Below, piece after piece: positions 1 through 64,000 of a DNA stretch of 64,000 bases. The stretch is from Bugula neritina. Lineage: Eukaryota; Bryozoa; Gymnolaemata; Cheilostomatida; Bugulidae. The first letter of the stretch is position 1. Every line of letters starts with the position of its first letter. The stretch is taken from the NCBI GenBank assembly GCA_964035545.1, contig CAXIUT010000255.1, positions 28,587-92,586 of the forward strand. Reading direction: 5' to 3'. The notes under the pieces were generated by a model. That model did not search any database, was not told the origin of the DNA, and was given only the letters and a program-made list of their open reading frames with translations. The translations under genes and the position numbers were made by a program.

Positions 1-435
1 TATTCAATAGATTTTAATAAGAAAAGTGAGTATTTGCTTTTATCTGGAGGAGAAGACGGAGATATTTGTTTTTGGGACATCCGTAATCTAAACAAAAAGG
101 TATATTGATACGATAACAAAGCTGAACACGTTTGTGGGTCATAACGATGCAGTAACTACTGTGGCTTGGAGTCCTCATGACAGTTTGAAGTTTATTTCTG
201 GTTCTAGTGATAGGAGAGTGGTGATTTGGGACATTTAGAGGTTGAATTTGAATACAAAGGAGAAGGGTAGTAACTAGATAATGGTATTGATGATGTAATT
301 TAGTTTATTCATGGAGGGCATCGAAGCAAGGTGGTGGATGTGAGTTGGGGCAATGAGAAGGAAATGGTGGCTTCTAGTTAGTAGAATAATACAATGCAGG
401 TGTGGAAGGTTAATGAACATATTTCTTTGGTTTGA
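1..435 (+). CDS. RBBP4: RBBP4/MSI1-like histone-binding WD40 protein, C-terminal part
   Basis: The gene enters from the left edge, so only the last WD repeats are present. With TAA/TAG as Glu and two tiny introns removed (100-121, 22 nt; 284-303, 20 nt) the three exons join in frame and end at TGA 433-435. The repeats end in CFWDIRN, VVIWDIE and MQVWKV. The stretch FIHGGHRSKVVDVSW closely matches the FIHGGHTAKI segment of the RBBP4/RBBP7/MSI1 family. Family members are histone H3-H4 chaperones in CAF-1, NuRD, Sin3 and PRC2 complexes, acting in the nucleus. Assignment to the family is firm; which paralogue cannot be told from the C-terminus alone. Confidence 0.85.
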
Positions 436-624
436 TTTAATATTATCAAATAATGGATAAATATTTTATTAGCTAATATTCTAGAGGGCAAAACTATAAT
501 TGTTTTTGTTTTGTGAGTATATCTATTAGGTATTAAGATGAGGTTTGATTTTACGAGGTTTTTGTTGATGTTTTTAGTGAGTGGTTCTTGACCACAGAGG
601 ATTTTATATTTAATACACCAGAAG

Positions 625-3600
625 ATGGACTATAGCTAAAAAGTGATCGGACAGGCAAGGAAGACAAGAGGTTATCTTGAAAAGAAATCTTCAGGAATCA
701 TATCTATCTGGCAGAGAAGATACTTCTTGATTCTGGATCATTCAATCACCTATTATGACGATGAAACTCTCCAAGAACAAAAAAAGTGCATCAGTCTTTC
801 TGAAATCAACAGTATCAAGGTGGTCTAGGACACAGAATTCCACCTTGTGACTAAAAAAAGGATATACGAATTAAGAGCAGAAGAAGAAGCTCAAAGAGAT
901 CTATGGGTGGCCAGTCTCAACATTTTAATATCAATAAAATAGGGCAATCACCAGGACTTGACAAAGTCTCTTTTCAGTCATGAGAGTAAGAAAATAATAA
1001 CAGCTATAAATCCTAGGCCACGTTCAAAACCTAAGAAAATAGAAAGGGCAAACTCTCCTCCAGTAATTAGAAAGATGACTTCTATGCACTAAAGAAAAAT
1101 AAAAACAGATTAATTTTCAACTGAGCATTTATTTCTGAAGGTAGGACTGGTGAAGATAGCTAATCGATGGAAAGAGAGTAATATAAAGAATAAGGTGGCC
1201 TTGCTGAGAGAAGGTAAGAAGTGTTTGTTTATTATATCCTGTAAAACACTACTTAAAAGTCACGAGGATTAAGACTTTTTATCTGAAGATCTAGTCCGTC
1301 CTTTGTAGTTCAACACTCTTTATTCTTATGATTTAGCTAGAGAGTAAAATGCAGAGGTTGTTGAGATATGTAAGTGTTGTTAGATCCAGGCTATCTAGGA
1401 AGAACAAAAAAAAATGATAATTGTCCTACCGAAAGATACTCTTACTATCAGTCTAGACTATAACACCATGGAGGTGGGCTAGGTTTTGATGATACCTAAA
1501 AAAATCAATCATGCTATTCAAATAGGAAAAGAGTATCACAATCGGTTGGGAATCAAAATAAAAAGAAATATTGATAAAATGCTTTATAATTATGATTCTA
1601 AGGAGATGTCTTTGGGTTAAATCGTTAAACGGTAGTTTTAGAGGTGTGTGAGGGAGAGTAAAGAAGCGCATTCTAAGCAGTAGTTTAGAAAGACGCTTTA
1701 GAATGTGAGGAGGACTATTAAAGAGGTGGGTAATTGTTGCTAGGTGTTATAGAAATCAAGAGGATAGTTTAAATAAAAATTTACAAAGGAATTTCATTAT
1801 CAGACAGTACACTACGTTCAGAACACTTGGAACGGGCTGCAGAAGGTTTTGACATTAAGCTAGCAGAAAAAGGTGCTTCTTTTGCTTTACTAGATTTGGA
1901 AGTCAATGAGAGAAATAGTGAAAGAGTCAAAAATATTTGATGTGGTGATAGGCATGCACAAGCATTTAATATAGAAGTACCAATAGTAGATAATATCAAA
2001 GATAAATTCTTGTTTTACTTTGAAGTAGCATGAGATATTGGACTAGATCAACATATAGATCAAGGGGTAGACTGAAATAATAGAACAAATGAATACTTTT
2101 TTTTATTCTAATAGCATATATAGACAATTCCACATAGATGTTCGTTTGGTTCTTTATGAGTTTCCTGAGATGCCTGTCAATGAGAAGATCCTACAAGAGT
2201 ATTTGAGTTTATTTAGAAATGTGTTTAAGCATATAGCTGATGAGACTTTTAAGTTTATTGATCGGTGGAGTGATACTAAGTTGATATTGGGGACATGCAA
2301 CTAGATATAATTCATAAAGAATAGTTTGTTTTAATAGATGTATTCTAAATTGGTAAAGGCTTATCCTTCTAATAGCAAGGTGATTCAATATAAGTATTTG
2401 AAGGATTTTTAAAGCGAAATAAGCAATACATAGATTTTACTGGTAAAGAACTTATTTGTGATGACATTTAGTACTATAGATCGATAGGTGTTGAGTAAGA
2501 GTTTTATTTAGTTGAGGATCGAGCAGATATGTGAGATAATTCTGTAGAAGATAAATGGTTTTAGTAAATTGAACAAGTATGTGAAAAGGAATATATTCGA
2601 GGCTAGTTTTGAATAGATATGTTATTTTTACTATAGTAGTATAATAAAGTTTAACAGGAGAGTGAAGGAGTAAAGCGCATAGTATTTTAGCAAAAAGATA
2701 GGTGAGGATATCAATACTATAGGATTGAAATTTGGTGGTTTGATTCACCAGGATAAAATACATGCCCATTTGAAAGATTTGATGTTGATTAGATAGTTTA
2801 TACAAACTGATTTGAGTAATATTAAAAAGTTATGTAGAAACATTAAAAAATAATTTGGTAACTCCTTTACTTAGTATGCCTTGGTTAATTTGCTTAGTCT
2901 TAGAGATATGAACTCATAAACTAGATAAAATTTAGCTCTATAGTGCAACTAAATCGTTAAAAATTCTGCTTAAACTCCTTAAGAAATATCCATGGTGTCG
3001 AGTAGTCGGTAATCTTTTTTGGATAATTGGAATAATGCTAGATCGAGAAAAAGTACATTGACTTTATCGCTTAATGATTTTTATTAAAATCAACATGCTA
3101 TGCAGCAAAATAAATATAGCTGTTCTGTTTGGAAGCAAGGATATCTGATTAAAAAGAAAACTATCAAAAATAATCATAGTTTACCAGAGCTAAAAGCCTT
3201 TTTTAAGGTTAATAATTCAAGACTTGAAGAATATTAGTCAGAAACAACCAAATAGTCAACTACAGCCTATTAATTACATTATGTTAAGAGATGTTACTTG
3301 CACCCAGATAAAGCATACATTTTTATAATTGAATTTAATGAGTTTAAATTGCAATTTAAAGCCTAAACATCTGATTAGGCAAAAGAATGGGTCAAAAATA
3401 TCTATGAAGAAGTTGGTACTTTGACTACTTTGAAGGAAATTCCTTTAGAAAAGTAAAGACACAGCTAGTTGAACATAAAGGAGGTTAAAGATTTGAGTAC
3501 TATGGAGTCATGCAGGTTGATAAAGGAGAGAAGTCAATAGAAAAGTAAAGACTCTCCAATGCTGAAGAAGAAACAGACATCATAAAGAAGTCATTCACCT

Positions 3601-3690
3601 GAAAAAGTGGTCAGGATATTAAAATAAGATAAACAAAAGTAACAAGTCGATGATAACTGTTATCGATGTTCAAAAGGATTTTTTTTCTGA
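625..3690 (+). CDS. Large protein with N- and C-terminal PH domains
   Basis: ATG at 625 opens a reading frame of about 1002 aa ending at TGA 3688-3690. It needs two introns: 1730-1752 (23 nt) and one near 1918-1951 (34 nt; a 37-nt alternative also keeps frame). An N-terminal PH domain is visible (TRGYLEKKSSG, RRYFLILDHSITYYDD, ending RDLWVASLNIL, about residues 10-110). A second lies near the C-terminus (KQGYLIKKKTIKNN, FKLQFKAET, AKEWVKNIY). The middle 650 residues are helix-rich with no motif I can name; a weak resemblance to exocyst-type helical bundles is only an impression. PH domains bind phosphoinositides, so a membrane or trafficking adaptor is the likely role. The protein ends in CYRCSK, which might be the start of a lost zinc finger. 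The following 218 nt hold degenerate TATCTAATAC-like repeats. Confidence 0.7.
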
Positions 3691-3908
3691 TTTCTTATAT
3701 CTAATAAAGACACTTATCTATCTCTAGTACTTATCTTATATCTATCTCAACTTTTATTTATATCTAATGCTTATCTATATCTAATACACATTTATCATGT
3801 ATAGATAGCTTTGAATAAATTCTAATTATAATTTTAAATGTCGATACACTAACAAGATCTGGGTACATTCTCTTATATTCAGGATAATTCAACGATTCTA
3901 CCGTCCTC

Positions 3909-5794
3909 ATGCAGCCAGTAACATTCAACCCTCGACCTGTTCCTCTTATCAGTCGCCTTCATAACCAGTAGCATGTACTATATATTCTCAGTTAGGTGAA
4001 TTTAGGCATATACGATGAGATTAAGCTATCAGAATATGCATAGAATAAATCAGGAGAGGTGATAGAATTTGTGAGTTATGATTACAATTCGAGAAATACT
4101 TTTTTGACTAAGCCTGCATTATCTTTGTTGTAGAAATATGCGACAGATGAGGTATGTTTTGTGACTGTGATGGGAGATAAGGAGTCGGGCAAAAGTTTTT
4201 TTATTGATAAGGTGTTAAATTTATCAGAAATACGGGGGAATCAGGTATATAGTTATTTTATTTATAGTTTTGTCGTAAAAATAATAAAGGCATCAATATT
4301 TGGTCGACTCCTTATTAAAAATAGTAGCTAAAAATATTCTTTTTGTAAATTAATAATTGTTCTATTTCATCAGAATAATTTAAAATACTATTGACCTATG
4401 CTTTGATGATAAGTTCTGCTTTTATCGTGATCGACCATTTTAAAAATGTGGGCACTAGTTCTATCAAACAGCTGGATAACGTGATTGCTGAAGTGGTGCA
4501 AAAGATAAGTCCTAGCAGAATATAGAAGTAGGTTTAGATGAAAAACAATCAATAGATCTTTATGCCGAAGATGTTTATCAATATAAGTCGAAACAAAAAC
4601 AAGAGAGATAAATAGTACTTGCAGATGATTTCTTAGTATGTATGTGAGTATCTTCCTGACGCGTTGTAGAGAGGGTATGGTGGTAAGAGTTCAGATTTGA
4701 TGCAGTTGCCCTTTTTGGATAAGAAGTGTATCAGTGAAGAGTATATTAGAAACGTGGCTGATGTATTTAGACAATTGCATCTTAAGGTTACAGAGAAGAG
4801 GTATAAGTAGTTGGTTTTGAATGGAAACATCATCGCTAAGGTGTCTAAATATATCTAGAGCTATCTGAATAATGGCTAGGAACTTAATATGGACAGTTTG
4901 TATTTGAAAATAATTGAAGATTTGTATCAGTCGGCTTATAATTATTGCATTCTTAGTTATCATGAAGAAATGCAAAATTAATTTTAGGATTAGCAGCCTA
5001 AATCTTTCTAGTCTCTTCTTTAAACTTTCTAAAAAGTTAGTGATAGTACTTTCGATAAATTCCATTAGTTCAATTTGGACCAAAGTCTCTATGAACACTA
5101 CTAATAAAAACTTTAAAAACACATAAACGATAAGGAGTTGATGTTGATGTAGATCAATAAGCAGAAAACCAAGCAGTTGTTTTTGTAGATGGTAGATGAG
5201 AGGAGGTTGGGAGACATTAGTTATTATAAAATAATGACCTAGAAGATGGAGAGGGAGTTGAAATCTTTAAATCACGGAAAAGCTGAAGCCATTGGATAAA
5301 TTAATGCTAAATTTTATTAGCAAACTCAACATAGTAATAATATTGACTTCCAATTGATGAAATAAATTTAAGGACTAAAATAAAATATTTCTGGAAAGGA
5401 GAATTAACTAAAAGAGATAAAGTAGTTGAAACGGGGTAAACAGAAAGAGCAATCATCGATTGATAAGGAGAGAGAGTCGTATTTATCTGTGCAAAGAAAT
5501 GTTGCAGCAAAGGCAAAGAAGCTTCAAGATTAAATTAACAGTATTATTTTGAATATGAGTGGAACTTTTTCTTCAAATAAAGACGATATCAAAAAGTATG
5601 AGGACAAGGTAGTTGCCAACAAAAAGACAATTTAGGAGTTGAAAGGATCTCATAAAGATCAGAGAGTAACAACTACAGAGGGTAGAATTGAAGAAGTGAG
5701 GAAGAAGATAGTTATGCAGTAGAAGTTGTTGGCTTAACTAAAAGAGGCTAATAATCAGACTGAACCACCAAAGAAGCCAAAAGATCAAAAATGA
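3909..5794 (+). CDS. GBP/atlastin-like dynamin-family GTPase, divergent
   Basis: join(3909..4244,4268..5794), about 620 aa. The 23-nt intron 4245-4267 restores frame. The P-loop GDKESGKSFF matches the GxxxxGKS of guanylate-binding proteins and the next block, NNKGINIWSTP, corresponds to the HTKGIWMW switch region. After that the family's LDTEG motif is not preserved (FFLEINNCSIS takes its place), so GTP hydrolysis may be altered. Residues from about 350 onward are strongly coiled coil, as in the helical half of GBPs. I chose ATG 3909 because it starts the frame leading into the G domain; ATG 3838 is out of frame with it. It converges on the next gene with 30 bp between stops. Confidence 0.65.
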
Positions 5795-5824
5795 TATGAT
5801 ATTGTTTGACATTAAATAACTAAA

Positions 5825-6951
5825 TCAGTAGCCCAACGCTTACATTATTGCATCAGCTATTTTAGGCTTAAAAGAAGATATCTTATTGTTGGAAACGTCT
5901 GGGTGACCTCGATTGTTTAGTACAACGAATACTATCTTTTTTTATTTGTCTGCCCATGCCATTGCTCCTGTAGATCCATCGTGACCAAAGCATTTTGACA
6001 TCTTTGAGGTGGGACATTGAGTGCCAAAACCTAGTCCCATAGTATTGTTATAAGGAAGTCCTTCTACTTTGGTTGTGAATAGATCTACGACAGATTGTGG
6101 CAGGACTCGAGTTGACTCTGTTGGTATTTTACCGCCTGAAACTAGGATTCTCATGAATCTGGTCAGATCATCAGCATTGGTAAACAAGCCAGAATGCCCG
6201 CCGACTCCTCCAAAGAAGTATGCTAATCTTTAATGAGCTTATCCTCTGATGATTCTTTTTCTTATTTCTAGGTTATAAAATTGCTACCTTTGTCATATTA
6301 GGTTGGAGCTATCTTATACCATTCACTTTGGGGAGGACTGAAGTTGGTATTGGACAACCCTGCGAATATTTTGTTTTGTTAGAAATATTTTTAGAAAGTT
6401 TGACGGGAGATGTTGGCGACTATTTTACTTAATAGATGGAAACCTAGGTTTGAATATTGGAATTGCGTGCCTACTGGAAAATCTGGTTTGGCGAAAGTTA
6501 TATATTACCATACATCTTCTGTTGTTTTAGGAAGAGGTCCTGGGTAGTCGTACTTCAGGCCTGAGCTATGAGTCATCAAGTTGGTGATAGTGGTATTTCC
6601 TTTGCGATTGACGTCGTAGTTGGCTATGTACTTCGAAACCAAGTCGCTTGGTTTGATCAAATTGCTTCCAAACAAGTGCATGACTCCGAAAGTGGTGGCC
6701 ATGACTTTGGTGATCGATGCGATGTCGTATTTTGTTTAGTTATTGACTTATACGTCTTGCAGTTGGTAGTTGTAGCTCAAGTGTCCATAGTTTTTTCGAT
6801 AAAGGATGTGGGTTTCGTTGGCAACGGTGACGCTTCCGCCTGGAAAGACTCTGTCTCTGACTGCTTAGTCGAAGAGGTCGTTGACTTTGGTCCAGTCAGC
6901 ACAAAGAGCGGATATTAGGAGAAGACTTGTTAGTAGTATGAAAACTTTCAT
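5825..6951 (-). CDS. Secreted beta-lactamase-fold serine hydrolase
   Basis: complement(join(5825..6267,6288..6951)), 368 aa, with one 20-nt intron (6268-6287). The N-terminus MKVFILLTSLLLISALCA is a clear signal peptide. Class C beta-lactamase/DD-peptidase-like motifs follow: SITK (catalytic SxxK) about residue 75, then YSNLGF (YxN) about residue 165, and IRGEAH...GGVGGHSGLF...ADDL, a block typical of the beta-lactamase family found in many eukaryotes and bacteria. The C-terminus has VVLNNRGHP. Family members are esterases, peptidases or amidases; the substrate here is unknown. Secretion suggests a digestive or vacuolar role, perhaps on bacterial wall peptides, which is inference. Length is usual for the family. 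Confidence 0.85.
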
Positions 6952-7089
6952 GATAATAATGCTATCAGATCTAATTATAGGCAATTAATGAGCAACTCAC
7001 AAACTATTTAATGATTAATAAGTCAAATACAAGTATGATTGTGGCTTCGTTTGAAGCATTTTATATGAAGTGGATGATTCTGATGGAAG

Positions 7090-7350
7090 GACTGGTATCA
7101 TGAAGGATAGCAGTGGTTCCGAATCGAGATAGGTGTACAGTGGTTAATAGATAGTAAGCCTCCTTGTGTATGGGTTGTATAACTATAACTTCTGAAAAGG
7201 TCGTCCTCTGGTTGATCTCGCCTAGGGTCTTCGACTAAGCCAGAGAAGACAACAGAATCAACTGTGATAGTTTCTATCCTGTTCAGGAGGACTTTCCCCG
7301 AGTATAGCGACCGAAGTCGTTGGTTCAACTCGACAACAAATCAATCTATT
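7090..7350 (-). ncRNA. Probable RNase MRP (or RNase P) RNA
   Basis: This GC-richer block between two minus-strand genes lacks a convincing ATG-initiated protein. On the minus strand it contains GGGGAAAGUCCUCCU (7284-7298), the CR-I/P4 5' strand seen in MRP and bacterial P RNAs. Downstream is ACACAAGGAGGCUUAC (7154-7169), the CR-V 3' strand. CCUCCU and AGGAGG pair exactly to form helix P4. Upstream of CR-I sits a perfect CGAC-UUCG-GUCG hairpin (7308-7319), in the place of P3. Between the P4 strands CUCUGG and CCAGAG (about 7205-7246) close a long arm. UCGAG near the 5' end can pair with CUCGA near the 3' end. Human MRP RNA has nearly the same CR-I word, so MRP is favoured. Ends are approximate and I see no T-run terminator on this strand. 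Confidence 0.55.
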
Positions 7351-7486
7351 AACACATCTCATATCATAATCTCAACACTTATATCAACACTATCGATATC
7401 ATAAACTAACAACAATATTAGTATGAAAAAGTTATAAAATAAATATTAGTATCACAGATTTATAAAATAACATCAATGAAATCAAA

Positions 7487-8747
7487 TCATTCTTCTATTT
7501 CCAATAGCATTGAAGAATTATCTTTTTCTGCCTGTTATTTAATAGGAGGGATAGTGAAGTACTTGATATTTCCTTTGTTCCAATCTTATACTACTAATTT
7601 GGCTCCTTGCTTCATCTAGGGAATTCCTCCTTTTCCTAACTTTCCATAGGCTCTACATATTTTAGCTAAGAAGTCTAGTGGACTCTTGAAAGGTTCTATT
7701 TTGTAGTATTCTAATAGTTGTTGTTCTGATACTTTCTATAGTATAACTTCAACTACTTCTTCAAGGTTGTCTCCATATTTGGCAGTATTTTGTAGAATTA
7801 GTTGATTTCTGGAAAGATCTTTCTAGAATATGACTCCAGGACAATCTAATAATTTAACTTGTTTGTCTAATTTGACTTCTTGAAGGGCCTTCGTGCAGCC
7901 AGGAAGACTAGATACATCACAAGTTTTGCTTCTTTTCAAACTATTAATTACACTACTTTTGCCTACATTAGGATAGCCTATCAGACCAACAGTTACAGCT
8001 CTACTGAACCCATCTAGCTTAGATAGTTGTTTGATAAGTTGCATTAAATGTTCTGTTCCAATAGCTTTAGTAGAATGGATCAAAGTATCAGCCATATCAG
8101 TACTATCAGCGATTGATTTCTTGTATAAGTTGAAAGATGAGAGATTATTTCCTTGCGATTGAAGATTGGCTTTAAACATAACTACTGGGTACTATCTTCT
8201 GAGATATGATTGCCATGCATAGGCATTTTAAATGGGTACTAAGTCGATTTTATTGAGAATAAGGATGATTTTTTTATCAGGCATTGATAGGATCTTTTTT
8301 TAGATGTTTTTGCATCGGCAACTTAAAGGATCTCTTGCGTCTAGCACTTATAAAATTATATCACAACTTTATATGATTTTTTTCATTTCTTTCCAATATT
8401 TTCCTGAATCGAATTCTTTGTTTTATAAGTATTCTTTTTCTTCTGTTTATATCTCGATGTTTTTTTAAACAAAGGAAGATTAAATTATGAGTTAGTTCAT
8501 TGATAGTGTTTTTTACTTCTAAAGATTTTGTACTATCTTATGTCTATCAGCATTTTTATTTTTGAGGGAATCGACTATTTTGTTTTTGATGAAAGATAGA
8601 TTAGGAGGTCGAGATAGATCATTTTTATTGACTAAATTTAATTAAAAAGGTACGTCTTTTGACTGATCCTTGTCCTTTTTGTATTTTGAATTCTTTACGG
8701 TTTTTTCTACTTTCTAATAAGTGTTTCTGATTTTCTTGTTTACCCAT
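7487..8747 (-). CDS. GNL3: Nucleostemin/GNL3-type circularly permuted nucleolar GTPase
   Basis: complement(join(7487..8631,8654..8747)), 412 aa, with one 22-nt intron (8632-8653) near the N-terminus. The G motifs are circularly permuted as in the YlqF/Nug1 family: G4 LNKIDLVP precedes G1 IGYPNVGKSS and G3 DCPG. The preceding segment IILEVLDARDPLSCR matches GNL3/Nug1, and its Glu is a TAA/TAG codon. The N-terminus is basic, as in nucleolar members. Family members act in 60S ribosomal subunit assembly and export. The gene is divergent from a nucleolar-type DEAD-box helicase, which fits a shared role in ribosome biogenesis. Confidence 0.9.
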
Positions 8748-8788
8748 CAACAATGCTTTATTATAATCAGACAAACAACAACAGTCAA
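8748..8788. promoter_or_regulatory. 41-bp divergent promoter region, GNL3 / DDX31-like helicase
   Basis: Only 41 bp separate the two start codons of divergently transcribed genes. Both products are expected to act in ribosome assembly, so this short AT-rich stretch probably carries both 5' leaders and a shared promoter. No TATA box is distinguishable from the general AT-richness. Confidence 0.5.
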
Positions 8789-10863
8789 ATGGAAGCAGAC
8801 GACATCATGATAAACATATCTAGACCGAGCAAAACTCAACCAGAAACCATCAATACTACTCAACAGCAGAAGAGAGACTATTATTCTGGCAGGTTCAAAA
8901 AGAAATAAAAAGGATTCTAAGGAAAATCAGGACTAATATCGAGTGGAAAATAATAATATAAGTAAAAACCTATGAGTAGAAGAGTTGAGGAACGTAGTTC
9001 AACTAATAAATTCAAAAGACCAAGAAACTTTTAAAGATAAGATGCTGGTTTATAAAAGAATAATCTAAGAGGATAAAAAAGAGTGAAATAAAATAATGGA
9101 CAACCTTATAAGAAAACAAGCTAAGTATAAATGATAACACCAAGTGAGTTAAAGTTATAAAATATTGAAGTAAATAAGGAAATCTAACTAACTTCTCTTG
9201 AAACAGTTAAACTTAATTCTTTTCTAAAAGGATCTCTTATCAGCAACAAGATAACAAATCTAACTAAAATTCAATCTAAATGTTTTGAAGATATTGTTAA
9301 TGGTAAAAATGTGATTGCTAAGGCTAACACTGGTAGTGGAAAGACTTTGGCTTATCTGATTCCTTTGATTCAGAACTATCTTTAAAATAAAGTTATTTAG
9401 AATAGAAATTCAGGGACTGTGATGTTAATTATCTGTCCTAATCGATAGCTTTGCATTCAAGGTCAAAACTAGGTGTTGAAGTGTTTGAAGAGGACTCCTT
9501 TTATTGTGCCTGGATCATTGATAGGAGGAGAGCAGACGAACCATGAGAAGAATCGATTGAGAAAAGGAGTAAATATTCTTTTTTCAACTCCTGGAAGACT
9601 AATCTATCATATGAAGAATACGACTTGTTTCAAGATAAACAATTTGAAAACAATAGTCTTCTAATAAGCTGATCGTACACTGGACATGGGTTTTCAGCAG
9701 GACATCGATGTTATTTTAGACTTCATGAAGGAGAAAATAGATGTGGATAGTGTCCAAAAGATCCTAATATCTGCTCATTTCAACTAAAGGGTGTAATCTT
9801 TGATCAGACATTTGAATTTAAATGACGCTAGATATATTGGTTTTGAGGGAGATAGAAACAAGTAAGAGTAAATAATTGGATTAGACGGATAAGAAGTTGA
9901 AATATAAAAGAAATAAGGCAATTAGAAGTTAACTTGGTACAAAGAGATCAATATATCAAACAAATTGAATCAGAGGTATGTGTTGACTACATAATAATAA
10001 AAGCTTCCTTTTTTGATAGCATATTTGCAACTGGTGAAAGAATCGAAGGTGATGATATTTGTTAGTACGATAGATGAGGTGTAATATTTCCATTTTCTTT
10101 TAAATACTCTTCGACACAAAAATGAGAATGGATAATTTAGCGAGCAGTTATTCAAGAGATAGGTTTTTAAGATTCACGGAAGTATGGTTCAGCAAGAAAG
10201 GACTCATAGTTATTTGCAATTTAAACAATAAAAAGTATATTTTCTCTATATTTAGAATGGTATATTGATAAGTACTGAAGTTGCGAGTCGAGGTCTTGAT
10301 TTTCCAGATCTAAATCATATTATTCTTTTTGATGTTCCTCCTACTTTAACTGATTATGGAAATCGAGTGGGAAGATCTGCTCGTTTCGATAGATCTGGAA
10401 TGTCTCTATTGATGTTGAACTATCCCTAATCTGACTATGCTTAACAAATCAGATTTTACTGTCCATCTCTTGGCTTGCTCGAGAAGGAGGTTGTTTTTGA
10501 AGGATATTCTAAATATCTAGACCATCTTAATGTCAGAGAAGATAGTCTTTACTATATTTAAGGTCTGATAAGAAAGATATTGAAAGATGATCAGGATAAG
10601 TTTCAGATGGCTAAGAAAGCATATGTGTCTATGCTTAGAGCGTAAGTATGTGTTGATATAGGTATGCTAGGTTGAAGGATAAGCATATATTTGCGGTAAA
10701 GAAGTTAGATTTGAAACAGTTGAGTCGATCTTTTGGGTTGAATTCTAGTGCTAAATCTAAAACATTGACTTCAAAGACTAAAATATCAACACATATATAG
10801 AATCAACGTAAGAAAAGAAAAGTATAAAGTGTTAAATCTTTACAAGTATCAGAATATTTATGA
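8789..10863 (+). CDS. DDX31: DEAD-box RNA helicase, DDX31/Dbp7-like
   Basis: join(8789..10234,10256..10641,10662..10863), 677 aa, introns of 21 and 20 nt. The motifs run in order: motif I ANTGSGKT, motif Ia PNRELCIQ (Glu is TAG), Ib TPGRL, motif II reading EEADR (the first two residues are TAA TAA, a DEAD variant), motif III SAH, motif V STEVASRGLD, motif VI reading GRSAR. The C-terminus SMLRAYARLKDKHIF...KQLSRSFGL matches the DUF4217 tail of DDX31/Dbp7, helicases of early 60S assembly in the nucleolus. Motif VI (GNRVGRSAR against HRxGRxgR) and motif II are both slightly divergent. The N-terminal 130 residues are basic and unstructured. Confidence 0.88.
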
Positions 10864-10918
10864 TTATATGATTAAATGACTGTTTTGACTATTTTATTAT
10901 ATTTAAATTTAGTTCATT

Positions 10919-12525
10919 ATGAAGGTAGTTGTAAACAAAGTTTCTTCAAGAGGAGCATCACCTCAAGGTTCTCCCAACAAAACTTAAAAGACATCATCAA
11001 CGACTGAACTCAAACAGGCTTTGTAGAAAATAAAGCAGACTCAAGTTGACGTCTTGAGGGTATTGAGAAGTTAGGCCGATAGTTCGAATTTTACTCATGG
11101 CTAGCTCAAACAAATGAGCGACAATATAGAGGTTGTTATTGGCTTATTCAGAGCATCACTAACGTTAATTTATTAAAGATAGCTGAAATAAATAAAATAA
11201 AAAATGAATTTCAGCATGAAAAAGAACAATATCAAAGATAATTAACCAATAAGGCTAAAAGAATCAATCGATTAGAGGAATAATTGGTTTACAAGAATAA
11301 TATTGAAGAATAACTTGGAAAAGAAAATAATAAACTAAAAGAGTAGATGAGAATTTTAGTTTAAGAGAAAAATATAAATAAAAGAAATGATAGTAAAAAT
11401 AATGAGTACTTAAAAGAAGAATTGAATGAAAAGATATAAAGTTTAAACAGATACAAGAAACAGGTATTACATATGGAATAGCTACAAAATCATTTGCAGG
11501 AAAAACTAGGTAGATAATAGAAGAGAACATCTGAGTATCGAAGTAATTATGAGAAAGCATAGAGGTAATCAAAAGAGTTAAAAAGATTATTATCTGAAAT
11601 GTAAAAGTAAAAGACCTAGAATGATATGAAATCAACAGAAAGATAGTATCAGATTCGTTTGGAAGGTTAAGAAGCTCTATCTTAGTCTATGACAAAGGCA
11701 GTTTCTAGTTTAAAGTTTTAAAATTCAAAACTTAAAGAAGATAAAGCTTTACTTCAGAACTATGCTAAAAATCTTTAAGAAAAAATAAAGGAACAGTTTT
11801 ATTCACAAAATTTAAAAGAATAAAAAGGAAATACTGCTTATTGGAATTAGTTTATTAGCTATATGGAATCTTTAGAAAAGGAGAGGAATAAAGTCAACTA
11901 GTAGAAGCTGAAGATATCTTAAATTATAGCTTCTTTCAGGTAAAATACTCAGAAGTCATAAGAGGGAAGAGTTAAACTGCTTCAAGATCAACTAGATTAG
12001 GTTCTAAGGATAAATTTTATTCTAAGAAAAGAGAACGATGAACTAAAGATAACAGTAGACAAACTTAAAATGGATGTTTAGTGCAAAAAGATGTAGAAAA
12101 GATAGATCTAAAGCAAGTTGACTTCTCAAAAGCTATTAATATAAAAAGAATAAAAGATAAACTCAACTTTAAGCTAAGAGTTAAATAAGCACAAAAAGAT
12201 GTGTGAATAGTATGAAAGGTAGAAATATTTATTTGAGTAGAAGTTGGGAGGATTAAAGTTGGTGATATAGAGCAATATGAATGATCACAGAACTGAAATA
12301 AAGCAGATGAATATTGATGCTAGTTCTCATCGTCAGTAGACAGGTCGTCTTTTAATGTAGATTCGAGATTTAAACTAGCGAATTTATAAATTGAACATCG
12401 TTTAGAAGTAAAATGACATGTTACGTAAAAATACAATCCATATGAACTCATCGATATCCCATCTTTGGCAGATAAAATAGGCAGAGTATGCCAATGTCAA
12501 TATGATTCTTGATCAATATAAATGA
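10919..12525 (+). CDS. Coiled-coil protein of unknown function
   Basis: join(10919..11131,11152..12525), 528 aa, one 20-nt intron. After an N-terminal Ser-rich stretch (SSRGASPQGSPNK) nearly the whole protein is heptad-patterned and rich in Glu, Lys, Asn and Leu, from about residue 75 to the end. No globular domain or transmembrane segment is visible. Such proteins in ciliates are often basal body, ciliary or cortical components, but nothing here proves it. It follows the helicase by 55 bp on the same strand and converges with the next gene (69 bp between stops). Confidence 0.75.
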
Positions 12526-12594
12526 TATTATTCTTCTTCATCTTTTATTATCATCATAATACTATTTCTATTGAATAAATGATATTAGTTATAA

Positions 12595-14292
12595 TCAATA
12601 TTTCCAGAGAGTGATGACTGTATCACTGCCTCCCATGCCAATCTACACGTCTGATAAAAAGGTCATAGTATTGATAGTATGCGAGTAGACATTGTTGTTT
12701 TATAGTCTTAGTAGAGGCTGTTGGAAGTTTCTGATATCGATGACCTTTATTATATTTTTATCGTTGAATATTATTGTATTTTAGTCGTATTTCAATATAC
12801 TTTGAATGCTGTATTCTATGGGATATTTTATCATTGCATTTTTTGTTTTACGGTAATCCCAAATTCTTAGCTATTTTAGTTATCCTCCTGATGCAAAAAA
12901 TTACGGTCTTATTTATGCTAAAGCATGTACTTATTTCTATTGGGTAAATACCTAGTCAAAACTACCTCGTATTACATCCCATATTCTTATGCTGCTATCA
13001 GCACCGCCTGATATAACATTTGGTCCAAATTTGCATAGACAATGCACTTTGCCTGAGGATCCTTTGAGTGTGAGTCTTTAGGAAGCAAAGTTTTTTTACT
13101 GAGGGTCGTGGTTTAGTCCCCAGAGACGAATCGACCAATCATAGGAACAGGTTAAAAAATGATACTAGTCTACTTGTAAAATATCTTTGACTGCTGACTC
13201 GTGGGCATCCATTTCCTTGACTACTTATTTTTAGACATTGATCAACCCGAGTTGTCCATTGGATTTACCAAAGATGAGTATTTATGGGTCTTCTTGTCCT
13301 TGTTCCTGGAAGGTGGACAGGGCGTAGGAGGGGAAGTCTAAAGGATATGATTTTTACGGGTTCATGGACACTCTGGTCCAAATGTTAATGCTTCTCCCGC
13401 CGGAAGTGGCAAAAATATGATTGTTATATCTGATTAGTTTTTATATGTTTTGAAAAGGCTAGTAGATAATTTTAGGATACAGCATTAGTGCTTTCATGTC
13501 TGATCCTATGACTGAGAGTATGCTTTGTTGATCGTCTCTGCTTTACTTGGTTCCTGGCTGTTTGAAGGATGTGATTTTCGGTTGGTTATCGTACCTTTAT
13601 ATGAGTTATTTGAAGGTATCGTGGGGACAGAACTAGTATTTGGGGAAGTCGTATCGTCTTTTGTAGAACCAGCCGAGTATGATTTAATTTTATTTTTTGT
13701 GGTGATTGATTTATTTTTTAAGTTTGTCTAAATTTCTATTGAACCTAAAAAGCAACTCTTCAGAGTAGAGGAAGTTGACTGACTGATCGACGTGGGGATG
13801 TTAGGTCCATAGTCCATTTTTGAAGTGTTAAATGAGTTGTACATATTATTTTTATGAATCTAGGTGTTTTTGAGCTTACTGATTGTATTTTTACCAGTAT
13901 TTTAGAATCTCATTTTCCAGTTAGTCCAGACAAGACGATATGGTGTGATTTACTTTTTCTATGTATAATTAGAAGTTTATTTTTTATTACTAGATTTTGT
14001 TTTTGAGGTATACTCTTTACTAGTTGAATTGGGTGGTTATTTTTTATTTGTAGAGGGATAGTTTGAGACTTTTTACGTTAGTTTTGGTGTAATCTTTTAG
14101 GTGGATTAGTTTATTAGTGACTTATTGTTTTACTTTCGACACTATCTTCTATTTGCATTTGTTGTCTAAATAAAACTTATGGTCGTGCTTGCTTATACAT
14201 AACTAACAGCCTATCCGTTTGTTGCAGTATTCGCCCAAACAAACTATCTATTACAAAAGATTGTGGACTGGACACTTAAGAATGTCGTTCAT
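12595..14292 (-). CDS. Zinc-finger (B-box-like), coiled-coil and WD40 repeat protein
   Basis: Single exon, 565 aa, ATG at 14292, TGA at 12597-12595. The N-terminus has a Cys/His cluster, CPVHN...CLGEYCNKRIGCELCISKHDHKFY (residues about 7-43), spaced like a B-box. A coiled coil of about 200 residues follows, then WD40 repeats: SINIWTRV, SIRLWGLN, SIRIWDVI, LRIWDYRK and ITLWKY. This order resembles the TRIM/RBCC layout without a RING. It is also common among ciliate WD proteins that act as scaffolds or ubiquitin-ligase adaptors; the substrate is unknown. A 69-nt G4T2 array lies 74 bp upstream of the start. Confidence 0.8.
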
Positions 14293-14365
14293 ATAGCTAT
14301 ATTAATTATATCAATATATCATATCATGTGATATCAACATTATATATGATAGTAAATGATGATAA

Positions 14366-14434
14366 GGGGTTGGGGTTGGGGTTGGGGTTGGGGTTGGGGT
14401 TGGGGTTGGGGTTGGGGTTGGGGTTGGGGTTGGG
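14366..14434 (+). repeat. Interstitial telomeric array (GGGGTT), 69 nt
   Basis: Eleven and a half perfect GGGGTT units beginning GGGG and ending GGG, in the spacer between a WD40 gene start and a TTLL gene stop. No paralogous copy exists here to show what it replaced. Confidence 0.95.
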
Positions 14435-14512
14435 ATAATATCAGCTATAATATAAGATACAATATCAGTTATAGTATCAGCTATAATATCAGCTATAACT
14501 ATAAATAACAGT

Positions 14513-16434
14513 TCATTCTTAATAGAAAAGTTAGAATTTGAGTGCGGCCAGTGAATCTGGAGGAAGTCTATGTTGCTATCGAGCAGGATAGTGATTATTG
14601 GGCGGAAGCAGTGGATCAACACAAAACCGGATGGTTTGTTCTATTAGTCCGGGAATGACTCTATCAAGTACGTGTGAGTTATTTTCGAAGCAAGGGTTGT
14701 TATTGATTTAAAGGAGCCAGACTCCGAAATCTTAATCTAGTATAAAATCCAAGCCAAAGAGTTCGAAATTGCAAGCTTTTCTCTCTGGGTCTATTTGTCC
14801 TTTGACTGATTTCAAGACAGACAAAGCGATTTCTTTCATTTTGGGCACTATTCTTTCATAGATAGAATACTCACCATGTTATAAATTTAAATATTTTTGA
14901 AGGTCCCCGTATGATAGCTTATTCCCTGGCTAGTATTTGCTATACTCTTATGATTCGATTTGAATGCGTCGTTGGTCAGGTGGATGTATTTGTTGCTTAG
15001 CCAGGCGTGCTGTTGCTCGTTGAATTGGTTTTTGAATTTCTTTGCTAAAGGGTTTCTGCAAGTTATCTTTGTTACAAAGTTGTATTTCAGGCTGCTCGTG
15101 CGAATATAGCCCTACCTGTACCAAAAAGCTTTGAGGGAGCCGTTGATGCAGGTCAGAAGCATGTAGTGTCTGATATCGAATTTTCTATTGTGATAGAGTA
15201 GAGGATTTTATAGATATGATTGTACTATAAAAGTCCATTTCTAGTGGTTATCTTACCATCTTTATTTTAGCCTTTTGAGAACTTTGCCTCCAGGTAGTAT
15301 CTCTATCCCTTCTGCTCTACAACTTCTCTCTCCTGGCTTTATGATCCATAGCTTTTTTGGATCGACTTCTACGACGTGTTTGAAGAAATCTACTTGATTG
15401 CCTTATAGATTTTAGAAATGGAAACTTCTGGGAATGATGTTGAAGGGATTTTCGTCAATTACGTCTTAATAATAGGTTTGTATATTTTTAAGTAGATGTT
15501 TTTTGGTTGTGAAGGATTGAGTTCCTTGGATGTGGTTGGTTATTAACTAGAAGTGAAAAGGTTTTGCAAATATGGTATGATCTTAGGGTGTGAGTAATTG
15601 TTACACTGTTGATGACTGTTATTCTGTCATTATTTTGCAATTTAGTTTGTGTCGATTGGATGTGAGTTCTTTTCTGAATTAAAATATTTTTGAACAGACC
15701 AAAGATTACCTGTCCATCTTTATCTACTATTTTTTGTTATTTTTATTTTTATCTTTTGATATTGATTTTTGTAGTTAGAAGAGATGTTGATTTTCGAGCT
15801 GGGTCCAATAGAGTTGACAACTTTATTTATCAGAAACAACTTATAGCCAGAATCGTCTTCTTAATAATTATTTTATCAATTAGTGATTATTACCTCTACC
15901 AACATATACTCTATACTTTTTGATTGGTGTTTAAACTGGCAATAAGCTCAAATCGATATATAGTCCATTAGAATAATTTACCTTATAAAGGTAATCTAAA
16001 AATATCTTCAATTTTATCTTATAATCTCCCTAGTAATCGACAGGATTAAAACTCATCACACGATGATGCTATCTCTTGCGGGCAGACACTATTGATCTGT
16101 TTGAATTATTTACATTTGTTCTTGTTGTTTTGGCGCTGTGAATTCTTTTTGGAGTTAGCCTGTTGTCCAGGTCGTAGGCTGTAGAGGGTCGTTTTGATGG
16201 TTGTTAGGCTCTTTTTCCGACTAGACCTTAACATGTTAGATAGTTAAAAATCTTTTATTTTGGGTGGACTTTATCTGCCTGAATATACTACTGTTGCTCT
16301 TCTTTTATCTCTTACATTGTGAGCGCTTTGTGATCTTTTGAAAGTTTTTTCTTTTATGTTTTTTATTTTTATTTTTATTTTTGATTTATCTTTTTATATT
16401 TTACATGGCGACCCAATAAGACTGATTTTTCCAT
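14513..16434 (-). CDS. Tubulin tyrosine ligase-like protein (TTLL)
   Basis: complement(join(14513..14847,14871..16434)), 632 aa, one 23-nt intron. The N-terminal 200 residues are Lys/Glu-rich and unstructured. The TTL domain then begins YRVYVGRGNNHELIKELLRR and runs through ITNHIQGTQSFTTK, IIKPGERSCRAEGIEI (ATP-grasp Lys and Arg), FDIRHYMLLT, HLTNDA and FGLDFILDEDFGVWLLEINNNP. These are the ATP-grasp signatures of TTLL enzymes, which ligate Glu or Gly to tubulin tails on cilia and cortical microtubules. Which amino acid is added cannot be read from these motifs. I chose ATG 16434 because the frame is open from it and the conserved GRGNN block lies upstream of the next good ATG. Confidence 0.88.
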
Positions 16435-16708
16435 TATTTTAAGTAGATAGCCATTCCTAGACAAGTTATTATTTTGATGGAGTATGCAGATGATGATATC
16501 GAATAGCTGATGGTTCTATATGAGCTTATTGTAAATATTTAGAATATTGTGAAGTAGTTTTGATGGCTTTACCTTTATCTTTTATTACTAGTTATAATCT
16601 ACAAGCTGGTTGTTTGATTTTCATCTTGATCTTTATCTATCTATTTTATATGTTAAAATTATCAAATTATTTATATTCTATGTTATTCATATTGATGATT
16701 ATCTATGC

Positions 16709-18660
16709 TCATATCACTTTTGCACTTAGTATTTTTACGTTTATAAGTGGTTTTTAGGATTTATCGGTCTTTAGTTTGTTTATTTCGCAAGCTGTCTCGA
16801 TCCCTTTGATTACTCGGCCGAAAATTGTGTGTTTGTTGTCTAGCCATGGACAGGCAATCACTGTTATAAAGAATTGAGAGCCATTGGTGTTGTGACCTCG
16901 ATTGGCCATGGCAAGGACATATGGACGGTCAAATCGGTATCTTTATGGCCTGAGTTAGTCTTCAAAAGTGCCTCCCCAAATAGACTATCCTCCTGTTCCA
17001 TCTCCTCTCGGGCAACCACTCTGGATCATGAAGCCTTTGACTGATCGATGGAAGATCATTCCATTGTAGTATCCTTTTTTGGTCAGTTTTATGAAGTTTT
17101 AACATGTTTTTGGACAGTCTTATAGGTAAAGTAGAACATGTATGTCTCCCATAGTTGTTTGAAGGACTACTTAATTTTGTTTTTAGATGATTTTAGGTTG
17201 AGTAACAGTCAATGACTATTCTTTTGTATGTTTTTAGTTGATGATATCTCTGACTACGACAACTTCTGACTCGAGCTAGGGTGTTCTTCTGGAGAAGAGA
17301 TAGAATCTTCCTCTTCTGAAGGCTGTGGCTATTATGAGAGGATCAGAAGCTTTTCTTTATCCATGTATGTTGGCATTTCCATTGGGATTTCTCATTTGTT
17401 TACCTTGGTAGACACAAACTCGAACAAATCTTTCAGTTTATTTTTTACCAATAACTCTTTATATACATTTATTAAAAGTGAATATATTTTAATTCCATGA
17501 AATGAGCTATAAATAACTAATCTTTATGATTAATCGGGGTTGGGGTTGGGGTTGGGGTTGGGGTTGGGGTTGGGGTTGGGGTTGGGGTTGGGGTTGGGTT
17601 TTCTTTTAGTATTCATGTTCGTCTAAACTGAACATGGCGTGTTAAGGATGGGAGCTATCTTATTGAATCTTTATCGTTTATTTTATGTTTTATGATATTT
17701 CGTGTAGTAATTTACCTGTTTTTAAGCTGAATATTCTTATTATTTTATCTTTTAGAAGTACTGCTAGATAGTTTCCTGAAGGACTTATGTTTAATGACAA
17801 AGGGATGCTATTGGCTTTAAGCAATTTGAGAAAATCTGTTTATATTTTGCATTTGTAGGCTAGATGGGTTGGAAAGTCAAATGTATTTGGATTCCATACT
17901 TCAATAAAGGCTCTTTAATCTATTGATATACAAATATTCAAATTCCAATTCATTTTGATAAATCTAATGGGATGCTTATGGAAAGATACCATATTTATTA
18001 CATGAGTATCTTATTTTTTAGTATCAATTTATTCTTTTTCATCGAGTTGGTTGCCTATTATCTCCTAATCATCTTATATCTCTTCAGTAGGAGAAGATTA
18101 AGGATCAATTATCCATATTTTACCTGTCTTCTCTTAACTTATCGCTATTAAAGACCAATCTTTTGATTATTGAGATATAAATTAACAACAACTAGGAACA
18201 AAATTCAACTTTAGCGATAGTTTTAGGTCGCAGTTGAGAATATCAAATATTTTTAAGGTTTTATCCAATCCTACAGTACAAAGTAAATCATGATTTTTAG
18301 ATAAAGAAGAGCCAGTGATAAGACCGCTATGAGCTTTAAAATTTTTAGTAAATTATACAAGGTTGAATACTTTTTTCCAGAACTTGATATGTCCATCAAC
18401 GCTGAAAGTGATCAGCACATCTGTTTTAGAGGAACAAATGACGTTGTTGATAGTTTATCTGTGCATTAAACTGATTTAGTAGAGATCTGAGGAGGGAAGT
18501 CCATCCAAAAGAAGTTCTTGGTAGTCCACTTGATAGCATTAAATATACTTTTTTGGAGTTTACGAGTATCAGGTCCAATGATTTATTCTTCTTATGTTTG
18601 AAGAGGTCTTTTTTTAGACTATGGGTCATTTGGTACCTCTTTCTCTTATTATTTTTGCAT
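16709..18660 (-). CDS. PPWD1: PPWD1: WD40 and cyclophilin-type prolyl isomerase
   Basis: ATG 18660, one 20-nt intron (18529-18548), TGA 16711-16709; formally open for 643 aa. The N-terminus is acidic. WD40 repeats follow ([40 protein letters not shown]). Then comes the linker [17 protein letters not shown] and a complete cyclophilin domain: [55 protein letters not shown]1 is a spliceosome-associated isomerase. A 63-nt telomeric array at 17536-17598 lies inside the gene and reads as Pro-Gln repeats. It seems to replace about 20 conserved residues. Just downstream, homology ([17 protein letters not shown]) runs in another frame for about 20 codons before rejoining, so the copy may be damaged or mis-assembled. 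Confidence 0.88.
17536..17598 (+). repeat. Interstitial telomeric array (GGGGTT), 63 nt, inside PPWD1
   Basis: Ten and a half GGGGTT units, starting GGGG and ending GGG. On the coding (minus) strand it reads CCC CAA, that is Pro-Gln, and the overall frame stays open across it. Confidence 0.95.
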
Positions 18661-18870
18661 TAAATAATTACTATCTAAATGATATGAACTAATTGTTTAA
18701 TATTTAACTTATTTATAAAACAAAATATCACTTTTATTACTTGTCTTAACTATTTATCTTTTAATGAGATAGTTTTTAATTTTATTTATATTTTTTTTAT
18801 GGAATTTTGAATTTTATTTTGATGTTTTTCTTTTACTTCAATTTATTTTAATCAATAGCACTATTAACTC

Positions 18871-19891
18871 TCATATATTCCTATCCAATTTGTCTCTTGC
18901 TACTAGTTATTCTATAATATTCTAAATAATATCACAAATACCTTACTGCATGAGTTGATAATAATATTAGTAATTAGGTCTGCTTTAAAATTACATCTCT
19001 TGAATTGAATCCTTTATTTTTAAGAGACATAATGGTAATTTATCACCTTATTTTATCAAATTTGATATATTAGTTGATGATTTTATTTTGCCTATTTTCT
19101 AATAGGACGTTTCTTTTGATTACTGGGTCTAGTTATCTGGGACATCTTTGCGTAGGACTTGGCTTTCCCATGGTAGCTTTTTCACTAAATAGATTATCAT
19201 ATATATCCAGGACTAGAGATCATCTCTTCTGGATAGTTATAGTCCTTCGTGCATATGGTTGCTGCAAAAGATGGGAGTTCCTACCATTTTTTTATTATTT
19301 TTGAGGTTGATGTGATGATTATCTTTTTTTAGATATTGTTTGCAAAGACCAAGATCAATCATGTATATTTTAGCCCTTTTGTTATCTAGTTACTATTGTT
19401 TCATCATGAAGTTACTTGGTTTTACATCTCTGTAGACATAGCCTATTTGATGTAGTTGTTATATGCACTTTAAGGTGTTGAACATCAAGAGCAGAAGGAC
19501 ATCTTTGGGTATTTTATTTGATAATCTAGCATTGCATAGATCCTCAGTTAATAGAGAGATACTTGTAAGGTGAAGTCTAATTTTTACATTACCATAAATG
19601 AAAAATATTATTTTTAGCAATACTAGTAAACTTTTGGAAAGGCAAATCCAACAAAATTTATTTTTTATTTTAGGTTATTTGTTATATTTTATTGTGCTAG
19701 GGATTTGAAGAGAGAATATTCGAGTGAGATCATTGGTTTTACTGTGGTGATATTTTACTAAATTATTTTAAGGTTACTGTTTTGATTGCATAGATTTGAT
19801 TGCTATTTTATGTCATGAAAATTTTTCCAAATGAGCCTTAACCTATTTTTTATTTTATTTTATATGTGCCGATGTATTCTTCTTACTCCAT
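18871..19891 (-). CDS. Casein kinase 1-like Ser/Thr protein kinase
   Basis: complement(join(18871..19544,19565..19757,19778..19891)), 326 aa, two 20-nt introns. Glycine loop KIGEGSFGKIF (both Glu are TAA), VAIK-type lysine in YAIKT, hinge FSFMVMEKLDF, catalytic loop YVYRDVKPSNFMM, DLG in IDLGLCKQY, then GTPIFCSNHMHEGLELSRRDDLESWIYM. The block SRRDDLES is diagnostic of the CK1 superfamily, and its Glu is a TAG. The catalytic loop Asp and Lys are kept (RDVKPSN). CK1 kinases act in membrane traffic, DNA repair and ciliary regulation, so a specific role cannot be given. The C-terminal tail is Glu/Asn-rich. Confidence 0.88.
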
Positions 19892-19992
19892 TTTATATAG
19901 TTAAAAATATATATAGAATAACATTCAAATTAAAGATGATTAATATCAATAAATAAGTGATAAAAATATATTAAATGCATTGTGATAGTTGA

Positions 19993-22900
19993 TCATTCAT
20001 TGTACTAAGTCTGGTCTGCGATTTATGCGAATTTGTTGAAGATTTGTTCGACTGAAGCCTGCTTAATAGTATACTGTTGAATTCCGAAAGATTCTTTTTC
20101 TTTCTAGAAGAACGAGAACATCTTCCCGATATTAGGCTTTCCTCTTATCTTTAGTCGAATAAAAGTCTGTAGTCTCTATAACTCTTCAACATCGCCACCT
20201 AGTAGTTTCTTCAACTCGTCTGTTACCTTTCTTAGCATTGCACAAATATGCAGATACTCAACTACGGTGTAGACTTAGATTTATTTTCTTGCCTTAAGAG
20301 TGAAGTAGATGTAATTGCCTGCTCCTTTCTCAGAAATGCCTAACCTATCTTCAGGCTAAGCTTTGTAGGTTTAAAGGAAGTTATCAAGCTGTGAGTCTTT
20401 TATGATCTGAGGCTCTATCCTTCTGGCTCTCATTATCTAAAGTAGATTCCTTTTCTAAGGGTTTTTCAGTTTTAGTTAGACTTCAAGACCTTCTCCATAC
20501 TTGTTCTTTATGTGTTGAGCAGTGCCAATACACTGGAAATTGCCTTTTACCATGATACCTAGTCTTGAAGAAAGAGCTTCAGCTTACTACATTGAGTGAG
20601 TGGTTAGAACAACTGTTGCATCTTTATTCTGAGTGGCTACTCTAGCTATAACTCTCCACATAAAGCGTCTTGCTCGAGGATCCATTCCTGTGGATGGTTC
20701 ATCAAGAAAGACTATCCGAGGATTGCCAATCATAGCCATAGCTACTGACAGTTTACGTTTGTTTCCTCCTGATAAAGTGCCTGATAGCTTGTCAGCGTAT
20801 TAAGTCAAATCGAGTTCTTCTATTTTCCTGTTGATAGCGGCTTAACTGTTCTCTTGAGATAGAGATTTCAAGTCATAGAAGAGTTCTAGTTGTTATTTGA
20901 CTGTCAGATTTTCAATTAAGGCATCGAATTGAGGACAATAGCCTAAGTCTTATCGAACTAGGTCGATGTTATCACTGATTCTCAACCCTTTGAAGTAGCT
21001 TTAGCCTGCAGTCGATGAAACTTAGCCTGCTAGCATCTTGAAAGTAGTTGTTTTGCCTGCTCCATTGATGCCAAGTAAACCAAAAACTTATCCTCTTTTG
21101 ACTCCAAAGGAAAGATTATCAACAGCTACTTTGTGCTTTTTAGGTCCATCAACCAGATATACTTTTCTGAGTTCTTTCGATAAAATTTAGTAGTCAGAAG
21201 GATTGGCAGCAATAGCTGTTTAGTTTTATCTTTTTACATCCTATTCTGCAATAACTTCTGTATCTGTAATTTATGCCTCAGAACGAGAGAGACATCTCAT
21301 GCAAGACTATGTATTTTGTAGCTTTTAGATCACAAGAAGAAGAATAAAGAATAGTACACTTTGTATCGCTAGGAATAATATAGGCGCCAATGCTATTTCA
21401 GTGTCAAATGTTTACATTGTTTTTCCGTTATTTTAATTTTGACCATATATATTAACACTTCCAGTGTTAATGATTCCTTATCCGAAAGCAAAAGAAGGGT
21501 AGATTCGGAAGATCCAAGAAAGAGCTCTTCCGACTGAGTTTGAACTTTAGATAACTCTGAGGACGAAAGTGAAGATAGGTAATAGTCCTCCAAGAGTAAA
21601 AGTGATAAAATAGTAGGCTGCTTGTGCATTTCCATAGTCTTTGTAAATAAAAGCTGCCATATATGTGAAAGAAATATAAGATAGTCCATAAAAAATAAAG
21701 AGAAGCCAAGTCGCTGCAAAGGCTGATCCTTCTGTAATAGATTATATGGCCATAGCTTTTGCTATTCCAATGCCAATAGATGCTACTATGAAATAAAGGA
21801 CAAAATCATAGATGAAGTTTGCTGTCCAGTAAGCAGAAATGCTCATTCCACTAACTATTTGTTGATGTTTCGACCTATCTTATCTTTCTTTGACTATGAA
21901 AGATATGATGGAAGCAAACTTGAAAGCCAAAGCAATTGAGAAGATGAAAGAAGCAAAGAATCCTGAGATAGCGTTATTAATCTGTAGTTGTTGGAATGTT
22001 CTTGGCATTGGATGGTTTGATACTGAGATTGTTACTGATCTGCCAAGATTTTGATTTAAAATAGTTTAAGATGCTAGACTACCTAAGAAAAATGGACTTG
22101 TAGGACTACGAGTATGGACTAGAGTATTGTACTGATAGATAGTGTTTGCCCCACTTGTAGTTGTTGCATCAGCAAAGAAGACACCTCCTTTGAGAGTCGA
22201 TTGAGCTTGTTTTTTTGGGAAAAGAAAGTTCTTATCGAAAGTAGCTGCAGTTGTATCAGTAGTGTCAGCCTGTACTGATATTTTAGATCCATATTTTCCA
22301 TTGAGATATGTTTCTATATTGGTTGCTCTACTAGAAACATCTGCTCCGATAGGTACTACTACTGGATTTTGTTAACCTAGATAAGTGTCCAAGTCCATTG
22401 TTTGTTACGGGTAATCTACAATAAATGATACTCTAAGTAAGAAAAGAGCAAGAAGAATGATGATAAAGGGTAAAACAAGTTCAAAGATAAAGCTTTTGAT
22501 GTCTCTTAAAATTACTCTTAGTCTTTTCAAGAAAGTGGCTTTGAAATGAATCCAGAATTTTAAAAGACAGCCTTCTTATCTTGGTATCCGATCAAAATCA
22601 ACTATTGTTGCTTAACTGTCGATCATCTTCTCATTTGAATATTCCTATTTTTTATTTGATATTAATTGGTTTTATTTGAGTTTCATTGGACTTCCTTGCC
22701 TTCTTGGACTTGATTACTTGCTTTTGACTTAAATGATTTAATTTTCAATGAGTTAGTTAGCCTTTTAATGTTTTTCTTTTCTATTTTGTTCTACTTAAGC
22801 TCCTACATTCAGAAAAACTTCTTCAAGTGTTGTTATACTGATGCCATATTCAAGGTATCTTAGAGTGTTTTTTTTATCATCAAGTTATGCGAACATGTTC

Positions 22901-25234
22901 GGGAAGTGAGATACATCTACGATAGGTAGTTGCATGGCTAGGTCTGTTGCTACATTGGTTAGAACCTAGCAACCAGGCACATGCTTCTTGACTGTTTAGA
23001 TAATTGGTCCTGAGTCTCTATCTGGAGAATCTTTGGTGAAGGTTATTGTGTATCCTACTCCAAACTTATTCTTGAGGAAGATGCTTGAACCGCAGCACAT
23101 CAACTTTCCATCGCCCATAATACCAATCCTATCTCCTAAGTAATCGGCTTCGTCCATGAAGTGAGTAGTTAAAATAACTATTCTATCGTTTTTGTAGCTT
23201 TTAAGTAAGTCCCAGATATAACGTCTAGCAGAAGCATCCATTCCTGAGGTTGGCTCGTCTAAGATGATTACTTTCGATCTCCCTGCAAAGGCAATAGCAA
23301 CTGATAGTCTTCTTTTCTGTCCTCCTGAAAGGTTCTTAGAATACTCTTCTCTTTTCTAGTTAAGGTTGACATCTGCTATTAGTCTCTAGACTTCATCTAT
23401 CAGTTACTGTCCTTAAAGTCCTTTGAAAGAAGAAAATAGCTCAAGGTGCTATTGAACTGTCAGGTCCTAGTAGAGAGTATCATGTTGAGGACAGACTCCT
23501 AGATTCTATCTGATTTTTTGAGTTTAGGTTTATCCTAGAACTGAGAGATACCCATCAGATGGAGATGTCATGCCTGATAGCATAGAAATAGAAGTAGTTT
23601 TTCCTGCTCCATTATGTCCAAGTAAAGCAAATATCTGACCTTGGAACATACTAACAGTCAGGTCATCAACAGCTAGTGTAGAATCTGACCCACTTCCAAA
23701 CTACTTTCTAAGTCCGACTATTTCAATAGCTCTGTTATGTTGTTCTTCTGCTACTAGGGCTTATTCAACTGGCTAGTACTTATCTGAGTAACCTGGTAGT
23801 AACTGCTTTTATCTTTTGCGTCTATTTTTTTATTATACAGAGATGCTGGTGTTGTCTGAATTGCAACAGAAGAGAGGATGACGTTTTGACCCCCATTCAT
23901 TAGGGATGACCTGATCGAGATACCATGTTAGAAATAGATAAAATATAGTATTAAGAACAAAACTTAGGAGTGCATATCCTATGACGTAGTGATTAGTGGT
24001 TGAACTAAAATCTGGAGTTATTTGGAAGCTTTAAGCATAGACCATAGTCTGGAAGGCTAAGACCATGGCTGCATGAGGAACAATACTAAGAGCTCCATTG
24101 ACTCCGATTGAAGGATTATCTGAATTGGTGGCAATAAAGGATAGAATATATTGAACGAGGAAGAAGAGCAAGGAGATGACAACACCTATTTTAGCTCTTG
24201 TAATAAAGACTTGTATGAAGAAGACTTGAACAATAAGGACAATAGCAAAGAAGATATAGAGAATTAAGGGTATCATAATGGGTACATTGCTAAGAGATCG
24301 AACGAATAGAATCGAACAGAGTAAGCCAATTACTAGATAGACCATGAGGTATCGAAAGAACCAGCTGAAGAAGTATGTACTTCCTTTCATGCCCATAATA
24401 TACATACTTTATCTGACTTTGGTCTATGTTATGTTATTTGTACCTCTTTCTAAGTGAGCATGATCGAAGTTTGTCTGAGATAGAGTAATAGAAGAGGCAG
24501 AACTACTAAAAATCCAACAAATCCTCCTAAATTCTCATAGATATTATCCAATGTGAATGTTTATTGGTAGAGTGGTGAGACATCATTTTGAAAATAGTTA
24601 GTATTTGCTGTTTATACTTGAAGAATGGCGTTGTTGACTAGAGTATTAGCTCCTATCATTCCTTTTGATAAAGCTTTCTAATAAATTTCGAGATCAATTC
24701 CTTTATCTTGAGTTAGATCTAGTGTTGGAATCGGTCCATCTGTTCTATCTTCATTTAGACTGACATTAAACCTTAGTTTGTAGTCATAGTTTCCAGATGA
24801 TGAACTCTGAACTGTTATACCGAAACACATTCTGACAGAGTTTTGATAATTTTCACTTCTGATGTAGGTTTAAAAATCAGATTAAGAACTAAAGATATTG
24901 GTAGAATATCCTAGACCAGTTACTAAGCTGTCGATTCTTGTCACTAGAGCATCCCCAGCTGGTGCTAGTCCTATTTATTGATTGGTACAATTTCTTAATG
25001 GTTGAATAGATACTTAAGAAAAGATGAGTTTGCGTCGATACTTGTGATAGCGCGTGAATATTATGCGTTTCCGATGAAGGATTGTTCGTTAGTTGTGGTT
25101 GGAGCATCAATTCCTTTGATCACAGAAACAAAGAGGATGAAGATGACTGGTACTAGTATTTCTAGGATGTTTCCCAAAATTCCTCTTTTATAGAGTAGCC
25201 AGTTTTTGTAAAACAGAGCTGAGAGCTGTCCCAT
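19993..25234 (-). CDS. Full-length ABCA-type ABC transporter
   Basis: complement(join(19993..24423,24444..24993,25014..25234)), 1733 aa, two 20-nt introns. Two TMD-NBD halves. The start [18 protein letters not shown] is a typical ABCA N-terminus, and EKETKVRESMYIMGM before the TMD1 helices matches the family. NBD1: Walker [10 protein letters not shown] (about 23600), signature LSGGQKRR, Walker [24 protein letters not shown]2: GINGAGKTT (about 21065), [34 protein letters not shown]. In the last motif both Glu are TAG and TAA. ABCA proteins export lipids or flip them across membranes; ciliates have expanded this subfamily. Both ATPase sites look intact. It ends 102 bp from the kinase start. Confidence 0.92.
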
Positions 25235-25413
25235 TATAATTATATTCTTTTTTGTTGGGATAAGACCACTTATATCATGATGAAAATTAATATTTCTGAT
25301 CAGATTAAAAATCTATTAATAAAAATTAAGTTTGAATAATCAAGTGGAACAACTAATAAACTGTCAAAAAATTATTTTAGTTTTGATAAATAACTATTTT
25401 CAGTCATTAAGAG

Positions 25414-25675
25414 TCATTTTTTTAATCTTTTCTGACCAATAGCATCTATCAATATGGTGTCTTTGTTCTTTTTTACTTACTTTTTTTGCTTTAAATCTTC
25501 AATTATTCTCATTTGCAGATTGAATTCTATCGAATTATGTTTTGATCTATCTGATTTTGAGACATTTTCACTACTTTTTTTGATTCTAAATGATGTTTTT
25601 TGTTCTCTCTATCGATCTATTTTTATATCTAAAGATTAAATATCGCCTATTAAAAAAATAAACTACTTTATTCAT
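25414..25675 (-). CDS. Possible small spliced gene, repeated four times
   Basis: An ATG at 25675 followed by a 20-nt GTAG...ATAG intron and one further short intron can give about 74 residues (MNKAIFNLEIEKEIDREN... ending IGQKRLKK, TGA). Copies lie at about 29740-30000, 33662-33922 and 41860-42122. They differ by single bases in A/T runs that change the frame, so it may be a decaying gene or just an AT-rich spacer. I see no domain. Confidence 0.25.
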
Positions 25676-26761
25676 GTTTGAAATATAACTATTGATAGAT
25701 GAAACTGTTGATAAGATATAACTATTGATAAGATATAGCTATTAATAAGATGAAACTATTGATAAGATGTAACTGTTGATAATGTATAACTATTAATGAG
25801 ATGCAACTGTTGATAAGATATAGTTGTCCAAAAGATATATTTGTGATCGATTCTTTACTATAAATATCACAGAAGAAGCTATCAGTCTTCTAAACAAACG
25901 CTTTGTACCTTCTAGTATTGTTTGATAAATCATATTCTTTGGCAACTACCTAAGACAGTTACTATCTTTGTCTAAAATCCTTTTTCTTTATTCTAAATTT
26001 GAGATTGATTTTTTGTTTGAATTTTAATTCTTGGAATATTAAGTTAGTTAGCTGACTAAGTAGGCGGTGTCGACTGTGATAGTTAGCTCTCTTTTGTATC
26101 TCGCTTTGAAAGTATTGAGACCCCATTGATCTCCCAACTGACTAGCCAAGACTGATAACCTTGACTGCATGTTTTTTTTTATCTTTCAAAAGCTTCGAAT
26201 CGATAAGCCAACTCTTTTCGATCTACAAGAAAGCTTTAATCTTGACTATTTGTTTTTATAAGTATCAACTCAATGTCATTGATGATCCTTTCGAAAAATA
26301 GTCTCTTAAAGACATCATCATAGACCAAGATTCTTGATTATCCATTTGTATTAGATAAAATAATTATTGATGGATGGTTCTTCTAGAGCTAGAGTTACTT
26401 CAAACTAGAAGAAAGAACTTGGGATAACTTGAATCGACATCACTCATAATATTTTATGGAACAAATGAAAAAAAAAATAATTTCGACTTTAGAAAATATT
26501 AGAAAAAAAACATTTTATTTGATCAATATTAACTAATCCATCTTGTATCAGTCTTCATCAACAATATATATAAGAAGATAGTCAATGAAAAATCGTTTAA
26601 TTTTACTTTTTCTTTTTTTCTTTTTAAAATCACTCAGTGAAAATAAACATCTTTAGAGCTAAATTTAAACTCCAATTAGGGTCTAGTTCTATATTATGTT
26701 TGAAATATTTATTCCCGATGGTAAATTCTTTTTAGAAACTTAATAAATAAGGTTTTCAGAA
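25676..26761. other. Spacer upstream of gene A with degenerate repeats and a minus-strand ORF remnant
   Basis: From 25685 to about 25815 a run of degenerate AACTATTGATAAGAT-like repeats. From about 26447 down to 25860 the minus strand has protein-like stretches (SIIILSNTNGESRILVYDD, DRKELAYRFEAFER), but indels between the four copies (30.2-30.8, 38.8-39.4 and 47.2-47.8 kb) shift the frame. It looks like a decayed gene carried along in the duplication. I cannot name a family. Confidence 0.4.
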
Positions 26762-26846
26762 CATTATAACTGATAATTAAAAGCAAGTGATTTTCTTAGA
26801 TAAATGGAAGGTTTATTTAGAATTCTTTACATTTATATTCTTCTAA
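26762..26846 (+). promoter_or_regulatory. Conserved upstream block of the secreted repeat-protein family (gene A)
   Basis: About 85 bp starting CATTATAACTGATAATTAAA and continuing through AAGTGATTTTCTT, AAATGGAAG, TTTATTTAGAAT and TTTACATTTATAT up to the ATG. The same order of words precedes all five family genes, including the distant gene E, so it is probably the shared promoter and 5' leader. Confidence 0.6.
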
Positions 26847-29492
26847 ATGAAAGGAATCAAAGTCCTACTTCTGATAGTAGTACTTCTTGGTTCTCTTAAC
26901 GCCTAGATGATCCAACTTGGATCTGATAGCATCTTTAGTAGCATCACGAAGGGATCAGATAACTCCATTTTCGGAAATGGAAATTCCATGGGAGGAAGTC
27001 CCAGTTCAGAAGCTGGAGGTTCTATCCTTGGAATGGGAAATTCCATTGGAGGAAATCCTAGTTTAGAAACTGGAGGATCTAATCTTGGAATGGGAAATTC
27101 CATGGGAGGAAATCCTAGTTTAGAAACTGGAGGATCTAATCTTGGAATGGGAAATTCCATGGGAGGAAATCCTAGTTTAGAAACTGGAGGATCTAATCTT
27201 GGAATTGTTGGCAATGGAAATATGCCAAAAGATAACTTAAATAGTATATTTGGAAATGGAAATAAAGATCCTGGTTCTGCCAACAATATTGATGGATCAA
27301 GTAATAGCCTCTTAGAAGATAGCAGTTCCATTGGTGGAAGTGGAAATATGCTCAGTGGAGATCTAAGTTCTATCTTTGGCAATGAAATTGCAGAAAATAA
27401 TTGTCCAAATCAACCATCACCACCACATCCTTAACCTTAACCTGAACCTCCACTACCACTACCACCACCTCCTTAACCTTAACCACCCCCTCCTTAGCCT
27501 TAACCTTACCCTTAACCTGAACCTTAACCACCACTACCACCACATCCTTAACCTGAACCACCACCACCACCACAACCACCACCTTAACCTTAACCTTAAC
27601 CACCACTACCACCACATCCTTAACCTGAACCACCGCCACCACCACCACCACCACCACCACCATCACCACCACCACCACCACCACCACCACCACCACCACC
27701 ACCACCACCACCACCACCACCACCACCACCACCACCACCACCACCACCACCACCACCACCACCACCACCACCACCACCACCACCACCACCACCACCACCA
27801 CCACCACCACCACCACCACCACCACCACCACCACCTTAACCTTAACCACCACTACCACCACATCCTTAACCTGAACCACCGCCACCACCACCACCACCGC
27901 CACCACCACCACCACCACCACCGCCACCACCACCACCACCACCACCACCACCACCACCACCACCACCACCACCACCACCACCACCACCACCACCACCACC
28001 ACCACCACCACCACCACCACTTCCTTAACCTGAACCACCACTACCACCACCACCACCACCACCACCACCACCACCACCACCACCACCACCACCACCACCA
28101 CCACCACCACCACCACCACCACCACCACCACCACCACCCCCTCCTTAACCTTAACCACCACTACCACCACTTCCACCACTTCCTTAACCTTAACCACCAC
28201 TACCACCACTTCCTTAACCATAACCTGAACCTGAGCCTTCTTTCCCATCAGAACAACCTCCTCTTTAACCTCAACCTCCATCTTAACCGTTTCCCTAACC
28301 ACCTTCACCACCAGGTAGAAGAGGGCCGCCAAGAAGAAAACCACCAGGTAGAAGAGGGCCGCCAAGAAGAAAACCACCAGGTAGAAGAGGGCCGCCAAGA
28401 AGAAAACCACCAGGTAGAAGAGGGCCGCCAAGAAGAAAACCACCAGGTAGAAGAGGGCCGCCAAGAAGAAAACCACCAGGTAGAAGAGGGCCGCCAAGAA
28501 GAAAACCACCAGGTAGAAGAAGGCCGCCAAGAAGAAAACCACCAGGTAGAAGAGGGCCAAGAAGAAAACCTTGTAGAGGAGGAAAATGTAGAAGAGGAGG
28601 AAAACCTAGAAGAGGAGGAAAATGTAGAAGAGGAGGAAAACCTAGAAGAGGAAGAAAACCTAGAAGAGGAAGAAAACCTAGAAGAGGAAGAAAACCTAGA
28701 AGAGGAAGAAAACCTAGAAGAGGAAGAAAACCTAGAAGAGGAAGAAAACCTAGAAGAGGAAGAAAACCTAGAAGAAGACATCCTTATAGAAATAGAAGAC
28801 AACCAAGGAGAAGAAGACATCCTTATAGAAATAGAAGACAACCAAGGAGAAGAAGACATCCTCAAAGGAATAGAAGACAACCAAGGAGAAGAAGACATCC
28901 TCAAAGGAATAGAAGACAACCAAGGAGAAGAAGACATCCTCAAAGGAATAGAAGACAACCAAGGAGAAGAAGACATCCTCAAAGGAATAGAAGACAACCA
29001 AGGAGAAGAAGACATCCTCAAAGGAATAGAAGACAACCAAGGAGAAGAAGACATCCTCAAAGGAATAGAAGACAACCAAGGAGAAGAAGACATCCTCAAA
29101 GGAATAGAAGACAACCAAGGAGAAGAAGACATCCTCAAAGGAATAGAAGACAACCAAGGAGAAGAAGACATCCTCAAAGGAATAGAAGACAACCAAGGAG
29201 AAGACATCCTCAAAGGAATAGAAGACAACCAAGGAGAAGAAGACATCCTCAAAGGAATAGAAGACAACCAAGGAGAAGAAGACATCCTCAAAGGAATAGA
29301 AGACAACCAAGGAGAAGAAGACAACCAAGGAGACATCGACCAGCTCCCAGAAGACACAGATCCTCTCCTAGAAGACACAGACCCTCTCCCAGAAGACATA
29401 GACCAACTTCTAGAAGAGGTGGAGGAAGAAGAGGAGGAAGAAGAGGAGGAGGAAGAAGAAGAGGAGGAGGAGGAAGAAGAAGACGTAGATGA
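26847..29492 (+). CDS. Secreted Gly/Asn, Pro, Arg repeat protein A
   Basis: ATG 26847 to TGA 29490-29492, 881 aa, no intron needed once TAA/TAG are Glu. Residues 1-19 (MKGIKVLLLIVVLLGSLNA) are a signal peptide. Residues 20-185 are Gly/Asn/Ser repeats, including three copies of a 19-residue unit GMGNSMGGNPSLETGGSNL. Residues about 186-488 are Pro with Glu (PEPEPEPP) and long polyproline from CCA runs. Residues 489-881 are strongly basic: PPGRRGPPRRK units, PRRGRK units, then RRRHPQRNRRQP units, ending RRGGGR...RRRRR. In other frames the same DNA gives open polyHis, polyVal and Glu-rich shadows. I know no homologue. An extracellular matrix, stalk or adhesive protein would fit secretion and composition, as inference. 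Confidence 0.85.
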
Positions 29493-29739
29493 TCTACTAT
29501 CTTTTACTTTTAATCATATATTTTGGAGTCAAATAATACTAGTTAATTATTATTGATTCTTAACTATGAATTTAAAGAATAAAAGTTGATAAGATAATAT
29601 TTATTATTAATAAATCTATATTATATTTGAAAAAAAATCTATTAATAAAAATTAAGTTTGAATAATCAAGTGGAACAACTAATAAACTGTCAAAAAATTA
29701 TTTTAGTTTTGATAAATAACTATTTTCAGTCATTAAGAG

Positions 29740-31086
29740 TCATTTTTTTAATCTTTTCTGACCAATAGCATCTATCAATATGGTGTCTTTGTTCTTTTTT
29801 ACTTACTTTTTTGCTTTAAATCTTCAATTATTCTCATTTGCAGATTGAATTCTATCGAATTATGTTTTGATCTATCTGATTTTGAGACATTTTCACTACT
29901 TTTTTTGATTCTAAATGATGTTTTTTGTTCTCTCTATCGATCTATTTTTATATCTAAAGATTAAATATCGCCTATTAAAAAAATAAACTACTTTATTCAT
30001 GTTTGAAATATAACTATTGATAGATGAAACTGTTGATAAGATATAACTATTGATAAGATATAGCTATTAATAAGATGAAACTATTGATAAGATGTAACTG
30101 TTGATAATGTATAACTATTAATGAGATGCAACTGTTGATAAGATATAGTTGTCCAAAAGATATATTTGTGATCGATTCTTTACTATAAATATCACAGAAG
30201 AAGCTATCAGTCTTCTAAACAAACGCTTTGTACCTTCTAGTATTGTTTGATAAATCATATTCTTTGGCAACTACCTAAGACAGTTACTATCTTTGTCTAA
30301 AATCCTTTTTCTTTATTTTAAATTTGAGATTGATTTTTTGTTTGAATTTTAATTCTTGGAATATTAAGTTAGTTAGCTGACTAAGTAGGCGGTGTCGACT
30401 GTGATAGTTAGCTCTCTTTTGTATCTCGCTTTGAAAGTATTGAGACCCCATTGATCTCCCAACCGACTAGCCAAGACTGATAACCTTGACTGCATGTTTT
30501 TTTTTATCTTTCAAAAGCTTCGAATCGATAAGCCAACTCTTTTCGATCTACAAGAAAGCTTTAATCTTGACTATTTGTTTTTATAAGTATCAACTCAATG
30601 TCATTGATGATCCTTTCGAAAAATAGTCTCTTAAAGACATCATCATAGACCAAGATTCTTGATTATCCATTTGTATTAGATAAAATAATTATTGATGGAT
30701 GGTTCTTCTAGAGCTAGAGTTACTTCAAACTAGAAGAAAGAACTTGGGATAACTTGAATCGACATCACTCATAATATTTTATGGAACAAATGAAAAAAAA
30801 AATAATTTCGACTTTAGAAAATATTAGAAAAAAAACATTTTATTTGATCAATATTAACTAATCCATCTTGTATCAGTCTTCATCAACAATATATATAAGA
30901 AGATAGTCAATGAAAAATCGTTTAATTTTACTTTTTCTTTTTTTCTTTTTAAAATCACTCAGTGAAAATAAACATCTTTAGAGCTAAATTTAAACTCCAA
31001 TTAGGGTCTAGTTCTATATTATGTTTGAAATATTTATTCCCGATGGTAAATTCTTTTTAGAAACTTAATAAATAAGGTTTTCAGAA
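29740..31086. other. Spacer upstream of gene B, near-identical to the gene A spacer
   Basis: Matches 25414-26761 almost base for base. It repeats the small minus-strand frame (with one A fewer), the ATTGATAAGAT repeats and the decayed minus-strand ORF. Differences are a handful of substitutions, so the duplication is recent. Confidence 0.85.
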
Positions 31087-31170
31087 CATTATAACTGATA
31101 ATTAAAAGCAAGTGATTTTCTTCATAAATGGAAGATTTATTTAGAATTCTTTACATTTATATTCTTCTAA
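31087..31170 (+). promoter_or_regulatory. Conserved upstream block (gene B)
   Basis: Same block as upstream of gene A with a few changes (for example CTTCATAAATGGAAGAT in place of CTTAGATAAATGGAAGG). Confidence 0.6.
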
Positions 31171-33414
31171 ATGAAAGGAATCAAAGTCCTACTTCTGATA
31201 GTAGTACTTCTTGGTTCTCTTAACGCCTAGATGATCCAACTTGGATCTGATAGCATCTTTAGTAGCATCACGAAGGGATCAGATAACTCCATTTTCGGAA
31301 ATGGAAATTCCATGGGAGGAAGTCCCAGTCCAGAAGCTGGAGGTTCTATCCTTGGAATGGGAAATTCCATTGGAGGAAATCCTAGTTTAGAAACTGGAGG
31401 ATCTAATCTTGGAATGGGAAATTCCATTGGAGGAAATCCTAGTTTAGAAACTGGAGGATCTAATCTTGGAATGGGAAATTCCATGGGAGGAAATCCTAGT
31501 TTAGAAACTGGAGGATCTAATCTTGGAATGGGAAATTCCATGGGAGGAAATCCTAGTTTAGAAACTGGAGGATCTAATCTTGGAATTGTTGGCAATGGAA
31601 ATATGCCAAAAGATAACTTAAATAGTATATTTGGAAATGGAAATAAAGATCCTGGTTCTGCCAACAATATTGATGGATCAAGTAATAGCCTCTTAGAAGA
31701 TAGCAGTTCCATTGGTGGAAGTGGAAATATGCTCAGTGGAGATCTAAGTTCTATCTTTGGCAATGAAATTGCAGAAAATAATTGTCCAAATCAACCATCA
31801 CCATCACCATCACCATCACCATCACCATCACCATCACCATCACCATCACCATCACCATCACCATCACCATCACCATCACCATCACCATCACCATCACCAT
31901 CACCATCACCATCACCATCACCATCACCATCACCATCACCATCACCATCACCATCACCATCACCATCACCATCACCATCACCATCACCACCACCATCACC
32001 ATCACCACCACCACCACCACCACCACCACCACCACCACCACCACCACCTTAACCTTAACCACCACTACCACCACTACCACCACTACCACCACATCCTTAA
32101 CCTGAACCACCACTACCACCACTTCCACCACTTCCTTAACCTTAACCTTAACCTTAACCACCACTACCACCACTACCACCACTTCCTTAACCTGAACCTG
32201 AACCTGAACCACCACTACCACCACTTCCACCACTTCCTTAACCTTAACCTGAACCTTAACCTGAACCACCACTACCACCACTACCACCACTTCCACCACT
32301 TCCTTAACCTTAACCTTAACCACCACTACCACCACTTCCTTAACCATAACCTGAACCTGAGCCTTCTTTCCCATCAGAACAACCTCCTCTTTAACTTTAA
32401 CCTCAACCTCCATCTTAACCGTTTCCCTAACCACCTTCACCAGGTAGAGGAGGAGGAGGAGGAGGAGGAGGAGGAGGAGGAAAACGTAGAGGAGGAGGAA
32501 AACGTAGAGGAGGAGGAAAAATGAGAAGAGGAGGAGGAAAACGTAGAGGAGGAGGAAAACGTAGAGGAGGAGGAAAAATGAGAAGAGGAGGAGGAAAACG
32601 TAGAGGAGGAGGAGGAAAAATGAGAAGAGGAGGAGGAGGAAAACGTAGAGGAGGAGGAAAACGTAGAGGAGGAGGAAAAAATGAGAAGAGGAGGAGGAAA
32701 ACGTAGAAGAGGAGGAAAAATGAGAAGAGGAGGAGGAAAACGTAGAGGAGGAGGAAAACGTAGAGGAGGAGGAAAAATGAGAAGAGGAGGAGGAAAACGT
32801 AGAGGAGGAGGAGGAAAAATGAGAAGAGGAGGAGGAAAACGTAGAAGAGGAAGAAAACCTAGAAGAAATAGAAGACAACCTAGAAGAAATAGAAGACAAC
32901 CTAGGAGAAGAAGACATCCTAAAAGAAATAGAAGACAACCAAGGAGAAGAAGACAACCAAGAAGAAGAAGACAACCAAGGAGAAGAAGAAAACCTAGAAG
33001 AAAAAGACAACCAAGAAGAAGAAGACAACCAAGGAGAAGAAGAAAACCTAGAAGAAAAAGACAACCAAGAAGAAGAAGACAACCAAGAAGAAGAAGACAA
33101 CCAAGGAGAAGAAGACAGCCTAGAAGAAAAAGACAACCAAGGAGAAGAAGACAACCAAGGAGAAGAAGACAGCCAAGAAGAAAAGACAACCAAGGAGAAG
33201 AAGACATCCTCAAAGGAATAGAAGACAACCAAGGAGAAGAAGACAACCAAGGAGACATCGACCAGCTCCCAGAAGACACAGATCCTCTCCTAGAAGACAC
33301 AGACCCTCTCCCAGAAGACATAGACCAACTTCTAGAAGAGGTGGAGGAAGAAGAGGAGGAAGAAGAGGAGGAGGAAGAAGAAGAGGAGGAGGAGGAAGAA
33401 GAAGACGTAGATGA
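31171..33414 (+). CDS. Secreted Gly/Asn, Pro, Arg repeat protein B
   Basis: ATG 31171 to TGA 33412-33414, 747 codons open. The signal peptide and Gly/Asn region are nearly identical to A but hold four 19-residue units instead of three. The proline tract is a long Pro-Ser repeat (CCATCA) followed by Pro-Glu stretches. The basic tail starts at about residue 425 with RGGGKRRGGGK and KMRRGGG units. At 32676-32681 one extra A shifts the frame into Lys/Thr/Glu-rich sequence. At about 33181 one A is missing and the RRRHPQRNRRQP frame returns to the shared end. No TGA occurs in between, so the ORF survives. Whether these indels are real or sequencing error is open. Confidence 0.8.
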
Positions 33415-33558
33415 TCTACTATCTTTTACTTTTAATCATATATTTTGGAGTCAAATAATACTAGTTAATTATTATTGATTCTTAACTATGAATTTAAAGA
33501 ATAAAAGTTGATAAGATAATATTTATTATTAATAAATCTATATTATATTTGAAAAAAA

Positions 33559-34408
33559 ATCTATTAATAAAAATTAAGTTTGAATAATCAAGTGGAACAA
33601 CTAATAAACTGTCAAAAAATTATTTTAGTTTTGATAAATAACTATTTTCAGTCATTAAGAGTCATTTTTTTAATCTTTTCTGACCAATAGCATCTATCAA
33701 TATGGTGTCTTTGTTCTTTTTTACTTACTTTTTTGCTTTAAATCTTCAATTATTCTCATTTGCAGATTGAATTCTATCGAATTATGTTTTGATCTATCTG
33801 ATTTTGAGACATTTTCACTACTTTTTTTGATTCTAAATGATGTTTTTTGTTCTCTCTATCGATCTATTTTTATATCTAAAGATTAAATATCGCCTATTAA
33901 AAAAATAAACTACTTTATTCATGTGTTTTAATCAACTTTAGAAAACTTTTCAATATTTAATGATGTATTGATGATCATTTATCTTAAGAAAAATAATATT
34001 TTATTGATATAAAATCATAAGTTAGATTAAATTTCTTCTGACAAACAATTTGATTTATTTTTTTTATAAAAAAATCAAATATTTTTCTTTTTTCGACATC
34101 TGAAAAAGGCATTTAATGTAAATGCTAAAAGCATAAATATGAATTAAATTAAATTAAAAATAATCGAAATATTAGCAATTAGTAGTATAAAAGTAAATAG
34201 GAGAATAATATGTTTATTCAATGATATATTATTTGATTGATCGTATTGATAGATGAATAATCAATTCTAGAAAGCAAGATTAACTATACAAGACTGCTCT
34301 TTCCCTAATTTTTATAAAGAATAACGAAATAAGCAAAAATAAAGTCACAAAAAAGGTATTATTAGTCTTCAGTCATAATCACTTCACAATAAACACAAAT
34401 AACACATT
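33559..34408. other. Third spacer copy and block junction, no confident gene
   Basis: 33559-33920 repeats the start of the gene A/B spacer. At 33921 the sequence switches to AT-rich DNA that recurs at 42121. Nothing gene-like is seen before the ATG at 34409. Confidence 0.7.
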
Positions 34409-35068
34409 ATGAAACATAAATAGAATAGTCGTTAGATAAATGAAATCAAACAGTAATAAAACAAGTTAAAATATCAAAAAGGGAAATCACTTAATGGCTA
34501 TTAGTTTGGTTTGTTGCAGAAATAAATATATTTTCCTAGTTTGCCTTCAAAGAAATAGACAAATAATAATAATTCATAAGAAGGAATAAGATCTTACAGT
34601 TCAACTAAGCTGATCCCAAGTCATCATCATAAGCAGAAAGGCAGAAAGGCAGAAAGCCATATATTTAGGATGCAATAAAACTTATAGAGAGTTTAAAAAA
34701 ACATGAAAAAGATCACAATAAACTAACTAAAGACAACATAATTTTAAAATAAAGAAATAAAAGTGGATCTTAAGTTGAAGAAATTGTCTTCTTTCAAATC
34801 AAAAATGACATCTAATGGTAAAAATCATTTGAACAGGTTGACAAATGGTGTTTTGATACCAGAATAGTTACATAGTTAGAGGTGTTAGTAAAAGTTATAT
34901 GATAATAATAATTTCAATTTACAGATGAAGAACACTGTGAGGTTTTAATTTGATAGCAACCTTCATGTTTAAAAAAACAAATAAAAGTAAATGGAAAAAA
35001 AAAAACAGTATAAAATTTAAGGATGGAAATAGGATAGGTATTTCGTGCCTATAGGATTTTATATGTGA
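34409..35068 (+). CDS. Unknown basic protein, copy 1
   Basis: ATG 34409, TGA 35066-35068, 219 aa with TAA/TAG as Glu. Rich in Lys, Asn and Glu, for example IRSYSSTKLIPSHHHKQKG and DLKLKKLSSFKSKMTSNG. No signal peptide, membrane segment or known domain. The second copy (42724-43386) keeps the whole frame: the only length change is a 3-nt insertion adding one His. That supports real coding function. It converges on the EF-hand gene with 39 bp between stops. Confidence 0.55.
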
Positions 35069-35107
35069 TTTATCTTAGTTATTTTATTGATTTTATATTC
35101 ATTAATA

Positions 35108-36922
35108 TCATTCCACTTTGTTGGCTGTTGATTTATCGAGTTTGCTTAGCATTTAGACCTGTTTGGCTGGATGTTCAGGTGAATTGATTTTTTAATCTGT
35201 TTATGACTTGAATAATTGTTTAGATGTTTTTTTCTATATTATTTTAGGATGTTAATGTTTTTGTTCACTTTTTTTCATACTCTATAATCCTAAATCTTGT
35301 TATTTAAGCGTTGATCTTTAAGGACCTTTTATTTTACCTGGAATTTTATCTTTGTATTGTTCTTGATGGTTGAACTGAGAAAGATATGATCCATATTTAC
35401 TATCGTTGGCTAGAAATTGTAATCTTATATTTTTTTATATTTATCTTTATCTTTTTATTTTATCTCTTAACTATCTGGCAGTCTATAAATATAGATCGCT
35501 ACTATCAATATGATTTTTAATGGCTATTCCTCTCATATGTTGATACTATGTGCCTTTAGCTATTTATTAGTAATGTTTTTAGTAATACTTTAGACTTCTA
35601 TTTTCCATTTATCTTAAAGATATTTTATTAAGCTGATTATTAATAGAAGAATAGGGATAACTAAGATCGATTCCTATGATATTATTTTTAATATTGGTTG
35701 TATCTTATTGAATGCTGATTCTATGTTATAATCTTTTGAGTCGATCGCTTTATATTTATATTTATGCTGTTTTTCTCATAAATTACTGATATTATTACTA
35801 TACTTTCTTCTTAGCTTGCCATTCTTATCTTTATTTTGCTCTATTATTGGCTTATATCTATTTTTGTAATTGAATATTCCATTTTTACTGTTAGTAGTTT
35901 ATTTTAACCTTTTATAAACTTGCAGATTGCTAGATTAGTAAATTTTAATCTATCTATTTTTATTATTGCTAGATCTATTTTATTTTCTATCTTATCCTTT
36001 GATATTTCTACTACTTATTATATTTTTATTCATATTTATCAATTTTATTATTCTAATTGTTGATATTACTTTTATTATGATTATTACTTTTATTTCGATT
36101 ATTACTTTTACTGTTGATATTGTTTTTATTTGAGAGGTGTTTTTAAAATTCATATCCAAAAGTAATCTGTTTTGGTATTTTTCTTTTGTTGGTTTATTTT
36201 ATTTTATTTTGATATTCTCTATCTTTCCCTTATAATCCTTAAATAGTCCATTTCAATTGATATTAATTGACTTTACCGTCTATTTTGAAATTAAGCACTT
36301 CAACTAACTTCTATACCTGTCTCTGATTGACATCGTAACCGTAATTCTTCATAAATTTATATATATCTTCCCCGCAAATCCAACTATGTCTGTTTTCATC
36401 TATTGCCAGTACTACTCCATGAAGAGAATAATCCTAGTTCCTGAGTAATGTCCTTCTTATCTAGAGTATCTTCATTTATCTACGCATTATCTATAAAATC
36501 AACTATCTGAAGATGTCTAGTTGCTGTAGGATTGTTTGAGGTTGTGAACTTTACAACTCTGGTCTTTATACCCTTTGGGCTACTAACTAACGTAGTTAAA
36601 GGTCGTCTCTGGGTAAAAGAAAAGTAGCAAATTATAGTCTGCTGACTTATCCTGTCTTTAAATTATCAATCCAGCTGAAAGCATAGGTAAGTAGTTTTTT
36701 ATGCGAGGTGCCTATCACTTTTTGAATATCTTTTTCACGAATATATCCTTTTTACTATTTATCAAGGAATCGGAACAATGCTATTGAGTCGAAGTATGGT
36801 GTATCAGCTAGAGCTTATCTAAATGATTAAATAGATTAGTTGAGAAGTAGTAGTTATGCGAATATATTAGCTAGAAGGGTTCTTGATTTGATAGAAAGCA
36901 TGTTTTGTTGATAGTAGGCCAT
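35108..36922 (-). CDS. EF-hand and coiled-coil protein, copy 1
   Basis: Single exon, 604 aa, ATG 36922, TGA 35110-35108. The N-terminal third has EF-hand-like helices and loops (ALFRFLDKEEKGYIREKDI, then ATFLLPRDDLELREL, then VLAIDENRHSWICGEDIYKF). The loops keep only part of the calcium ligands. An Asn/Lys-rich linker follows, then a long coiled coil (residues about 270-480) and a charged tail. Ciliates have many such proteins in the epiplasm, basal bodies and contractile cytoskeleton. A centrin/spasmin-partner role is possible but not shown. It lies downstream of SepSecS on the same strand. Confidence 0.75.
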
Positions 36923-37073
36923 GATAGAGTTGTTAACTTATTTTATACTTAAAATTATATTATTGATTATATATTATTTGAACAAATCTATTGATGATAT
37001 ACTATTTGAACAAATCTATTGATGATATACTATTTGAACAAATCTATTGATGATAATTATTCTGATAAATCTA

Positions 37074-38722
37074 TCAAATGGGACCTTATTCTTATTTTTA
37101 TAGCTATTATTTTGTCATTTACTTCTTCGATTATTCATTCTTTATATCATTTTATACTATTTTTTATGTTTTATTCTATTCCTTTATCCTTTCTTTATCA
37201 ACAACCTTTATATTTGATTATTAGTATTTTTAGTTATTTTATAATGATAATTCTGATAGTTTGACTTTATTAGTTTATTTTTTGTATATATTCTTTTATA
37301 GTTATTTGAAGGCTTTTTCTAGTCTTTAGAAGAAAAGAAATATTTATTTATTTTTTGTTCCTACAGCACAAGCAAAGGTAATATAAGGCAAAGAGTCATA
37401 ATTGTTAGAATGTGTTCCATAGTTTTTAAAGCTATTATTCCCTATTTTAGTTATTTTTTATGAAGATGACAAGATACGATGACCCATCACTCTCTTACTA
37501 TACAAAATTGCACCTAATTGAGTAATATCTGCCTATTGTTTGTATTGTGATAAGTACATAGCTATAGATATTGTATTATTTGGTGTTTTTAGAATAGTGC
37601 AGTTGTGTTTTAATGCAAATTTTTATCCTTACTTTAGTAGTTATTTATAGTTATTCTTTCTTTATGTCTTTAGCTATTGGATTGTTGATTTTCCCATTGA
37701 TAAAAGAGTTATAAAAAGGTCTGTAATTGGACTGCCGCTTGCTCTTCCTGGATATTTTGATGAAACTATATGACTAAATTATTACTTTTATCTAATAGAG
37801 AAGATTATTTACAGAAGATGAAGGATCCCCCGACTGGGACCATGAAATTTTTATCTGTGCTTTGAACTACTACTGTGCATTACCCTTTAGACATTCCTTA
37901 CTTGATTAGATGGGCTATTTTAGAACACCAAATGCCGTAAGCATTATTGACTACATGAAATAATTAATATTTTTTTGCCAAAATAGATATCTAATCTACT
38001 CTATCAGGTATCCTAGGAGCAAAACAGCTAGTAGTTGACATAACAGCTAAAACATTTTATATACCGAGTTCTTTGATCTTCTTTTCAATAGCTTAGACAT
38101 CAGAGTAGAGATAGTCTCCTTATTTTTTGAGCTATATTACGATTGGAGTGAGATTTGCACTTATGATTGATTTTAGACATGTTTTTTGGTCGATTCTTGA
38201 CCAAATCACATACTTTTTATCTGGATTTAAAGAGTGTAAGGTTAGTAGTGCTAAAGTTAAAGACATTCCTGTTGCCAGAGGGAGTAAAAGAACATCTTCT
38301 ACAAATTAATATTTCAGTTGATGTAGAGCACTTACAGCTAAGTATCTAGTTAGTTGTAGTAAAAGACTGCTTCCTGCTGCTTTTGGCTGATTTGCCATTA
38401 CATCACCACTACGACCTATATATGATATTATTCTACCTATGCCGTGACCCATGTGAAAATGTCTCTCTGCGACTAATCTAGAGTATATTCTGGATTATCT
38501 CTAGCCAACGCCAACTTTATTGTCGAAGTTATTGCTGTCCATGAGGGCAAAAGAATCGAGGATATAGCGAATGGTGAGCTAGTCGAGAGGTTGGAGGGGA
38601 AGCTGTCGTTGCGAGAGGATTTATTTGAGTACTTTTTATCTTTTGTTAATGGAATTCTGAGCCAGACGTATATAAGAAGGAGTGATGATGTCTTCAGCAA
38701 GTTTGAAGTTTTTATCGTCCAT
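37074..38722 (-). CDS. SEPSECS: SepSecS, O-phosphoseryl-tRNA(Sec) selenium transferase, copy 1
   Basis: complement(join(37074..37765,37786..38415,38437..38722)), 535 aa, introns of 20 and 21 nt. Removing the 21-nt intron turns the sequence into the exact family motif [11 protein letters not shown]. Also seen: [19 protein letters not shown] (both final Glu are stop-like codons), [61 protein letters not shown] with the PLP lysine, and YPGRASGSP. The enzyme converts phosphoseryl-tRNA to selenocysteinyl-tRNA in the cytosol, so this ciliate should make selenoproteins with UGA as both stop and Sec. A Glu/Lys-rich C-terminal extension is unlike the human protein. Confidence 0.93.
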
Positions 38723-39733
38723 ATTTTATACTAACTAGATGTAACTATTCATTAGATATAACTATTGATATGATATAACTATCAATAAGATGAAACTATT
38801 GATAAGATGTAACTATTGATCGATTCTTTACTATAAATATCACAGAAGAAGCTATCAGTCTTCTAAACAAACGCTTTGTACCTTCTAGTATTGTTTGATA
38901 AAATCATATTCCTTTGGCAACTACCTAAGACAGTTACTATCTTTGTCTAAAATCCTTTTTCTTTATTCTAAATTTGATTGATTTTTTGTTTGAATTTTAA
39001 TTCTTGGAATATTAAGTTAGTTAGCTGACTAAGTAGACGGTGTCGACTGTGGTAGTATACTCTCTTTTTTATCTCACTTTGAAAGTATTGAGACCTCATT
39101 GATCTCCCAACCGACTAGCCAAGACTGATAACCTTGACTGCATGTTTTTTTTATCTTTCAAAAGCTTCGAATCGATAAGCCAACTCTTTTCGATCTACAA
39201 GAAAGCTTTAATCCTTGACTATTTGTTTTTATAAGTATCAACTCAATGTCATTAATGATCCTTTCGAAAAATAGTCTCTTAAAGACAACCATCATAGACC
39301 AAGATTCTTGATTATCCATTTGTTTTAGATAAAATAATTATTGATGGACGGTTCTTCTAGAGCTAGAGTTGCTTCAAACTAGAAGAAAGAACTTGGGATA
39401 ACTCGAATCGACATCACTCATAGTATTTTATGGAACAAATGAGAAAAAAATAACTTCGACTTTAGAAAATATTCAAAAAAAAACATTTTATTTGATCGAT
39501 ATTGACTAATCCATCTCGTATTAATCTTCATCAACAATTTTTATAAGGGGTTGGGGTTGGGGTTGGGGTTGGGGTTGGGGTTGGGGTTGGGGTTGGGGTT
39601 GGGGTTGGGGTTGGGGTTGGGATCTTTAAAGTCAAATTTAAGCTCCAATTAGGGTCTAGTTCTATATTATGTTTGAAATATTTATTCCCGATGGTAAATT
39701 CTTTTTAGAAACTTAATAAATAAGGTTTTCAGA
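38723..39733. other. Spacer upstream of gene C with degenerate repeats and a telomeric array
   Basis: Short ATTGATAAGAT repeats, then the decayed minus-strand ORF region seen in the A and B spacers (about 38.8-39.4 kb, with several single-base indels). A G4T2 array sits at 39547-39621. No confident gene. Confidence 0.6.
39547..39621 (+). repeat. Interstitial telomeric array, 75 nt, replacing 75 nt
   Basis: Twelve and a half GGGGTT units. In the gene A spacer the flanks TATAA and ATCTTTA are separated by exactly 75 nt of unique AT-rich sequence; here those 75 nt are replaced by the array. Confidence 0.95.
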
Positions 39734-39818
39734 ACATTATAACTGATAATTAAAATCTAGTAATTTTCTTCATAAATGGAAGATTTATTTAGAATTCTTT
39801 ACATTTATATTCTTCTTA
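39734..39818 (+). promoter_or_regulatory. Conserved upstream block (gene C)
   Basis: Same block as upstream of A and B, with a few substitutions (AAATCTAGTAATTTTCTTCA). Confidence 0.6.
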
Positions 39819-41612
39819 ATGAAAGGAATCAAAGTCCTACTTTTGATAGTAGTACTGCTTGGTTCTCTCAACGCATAGATGATCCAACTTGGATCTGATA
39901 GCATCTTTAGTAGCATCACGAAGGGATCAGATAACTCCATTTTCGAAAATGGAAATTCCATGGGAGGAAGTCCCAGTTCAGAAGCTGGAGGTTCTATCCT
40001 TGGAATTGGAAATTCTATGGGAAGAAATCCTAGTTTAGAAACTGGAGGATCTAATCTTGGAATGGGAAATTCCATTGGAGGAAATCCTAGTTTAGAAACT
40101 GGAGGATCTAATCTTGGAATGGGAAATTCTATGGGTGGAAGTCCCAGTTCAGAAGCTGGAGGTTCTAATCTTGGAATTGTTGACAATGGAAATATGCCAA
40201 AAGATAACTTAAATAGTATATTTGGAAATGGAAATAAAGATCCTGGTTCTGCCAACAATATTGATGGATCAAGTAATAGCTTCTTAGAAGATAGCAGTTC
40301 CATTGGTGGAAGTGGAAATATACTCAATGGTGATCTAAGTTCTATCTTTGGAAATCAAATTGCAGATAATAATTGTTCAAATCCACCATCACCACCACAT
40401 CCTTAACCTTAACCTGAACCACCACTGCCACCACCACATCCTTAACCTTAACCTGAACCACCACTGCCACCACCACATCCTTAACCTTAACCTGAACCAC
40501 CACTGCCACCACCACATCCTTAACCTTAACCTGAACCACCACTGCCACCACCACATCCTTAACCTTAACCTGAACCACCACTGCCACCACCACATCCTTA
40601 ACCTTAGCCTTAGCCTTAACCTTATCCTTAACCTTAACCTGAGCCACCACTACCACCACTTCCTTAACCTTAGCCTTAACCTTAACCTTAACCTGAGCCA
40701 CCACTACCACCACTTCCTTAACCTTAACCTGAACCTAATTTCCCACCAGAACAACCTCCCCCTCCTTAACCTCAACCTCCATCTTAACCATCTCCTCCAT
40801 CTTAACCACCACCACCTCCTCCTCCTTAACCACCTTCAGCACCAATTCCACCAAGAAAACCACCAGGTAGAAGATTTCCACCTGGAAAAAAACCTTGTAG
40901 AGGAGGAAAATGTAGAAGAGGAGGAAAATGTAGAAGAGGAGGAAGAAAACCTAGAAGAGGAGGAAGAAAACCTAGAAGAGGAGGAAAATGTAGAAGAGGA
41001 GGAAGAAAACCTAGAAGAGGAGGAAGAAAACCTAGAAGAGGAGGAAGAAAACCTAGAAGAGGAGGAAGAAAACCTAGAAGAGGAGGAAGAAAACCTAGAA
41101 GAGGAGGAAAATGTAGAAGAGGAGGAAGAAAACCTAGAAGAGGAGGAAGAAAACCTAGAAGAGGAGGTAGAAAACCTAGAAGAAATAGAAGACAACCAAG
41201 GAGAAAAAGACATCCTAAAAGAAATAGAAGACAACCAAGGAGAAGAAGACAACCAAAAAGAAATAGAAGACAACCAAAAAGAAAAAGACAGCCAAAAAGA
41301 AATAGAAGACAACCAAGGAGAAAAAGACATCCTAAAAGAAATAGAAGACAACCAAGGAGAAGAAGACAACCAAAAAGAAATAGAAGACAACCAAGGAGAA
41401 GAAGACAACCAAAAAGACATCGGCCAGCACCCAGAAGACATCGGCCAGCACCCAGAAGACATCGGCCAGCACCCAGAAGACATCGGCCAGCACCCAGAAG
41501 ACATCGGCCAGCACCCAGAAGACATCGGCCAGCTCCCAGAAGACACAGACCAACTTCTAGAAGAAGTGGAGGAAGAAGAGGAGGAGGAAGAAGATGTAGA
41601 AGACGTAGATGA
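39819..41612 (+). CDS. Secreted Gly/Asn, Pro, Arg repeat protein C
   Basis: ATG 39819 to TGA 41610-41612, 597 aa. Signal peptide as in A. The Gly/Asn region (20-187) has two clear 19-residue units plus variants. The proline tract is a six-fold repeat around HPEPEPEPPLPPP. The basic tail from about residue 347 uses CRRGG and PRRGGRK units, then RRNRRQP units and a final series of six RRHRPAP units. It ends RRSGGRRGGGRRCRRR. Unlike A and B, a different internal repeat has been amplified, so the layout is conserved while the repeats turn over. Confidence 0.83.
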
Positions 41613-41771
41613 TCTACTATCTTTACTTTTAATTATATATTTTTGAACCAAATAGTAATAATTAATGATTATTGATTCTAAACTATGAATTTAAAGAATA
41701 AAAGTTGATAAGATAATAGTTATTATTGATAAATCGATATTGTTTTTGAAAATAAATCTATGAATAAAAAT

Positions 41772-41840
41772 GGGGTTGGGGTTGGGGTTGGGGTTGGGGT
41801 TGGGGTTGGGGTTGGGGTTGGGGTTGGGGTTGGGGTTGGG
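41772..41840 (+). repeat. Interstitial telomeric array, 69 nt, replacing about 68 nt
   Basis: Eleven and a half GGGGTT units between AATAAAAAT and TATTTTCAGTC. In the gene A spacer the same flanks enclose 68 nt of unique sequence (25327-25394). Confidence 0.95.
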
Positions 41841-42723
41841 TATTTTCAGTCATTAAGAGTCATTTTTTTAATCTTTTCTGACCAATAGCATCTATCAATA
41901 TGGTGTCTTTGTTCTTTTTTACTTACTTTTTTGCTTTAAATCTTCAATTATTCTCATTTGCAGATTGAATTCTATCGAATTATGTTTTTGATCTATCTGA
42001 TTTTGAGACATTTTCACTACTTTTTTTGATTCTAAATGATGTTTTTTGTTCTCTCTATCGATCTATTTTTATATCTAAAGATTAAATATCGCCTATTAAA
42101 AAAAATAAACTACTTTATTCATGTGTTTTAATCAACTTTAGAAAACTTTTCAATATTTAATGATGTATTGATGATCATTTATCTTAAGAAAAATAATATT
42201 TTATTGATATAAAATCATAAGTTAGATGGGGTTGGGGGGTTGGGGTTGGGGTTGGGGTTGGGGTTGGGGTTGGGGTTGGGGTTGGGGGTTGGGGTTGGGT
42301 AAGAAAAATAATATTTTATTGATATAAAATCATAAGTTAGATTAAATTTCTTCTGACAAACAATTTGATTTATTTTTTTTATAAAAAAATCAAATATTTT
42401 TCTTTTTTCGACCTCTGAAAAAGGCATTAATGTAAATGCTATAAGCATAAATATGAATTGGAATTAAATTAAAAATAATCGAAATATTAGCATATAGTAT
42501 TATTATAGTAAATAGGAGAATAATATGTTTATTCAATGATATATTATTTGATTGATCATATTGATAAATGAATAATCAATTCTAGAAAGCAAGATTAACT
42601 ATACAAGACTGCTCTTTCCCTAATTTTTATAAAGAATAACGAAATAAGCAAAAATAAAGTCACAAAAAAGGTATTATTAGTCTTCAGTCATAATCACTTC
42701 ACAATAAACACAAATAACACATT
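41841..42723. other. Spacer between gene C and the second block copy
   Basis: Repeats the small-gene spacer (41.86-42.12 kb), then AT-rich DNA of the segmental duplication, interrupted by an array and a 43-bp direct duplication. No confident gene. Confidence 0.65.
42228..42299 (+). repeat. Interstitial telomeric array, 72 nt, flanked by a 43-bp direct duplication
   Basis: Irregular GGGGTT array (two units carry extra G). The 43 nt before it, beginning TAAGAAAAATAATATT and ending GTTAGAT, are repeated directly after it. Block copy 1 has this 43-mer once and no array. Confidence 0.95.
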
Positions 42724-43386
42724 ATGAAACATAAATAGAATAGTCGTTAGATAAATGAAATCAAACAGTAATAAAACAAGTTAAAATATCAAAAAGGGAA
42801 ATCACTTAATGGCTATTAGTTTGGTTTGTTGCAGAAATAAATATATTTTCCTAGTTTGCCTTCAAAGAAATAGACAAATAATAATAATTCATAAGAAGGA
42901 ATAAGATCTTACAGTTCAACTAAGCTGATCCCAAGTCATCATCATCATAAGCAGTAACGCAGAAAGGCAGAAAGCCATATATTTAGGATGCAATAAAACT
43001 TATAAAGAGTTTAAAAAAACATGAAAAAGATCACAATAAACTAACTAAAGACAACATAATTTTAAAATAAAGAAATAAAAGTGGATCTTAAGTTGAAGAA
43101 ATTGTCTTCTTTCAAATCAAAAATGACATCTAATGGTAAAAATCATTTGAACAGGTTGACAAATGGTGTTTTGATACCAGAATAGTTACATAGTTAGAGG
43201 TGTTAGTAAAAGTTATATGATAATAATAATTTCAATTTACAGATGAAGAACACTGTGAGGTTTTAATTTGATAGCAATCTTCATGTTTAAAAAAACAAAT
43301 AAAAGTAAATAGAAAAGAAAAAACAGTATAAAATTTAAGGATGGTAATAGGATAGGTAGTTCGTGCCTATAGGATTTTATATGTGA
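42724..43386 (+). CDS. Unknown basic protein, copy 2
   Basis: 220 aa paralogue of 34409-35068. Reading frame fully conserved, one extra His codon in the HHH run, a few substitutions including conservative changes near the C-terminus. No recognisable domain. Convergent with the second EF-hand gene. Confidence 0.55.
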
Positions 43387-43425
43387 TTTATCTTAGTTAT
43401 TTTATTTATTTTAAATCTATTAATA

Positions 43426-45291
43426 TCATTCCACTTTGTTGGCTGTTGATTTATCGAGTTTGCTTAGCATTTAGACCTGTTTGGCTGGATGTTCAGGTGA
43501 ATTTATTTTTTAATCTGTTTACTACTTGAATAATTGTTTAGATGTTTTTTTCTATATTATTTTAGGATGTTAATGTTTTATTTCACTTTTTTTCATACTC
43601 TATAATCCTAAATCTTGTTATTTAAGTGTTGATCTTTAAGGACCTTTTATTTTACCTAGAATTTTATCTTTGAATTGTTCTTGATGGTTGAACTGAGAAA
43701 GATATGATCCATATTTACTATCACTAGCTAGAAATTGTAATCTTATATTTTTTTATATTTATCTTTATCTTTTTATTTTATCTCTTAACTATCTGGCAGT
43801 CTATAAATATTGATCGCTACTATCAATATGATTTTTAATGGCTATTCCTCTCATATGTTGATACTATGTGCCTTTAGCTATTTATTAGTAATGTTTTTAA
43901 TAATATTTTAGATTTCTATTTTCCATTTATCTTAAAGATAATTTATTAAGATGATTATTAATCGAAGAATAGGGATAACTAAGATCGATGCCTATGATAT
44001 TATTTTTAATATTGGTTGTATCTTATTGAATGCTGATTCTATGTTATAATCTTTTGAGTCGATCGCTTTATATTTATATTTATGCTGTTTTTCTCATAAA
44101 TTACTGATATTATTACTATACTTTCTTCTTAGCTAGCCATTCTTATCTTTATTTTGCTCTATTATTGGTTTATATTTATTTTTGTAATTGAATATTCAAT
44201 TTTTACTGTTAGTAGTTTATTTTAACCTTTTATAAACTTACAGATTGCTGGATTAGTAAATTTTAATCTATCTATTTTTATTATTCCTAGATCTATTTTA
44301 TTTTCTATCTTATCCTTTGATATTTCTACTACTTATTCTATTTTTGTTCGTATTTATCAATTTTATTATGATTATTGATATTAATCTGATTGTTGATATT
44401 ACTTTTATTATGATTATTATTCTGATTGTTGATATTACTTTTATTATGATTATTATTCCAATTGTTGATATTATTCCAATTGTTGATATTATTCTTATTT
44501 GAGAGGTGTTTTTAAAATTCCTATCCAAAAGTAATCTGTTTTGGTATTTTTCTTTTGTTGGTTTATTTTATTTTATTTTGATATTCTCTATCTTTCCCTT
44601 ATAATCCTTAAATAGTCCATTTCAATTGATATTAATTGACTTTACCGTCTATTTTGAAATTAAGCACTTCAACTAACTTCTATACCTGTCTCTGATTGAC
44701 ATCGTAACCGTAATTTTTCATAAATTTATATATATCTTCCCCGCAAATCCAATTATGTCTGTTTTAATCTATTGCCAGTACTACTCCATGAAGAGAATAA
44801 TCCTAGTTCCTTAGTAATGTCCTTCTTATCTAGACTATCTTCATTTATCTACGCATTATCTATAAAATCAACTATCTGAAGATGTCTAGTTGCTGTAGGA
44901 TTGTTTGAGGTTGTGAACTTTACAACTCTGGTCTTTATACCCTTTGGGCTACTAACTAACGTAGTTAAAGGTCGTCTCTGGGTAAAAGAAAAGTAGCAAA
45001 TTATAGTCTGCTGACTTATCCTGTCTTTAGATTATCAATCCAGCTGAAAGCATAGGTAAGTAGTTTTTTATGCGAGGTGCCTATGACTTTTTGAATATCT
45101 TTTTCACAAATATATCCTTTTTACTATTTATCAAGGAATCGGAACAATGCTATTGAGTCGAAGTATGGAGTATCAGCTAGAGCTTATCTAAATGATTAAA
45201 TAGATTAGTTGAGAAGTAGTAGTTATGCGAATATATTAGCTAGAAGGGTTCTTGATTTGATAGAAAGCATGTTTTGTTGATAGTAGGCCAT
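43426..45291 (-). CDS. EF-hand and coiled-coil protein, copy 2
   Basis: Single exon, 621 aa, paralogue of 35108-36922. A 51-bp in-frame expansion in the Asn/Ile-rich linker (about 44.37-44.5 kb) adds 17 residues; elsewhere lengths are identical. Calcium-loop segments and coiled coil are retained. Preservation of frame across 1.8 kb shows that both copies are, or recently were, functional. Confidence 0.75.
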
Positions 45292-45443
45292 GATAGAGTT
45301 GTTAACTTATTTTATACTTAAAATTATATTATTGATTATATATTATTCTAATAAATCTATTGATGATATATTATTCTAATAAATCTATTGATGATATATT
45401 ATTCTAATAAATTTATTGATGATATATTATTCTAATAAATCTA

Positions 45444-47092
45444 TCAAATGGGACTTTATTCTTATTTTTATAACTACTATTTTGTCATTTACTTCTTCAA
45501 TTATTCATTCTTTATATCATTTTATCCAATTTTTTATGTCTAATTTTATTCCTTTATAATTTCTTTATCAACAACCTTTTTATTTGATTATTAGTATTTT
45601 TAGTTATTTTATAATGATAATTCTGATAGTTTGATTTTATTAGTTTATTTTTTGTATATATTTTTTTATAATTATTTGAAGGCATTTTCTAGTCTTTAGA
45701 AGAAAAGAAATATTTATTTATTTTTTGTTCCTACAGCACAAGCAAAGGTAATATAAGGCAAAGAGTCATAATTATTAGAATGTGTTCCATAGTTTTTAAA
45801 GCTATTATTCCCTATTTTAGTTATTTTTTATGAAGATGACAAGATACGATGACCCATCACTCTCTTACTATACAAAATTGAACCTAATTGAGTAATATCT
45901 GCCTAATGTTTGTATTGTGATAAGTACATAGCTATAGATATTGTATTATTTGGTGTTTTTAAAATAGTGCAGTTGTGTTTTAATGCAAATTTTTATCCTT
46001 ACTTTAATAGTTATTTATAGTTATTCTTTCTTTATGTTTTTAGCTATTGGATTGTAGATTTTCCCATTGATAAAAGAGTTATAAAAAGGTCTGTAATTGG
46101 ACTGCCGCTTGCTCTTCCTGGATATTTTGATGAAACTATATGACTAAATTATTACTTTTATCTAATAGAGAAGATTATTTACAGAAGATGAAGGATCCCC
46201 CGACTGGGACCATGAAATTTTTATCTGTGCTTTGAACTACTACTGTGCATTACCCTTTAGACATTCCTTACTTGATTAGATGGGCTATTTTAGAACACCA
46301 AATGCCGTAAGCATTATTGACTACATGAAATAATTAATATTTTTTTGCCAAAATAGATATCTAATCTACTCTATCAGGTATCCTAGGAGCAAAACAGCTA
46401 GTAGTTGACATAACAGCTAAAACATTTTATATACCGAGTTCTTTGATCTTCTTTTCAATAGCTTAGACATCAGAGTAGAGATAGTCTCCTTATTTTTTGA
46501 GCTATATTACGATTGGAGTGAGATTTGCACTTATGATTGATTTTAGACATGTTTTTTGGTCGATTCTTGACCAAATCACATACTTTTTATCTGGATTTAA
46601 AGAGTGTAAGGTTAGTAGTGCTAAAGTTAAAGACATTCCTGTTGCCAGAGGGAGTAAAAGAACATCTTCTACAAATTAATATTTCAGTTGATGTAGAGCA
46701 CTTACAGCTAAGTATCTAGTTAGTTGTAGTAAAAGACTGCTTCCTGCTGCTTTTGGCTGATTTGCCATTACATCACCACTACGACCTATATATGATATTA
46801 TTCTACCTATGCCGTGACCCATGTGAAAATGTCTCTCTGCGACTAATCTAGAGTATATTCTGGATTATCTCTAGCCAACGCCAACTTTATTGTCGAAGTT
46901 ATTGCTGTCCATGAGGGCAAAAGAATCGAGGATATAGCGAATGGTGAGCTAGTCGAGAGGTTGGAGGGGAAGCTGTCGTTGCGAGAGGATTTATTTGAGT
47001 ACTTTTTATCTTTTGTTAATGGAATTCTGAGCCAGACGTATATAAGAAGGAGTGATGATGTCTTCAGCAAGTTTGAAGTTTTTATCGTCCAT
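45444..47092 (-). CDS. SEPSECS: SepSecS, copy 2
   Basis: complement(join(45444..46135,46156..46785,46807..47092)), 535 aa, both introns conserved in position and length (20 and 21 nt). The catalytic core is essentially identical to copy 1. Most changes lie in the C-terminal Lys/Glu extension, where codons vary but frame holds. Two SepSecS genes within 10 kb is unusual, since most genomes carry one; here the pair is explained by the block duplication. Confidence 0.92.
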
Positions 47093-48110
47093 ATTTTATA
47101 CTAACTAGATGTAACTATTCATTAGATATAACTATTGATATGATATAACTATCAATAAGATGAAACTATTGATAAGATGTAACTATTGATCGATTCTTTA
47201 CTATAAATATCACAGAAGAAGCTATCAGTCTTCTAAACAAACGCTTTGTACCTTCTAGTATTGTTTGATAAAATCATATTCCTTTGGCAACTACCTAAGA
47301 CAGTTACTATCTTTGTCTAAAATCCTTTTTCTTTATTCTAAATTTGATTGATTTTTTGTTTGAATTTTAATTCTTGGAATATTAAGTTAGTTAGCTGACT
47401 AAGTAGACGGTGTCGACTGTGGTAGTATACTCTCTTTTTTATCTCACTTTGAAAGTATTGAGACCTCATTGATCTCCCAACCGACTAGCCAATACTGATA
47501 ACCTTGACTGCATGTTTTTTTTATCTTTCAAAAGCTTCGAATCGATAAGCCAACTCTTTTCGATCTACAAGAAAGCTTTAATCCTTGACTATTTGTTTTT
47601 ATAAGTATCAACTCAATGTCATTAATGATCCTTTCGAAAAATAGTCTCTTAAAGACAACCATCATAGACCAAGATTCTTGATTATCCATTTGTTTTAGAT
47701 AAAATAATTATTGATGGACGGTTCTTCTAGAGCTAGAGTTGCTTCAAACTAGAAGAAGAACTTGGGATAACTCGAATCGACATCACTCATTGTGTTTTAT
47801 GGAATAAAAAAAAAAAAAAATAACTTCGACTTTTGAAGATCTTCAAAAAAAAAAACATTTTATTTGATCAATATTGACTAATCCATCTCGTATTAGTTTT
47901 TATTAACAATATTTTTCAAAAGATATTCAATACAAAATTGCTTTAAACCACAATTTATTTGTTTCACCTTTTTTTGGATGAGTAAAAATAAACATAAAAA
48001 TAGCAAAGTAAATTAGTCATTAAAGTTTTAATTTGTTATTTTATTATCAATGTTCTTGCTCTCATTTGTAGTTTTTCTATAGAACACATAGAAAAATATT
48101 TTCTTTAGAA
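47093..48110. other. Spacer upstream of gene D
   Basis: Near-copy of the gene C spacer to about 47880, with the same decayed minus-strand ORF, then unrelated AT-rich sequence. No array here. No confident gene. Confidence 0.6.
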
Positions 48111-48197
48111 CATTATAACTGATAATTAAAAGCAAGTGATTTTCTTAGATAAATAGAAGCTTTTTTTAGAATCCTTATATATATATATTCTTCTTCT
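48111..48197 (+). promoter_or_regulatory. Conserved upstream block (gene D)
   Basis: CATTATAACTGATAATTAAA, AAGTGATTTTCTTAGATAAAT and TTTTAGAAT are kept, with a TATATATA stretch before the ATG. Confidence 0.6.
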
Positions 48198-49265
48198 ATG
48201 AAAAGAATCGAAGTCCTACTTCTGATAGTAGTACTGCTTGGTTCTCTCAATGCCTATATGATCTAGCCTGGATCTAATGACATATTTAGCAACTTCATGT
48301 AGGGATCTGATAACTCTATGAACAACAATATGCTTTTTGAAAATGAAGATTCAATGGTTGGATCAGATAATGGCTTCTTAGAAAATAGCAATTCTATGGA
48401 AGGAAATGGAAATATACCCAATGGAAATCTAAATTCTATCTTTGGTACTGATTAGTGTGAAACAATTCCTCATCCACAACAACCACCTTGCAGTTCTTGC
48501 CCATCAGGGGTTTGTCCAACTCCTGTCTGTTAAAATCCACCAACCCCACCACCACCACCACCACCACCACCACCACCACCACCACCACCACCACCACCGC
48601 CTTAACCTGAACCTTGTGAACCTTATTATCCACCAGAACCACCCTATCCTTAACCTCATGACCCTTATTGTCCACCAGAACCGCCATCTCCTCCACCTCC
48701 TTAGCCACCTTTACCACCAACAAGGCCACCACCTTTGCCACCAACAAGGCCACCACCTTTGCCACCAACAAGGCCACCAATAAGGTGTCCACCAAGAAGA
48801 TGTCCCCCTCCAAGAAGACCTCCAACAAAATGCCCTCCTCGAAGAAGACCCTCACCTCCAAGAAGAGGCGGAGGAAGAAGAGGCGGAGGTAGAAGAGGCG
48901 GAGGAAGAAGAGGCGGAGGAAGAAGAAGACCTCCAAAAAAATGCCCTCCTCGAAGAAGACCCTCACCACCAAGAAGAGGCGGAGGTAGAAGAGGTGGAGG
49001 AAGAAGAGGTGGAGGAAGAAGAGGTGGAGGAAGAAGAAGACCTCCAAAAAAATGCCCTCCTCGAAGAAGACCCTCACCACCAAGAAGAGGCGGAGGTAGA
49101 AGAGGTGGAGGAAGAAGAGGTGGAGGAAGAAGAGGTGGAGGAAGAAGAAGACCTCCAAAAAAATGCCCTCCTCGACGAAGACCTACAAGAAAAAGTCCTC
49201 CTCGAAGAAGACCCTCACCACCAAGAAGAGGCGGAGGAAGAAGAGGGTGTAGAAGACGTAAATGA
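48198..49265 (+). CDS. Secreted Asn-rich, Cys/Pro, Arg repeat protein D (short member)
   Basis: ATG 48198 to TGA 49263-49265, 355 aa. Signal peptide MKRIEVLLLIVVLLGSLNA. The Asn/Gly region is shrunk to about 65 residues and has lost the 19-residue unit. A Cys-containing link (PPCSSCPSGVCPTPVC) and polyproline follow, then a basic tail of CPPRRRPSPPRRGGGRR units ending RRGCRRRK. The Cys-Pro pattern links it to gene E more than to A-C. The gene follows SepSecS copy 2 in the position gene C holds in block 1. Confidence 0.8.
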
Positions 49266-49428
49266 TCTACTTGCTTGCTTTACTATTTTTACTTTTAAGA
49301 AGCTAGAGTGTTAGTTTTTTTATTAAAGTCGCATGAATAGAATAAAACATATTTATTGCACTTTATTTAGCTATCTTATAATATCTATCTAAATTTATAT
49401 CTGTAAAAATAATCATTTTTATAATATC

Positions 49429-49503
49429 GGGGTTGGGGTTGGGGTTGGGGTTGGGGTTGGGGTTGGGGTTGGGGTTGGGGTTGGGGTTGGGGTTGGGGTT
49501 GGG
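49429..49503 (+). repeat. Interstitial telomeric array, 75 nt
   Basis: Twelve and a half GGGGTT units, GGGG start and GGG end, in the spacer 164 bp downstream of gene D. Confidence 0.95.
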
Positions 49504-49735
49504 AAAATTAACTTTTTTTGATTAGTGGTCACCAAAGGGACAATATTCGATACTAGGACATTTAGAGATGTCTAATTCCTTATATGAGAGATGGAATATA
49601 TAATCTAATTTAATATTTAGAACAAATGATTCTCATATTTAAAATAATGTTATCTTGGAATATCAATTATCATTGAACAACGATGGAATAGATAGAAATT
49701 TGGCTATTAAACTAGATTTCAACTATCAATAAGTT

Positions 49736-49960
49736 GCAGATGTAAGATCATCTGATGAATAATTTCTAGTCTTATCAGTTAATGTGGTCTTGTTCGCTAT
49801 CTCTTTTATCTTATTCTTGAACTTTCTTAAATATTCTATTTCATCTGATGTAGTCTTGATGTAATATTTTACCTTATCGCTCCCCTCCAATTTTATCAAT
49901 AACTTAGAATTTTATGAATAACTTTCAAAAATATTTAGTCTAATGCATGTTTATTTTAAG
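49736..49960 (-). CDS. Possible gene fragment, unknown
   Basis: A protein-like minus-strand frame ending at TGA 49738-49736 reads KLEGSDKVKYYIKTTSDEI, then EYLRKFKNKIKEIANK and ends SSDDLTSATY. Upstream it runs to about 49960, where a TGA intervenes, and no clear start or intron is seen. It has no TAA/TAG Glu codons in the clearest part. It may be the last exon of a degraded gene. Confidence 0.3.
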
Positions 49961-51188
49961 AAGAATCACCACCAGCAAAAAAATAAATAAGAAAAGACTT
50001 ATCATTTTAGCATATCCTTAGATGTTTAAATTATCTTTGAGGTTTATCTTATTCTTATCTTAATAAACTTTGATATCATAATAGATAATAATTTATTTAT
50101 TTGAATTAAAAAGAATAAATAAAGTCTAATATATCTTTAAAAATAATTTCATAAACTTTTCTTATTAATTCGATATTGTTTCTTTACTTGATGCTTGATT
50201 TTTCTATTCTTGTTCCAAAGTAAATTAAGTTTTCTATGATTCTTTTTACCTTATATATTACTTTACCTTTCATTTAGTTACCTTCTTCTTTGTCAGTAGA
50301 TAAAGAAATAATGTTTTTACTGTTATTGAAAAGTACTTTATTGATAATAAATTGTATTAAAAGGAAAAAAGTCAAACTGAAAAGAAAATCAATAAAATAA
50401 CCTTAAAATTAGCTGATAAAATAGATGTTGGGGTAGATAGTTGGTTTTTTGTATCTACTTATGTCGATTTATTCTTAACTCTTCTTTAATAATTATCTAC
50501 TTCTTAGTAACAAGAAAGAAATAGTTGATATAAAAGTGAGTACTGATTAAAAAATAAGTGAAAACAAAAATTAAAAAATAAGTGAAAACAAAAATAAATT
50601 TGAATCTGAATATTCCAAAATGCTAATCAAAGATGATATGAATCAACATTTGATAATAAATGTATATTGAAAGTTTTATTAATGAAAAAGACAACTATAA
50701 ATGAGAGAAGAGATATGTTCCTGACTTTTTAATGATAATTATCATCAAATAATATAATTGTTACTTATTAATTTTGTAACTATTTTTGTTTGTTACCATT
50801 AAGATAAGATAAGATCGTATTATAATCATCATAGTTATTTAGGTTGGATTGAACATTATCGAGAATATTAGTTGTTCTGAGAAGTATAACTTTATCTTAT
50901 TGATGCAAAATCACACTTTTTATTATGAATAAACAATCAAAAGAACTGATTTCGCAAGTCGAATAGAACTAATGATCACTTCTGTTGTGATCTTGAACTT
51001 ATAATATAGTCAATAAATTGTTTTAATCAACTATTTTCCATCTTTTCTAAAAATCCATCAGTAAAAAGATTATAAGTTTTATCGAAATAAATATATGAAT
51101 CAAGGTTTAGTTTGTTATTAAGGATAAATTTTGTTATTCCCATTTGCAGTTTCGGTATAGAAGCCTTAAAAAATAATATTTGATGGAA
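49961..51188. other. AT-rich intergenic region
   Basis: Over 1.2 kb of AT-rich sequence with no confident ORF on either strand under the Glu code and no RNA gene that I can recognise. Confidence 0.5.
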
Positions 51189-51271
51189 CATTATAATCTA
51201 TAATTAAAATCAAGTGATTTTAGATGATAAATGGAAGCTTTATTTAGAATATTTTACATTTATATTATTCT
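51189..51271 (+). promoter_or_regulatory. Conserved upstream block (gene E)
   Basis: CATTATAATCTATAATTAAA, CAAGTGATTTTAGATGATAA, ATGGAAGCTTTATTTAGAAT and TTTACATTTATAT match the blocks of A-D although the surrounding spacer is unrelated. That argues for functional conservation. Confidence 0.65.
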
Positions 51272-53623
51272 ATGAAAGGAATCAAAGTTCTACTTCTAAT
51301 AGTAGTACTGCTTGGTTCTCTCAATGCTGATATGATCTCTTCTGGAGCTGATGGCATGTTCAATAACATCATGAAGGGATCAGACAACTTCATGAAGGGC
51401 AACAAAAATCAGCTTTTCGGAAATGAAAATACCATGGTAGGAAATCACAATAAATTTGCAGGAGATGGTAACCTTGGAGTTGGAGATGTCAATACCGTTG
51501 TTGGAAACGGTAATATGTTCAAAGGTAACTACAATAATATCTTTGGGCATGGAAATAAAGGTAAAGGTTCAGCCAACAAGATAGCTGGATCAGGAAATAG
51601 CTTCTTAGGAAACTGTAATACTATTGGAGGAAATGGAAATCTACTCAATGGAAATATAAATTCTATCTTTGGAAATAAAAATGTTGTTAAAGGAGATGGA
51701 AACTTCCTTAAAGGAAATTCTAATCTACTTATAAGTGATAAGTTTGGAAATATTCCTTCAAAACCATAAAAACCAATTTGCAGCTCTTGTCCATCAGGCA
51801 ACTGTCCATCAGGAAACTGTCCATCAGGAAACTGTCCATCAGGAAAATGTCCATCAGGAAACTGTCCATCAGGAAACTGTCCATCAGGAAACTGTCCAAA
51901 TCCCCCACCAGAACCTAAACCTTATGAACCTATTTGTCTACCAGGCAACTGTCCATCAGGCAACTGTCCATCAGGCAACTGTCCAAATCCCCCACCAGAA
52001 CCTAAACCTCATGAGCCTACGTGTCCACCACCACCACCACCACCGCCACTGCCACCTTGTCCTGAACCAGAACCTGAACCTCATGAGCCTACTTGTCCAC
52101 CACCACCACCCCCACCACCACCACCACCACCACCACCACCACCACCACCACCACCACCACCACCACCACCACCACCACCACCACCACCACCACCACCACC
52201 ACCACCGCCACCGCCACCACCACCACCGCCACCTTGTCCTGAACCTGAACCAGAACCTGAACCTCATGAGCCTACTTGTCCACCACCACCACCACCACCA
52301 CCACCACCACCACCACCACCACCACCACCACCACCACCGCCACCACCACCACCGCCACCGCCACCGCCACCTTGTCCTGAACCTGAACCAGAACCTGAAC
52401 CTCATGAGCCTACTTGTCCACCACCACCACCACCACCACCACCACCACCACCACCACCACCACCACCACCACCTTGTCCTGAACCAGAACCTGAACCTCA
52501 TGACCCTTATTGTCCACCACCACCACCTTGTCCAGGACCTTAACCTGAACCTCATGAGCCTTATTGTCCTCCTTCCACACCTCCTCCACCACCGCCACCA
52601 CCACCGCCACCACCACCGCCACCGCCACCACCACCGCCACCACCTCCTCCTTCTTGTCCTGAACCTTAGCCTCAGCCATAACCAGAACCACCAAGAAAAT
52701 GTCCAAGGCCTCCAAAACCACCAAGAAAATGTCCAAGACCACCTATATTTCCACCTAGAAAATGCCCAAGATAACCAAGATGTCCCAGAATACCAAGAAA
52801 ACCCAGATGTCCTAGACGACCTAGAAAACCAAGATGTCCTAGACGACCTAGAAGACCAAGAAGACCTAGAAAACCCAGATGTCCTAGACGACCTAGAAGA
52901 CCAAGAAGACCAAGAAGACCTAGAAAACCCAGATGTCCTAGACGACCTAGGAGACCCAGAAAACCAAGAAGGCCAAGATGTCCTAGAAGACCTAGAAAAC
53001 CAAGATGTCCGAGAAGACCAAGGAGACCCAGAAAACCAAGAAGGCCAAGATGTCCTAGAAGACCTAGAAAACCAAGATGTCCGAGAAGACCAAGGAGACC
53101 CAGAAAACCAAGAAGGCCAAGATGTCCTCGAAGACCTAGAAAACCAAGATGCCCAAGAAGACCAAGGAGACCCAGAAAACCAAGAAGGCCAAGATGTCCT
53201 CGAAGACCTAGAAAACCAAGATGCCCAAGAAGACCAAGGAGACCCAGAAAACCAAGAAGGCCAAGATGTCCTAGAAGACCTAGAAAACCAAGATGTCCGA
53301 GAAGACCAAGGAGACCCAGAAAACCAAGAAGGCCAAGATGTCCTCGAAGACCTAGAAAACCAAGATGCCCAAGAAAACCAAGAAGATGTCTATTCAAAAA
53401 AAGAAGTCAGCCAAGGAGACGACCTCAGCCAAGACGACCTCAGCCAAGACGACCTCAGCAAAGGAGACCTCAGCACAGACGACCTCAGCACAGGAGACCT
53501 AAGTCCAGACGACCTTCGAACCATCAAAGAGGTGGAAGAAGAGGCGGAGGAAGAAGAGGCGGAGGAAGAAGAGGCGGAGGAAGAAGAGGCGGAGGAAGAA
53601 GAGGGTGTAGAAGACGTAGATGA
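51272..53623 (+). CDS. Secreted Gly/Asn, Cys-Pro, Arg repeat protein E
   Basis: ATG 51272 to TGA 53621-53623, 783 aa. Signal peptide MKGIKVLLLIVVLLGSLNA, residues 1-19. Residues 20-165 have the cleanest Gly/Asn pattern of the family (GNGNMFKGNYNNIFGHGN), spaced like a beta-solenoid. Residues about 170-235 are CPSGN repeats, then CPEPEPEPHEPTCPPPP units with long polyproline, then from about 470 RKCPRPP, KPRCPRRPR and KPRRPRC units. It ends RRGGGRRGCRRRR. Regular Cys suggests disulphide cross-linking after secretion. This member best shows the ancestral layout. Confidence 0.85.
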
Positions 53624-53936
53624 TCTACTTACTTTACTATCTTTACTTTTGATAAGCTAGTTATTATTGATAAACAAGTTATAATTTTGAATAATAGAAA
53701 ATACTATAAAAATAAAGGCATATTATTTTTATCTCTGGCTTATTTATTCATTTTTCTCGATTTAACAATAATAGTTAACTTTCCTTCAATCTTTGGAAAA
53801 GTAATGAGCAAAATAAATATTATTTGACTATCCTCATTATTATTCATCTTACTCTAATTTTTATCTTTCTTAATTAGAAATATTTAAAGTGTATTATTAT
53901 TTATAGTTTATTTTGTGATCATTTGTTCTTTAATCT

Positions 53937-54361
53937 TATAAATAATCACAAGTAGTCATTAAATAATAAAATATCGAGTCTTGAACCAATATCTAAGCTG
54001 TCAACAGTTAGAAAACAAGTTATTTAATTAGTATAAATTGTATCATCATAAAGCAATTAAGTCAGAAACTTTATTTTGCAAACAATGATTTAGATGTATC
54101 AGATAGTATTCAATAAACTATGGTAAAAACAATGCTTACAAAAGCAAAAGAAGTTAAATTTGAGTTTAAATTAAAAAATCTAATTAAGTTCAGTGTTTCG
54201 AGGAAGAAATAAGTCTAAAAATTACCCAAAAAAGAATACTAAATTACAACTAAATCTTTTTCGATAAGAGAAATAACAAAAACAAAAGATAAAAATTGCT
54301 TTATAACTGTATGTTATATAACTTGAACACAGATTAGATCAAATGATAAGAAATATGGGGA
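53937..54361 (+). pseudogene. Diverged, truncated paralogue of the ORF at 56563
   Basis: The frame reads PISKLSTVRKQVIELVEIVS, later FNKLWEKQCLQKQ, EEKEQKQKIKIAL and QMIRNMGKKY, then TGA. The ORF at 56563 has matching PIPKLSIVRKQVIQ, IKLWEKN, EEKEQKQSIQNA and QMIRNMGLKY, followed by TAA (Glu) where this copy has TGA. I see no ATG in frame, so it looks like a truncated copy. Confidence 0.4.
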
Positions 54362-54740
54362 AAAAATATTGATAAAAAAATATACAAAAATACCTATTGT
54401 AGTCTTTGAATGGAACAAAAACCCATAATAATAAATAAGTATCAACAAGAAGCAGTATTGGAAGCACATAAACCATCTGATAATGATCAAAAGTATTCGA
54501 GTAGAAAAGTAAGAGTCAGAAGGAGTTGATTAAGGAAGATTGATGACTCTAAAATATCTTAAAAGACGGGACAAGGATGAGATTTATAACTTGAAATAAT
54601 TATTTTAGCAAAAGTTGGATATTTCAATGAAGAAGTGATATTTTTATGGAACTACATAATTATGATAAACAAGCTGATAACTGACTCAATAAATTTGATA
54701 ATTTATGAGGTAGAATTAGATTAATTGAATCATGATAGTT
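54362..54740. other. AT-rich spacer
   Basis: No confident gene on either strand; some similarity to sequence near 57.0-57.1 kb continues from the paralogous ORF. Confidence 0.5.
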
Positions 54741-55957
54741 TCATTAGTCTGAGAGCCATTGAATACCTGAGTCCTAGCTTTTAAAGAACATATCTATTTG
54801 TTCAGGGTAGGTGCAACCTATCTTTTCGACTAAACCATCTAAAGTCTCTTGAATTCTATCGTCTTTATAATATCTCCTTCCGATATCTCTCATGCTCAGG
54901 TCTTCAAATTAAAAATCAAACTTAAGTTCTTTTGAAGTTGGAAGCAAATCAGCATTATTGCAATATTCTTACTGATGGTTCAGTATTTTCTATTCTATCT
55001 TCTATATTTAATTTCTATCTCTGTATTTATTTAATGGCATAGGAAATAGTTTGCTATCTCTTTATTTTTAATCTTCGTCCTCTTCTTCAATTTTTATATA
55101 ATTTTGTTAATTATAATGAGGTTGACAAAGTTCTTAAAGTTTCTAAAGAAGTTTTTATTCTACTTCTTTAATATTTGATAATTGAAACTATCTCTTCCAT
55201 CTGTTCATCATAGAGTAATATCGGTTTTTTACCATATTTTAAGTTCTGCTTCCGTTAAAGAATTTTGCCAATTAAGCCCATTTTGTTCCTATTTCTTTTA
55301 TTTTTTGCATTAGTAAGTATTCTTCTTCCTTTTTCCATTCATCTCTTTTGATATTAGGGTTAAGATGGTTCATCCATCTCTATCGACATTGAGCATTGTT
55401 CTTAAAAAATCTTCCCTATGAAACATAAAACAATTCATAAGACACTGCCTTCCACTAGAACTTCTATTTCTTCAAATTTTTTGTTTTTAGTATCTTTTAA
55501 AGCAGATTAATTTCTTAGTTTTTCCATGATTGTTTGGATGTTGATTTGGAAGGAGTCAAACACTTGATTTAGAATCTAATTCTCCATAGAGATTGTCTTT
55601 GAAAGATTCTTTGTAGAAATTAGAAGTCTTTATCAGTCTAAATAACTCAAAAAATACCAATTTATCAACAGTCAGTTAGTAGGTAAAGCAAAAATAAGCC
55701 AAAGTCCATAGAAATAGCTTAAATTAACTTTTTTTCCAAGGTAGGAAAGATATTTGGGCTACTTTTTCTTCTTACATTGTTGTAGGATCTTACTTTTAGT
55801 TTATTTTAGCAAGTAGTTTATGCATTTTTATTCCATCCATGACTTTGGATCCAAGATAGTTTTTTAGCTAGCAAGTACTTAAGTAGGCATCAAACTAGGA
55901 GCTAGTAGGAGTTTCTAAGATTAAGGAGTTGAAATATTCAAAGTTGATGAAGTTCAT
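54741..55957 (-). CDS. Myb (R2R3-like) DNA-binding protein
   Basis: ATG 55957, TGA 54743-54741, about 405 aa. The N-terminus (MNFINFEYFNSLILETPTSS) leads through about 130 residues without motif to two Myb repeats. The first begins SWKNEEINLLEKIL and ends NNAQCRERWMNHLNP (Glu is TAG). The second runs EWKKEEEYLLMQKI, TKWAELAKFFNGSR and KNRYYSMMNRW. The Trp spacing, QCRERW and KNRYYS are typical of Myb/CDC5-like DNA-binding domains, so a nuclear transcription or chromosome role is expected. The tail is acidic. One base appears to be missing at about 55568 (a GTTTG context), because the frames before and after join only with an added base. Confidence 0.75.
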
Positions 55958-56562
55958 TGACTTTTTTATTGATAAGATTCAATTATAAAAACACCCTCAG
56001 CAATAGATAAAGATAAAATTAGGAATAAATATTTTGATTATGAAGGTTTTTGGTGCTTGAAAGCACTATCTAAATTGTTTTAGATATAAAATATAGCTAA
56101 ATAAAAAAATACGCTTCTTCAACTGTTTAACTGTTTGGTAGTGCTTTGGATTTTCAAAATAATGAAAAACAACAATGTACTGAGAATTGTTTAATTGTAT
56201 CAGTAAAAGTAGTTTTTAGGTATTCAACTTAGTTAGAAATGACTATTTCATTAGCTGAAAACGATCCTACTTTTAACTATAATTAATTAATATTATAATT
56301 AAAAAAATGAAATAAGAAATTGTTTGTTGTAGAGATGAAATAAACAAATAATTTAGATTCCAATAAGGAAAGTAAAGCCAGGAGATATTATATTTAATGG
56401 TTTATTGAAAATATTAATCAAAAGATAGTTGTTACCTTTGAAACAAATATTGATATTAATCAATAAGAAAATATTCAAAAACTATTAAAAAAATATATTA
56501 AAAAATAAAAAATATTCTTCTTTAGATTAAATATCGATTTATCTTTTATTATTCATATAAGT
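55958..56562. other. AT-rich intergenic region
   Basis: Divergent spacer between the Myb gene and the ORF at 56563. No gene recognised. Confidence 0.5.
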
Positions 56563-57153
56563 TTGAATAATTTCATTACTATCCATCGAAAAACAATAAT
56601 ATTGAATTCCCAACCAATACCTAAACTGTCAATAGTTAGAAAACAAGTCATTCAATCAGTATCAATTAAATCATCATTTAATTATGGAGCTAGAAGCTTT
56701 ATTTTCAAAAAAGTCACCCAGATGAATCAAATAATTTACATTAAACTTTGGTAAAAAAATGTTTACAAAAGCATAAGAAGTAAAATTTTGGTTTAAATTA
56801 AAAAATTTAATTAGAATTTAGTGTTTAAAGTGAGAAATAAGTCTAAAACTAACTCGAAAAAGAATAAAAAATCACAACTAAACTTTTAATTATAAGAGAA
56901 ATAACAAAAACAATCGATACAAAATGCTTATTTGATTGTATCCTACAACATTAAAAGTTAATAAAAACAAATGATAAGAAATATGGGTCTAAAATATTAA
57001 CAAAGAAGATGCTAGACTGCCTTTTTAGTTCATAAAAGCAACAAAAAATTATAAAAATAAATAAGTATCATCTACAAGCAAAAGTTAAAGCAGATTTAGG
57101 TGATAATTTTAATCTAATAAAACAATAAATCTCTTCAATAAGTCGAAACTTGA
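56563..57153 (+). CDS. Unknown Lys/Ser/Gln-rich protein
   Basis: ATG 56563, TGA 57151-57153, 196 aa with TAA/TAG as Glu. It begins MNNFITIHRKTIILNSQPIP and contains KKNKKSQLNFELEEKEQKQS and QMIRNMGLKYEQRRC. A diverged copy lies at 53937-54361, which supports coding. No signal peptide, membrane helix or known domain. It lies 205 bp upstream of a kinase on the same strand. Confidence 0.45.
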
Positions 57154-57358
57154 TCGTCATGAACTAGAATTAAAATATCATCAAAAACAACCATAATGGG
57201 TTCATTCAGGAGAAGAATATTAAGTATATGATTTTTATTCATTAAAAACAGAAACAAATACAATTGATTTTTAATAATTCATTCATGATTTTTATTTTAA
57301 AGAACTTTCATTTAATTGATTGAAATAGAGTGGTAGTTATGATAGATATTTTATTTTT

Positions 57359-58590
57359 ATGTAAAAGTAGTCATAACAAACGAAAGCATAGATAAGAAAA
57401 TCTAGGTTTGCCTCTATTAGACAAAGTTTAGCATGCAATAGTGCTATCTTGGCCAATGGTAAACGACTCTAAGAAAAGTTATAAAAAAGACAAAGAAAAA
57501 ATAACAATCCAGTTGATAAATAGATAACTCTTTAATATGCGTATAGCGATATCAGTTCTGATGATTAATAGAAATTCAAATCTCTGTTTAATGATAAGTA
57601 TGAAATAGGATAAAAAGCAGGAGAAGGAGCTCATGGGGTAGTTAGGAAATGCTATGATAAAAAAAATAGATAAACATGTGCAGTCAAAACCATCATACTT
57701 GAACATTAACATACTCTTTTTCTTAAAAAAAACTTTACAGCCATTAAAGCTCTCAAACATCCAAACGTTCTCATCTATAAAGCTCTCTTCCTTGAACCAC
57801 AACTCTCAAGATGCTACTTAGTTATGGAATATTTTCCCTTCCCAGAACTGAATTAAGTGGGAGTTGATTCATAGGAAGAACTTAAGACAGTCGTTTATCA
57901 AATTTTGAAGACTCTAAAATACATCCATCTCAAACAAATATGCCACAGAGATATAAAGCCATAGAATATTTTGTATGACAAAGTCAACCAAACGATAAAG
58001 TTAATTGATTTCGGTATTAGTAAAAAGACGCAGTAAAGGTCTATTAAGAGAGAGATGCTGACACCAACTGGAACTCCTTATTATCGTGCTCCTGAGATGT
58101 TAGAAGGAGGAGGTTATGATGAAATGGTTGACCTTTGGGCACTAGGAGTTACTATATTCAAACTGATGACTGGTATACTCCTTTTGAAGCAGAATATCAC
58201 ATAGATACAATAGCTAATATTTTGAAAGGAGAGATTGATTTTCCCAAAAAGATGAAGTTTTAATGTTCCCAGGTAGCTAAAAATTTAGTGAAAAGGTTAC
58301 TAAGAAAGGATCCTAGAGAAAGACTGTCAGCTGAGATGGCTCTCAAAGATGTGTGTTTCCTAAGTACGAATATGGAAAAATAGATATCATAAGATTTATC
58401 AAGATCGTTGCATTATGATAAAAATTTAAATGAAATGGATTTGCATTTGTCTGTACCGTTTTGTCTTGAAGAGAAAAGACATAAGGCTGGTTCTTCGAAA
58501 AAAGAGATCAAGGAGATATTGGAATAAAGTTAAAGTAGTATTTTTGGAATGGAAGAAACAGTCATCATTTCTTTGCCATCTCCAATCTGA
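57359..58590 (+). CDS. Ser/Thr protein kinase (CAMK/CDPK-like catalytic domain)
   Basis: ATG 57359, TGA 58588-58590, about 410 aa. A 130-residue N-terminal region precedes the kinase domain. Motifs: GEKAGEGAHGVVRKC, CAVKTI with the ATP lysine, LVMEYF hinge, HRDIKPENILYD (Glu is TAG), LIDFGISKK, PTGTPYYRAPEML, DLWALGVTIFKLMTG, TPFEAEYHIDTIANILKG and LLRKDPRERLSAE. All catalytic residues are present. Between LMTG and TPFEA one base is missing. Alternatively a 20-nt GT-AG segment (58175-58194) could be an intron, but that would remove the conserved Pro-Phe. No EF-hands or other regulatory domain is visible. Confidence 0.82.
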
Positions 58591-58853
58591 TATCAGTGTT
58601 TGTTATTCGTGATTTACATACATAAAATAGTTCTTAGTCTAAATAGTTAGAAATGATAGTTAATTTTTATAGAGAAATCTATGAGTACTTTTTCAAGTAG
58701 TTTTATTCTTATTTAAGAAACAAGTTATCTGTAATTAAGCGTAAATAAGATATATTTTATACATTGTTATCTATCTATCTATAATTTAGTTAGTAATTAT
58801 CACTCTTCTATTTTGAATTGATTAATTCTAATACTGGAAGTTGATTAAAAATA

Positions 58854-59570
58854 ATGCTAGAATTGGTATTAAATAAGTTGATTTTTTTGATAATAGAAAT
58901 TAATTATATTTATTTCTTCTATGATGTTAAGATCACCAAAGGTGCAACGTATGTTAATCGACAACGATATTTAGCAGGGTCATTATTCTTTGGTAGTATC
59001 TTTGAAAGCAATAATTTCTTAGTTGCAGAACACGATATCAACTCAGAAAAGGACAATAGATGATTTGAAGAGATGCCACAAAAATACAAAAATAAACGAA
59101 ATGGAGATATAAATTCAACATCTAAATGACTAGAATAAAAGATTGTTGCTTTTAAATCAATAAAACAGGCTAAGAAGGAGAACAAATGTTAACATATAGA
59201 TATGTAAATAGAAGACTAATGTATTGAAAAATAAAAAAAGATAACATTTACTGACAGAGTATAAGATCTAGAACAAGACGAGTTAAATATTGAAAGAAAA
59301 TCAAATGCTTAGAAAAGAAATAGTCAATATGAAAATGAAGGGAGGGAGTTGCTATGGAAGGAAAAAGAGCTCAAAAGATAAAGGCTTGTGCTTTTATGAA
59401 AGAAGTATCCTTTAGAGTCAATAAATTGCACAGAAAAAGATGGAAATGGAAATTGAGAATCAGCATTTGGTTTAAAAAATTACTAAAATGTAAAAGAAAA
59501 TTAATATGTTGCTTGAGAGGAATTAGTAGTTATAGCAAATCAATTTAGAAATGCCATTTATACTCCTGGG
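58854..59570 (+). pseudogene. Broken or recoded gene with in-frame TGA codons
   Basis: One frame reads VKITKGATYVNRQRYLAGSL, FFGSIFESNNFLVAEHDIN, then TGA before FEEMPQKYKNKRNGD and again TGA before LEEKIVAF. It continues as charged coiled coil (ITFTDRVEDLEQDELNIER), with a later frame change into KKMEMEIENQHLVEKITKM. Continuity of protein-like sequence across two TGAs suggests mutated Trp codons (a pseudogene), or readthrough. No GT-AG intron removes them. Family unknown; a bZIP-like tail is only a guess. The 263 bp upstream hold nothing recognisable. Confidence 0.35.
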
Positions 59571-59702
59571 TAGCAAAACAACTGATGCATATTCTTTTTA
59601 CTATCTTTTTATCTTATATCTTATATATATCAAACATAATTAATATAGCACTTTAATTGACTAGCATATATTATGATTATTATTATTGAGTAAATGAAGT
59701 AA

Positions 59703-62224
59703 TCATTCTAGAACTTTAGGTTTGACGAAGTTGGTGTTGGTGACATCTTGGACTTAATCTTCTGAGAGTCCTGTATTTTAGATGCTGTTTAGTTTTCTGA
59801 TAGCATTTTTATAAAATCTAATTCCAGTACATGCTCCACAGCAGATAGCAAATAACATGCCAAATGATGCACATCCGATAGCTATCCTTGAAAAGTATGT
59901 TATTGTAAAAAATGACTGGCACATCGTATTGCTAAATGTATTGAAATCTTCACCGATTAATCGACAATTCAAACCAGCCACTAATCCGTATTTGCCATCT
60001 GTTACACTTGCAGCCACTGCGTCCATAGAGTTGGTGGCAGTTGTGAAAGTTGAATTGAGAGTATTGGTGATGTTGACAGAAAATTGGTTGATACTTGTTG
60101 TTGCTGTTGCCAATCTGGTTGATATGGGGGAAAAACTATTGCTTTTTATTTAGTAGTAATTTGACCACATGTTTGCTAGTTCGTTGTTGAAGGTGGAACA
60201 ACCTGCATCTGAATATCTGTTGTTCAAAGCAGTTAGAACGCTTGCTTGAGTGGAATAGGTTGCTGTGTTGAGAATGCTTGTGGCATCCATACAGCCATCG
60301 CATCCTCCAGATGCTGAAGCAAAGTTGGCGCCTCCGCATTCAGTATTAGTAGCATTATTTCCTCCACTTATCTGACATGATACGTATACTGAATTTTGTT
60401 GAGTTGAAGGTATCCAACTATCAGTACTGAAAGAAGCAGTAGTGCAGCCAGCATAATTGGAAGCTTGTGATATTTGTGTTAGATAGTTGATGCTGGTGCT
60501 ATCAGTTATATCAACTATTGCTCCTGATTGATAGTAGTTGATAGAGTTGGTTAGACTATTGAGATCAGTTTGGATTAAATTTGACTTTTAAGTGCTATTA
60601 AAGCTGTTAATGCTAGTAAGAGTTGCTGAAAGGTTGTTGACTGCATTAACTGCATTGGTGCCTAAAGAACCAAGCAAATCACCACTTTCTGAAGGCAGAC
60701 AGGTAGATACATAGTTACGGATAGTTGAATCAGTAATAACACTACCAAAATTATCTAAATAATAATTGATTTACTATTGAAGTTAGCTGCAGAAGAAAAG
60801 GAAGTGGTCATAAATTGACAACCAAAGTAGATGATTGGCGAGACAATACTGAAGAAGAAACTGAGTAGGAATCCAAGAAGACCAAGGAAGAACATGAGAA
60901 CGCAAGTAGTATAGAGCAAATATCTACAGTTGACTTTATCACAAAAAGCTACAAGAAGAGTAGCTAGTAACATTACACTAGCAATACCAATTGTTAGTCC
61001 ATATACTAATCTAACTCCTAGATGGACATCACTACTACTAGATGATAGACTTGATAGAGTACTGTATTGAGAGTTGTCTAAGTCGGTGATAAAAGAGGTA
61101 AAATTTTGAACTGTAGTTCTTAAAGTGCCCACTGACGATTGGAAGTTGCTTACTTATGATACGAAGTTATCGGCTGATGCTGATATTCCACTTATTTCTG
61201 TTTTATCGTATCGATAGTTGAGTAGAGAGTGCCGATTAGTCCTCCGGTGTTTGATGATCCTAAAACTGTTGGGAAGGTGGAAGTGATTGTTCCGGTGGTG
61301 GAAGAAGCAGTTAGAGGGGTATTGTAAGTAATATCGTTCATGTTTCCTCCAGCATCGACATTATTAGGAACTTTAGCTGTGTTCGTAAGTGCGGTAGAAG
61401 CAGATGTATCGACTGCACTCATATTAGCTGATCCTGATTTTAAATTACTCATGGAAGAGTTGATCGTTGAAAGATTGCTATCTAGATTGCCCAGTTGAGT
61501 ATCTAGTTGTTTGAGACCAACGAAGAATTAACTACCGTCAGTGGTTACATTTCCATTGAGGAGGTCATCGAATATGATAGAACCAGCGCAACTCACGCTT
61601 GAAATAGAACTAGTTATCAATTAACTTTGAGAAAAGCCTTTATCGATAGAAATATACCTGCTATACATGCTCCAATGCAAAGAAGAAGGGCCAAGACCAA
61701 TGCAGCAACCGGCCAGTAAAGCTAGCATTTGGTGTATTGTTAATCTTAATTCTTTCTGCAACATTTGGGAGGACAGGCTGAAGGACAAGCACAGCAGCAG
61801 AGGATAAAAGGAGAGAGTAAGAGTGTGAGAATCAAGCCGATAAAGAAAGGAGCAACAAAGAAAGCAAACTAAGACCCGCTATTTTGTGCCTACGAGTATG
61901 CTTCTGAAGTTTGTCCGTTGAGAAGTTGGTTGATGAGTGTATTTCTAAATAGATCAGTAAATACCCGTTGATTGAAAACATTGACTCCATTTGTGAGTTA
62001 AAAAAGTCGTATTGAGTGGCGAGAGATGAGTCGATTAGGGTAGATCTGGTGATTCCTGTGCAGTGTTAGTCAACTGATGTGGTTCTATCTGAAGTTGTGG
62101 TGTAGGTGGTGATGAGGAGACGTTCGATGGCTGTGAGAGGTTCTTCTGAGGTGTACTGATAGACTCCTATTGAGAGGATGAAGCAGGCAAGGAGAGTGAG
62201 GACTTGTTTTCTTGATATATTCAT
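59703..62224 (-). CDS. Prominin-like pentaspan membrane protein
   Basis: ATG 62224, TGA 59705-59703, about 820 aa, with three 20-nt introns (61945-61964, 61638-61657, 60755-60774). Order: signal peptide (VLTLLACFILSIG), extracellular stretch, TM1 ending in a Cys-rich cytosolic turn (CCCACPSACPPKCC), TM2 (ALVLALLLCIGACIAG), a large Ser/Thr/Asn-rich loop, TM3, TM4, a second large loop with a Cys pattern (CGGANFASASGGCDGC), TM5 and a short tail. Five spans with two big outer loops is the prominin topology; prominins sit on protrusions and cilia. Sequence identity to named prominins is not checked. One base appears missing near 61206 (ATA AAA CAG). Confidence 0.65.
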
Positions 62225-62333
62225 AGAAATTTTATAAGTTATTTGGAAGAATTCAGAATAACTACTTAGTTTATTTCAATAGAAGAAAGTCATAATAATT
62301 TTTTATTCTATATAATATTATGAACCCTAAATA

Positions 62334-63115
62334 TCATTTTATTTATTTTTGATTATTTTTATTGGAAATGATCTCTTGTATGGTTTGATGTTCTGTAAAA
62401 TCGAATTCCCACTTGGACATAAGGTGTTATCTGACTTATCCTTTGTAGATTTTTAGGCTGGCTATTTGTTGCCAGAAGGGATGATTGAGTTTTTACTGTA
62501 TTTTAAGTTTGACTTAAATAATGGGAAATTTCTTTGTTTTTATTTATAATTTTTAATAAACTTATAAATGCTGGGGATATTTTAGGCTTTGTCGATTGCT
62601 GAATATCCATATTTATTTTTTATATCTGTCTTGCATCCGTTTTTAATTAAAGAGTGAATAGCTTAATGATTTTGGTTGACAATTGCATGGTGTAAGGGAG
62701 TATTACCCAATCGATCTTTCTAGTTGATATTCGCTCCTCTTAGTAATAAAATTTCTATCAAAGGGTAGTGATTATTTATAGCTGCTATTTGTAGTGAGTT
62801 GTATCCGTATTTGTTTTAAATTGACTGGTTGATGGGAAATCCTTGTTCTAGAAGTTGCACTACTTATTGCATATTGTTGGTTGATATTGCATGAAGCATT
62901 CTGTATTTATGGGAGTGAGGGTAGACAGTTGTGAAGTGATTGTGCCAGGCAGTGTTAACGTAAAAGAAAGATAGAGGAGACATGAGGAATGGATTAGGTG
63001 AAAAGCGTGGAAATTTAGGAAACCAATCGTAAAGAGTAAAAGGTAGCCATTGACTGGGACTGAAGATAGTTGCATTGGTTATTATCTGTAACTAGTCGTA
63101 GTTATGTTTCAGCAT
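62334..63115 (-). CDS. Ankyrin-repeat protein
   Basis: ATG 63115, TGA 62336-62334, about 260 aa. Ankyrin repeats: YRMLHAISTNNMQEVVQLLE, KYGYNSLQIAAINNHYPLIE, DRLGNTPLHHAIVNQNHEAI and KYGYSAIDKA. A charged C-terminal segment follows (KLNHPFWQQIASLKIYKGEV, WEFDFTEHQTIQEII). The span is two bases over a multiple of three: one base seems missing around 62560, in an A-rich run just after the last repeat. Ankyrin repeats bind proteins; no further function can be given. Confidence 0.75.
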
Positions 63116-63209
63116 CTTTATTATCTTATCAATCAAATATATTCAAATGAATTTATCTGAGCAACTATTCGATAGATACTGTTGATTAATGATTATTTAA
63201 AGTTTCTTA

Positions 63210-63545
63210 TCATGAAGCTTTGAAGATGAGATATCTGCGTTCCATGAACTAAAAGGTGAAATCGTAGTATTGGTATCCTGAGTTGTTGACTAGAGCCGGA
63301 GTGTAGTGGATGTTGAAGGTTTTTTGATCTGAAGGACAAATAATAACAGTCCAGTTGCCTCCAATCATTGTCTACAGTTGTACTTTTATCATCTTGGATT
63401 GCTCATATTGATTATCTCCAAACCTCTACGCTGATGAAGTTAAAATAGATATGATAATATCTTCTATATATTATGGAACTTTTGGCCAGTCGATCGGGTT
63501 GATCTTTGATGCTTTTAATTTTGGCTGTATAGTTTGTTTCTACAT
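63210..63545 (-). CDS. LC8/DYNLL-like dynein light chain domain protein
   Basis: Single exon, 111 aa, ATG 63545, TGA 63212-63210. The second half, GGNWTVIICPSDQKTFNIHY...YYDFTFEFMERRYLIFKAS, follows the strand pattern of LC8 dynein light chains (core NWTVII...FxIHY, C-terminal YLIFKAS like VAILLFKSG). The first half has the helix DIIISILTSSAERFGDNQYE. The sequence is divergent from canonical LC8, so the assignment is moderate. It is the last gene before the telomere, about 375 bp from the repeats. Confidence 0.5.
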
Positions 63546-63920
63546 TTATTTAATTAAAACAAGATATCGGGACGGCGCTAGCACCTTTTCTTCTGCAGAG
63601 TAGAATTATTTTGATTTATTAAACAGTATTAAAAATTAAAAAGTTTAATTATATTTAAGATTCTAAATATTATTTTTAAAGCTGATTTTAATTACAAAGC
63701 AGACTCTTTTATCAGATATTAGTTTATTTTATTTCCAGGACTGATAAATTAATTTTAGTTTACTTTTGTCAATCAAAAAGATAAGTTTTAGTTGATTATT
63801 CTGATACAACATTAACTATGTTGTTTTTATCACTCGAATTCAAAACTCAATTATTAGTTATAGTTGGGAATGTTTTCATTATAAGACTGTTAAAGAACTT
63901 AATTTATTAATATTTAAAAA
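63546..63920. other. Subtelomeric AT-rich region
   Basis: No gene. One GC-richer patch (ATCGGGACGGCGCTAGCACC, about 63567-63586) stands out but matches no RNA I recognise. Confidence 0.6.
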
Positions 63921-64000
63921 GGGGTTGGGGTTGGGGTTGGGGTTGGGGTTGGGGTTGGGGTTGGGGTTGGGGTTGGGGTTGGGTTGGGGTTGGGGTTGGG
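63921..64000 (+). repeat. Terminal telomere, (GGGGTT)n, 80 nt
   Basis: GGGGTT repeats run to the last base, with one GGGTT unit near 63981. The G-rich strand runs 5' to 3' towards the end, as expected for a right chromosome end. G4T2 is the oligohymenophorean telomere repeat. Confidence 0.9.

Follow-up and report, generated by a model that had tools for sequence, protein, structure and literature searches.

Nine clustered genes, designated A to I, on a telomere-capped chromosome of 92,586 bp (contig C244) appear, on balance, to form a tandem family in a peritrich ciliate whose products are secreted matrix proteins with a structural or adhesive role. Genes A to E lie in the window, i.e., the whole stretch of 64,000 nucleotides that was analysed, and the observation of these five genes is confirmed. 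In each of them, a leader is followed by a head rich in Gly/Asn, a tract rich in Pro, and a tail rich in Arg, and the frame ends at a TGA stop codon; an earlier note had described this common layout, and all of its parts were seen in A to E. The same note regarded the family as five-membered. All five genes are real, but the family comprises at least nine members on C244, as F to I are located upstream of the window and hence outside it. A Gly/Asn head combined with an extremely Arg-rich tail is found in most of the nine members, with a Pro-rich stretch in between in five. The end of the window coincides with the contig end, where the right-hand telomere (GGGGTT)n is located (63921–64000, + strand), the telomere repeat type of the chromosome being G4T2.

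All nine proteins start with a hydrophobic leader of 19 residues, the best 12-mer of which reaches a KD hydropathy of 2.62 to 3.23. Residues 1 to 19 are identical in A, B, C, and E, with D deviating at two of the 19 positions. No membrane-like segment follows the leader in any of the nine members according to hydropathy, the best 19-mer past residue 22 having a KD of at most 0.61. Secretion, previously claimed for A to E, is graded as probable on the basis of the hydrophobic leader and the lack of a later membrane-like segment, and the family as a whole is probably secreted.

All features located in the window are given for the + strand. Gene A (26847–29492, 881 aa with TAA/TAG read as Glu) encodes the leader (26847–26903), a decayed Gly/Asn head with a net charge of −12 (26904–27401), a Pro-Glu tract with 78% Pro and a net charge of −35 (27402–28304), and an Arg tail with a net charge of +206 and zero acidic residues (28305–29489). 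Gene B (31171–33414, 747 aa) is a close relative of A at a start-to-start spacing of 4.3 kb. It consists of a head (31228–31782), a Pro tract with a Pro-Ser array (31783–32442, net −29 with TAA/TAG as Glu), and a basic tail (32443–33411). In gene C (39819–41612, 597 aa), the head (39876–40373) is followed by a Pro-Glu tract of net −36 (40374–40853) and an Arg tail of net +136 with six Cys (40854–41609). The order of charges in A to C is an acidic head, the Pro-Glu block, and a tail of net +136 to +206. Gene D (48198–49265, 355 aa) has a short head (48255–48455), a Cys/Pro tract of net −7 (48456–48782), and an Arg-Gly-Pro-Cys tail of net +70 (48783–49262). Gene E (51272–53623, 783 aa) encodes a predicted β-roll head with 17 heptads (51329–51766), a Cys hinge with NCPSG repeats (51767–51985), a Pro-Glu tract of net −26 (51986–52693), and an Arg-Pro-Cys tail of net +161 (52694–53620). 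The polycation tail proposed for A to E was thus recovered, with net charges of up to +206. Cys had been emphasised in D and E, which contain 14 and 48 residues, leaders included, but Cys also occurs in A (4), B (1), C (7), F (12), G (1), H (16), and I (5).

The character of these proteins depends on the genetic code. In partial alignments of three genes with two targets, where some sites are counted twice, TAA and TAG align best with Glu. Under the standard code, ORFs of 150 aa or more include no frame spanning leader, head, and tail in any of A to E. The Gln code (table 6) leaves the frames open, but was dropped because Glu is the better partner of TAA/TAG in these partial alignments. The assignment UAA = Lys, known from Oligohymenophorea sp. 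PL0344 (PMC10553269), is less likely, as TAA pairs with Lys in 9 and with Glu in 15 of 58 cells; for GAA, the corresponding values are 4 and 15 of 35. TGA terminates all nine family frames, and the observations agree with the peritrich nuclear code (code 30: TAA/TAG = Glu, TGA = stop). According to PMC10553269, Glu for UAR arose once, in Peritrichia. Together with the G4T2 telomeres, the Glu reading bears out the ciliate origin of peritrich type that had been assumed for this DNA.

Since TAA and TAG are best read as Glu, the Pro tracts are acidic Pro-Glu tracts. The net charges of −35, −29, and −36 in A, B, and C would each be reduced to −9 if these codons encoded Gln, and the Pro tract of gene E is acidic under either reading. 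Reassigned stops account for 26 of 35, 20 of 29, and 27 of 36 acidic codons in the acidic blocks of A, B, and C, respectively. The changed genetic code thereby alters the character of the proteins, as the Pro tracts of A to C are strongly acidic only if TAA/TAG encode Glu.

Alternative frames in the A to E region are likewise long and open. The coding frame of the tails of D and E is supported in all counts of synonymous changes, and that of C in the filtered counts, but not in the unfiltered one. Synonymous changes do not favour the gene frame in the tail of A or in the Pro tract of B. Gene B furthermore carries two compensating frameshifts in the assembled sequence, either a real pair or two homopolymer errors, and roughly 500 bases of its tail are read outside the Arg frame. 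The frameshifted segment (32676–33185) is bounded by two A-runs, of which the first has one A more and the second one A fewer than the neighbouring copies; the first run consists of 5 A in six out of seven copies and of 6 A in one. Read in frame, the segment is rich in Lys/Thr/Gln/Glu and not in Arg, and the +1 frame, which is Arg-rich, shows the higher synonymous share.

The head of E contains 17 unbroken heptads of the type G-[N/S/D/H]-x-N-x-h-x (51377–51733, residues 36–154), compared with a longest run of four consecutive G..N heptads in 2,000 shuffles. Heptad runs in the heads of E to I range from 17 to 76, with the longest one in gene G. The longest strict runs in A, B, C, and D amount to 3, 3, 3, and 2, values that shuffles reach as well, and the head of A is still 39% identical to that of E (E = 4e-16). 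Judged by sequence, the heads of A to D are decayed heptads, intact heptads among A to E being confined to E.

The heads of E to I resemble the grass antifreeze β-roll (PDB 3ULT) by sequence. They match the Pfam profile PF21300 (LbR_Ice_bind, curated cut-off 30 bits) with 34.8 (E), 84.5 (F), 182.6 (G), 49.5 (H), and 52.2 bits (I), and full-length E remains below the cut-off with 27.4 bits. No Pfam match was obtained for A to D at full length, and the separate heads of A, C, and D gave none either. PF21300 denotes a left-handed β-roll with 14 to 15 residues per turn; an alternation over 14 residues is visible in the sequence and in one AF2 model, the handedness of which is doubtful. In such a roll, the two inner faces of F to I would be lined by Phe and by Val/Ile, respectively, a pattern that is weaker in E, and the residues pointing outward would mostly be Lys, Thr, Gln, Ala, and Val. 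Among the 60 listed matches of PF21300 in the assembly, 49 are located off C244, many of them above the cut-off, and the two such sites that were inspected look like tandem DNA repeats. Because the profile also matches DNA repeats of the host, the PF21300 match does not establish common descent with the grass proteins.

A homologue search with an alignment of H, F, and I, in which only candidates sharing most words were scored (7,987), returned 18 matches. The E head gave none at E ≤ 1e-3 among 107 candidates, and full-length H no match among 1,985. The polycation tail is found in none of the 18 relatives of the head, which have at most 16 K+R per 60 residues versus 22 to 42 in all family members except G (12). 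All relatives with a source name are bacterial or cyanobacterial, which speaks for the database searched and not for other ciliates. NCBIfam yielded only weak low-complexity matches for the eight proteins other than G, such as IgA-binding BAC for E (21.7 bits, cut-off 1700) and SclB for I (14.9 bits, cut-off 325).

Several known systems share single modules with the family. The grass proteins LpAFP and LpIRI (PF21300; PDB 3ULT) share the heptad periodicity, in which Asn, a hydrophobic residue facing inward, and Gly recur. Their outward face consists mainly of uncharged T/S/V, whereas that of the family is charged, and the family has up to 76 heptads as well as Pro-Glu and/or Arg blocks. The cyanobacterial hypothetical proteins P0002, P0006, P0007, and P0015 (GNGNW/GSNN heptads) contain 12 to 16 G[N/D/S/H]xN heptads each; P0002 was compared by sequence, the other three just by name and counts. 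The C-terminus of P0002 consists of a short hydrophobic stretch and a few basic residues, not of an Arg tail. The RING proteins P0001 and P0005 (precomputed PF21300 and RING) share the heptad head, but have a RING C-terminus, no visible leader, and no polycation tail. P0016, an unnamed metagenomic protein of 332 residues with PF21300, is the only one of the 18 relatives whose N-terminus carries a long hydrophobic run, of 8 residues, which is followed by heptad-like repeats; its last 80 residues include 3 K+R and 8 D+E and no Arg tail. The head of the trimeric autotransporter CbpF from Fusobacterium (PDB 9U93) shows weak repeat similarity (E = 0.1), and Pfam scans of the nine full-length proteins (E ≤ 1) revealed no C-terminal membrane-anchor domain of trimeric autotransporters. 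Mussel foot protein 3 and similar adhesives are basic secreted polymers rich in Gly/Arg/Tyr and resemble the tails of F, H, and I, but lack a β-roll head, and nothing indicates DOPA in the family. The earlier view that no described family has this layout holds for the whole layout, which occurs in 0 of 18 relatives, but not for the head, which is of a known β-roll type (PF21300/PDB 3ULT). As far as searched, the linkage of a β-roll or Gly/Asn head to both an acidic Pro-Glu block and an Arg block combines known modules in a new way.

Based on hydropathy, the leader would route the chain into the secretory pathway. The heads of E to I are predicted, from sequence and the one model, to fold into a β-roll rod with two heptads (14 residues) per turn. 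The rise per turn of a β-roll is 4.7 Å, at which the 76 heptads of G would form about 38 turns and a rod of roughly 18 nm. In A to D, with their decayed head, the acidic Pro-Glu block (A to C, as in E; just −7 in D) and the polycationic Arg tail would dominate. The Arg tails may bind acidic Pro-Glu blocks of other molecules as well as anionic glycans of the extracellular coat, and Cys residues of C, D, E, F, and H could cross-link molecules. Rods and extended Pro linkers would then yield a stiff, sticky fibrous material. Candidate sites are the stalk or scopular secretion, lorica, holdfast, and cyst wall, with stalk, lorica, and holdfast ranked first. Among the papers listed in literature searches of incomplete coverage, none identifies at gene level the extracellular proteins of the peritrich stalk or lorica. 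Only tentatively is the family proposed as the first case in which the protein of a peritrich attachment or housing structure is described at gene level, i.e., a self-assembling multiblock family hardened by charge pairing and Cys cross-links, in which the acidic block of A to C is mostly encoded by reassigned stop codons. The multiblock design, in which the charge of the Arg block reaches +206, would be an obvious model for underwater materials driven by charge.

Other roles were weighed against a structural or adhesive matrix. The proteins could be extrusome (mucocyst) cargo or cyst wall proteins, the basic tail serving in packing or sorting and the β-roll as condensed matrix. A probably secreted, repetitive, charge-segregated, and Cys-bearing family would suit this role, a precedent exists in Giardia cyst wall protein 2, whose solenoid bears a basic tail, and peritrichs also form cysts. 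This reading is ranked as less likely, although the observations fit it as well as the leading one; no such label was found on the 18 relatives (13 read), few of which are named at all. It is improbable that the repeats of A to D are drifting low-complexity DNA and the genes relics or nearly neutral, with only E to I functional. The decayed heads, the frameshift pair in B, the long open alternative frames, and the missing gene-frame preference in the A tail and B Pro tract are in line with such decay, but the leaders, upstream motif, and C-terminal ends of A to D are conserved, and the tails of C and D show synonymous bias in the filtered counts.

Ice binding, suggested by the Pfam name of the head and its match to PF21300 and PDB 3ULT, is extremely unlikely, even though antifreeze proteins usually occur as tandem secreted families. 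This role of the E to I heads was rejected because their outward face is charged: the two outward positions are charged in 8/34 (E), 32/78 (F), 66/152 (G), 18/56 (H), and 18/46 (I) cases versus 2/32 in the printed part of 3ULT. Moreover, no function in ice binding is known for Arg tails or Pro-Glu blocks, and the profile also matches tandem DNA repeats. Very little probability is likewise given to secreted polycationic defence or prey-binding proteins whose Arg tails attack or agglutinate bacteria. Tail charges of up to +206 would fit, and peritrichs feed on bacteria (PMC12411067, an analysis of 33 species), but very long repetitive tails, Pro linkers, and rod heads would better suit a material than a free peptide.

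Most genes of the proposed matrix protein family also share an upstream motif of 11 bases. Its copies precede A (ATAAATGGAAG, 26800–26810), B (31124–31134), C (39772–39782), D (ATAAATAGAAG, 48149–48159), and E (51227–51237), starting 45 to 49 bases before the five start codons. These five copies in the window compare with 0.29 expected, and none of 100 shuffles reached five. The upstream motif is common to eight of the nine family genes and absent from the rest of C244. A longer version, allowing up to three mismatches, has 13 matches in the assembly, five of them on C244; the others are on C1 (one mismatch) and at seven sites with three mismatches, including C58 and C156. As a reversed-pattern control gives 9 matches versus 13, no regulon elsewhere is shown, and the longer-motif matches in the assembly lend no support to one outside C244. 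The clustered family with its common upstream motif provides candidates for antibodies, proteomics, and gene knock-down.

The window (positions 28587-92586 of contig CAXIUT010000255.1, here C244) belongs to an assembly of 215.8 Mb in 295 contigs. C244 itself is 92,586 bases long and looks like a complete telomere-capped chromosome, with CCCCAA repeats at its start and GGGGTT repeats at its end. Among 19 sampled contigs from C10 to C295, 13-101 kb in length, telomere-type repeats occur at both ends in 10, at one end in 6, and at neither in 3, and the 10.9-Mb contig C9 has them at neither end. The assembly therefore combines a ciliate's many small chromosomes with the large ones of another organism, and the many short telomere-capped contigs suggest that the small ones are macronuclear. 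C244 also carries eight interstitial (GGGGTT)n arrays of 48-90 bases of perfect repeat, all oriented like the right-hand telomere, in the window (14366-14434, 17536-17598, 39547-39621, 41771-41840, 42236-42299, and 49429-49503) and upstream of it (C244:12062-12151 and C244:18955-19038). Internal arrays on C10, C11, C14, and C15 all lie on the plus strand, among the matches listed.

The family frames are open only with TAA and TAG as sense codons. Three conserved window genes, encoding an ABCA-type transporter, a PPWD1-type cyclophilin, and a DEAD-box helicase, were aligned to solved structures. In these alignments, which are partial and whose cells are not all independent sites, the 58 TAA cells include Glu 15, Lys 9, Ser 5, Asp 4, and Gln 4 times, and the 25 TAG cells Glu 8, Asp 4, and Gln 1 times. 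As controls, GAA gives Glu 15 and Gln 1 (35 cells) and CAA gives Gln 18 and Glu 2 (43 cells); the rarer GAG (Glu 3, Ser 4 of 14) and CAG (Gln 6, Glu 5 of 16) are noisy. BLOSUM62 sums are 64 for Glu, 34 for Gln, and 32 for Lys at TAA, and 37 for Glu, 19 for Asp, and 10 for Gln at TAG. Both codons are thus best read as Glu, judging from sequence comparison. Glu for UAR has a single origin, in Peritrichia, according to PMC10553269, and because of this code and the G4T2 telomeres a peritrich is the best identification of the source of C244.

The earlier note described a family of five genes, A-E. They lie at C244:55433-58078 (A), C244:59757-62000 (B), C244:68405-70198 (C), C244:76784-77851 (D), and C244:79858-82209 (E). 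Assembly searches with the E and A heads, the N-terminal Gly/Asn repeats, enlarge it to at least nine genes on C244. The E head (150 scored of 173 candidates) retrieved four additional genes upstream of the window, F (C244:10775-11974), G (C244:12863-14563), H (C244:16121-17101), and I (C244:17935-18900), with all remaining matches on C1-C8; the A head found the same nine and three places on C5. Two C5 places examined, L033 (C5:12236500-12241500) and L034 (C5:846500-847800), consist of tandem repeats with several open frames, and their scores above the cut-off of PF21300, the beta-roll family matching the E-I heads, call for caution with short repeat profiles.

Any two members share 11-19 of the 19 leader residues, and none of the nine proteins has a membrane-like segment after the leader. 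Upstream regions are alignable over about 140 bases. The motif ATAAATRGAAG occurs eight times on both strands of C244, each copy starting 44-49 bases 5' of a family start (window: 5 observed, 0.29 expected), and is altered upstream of gene I. Genes A and B sit on a tandem duplication of about 4.3 kb (window positions ~25500-29830 and ~29830-33950, ends placed by eye). Within it, 30000-31000 is ~100% identical to the stretch upstream of A and, over 0.8 kb, 92% and 90% identical to those upstream of C and D.

Block charges were computed with TAA/TAG as Glu. The Pro tracts carry net charges of -35 (A), -29 (B), -36 (C), -7 (D), and -26 (E), and TAA/TAG make up 26/35, 20/29, 27/36, and 3/27 of the acidic codons in A, B, C, and E, respectively. 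The very basic tails proposed for A-E are borne out, at +206 (A), +136 (C), +70 (D), and +161 (E) with at most one acidic residue each; the B tail reaches +144 and contains 26 acidic residues, of which most if not all fall in a frameshifted segment. F, H, and I lack a long Pro tract, and their tails, at +27, +36, and +28, are shorter and enriched in Arg together with Gly or Cys; G has no tail. E contains an NCPSG-repeat hinge with 13 Cys.

The translated frame was assessed from the synonymous share of changes between repeat units. In the strict count, of distinct codon changes, the gene frame leads the +1 and +2 frames in E (9/13 vs 2/13 and 3/13; one of three arrays sits in the Pro tract), C (4/7 vs 1/9 and 1/8), and D (3/4 vs 0/5 and 0/4). 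A looser count, filtered on local identity, gives 73/86 vs 9/117 and 13/119 for the E tail, 19/28 vs 1/30 and 7/34 for C, and 7/8 vs 0/9 and 1/11 for D, and favours the Pro tracts of E (82/89 vs 6/87 and 1/86) and A (246/302 vs 11/325 and 61/264). A first unfiltered count did not support the gene frame of the C tail (15/49 vs 17/71 and 12/55), and minus frames reach comparable shares in the looser count (E tail 89/141, D tail 16/20). The same count shows a slight gene-frame excess in the I tail (9/16 vs 14/36), yields no counts for the H tail, and shows no gene-frame preference in the heads of F (9/33 vs 14/30) and G (13/51 vs 20/62), and the +1 frame ahead in the B Pro tract (28/73 vs 41/67). 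The A tail counts also run against the gene frame (strict 2/5 vs +1 5/10; looser 4/26 vs 24/38), and the case for the A frame is therefore that it stays open all the way from the leader to the shared C terminus. Of seven equivalent A-runs in B, six have five A and one has six; a later run is one A short, so that ~500 bases between them are read in another frame. The Arg-rich frame of this segment has the higher synonymous share (looser 33/58 vs 13/69; strict 3/5 vs 1/5), pointing to a recent shift or an error.

Protein searches with the E head or full-length H gave no match at E<=1e-3, and aligned H, F, and I retrieved 18 relatives at that threshold. Five bear source-given bacterial names (four cyanobacteria and one Gracilibacteria record), a RING domain is precomputed for two, and P0018 has repeats reminiscent of those in phage tail fibres; the rest are unnamed. 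Thirteen were inspected as sequences, and residue counts cover all 18. None has a polycation tail: Lys+Arg per 60 residues peaks at 16, in contrast to 22-42 in the family (except G, 12). The whole architecture is therefore not found among these relatives.

This combination of probable secretion with rod-like heads, extended acidic linkers, polycation tails, and Cys suggests a material-forming role. PMC6189993 reports an extracellular stalk sheath in which rod-like batonnets accompany a fibrillar matrix, and according to PMC12411067, which also cites stalk chitin, the lorica consists of glycosaminoglycan together with a protein-polysaccharide complex. Such coats would be plausible binding partners of the Arg tails. 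Alternatively, the proteins could belong to the cyst wall or mucocysts. Among the matches listed, titles and abstract openings on peritrich stalk and lorica proteins describe no such family, nor do those on ciliate beta-roll, ice-binding, and Arg/Pro-rich matrix proteins.

Elsewhere in the window, an apparent segmental duplication (34253-38752 and 42568-47122) contains pairs of near-identical ORFs, encoding an uncharacterised basic protein, an EF-hand-like protein (35108-36922; EF-hand_6, 25.7 bits, cut-off 25), and SepSecS, the O-phosphoseryl-tRNA(Sec) selenium transferase (37487-38752; 260 bits). On the minus strand, the PPWD1-type gene has an open frame at 16709-18466 that crosses the (GGGGTT)n array of 17536-17598 and would thereby encode an additional Pro-Gln repeat; the array may be an intron or inserted element. 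A beta-lactamase-type serine hydrolase ORF (6163-6951, minus strand; PF00144, 123.8 bits) has a hydrophobic N-terminal leader.
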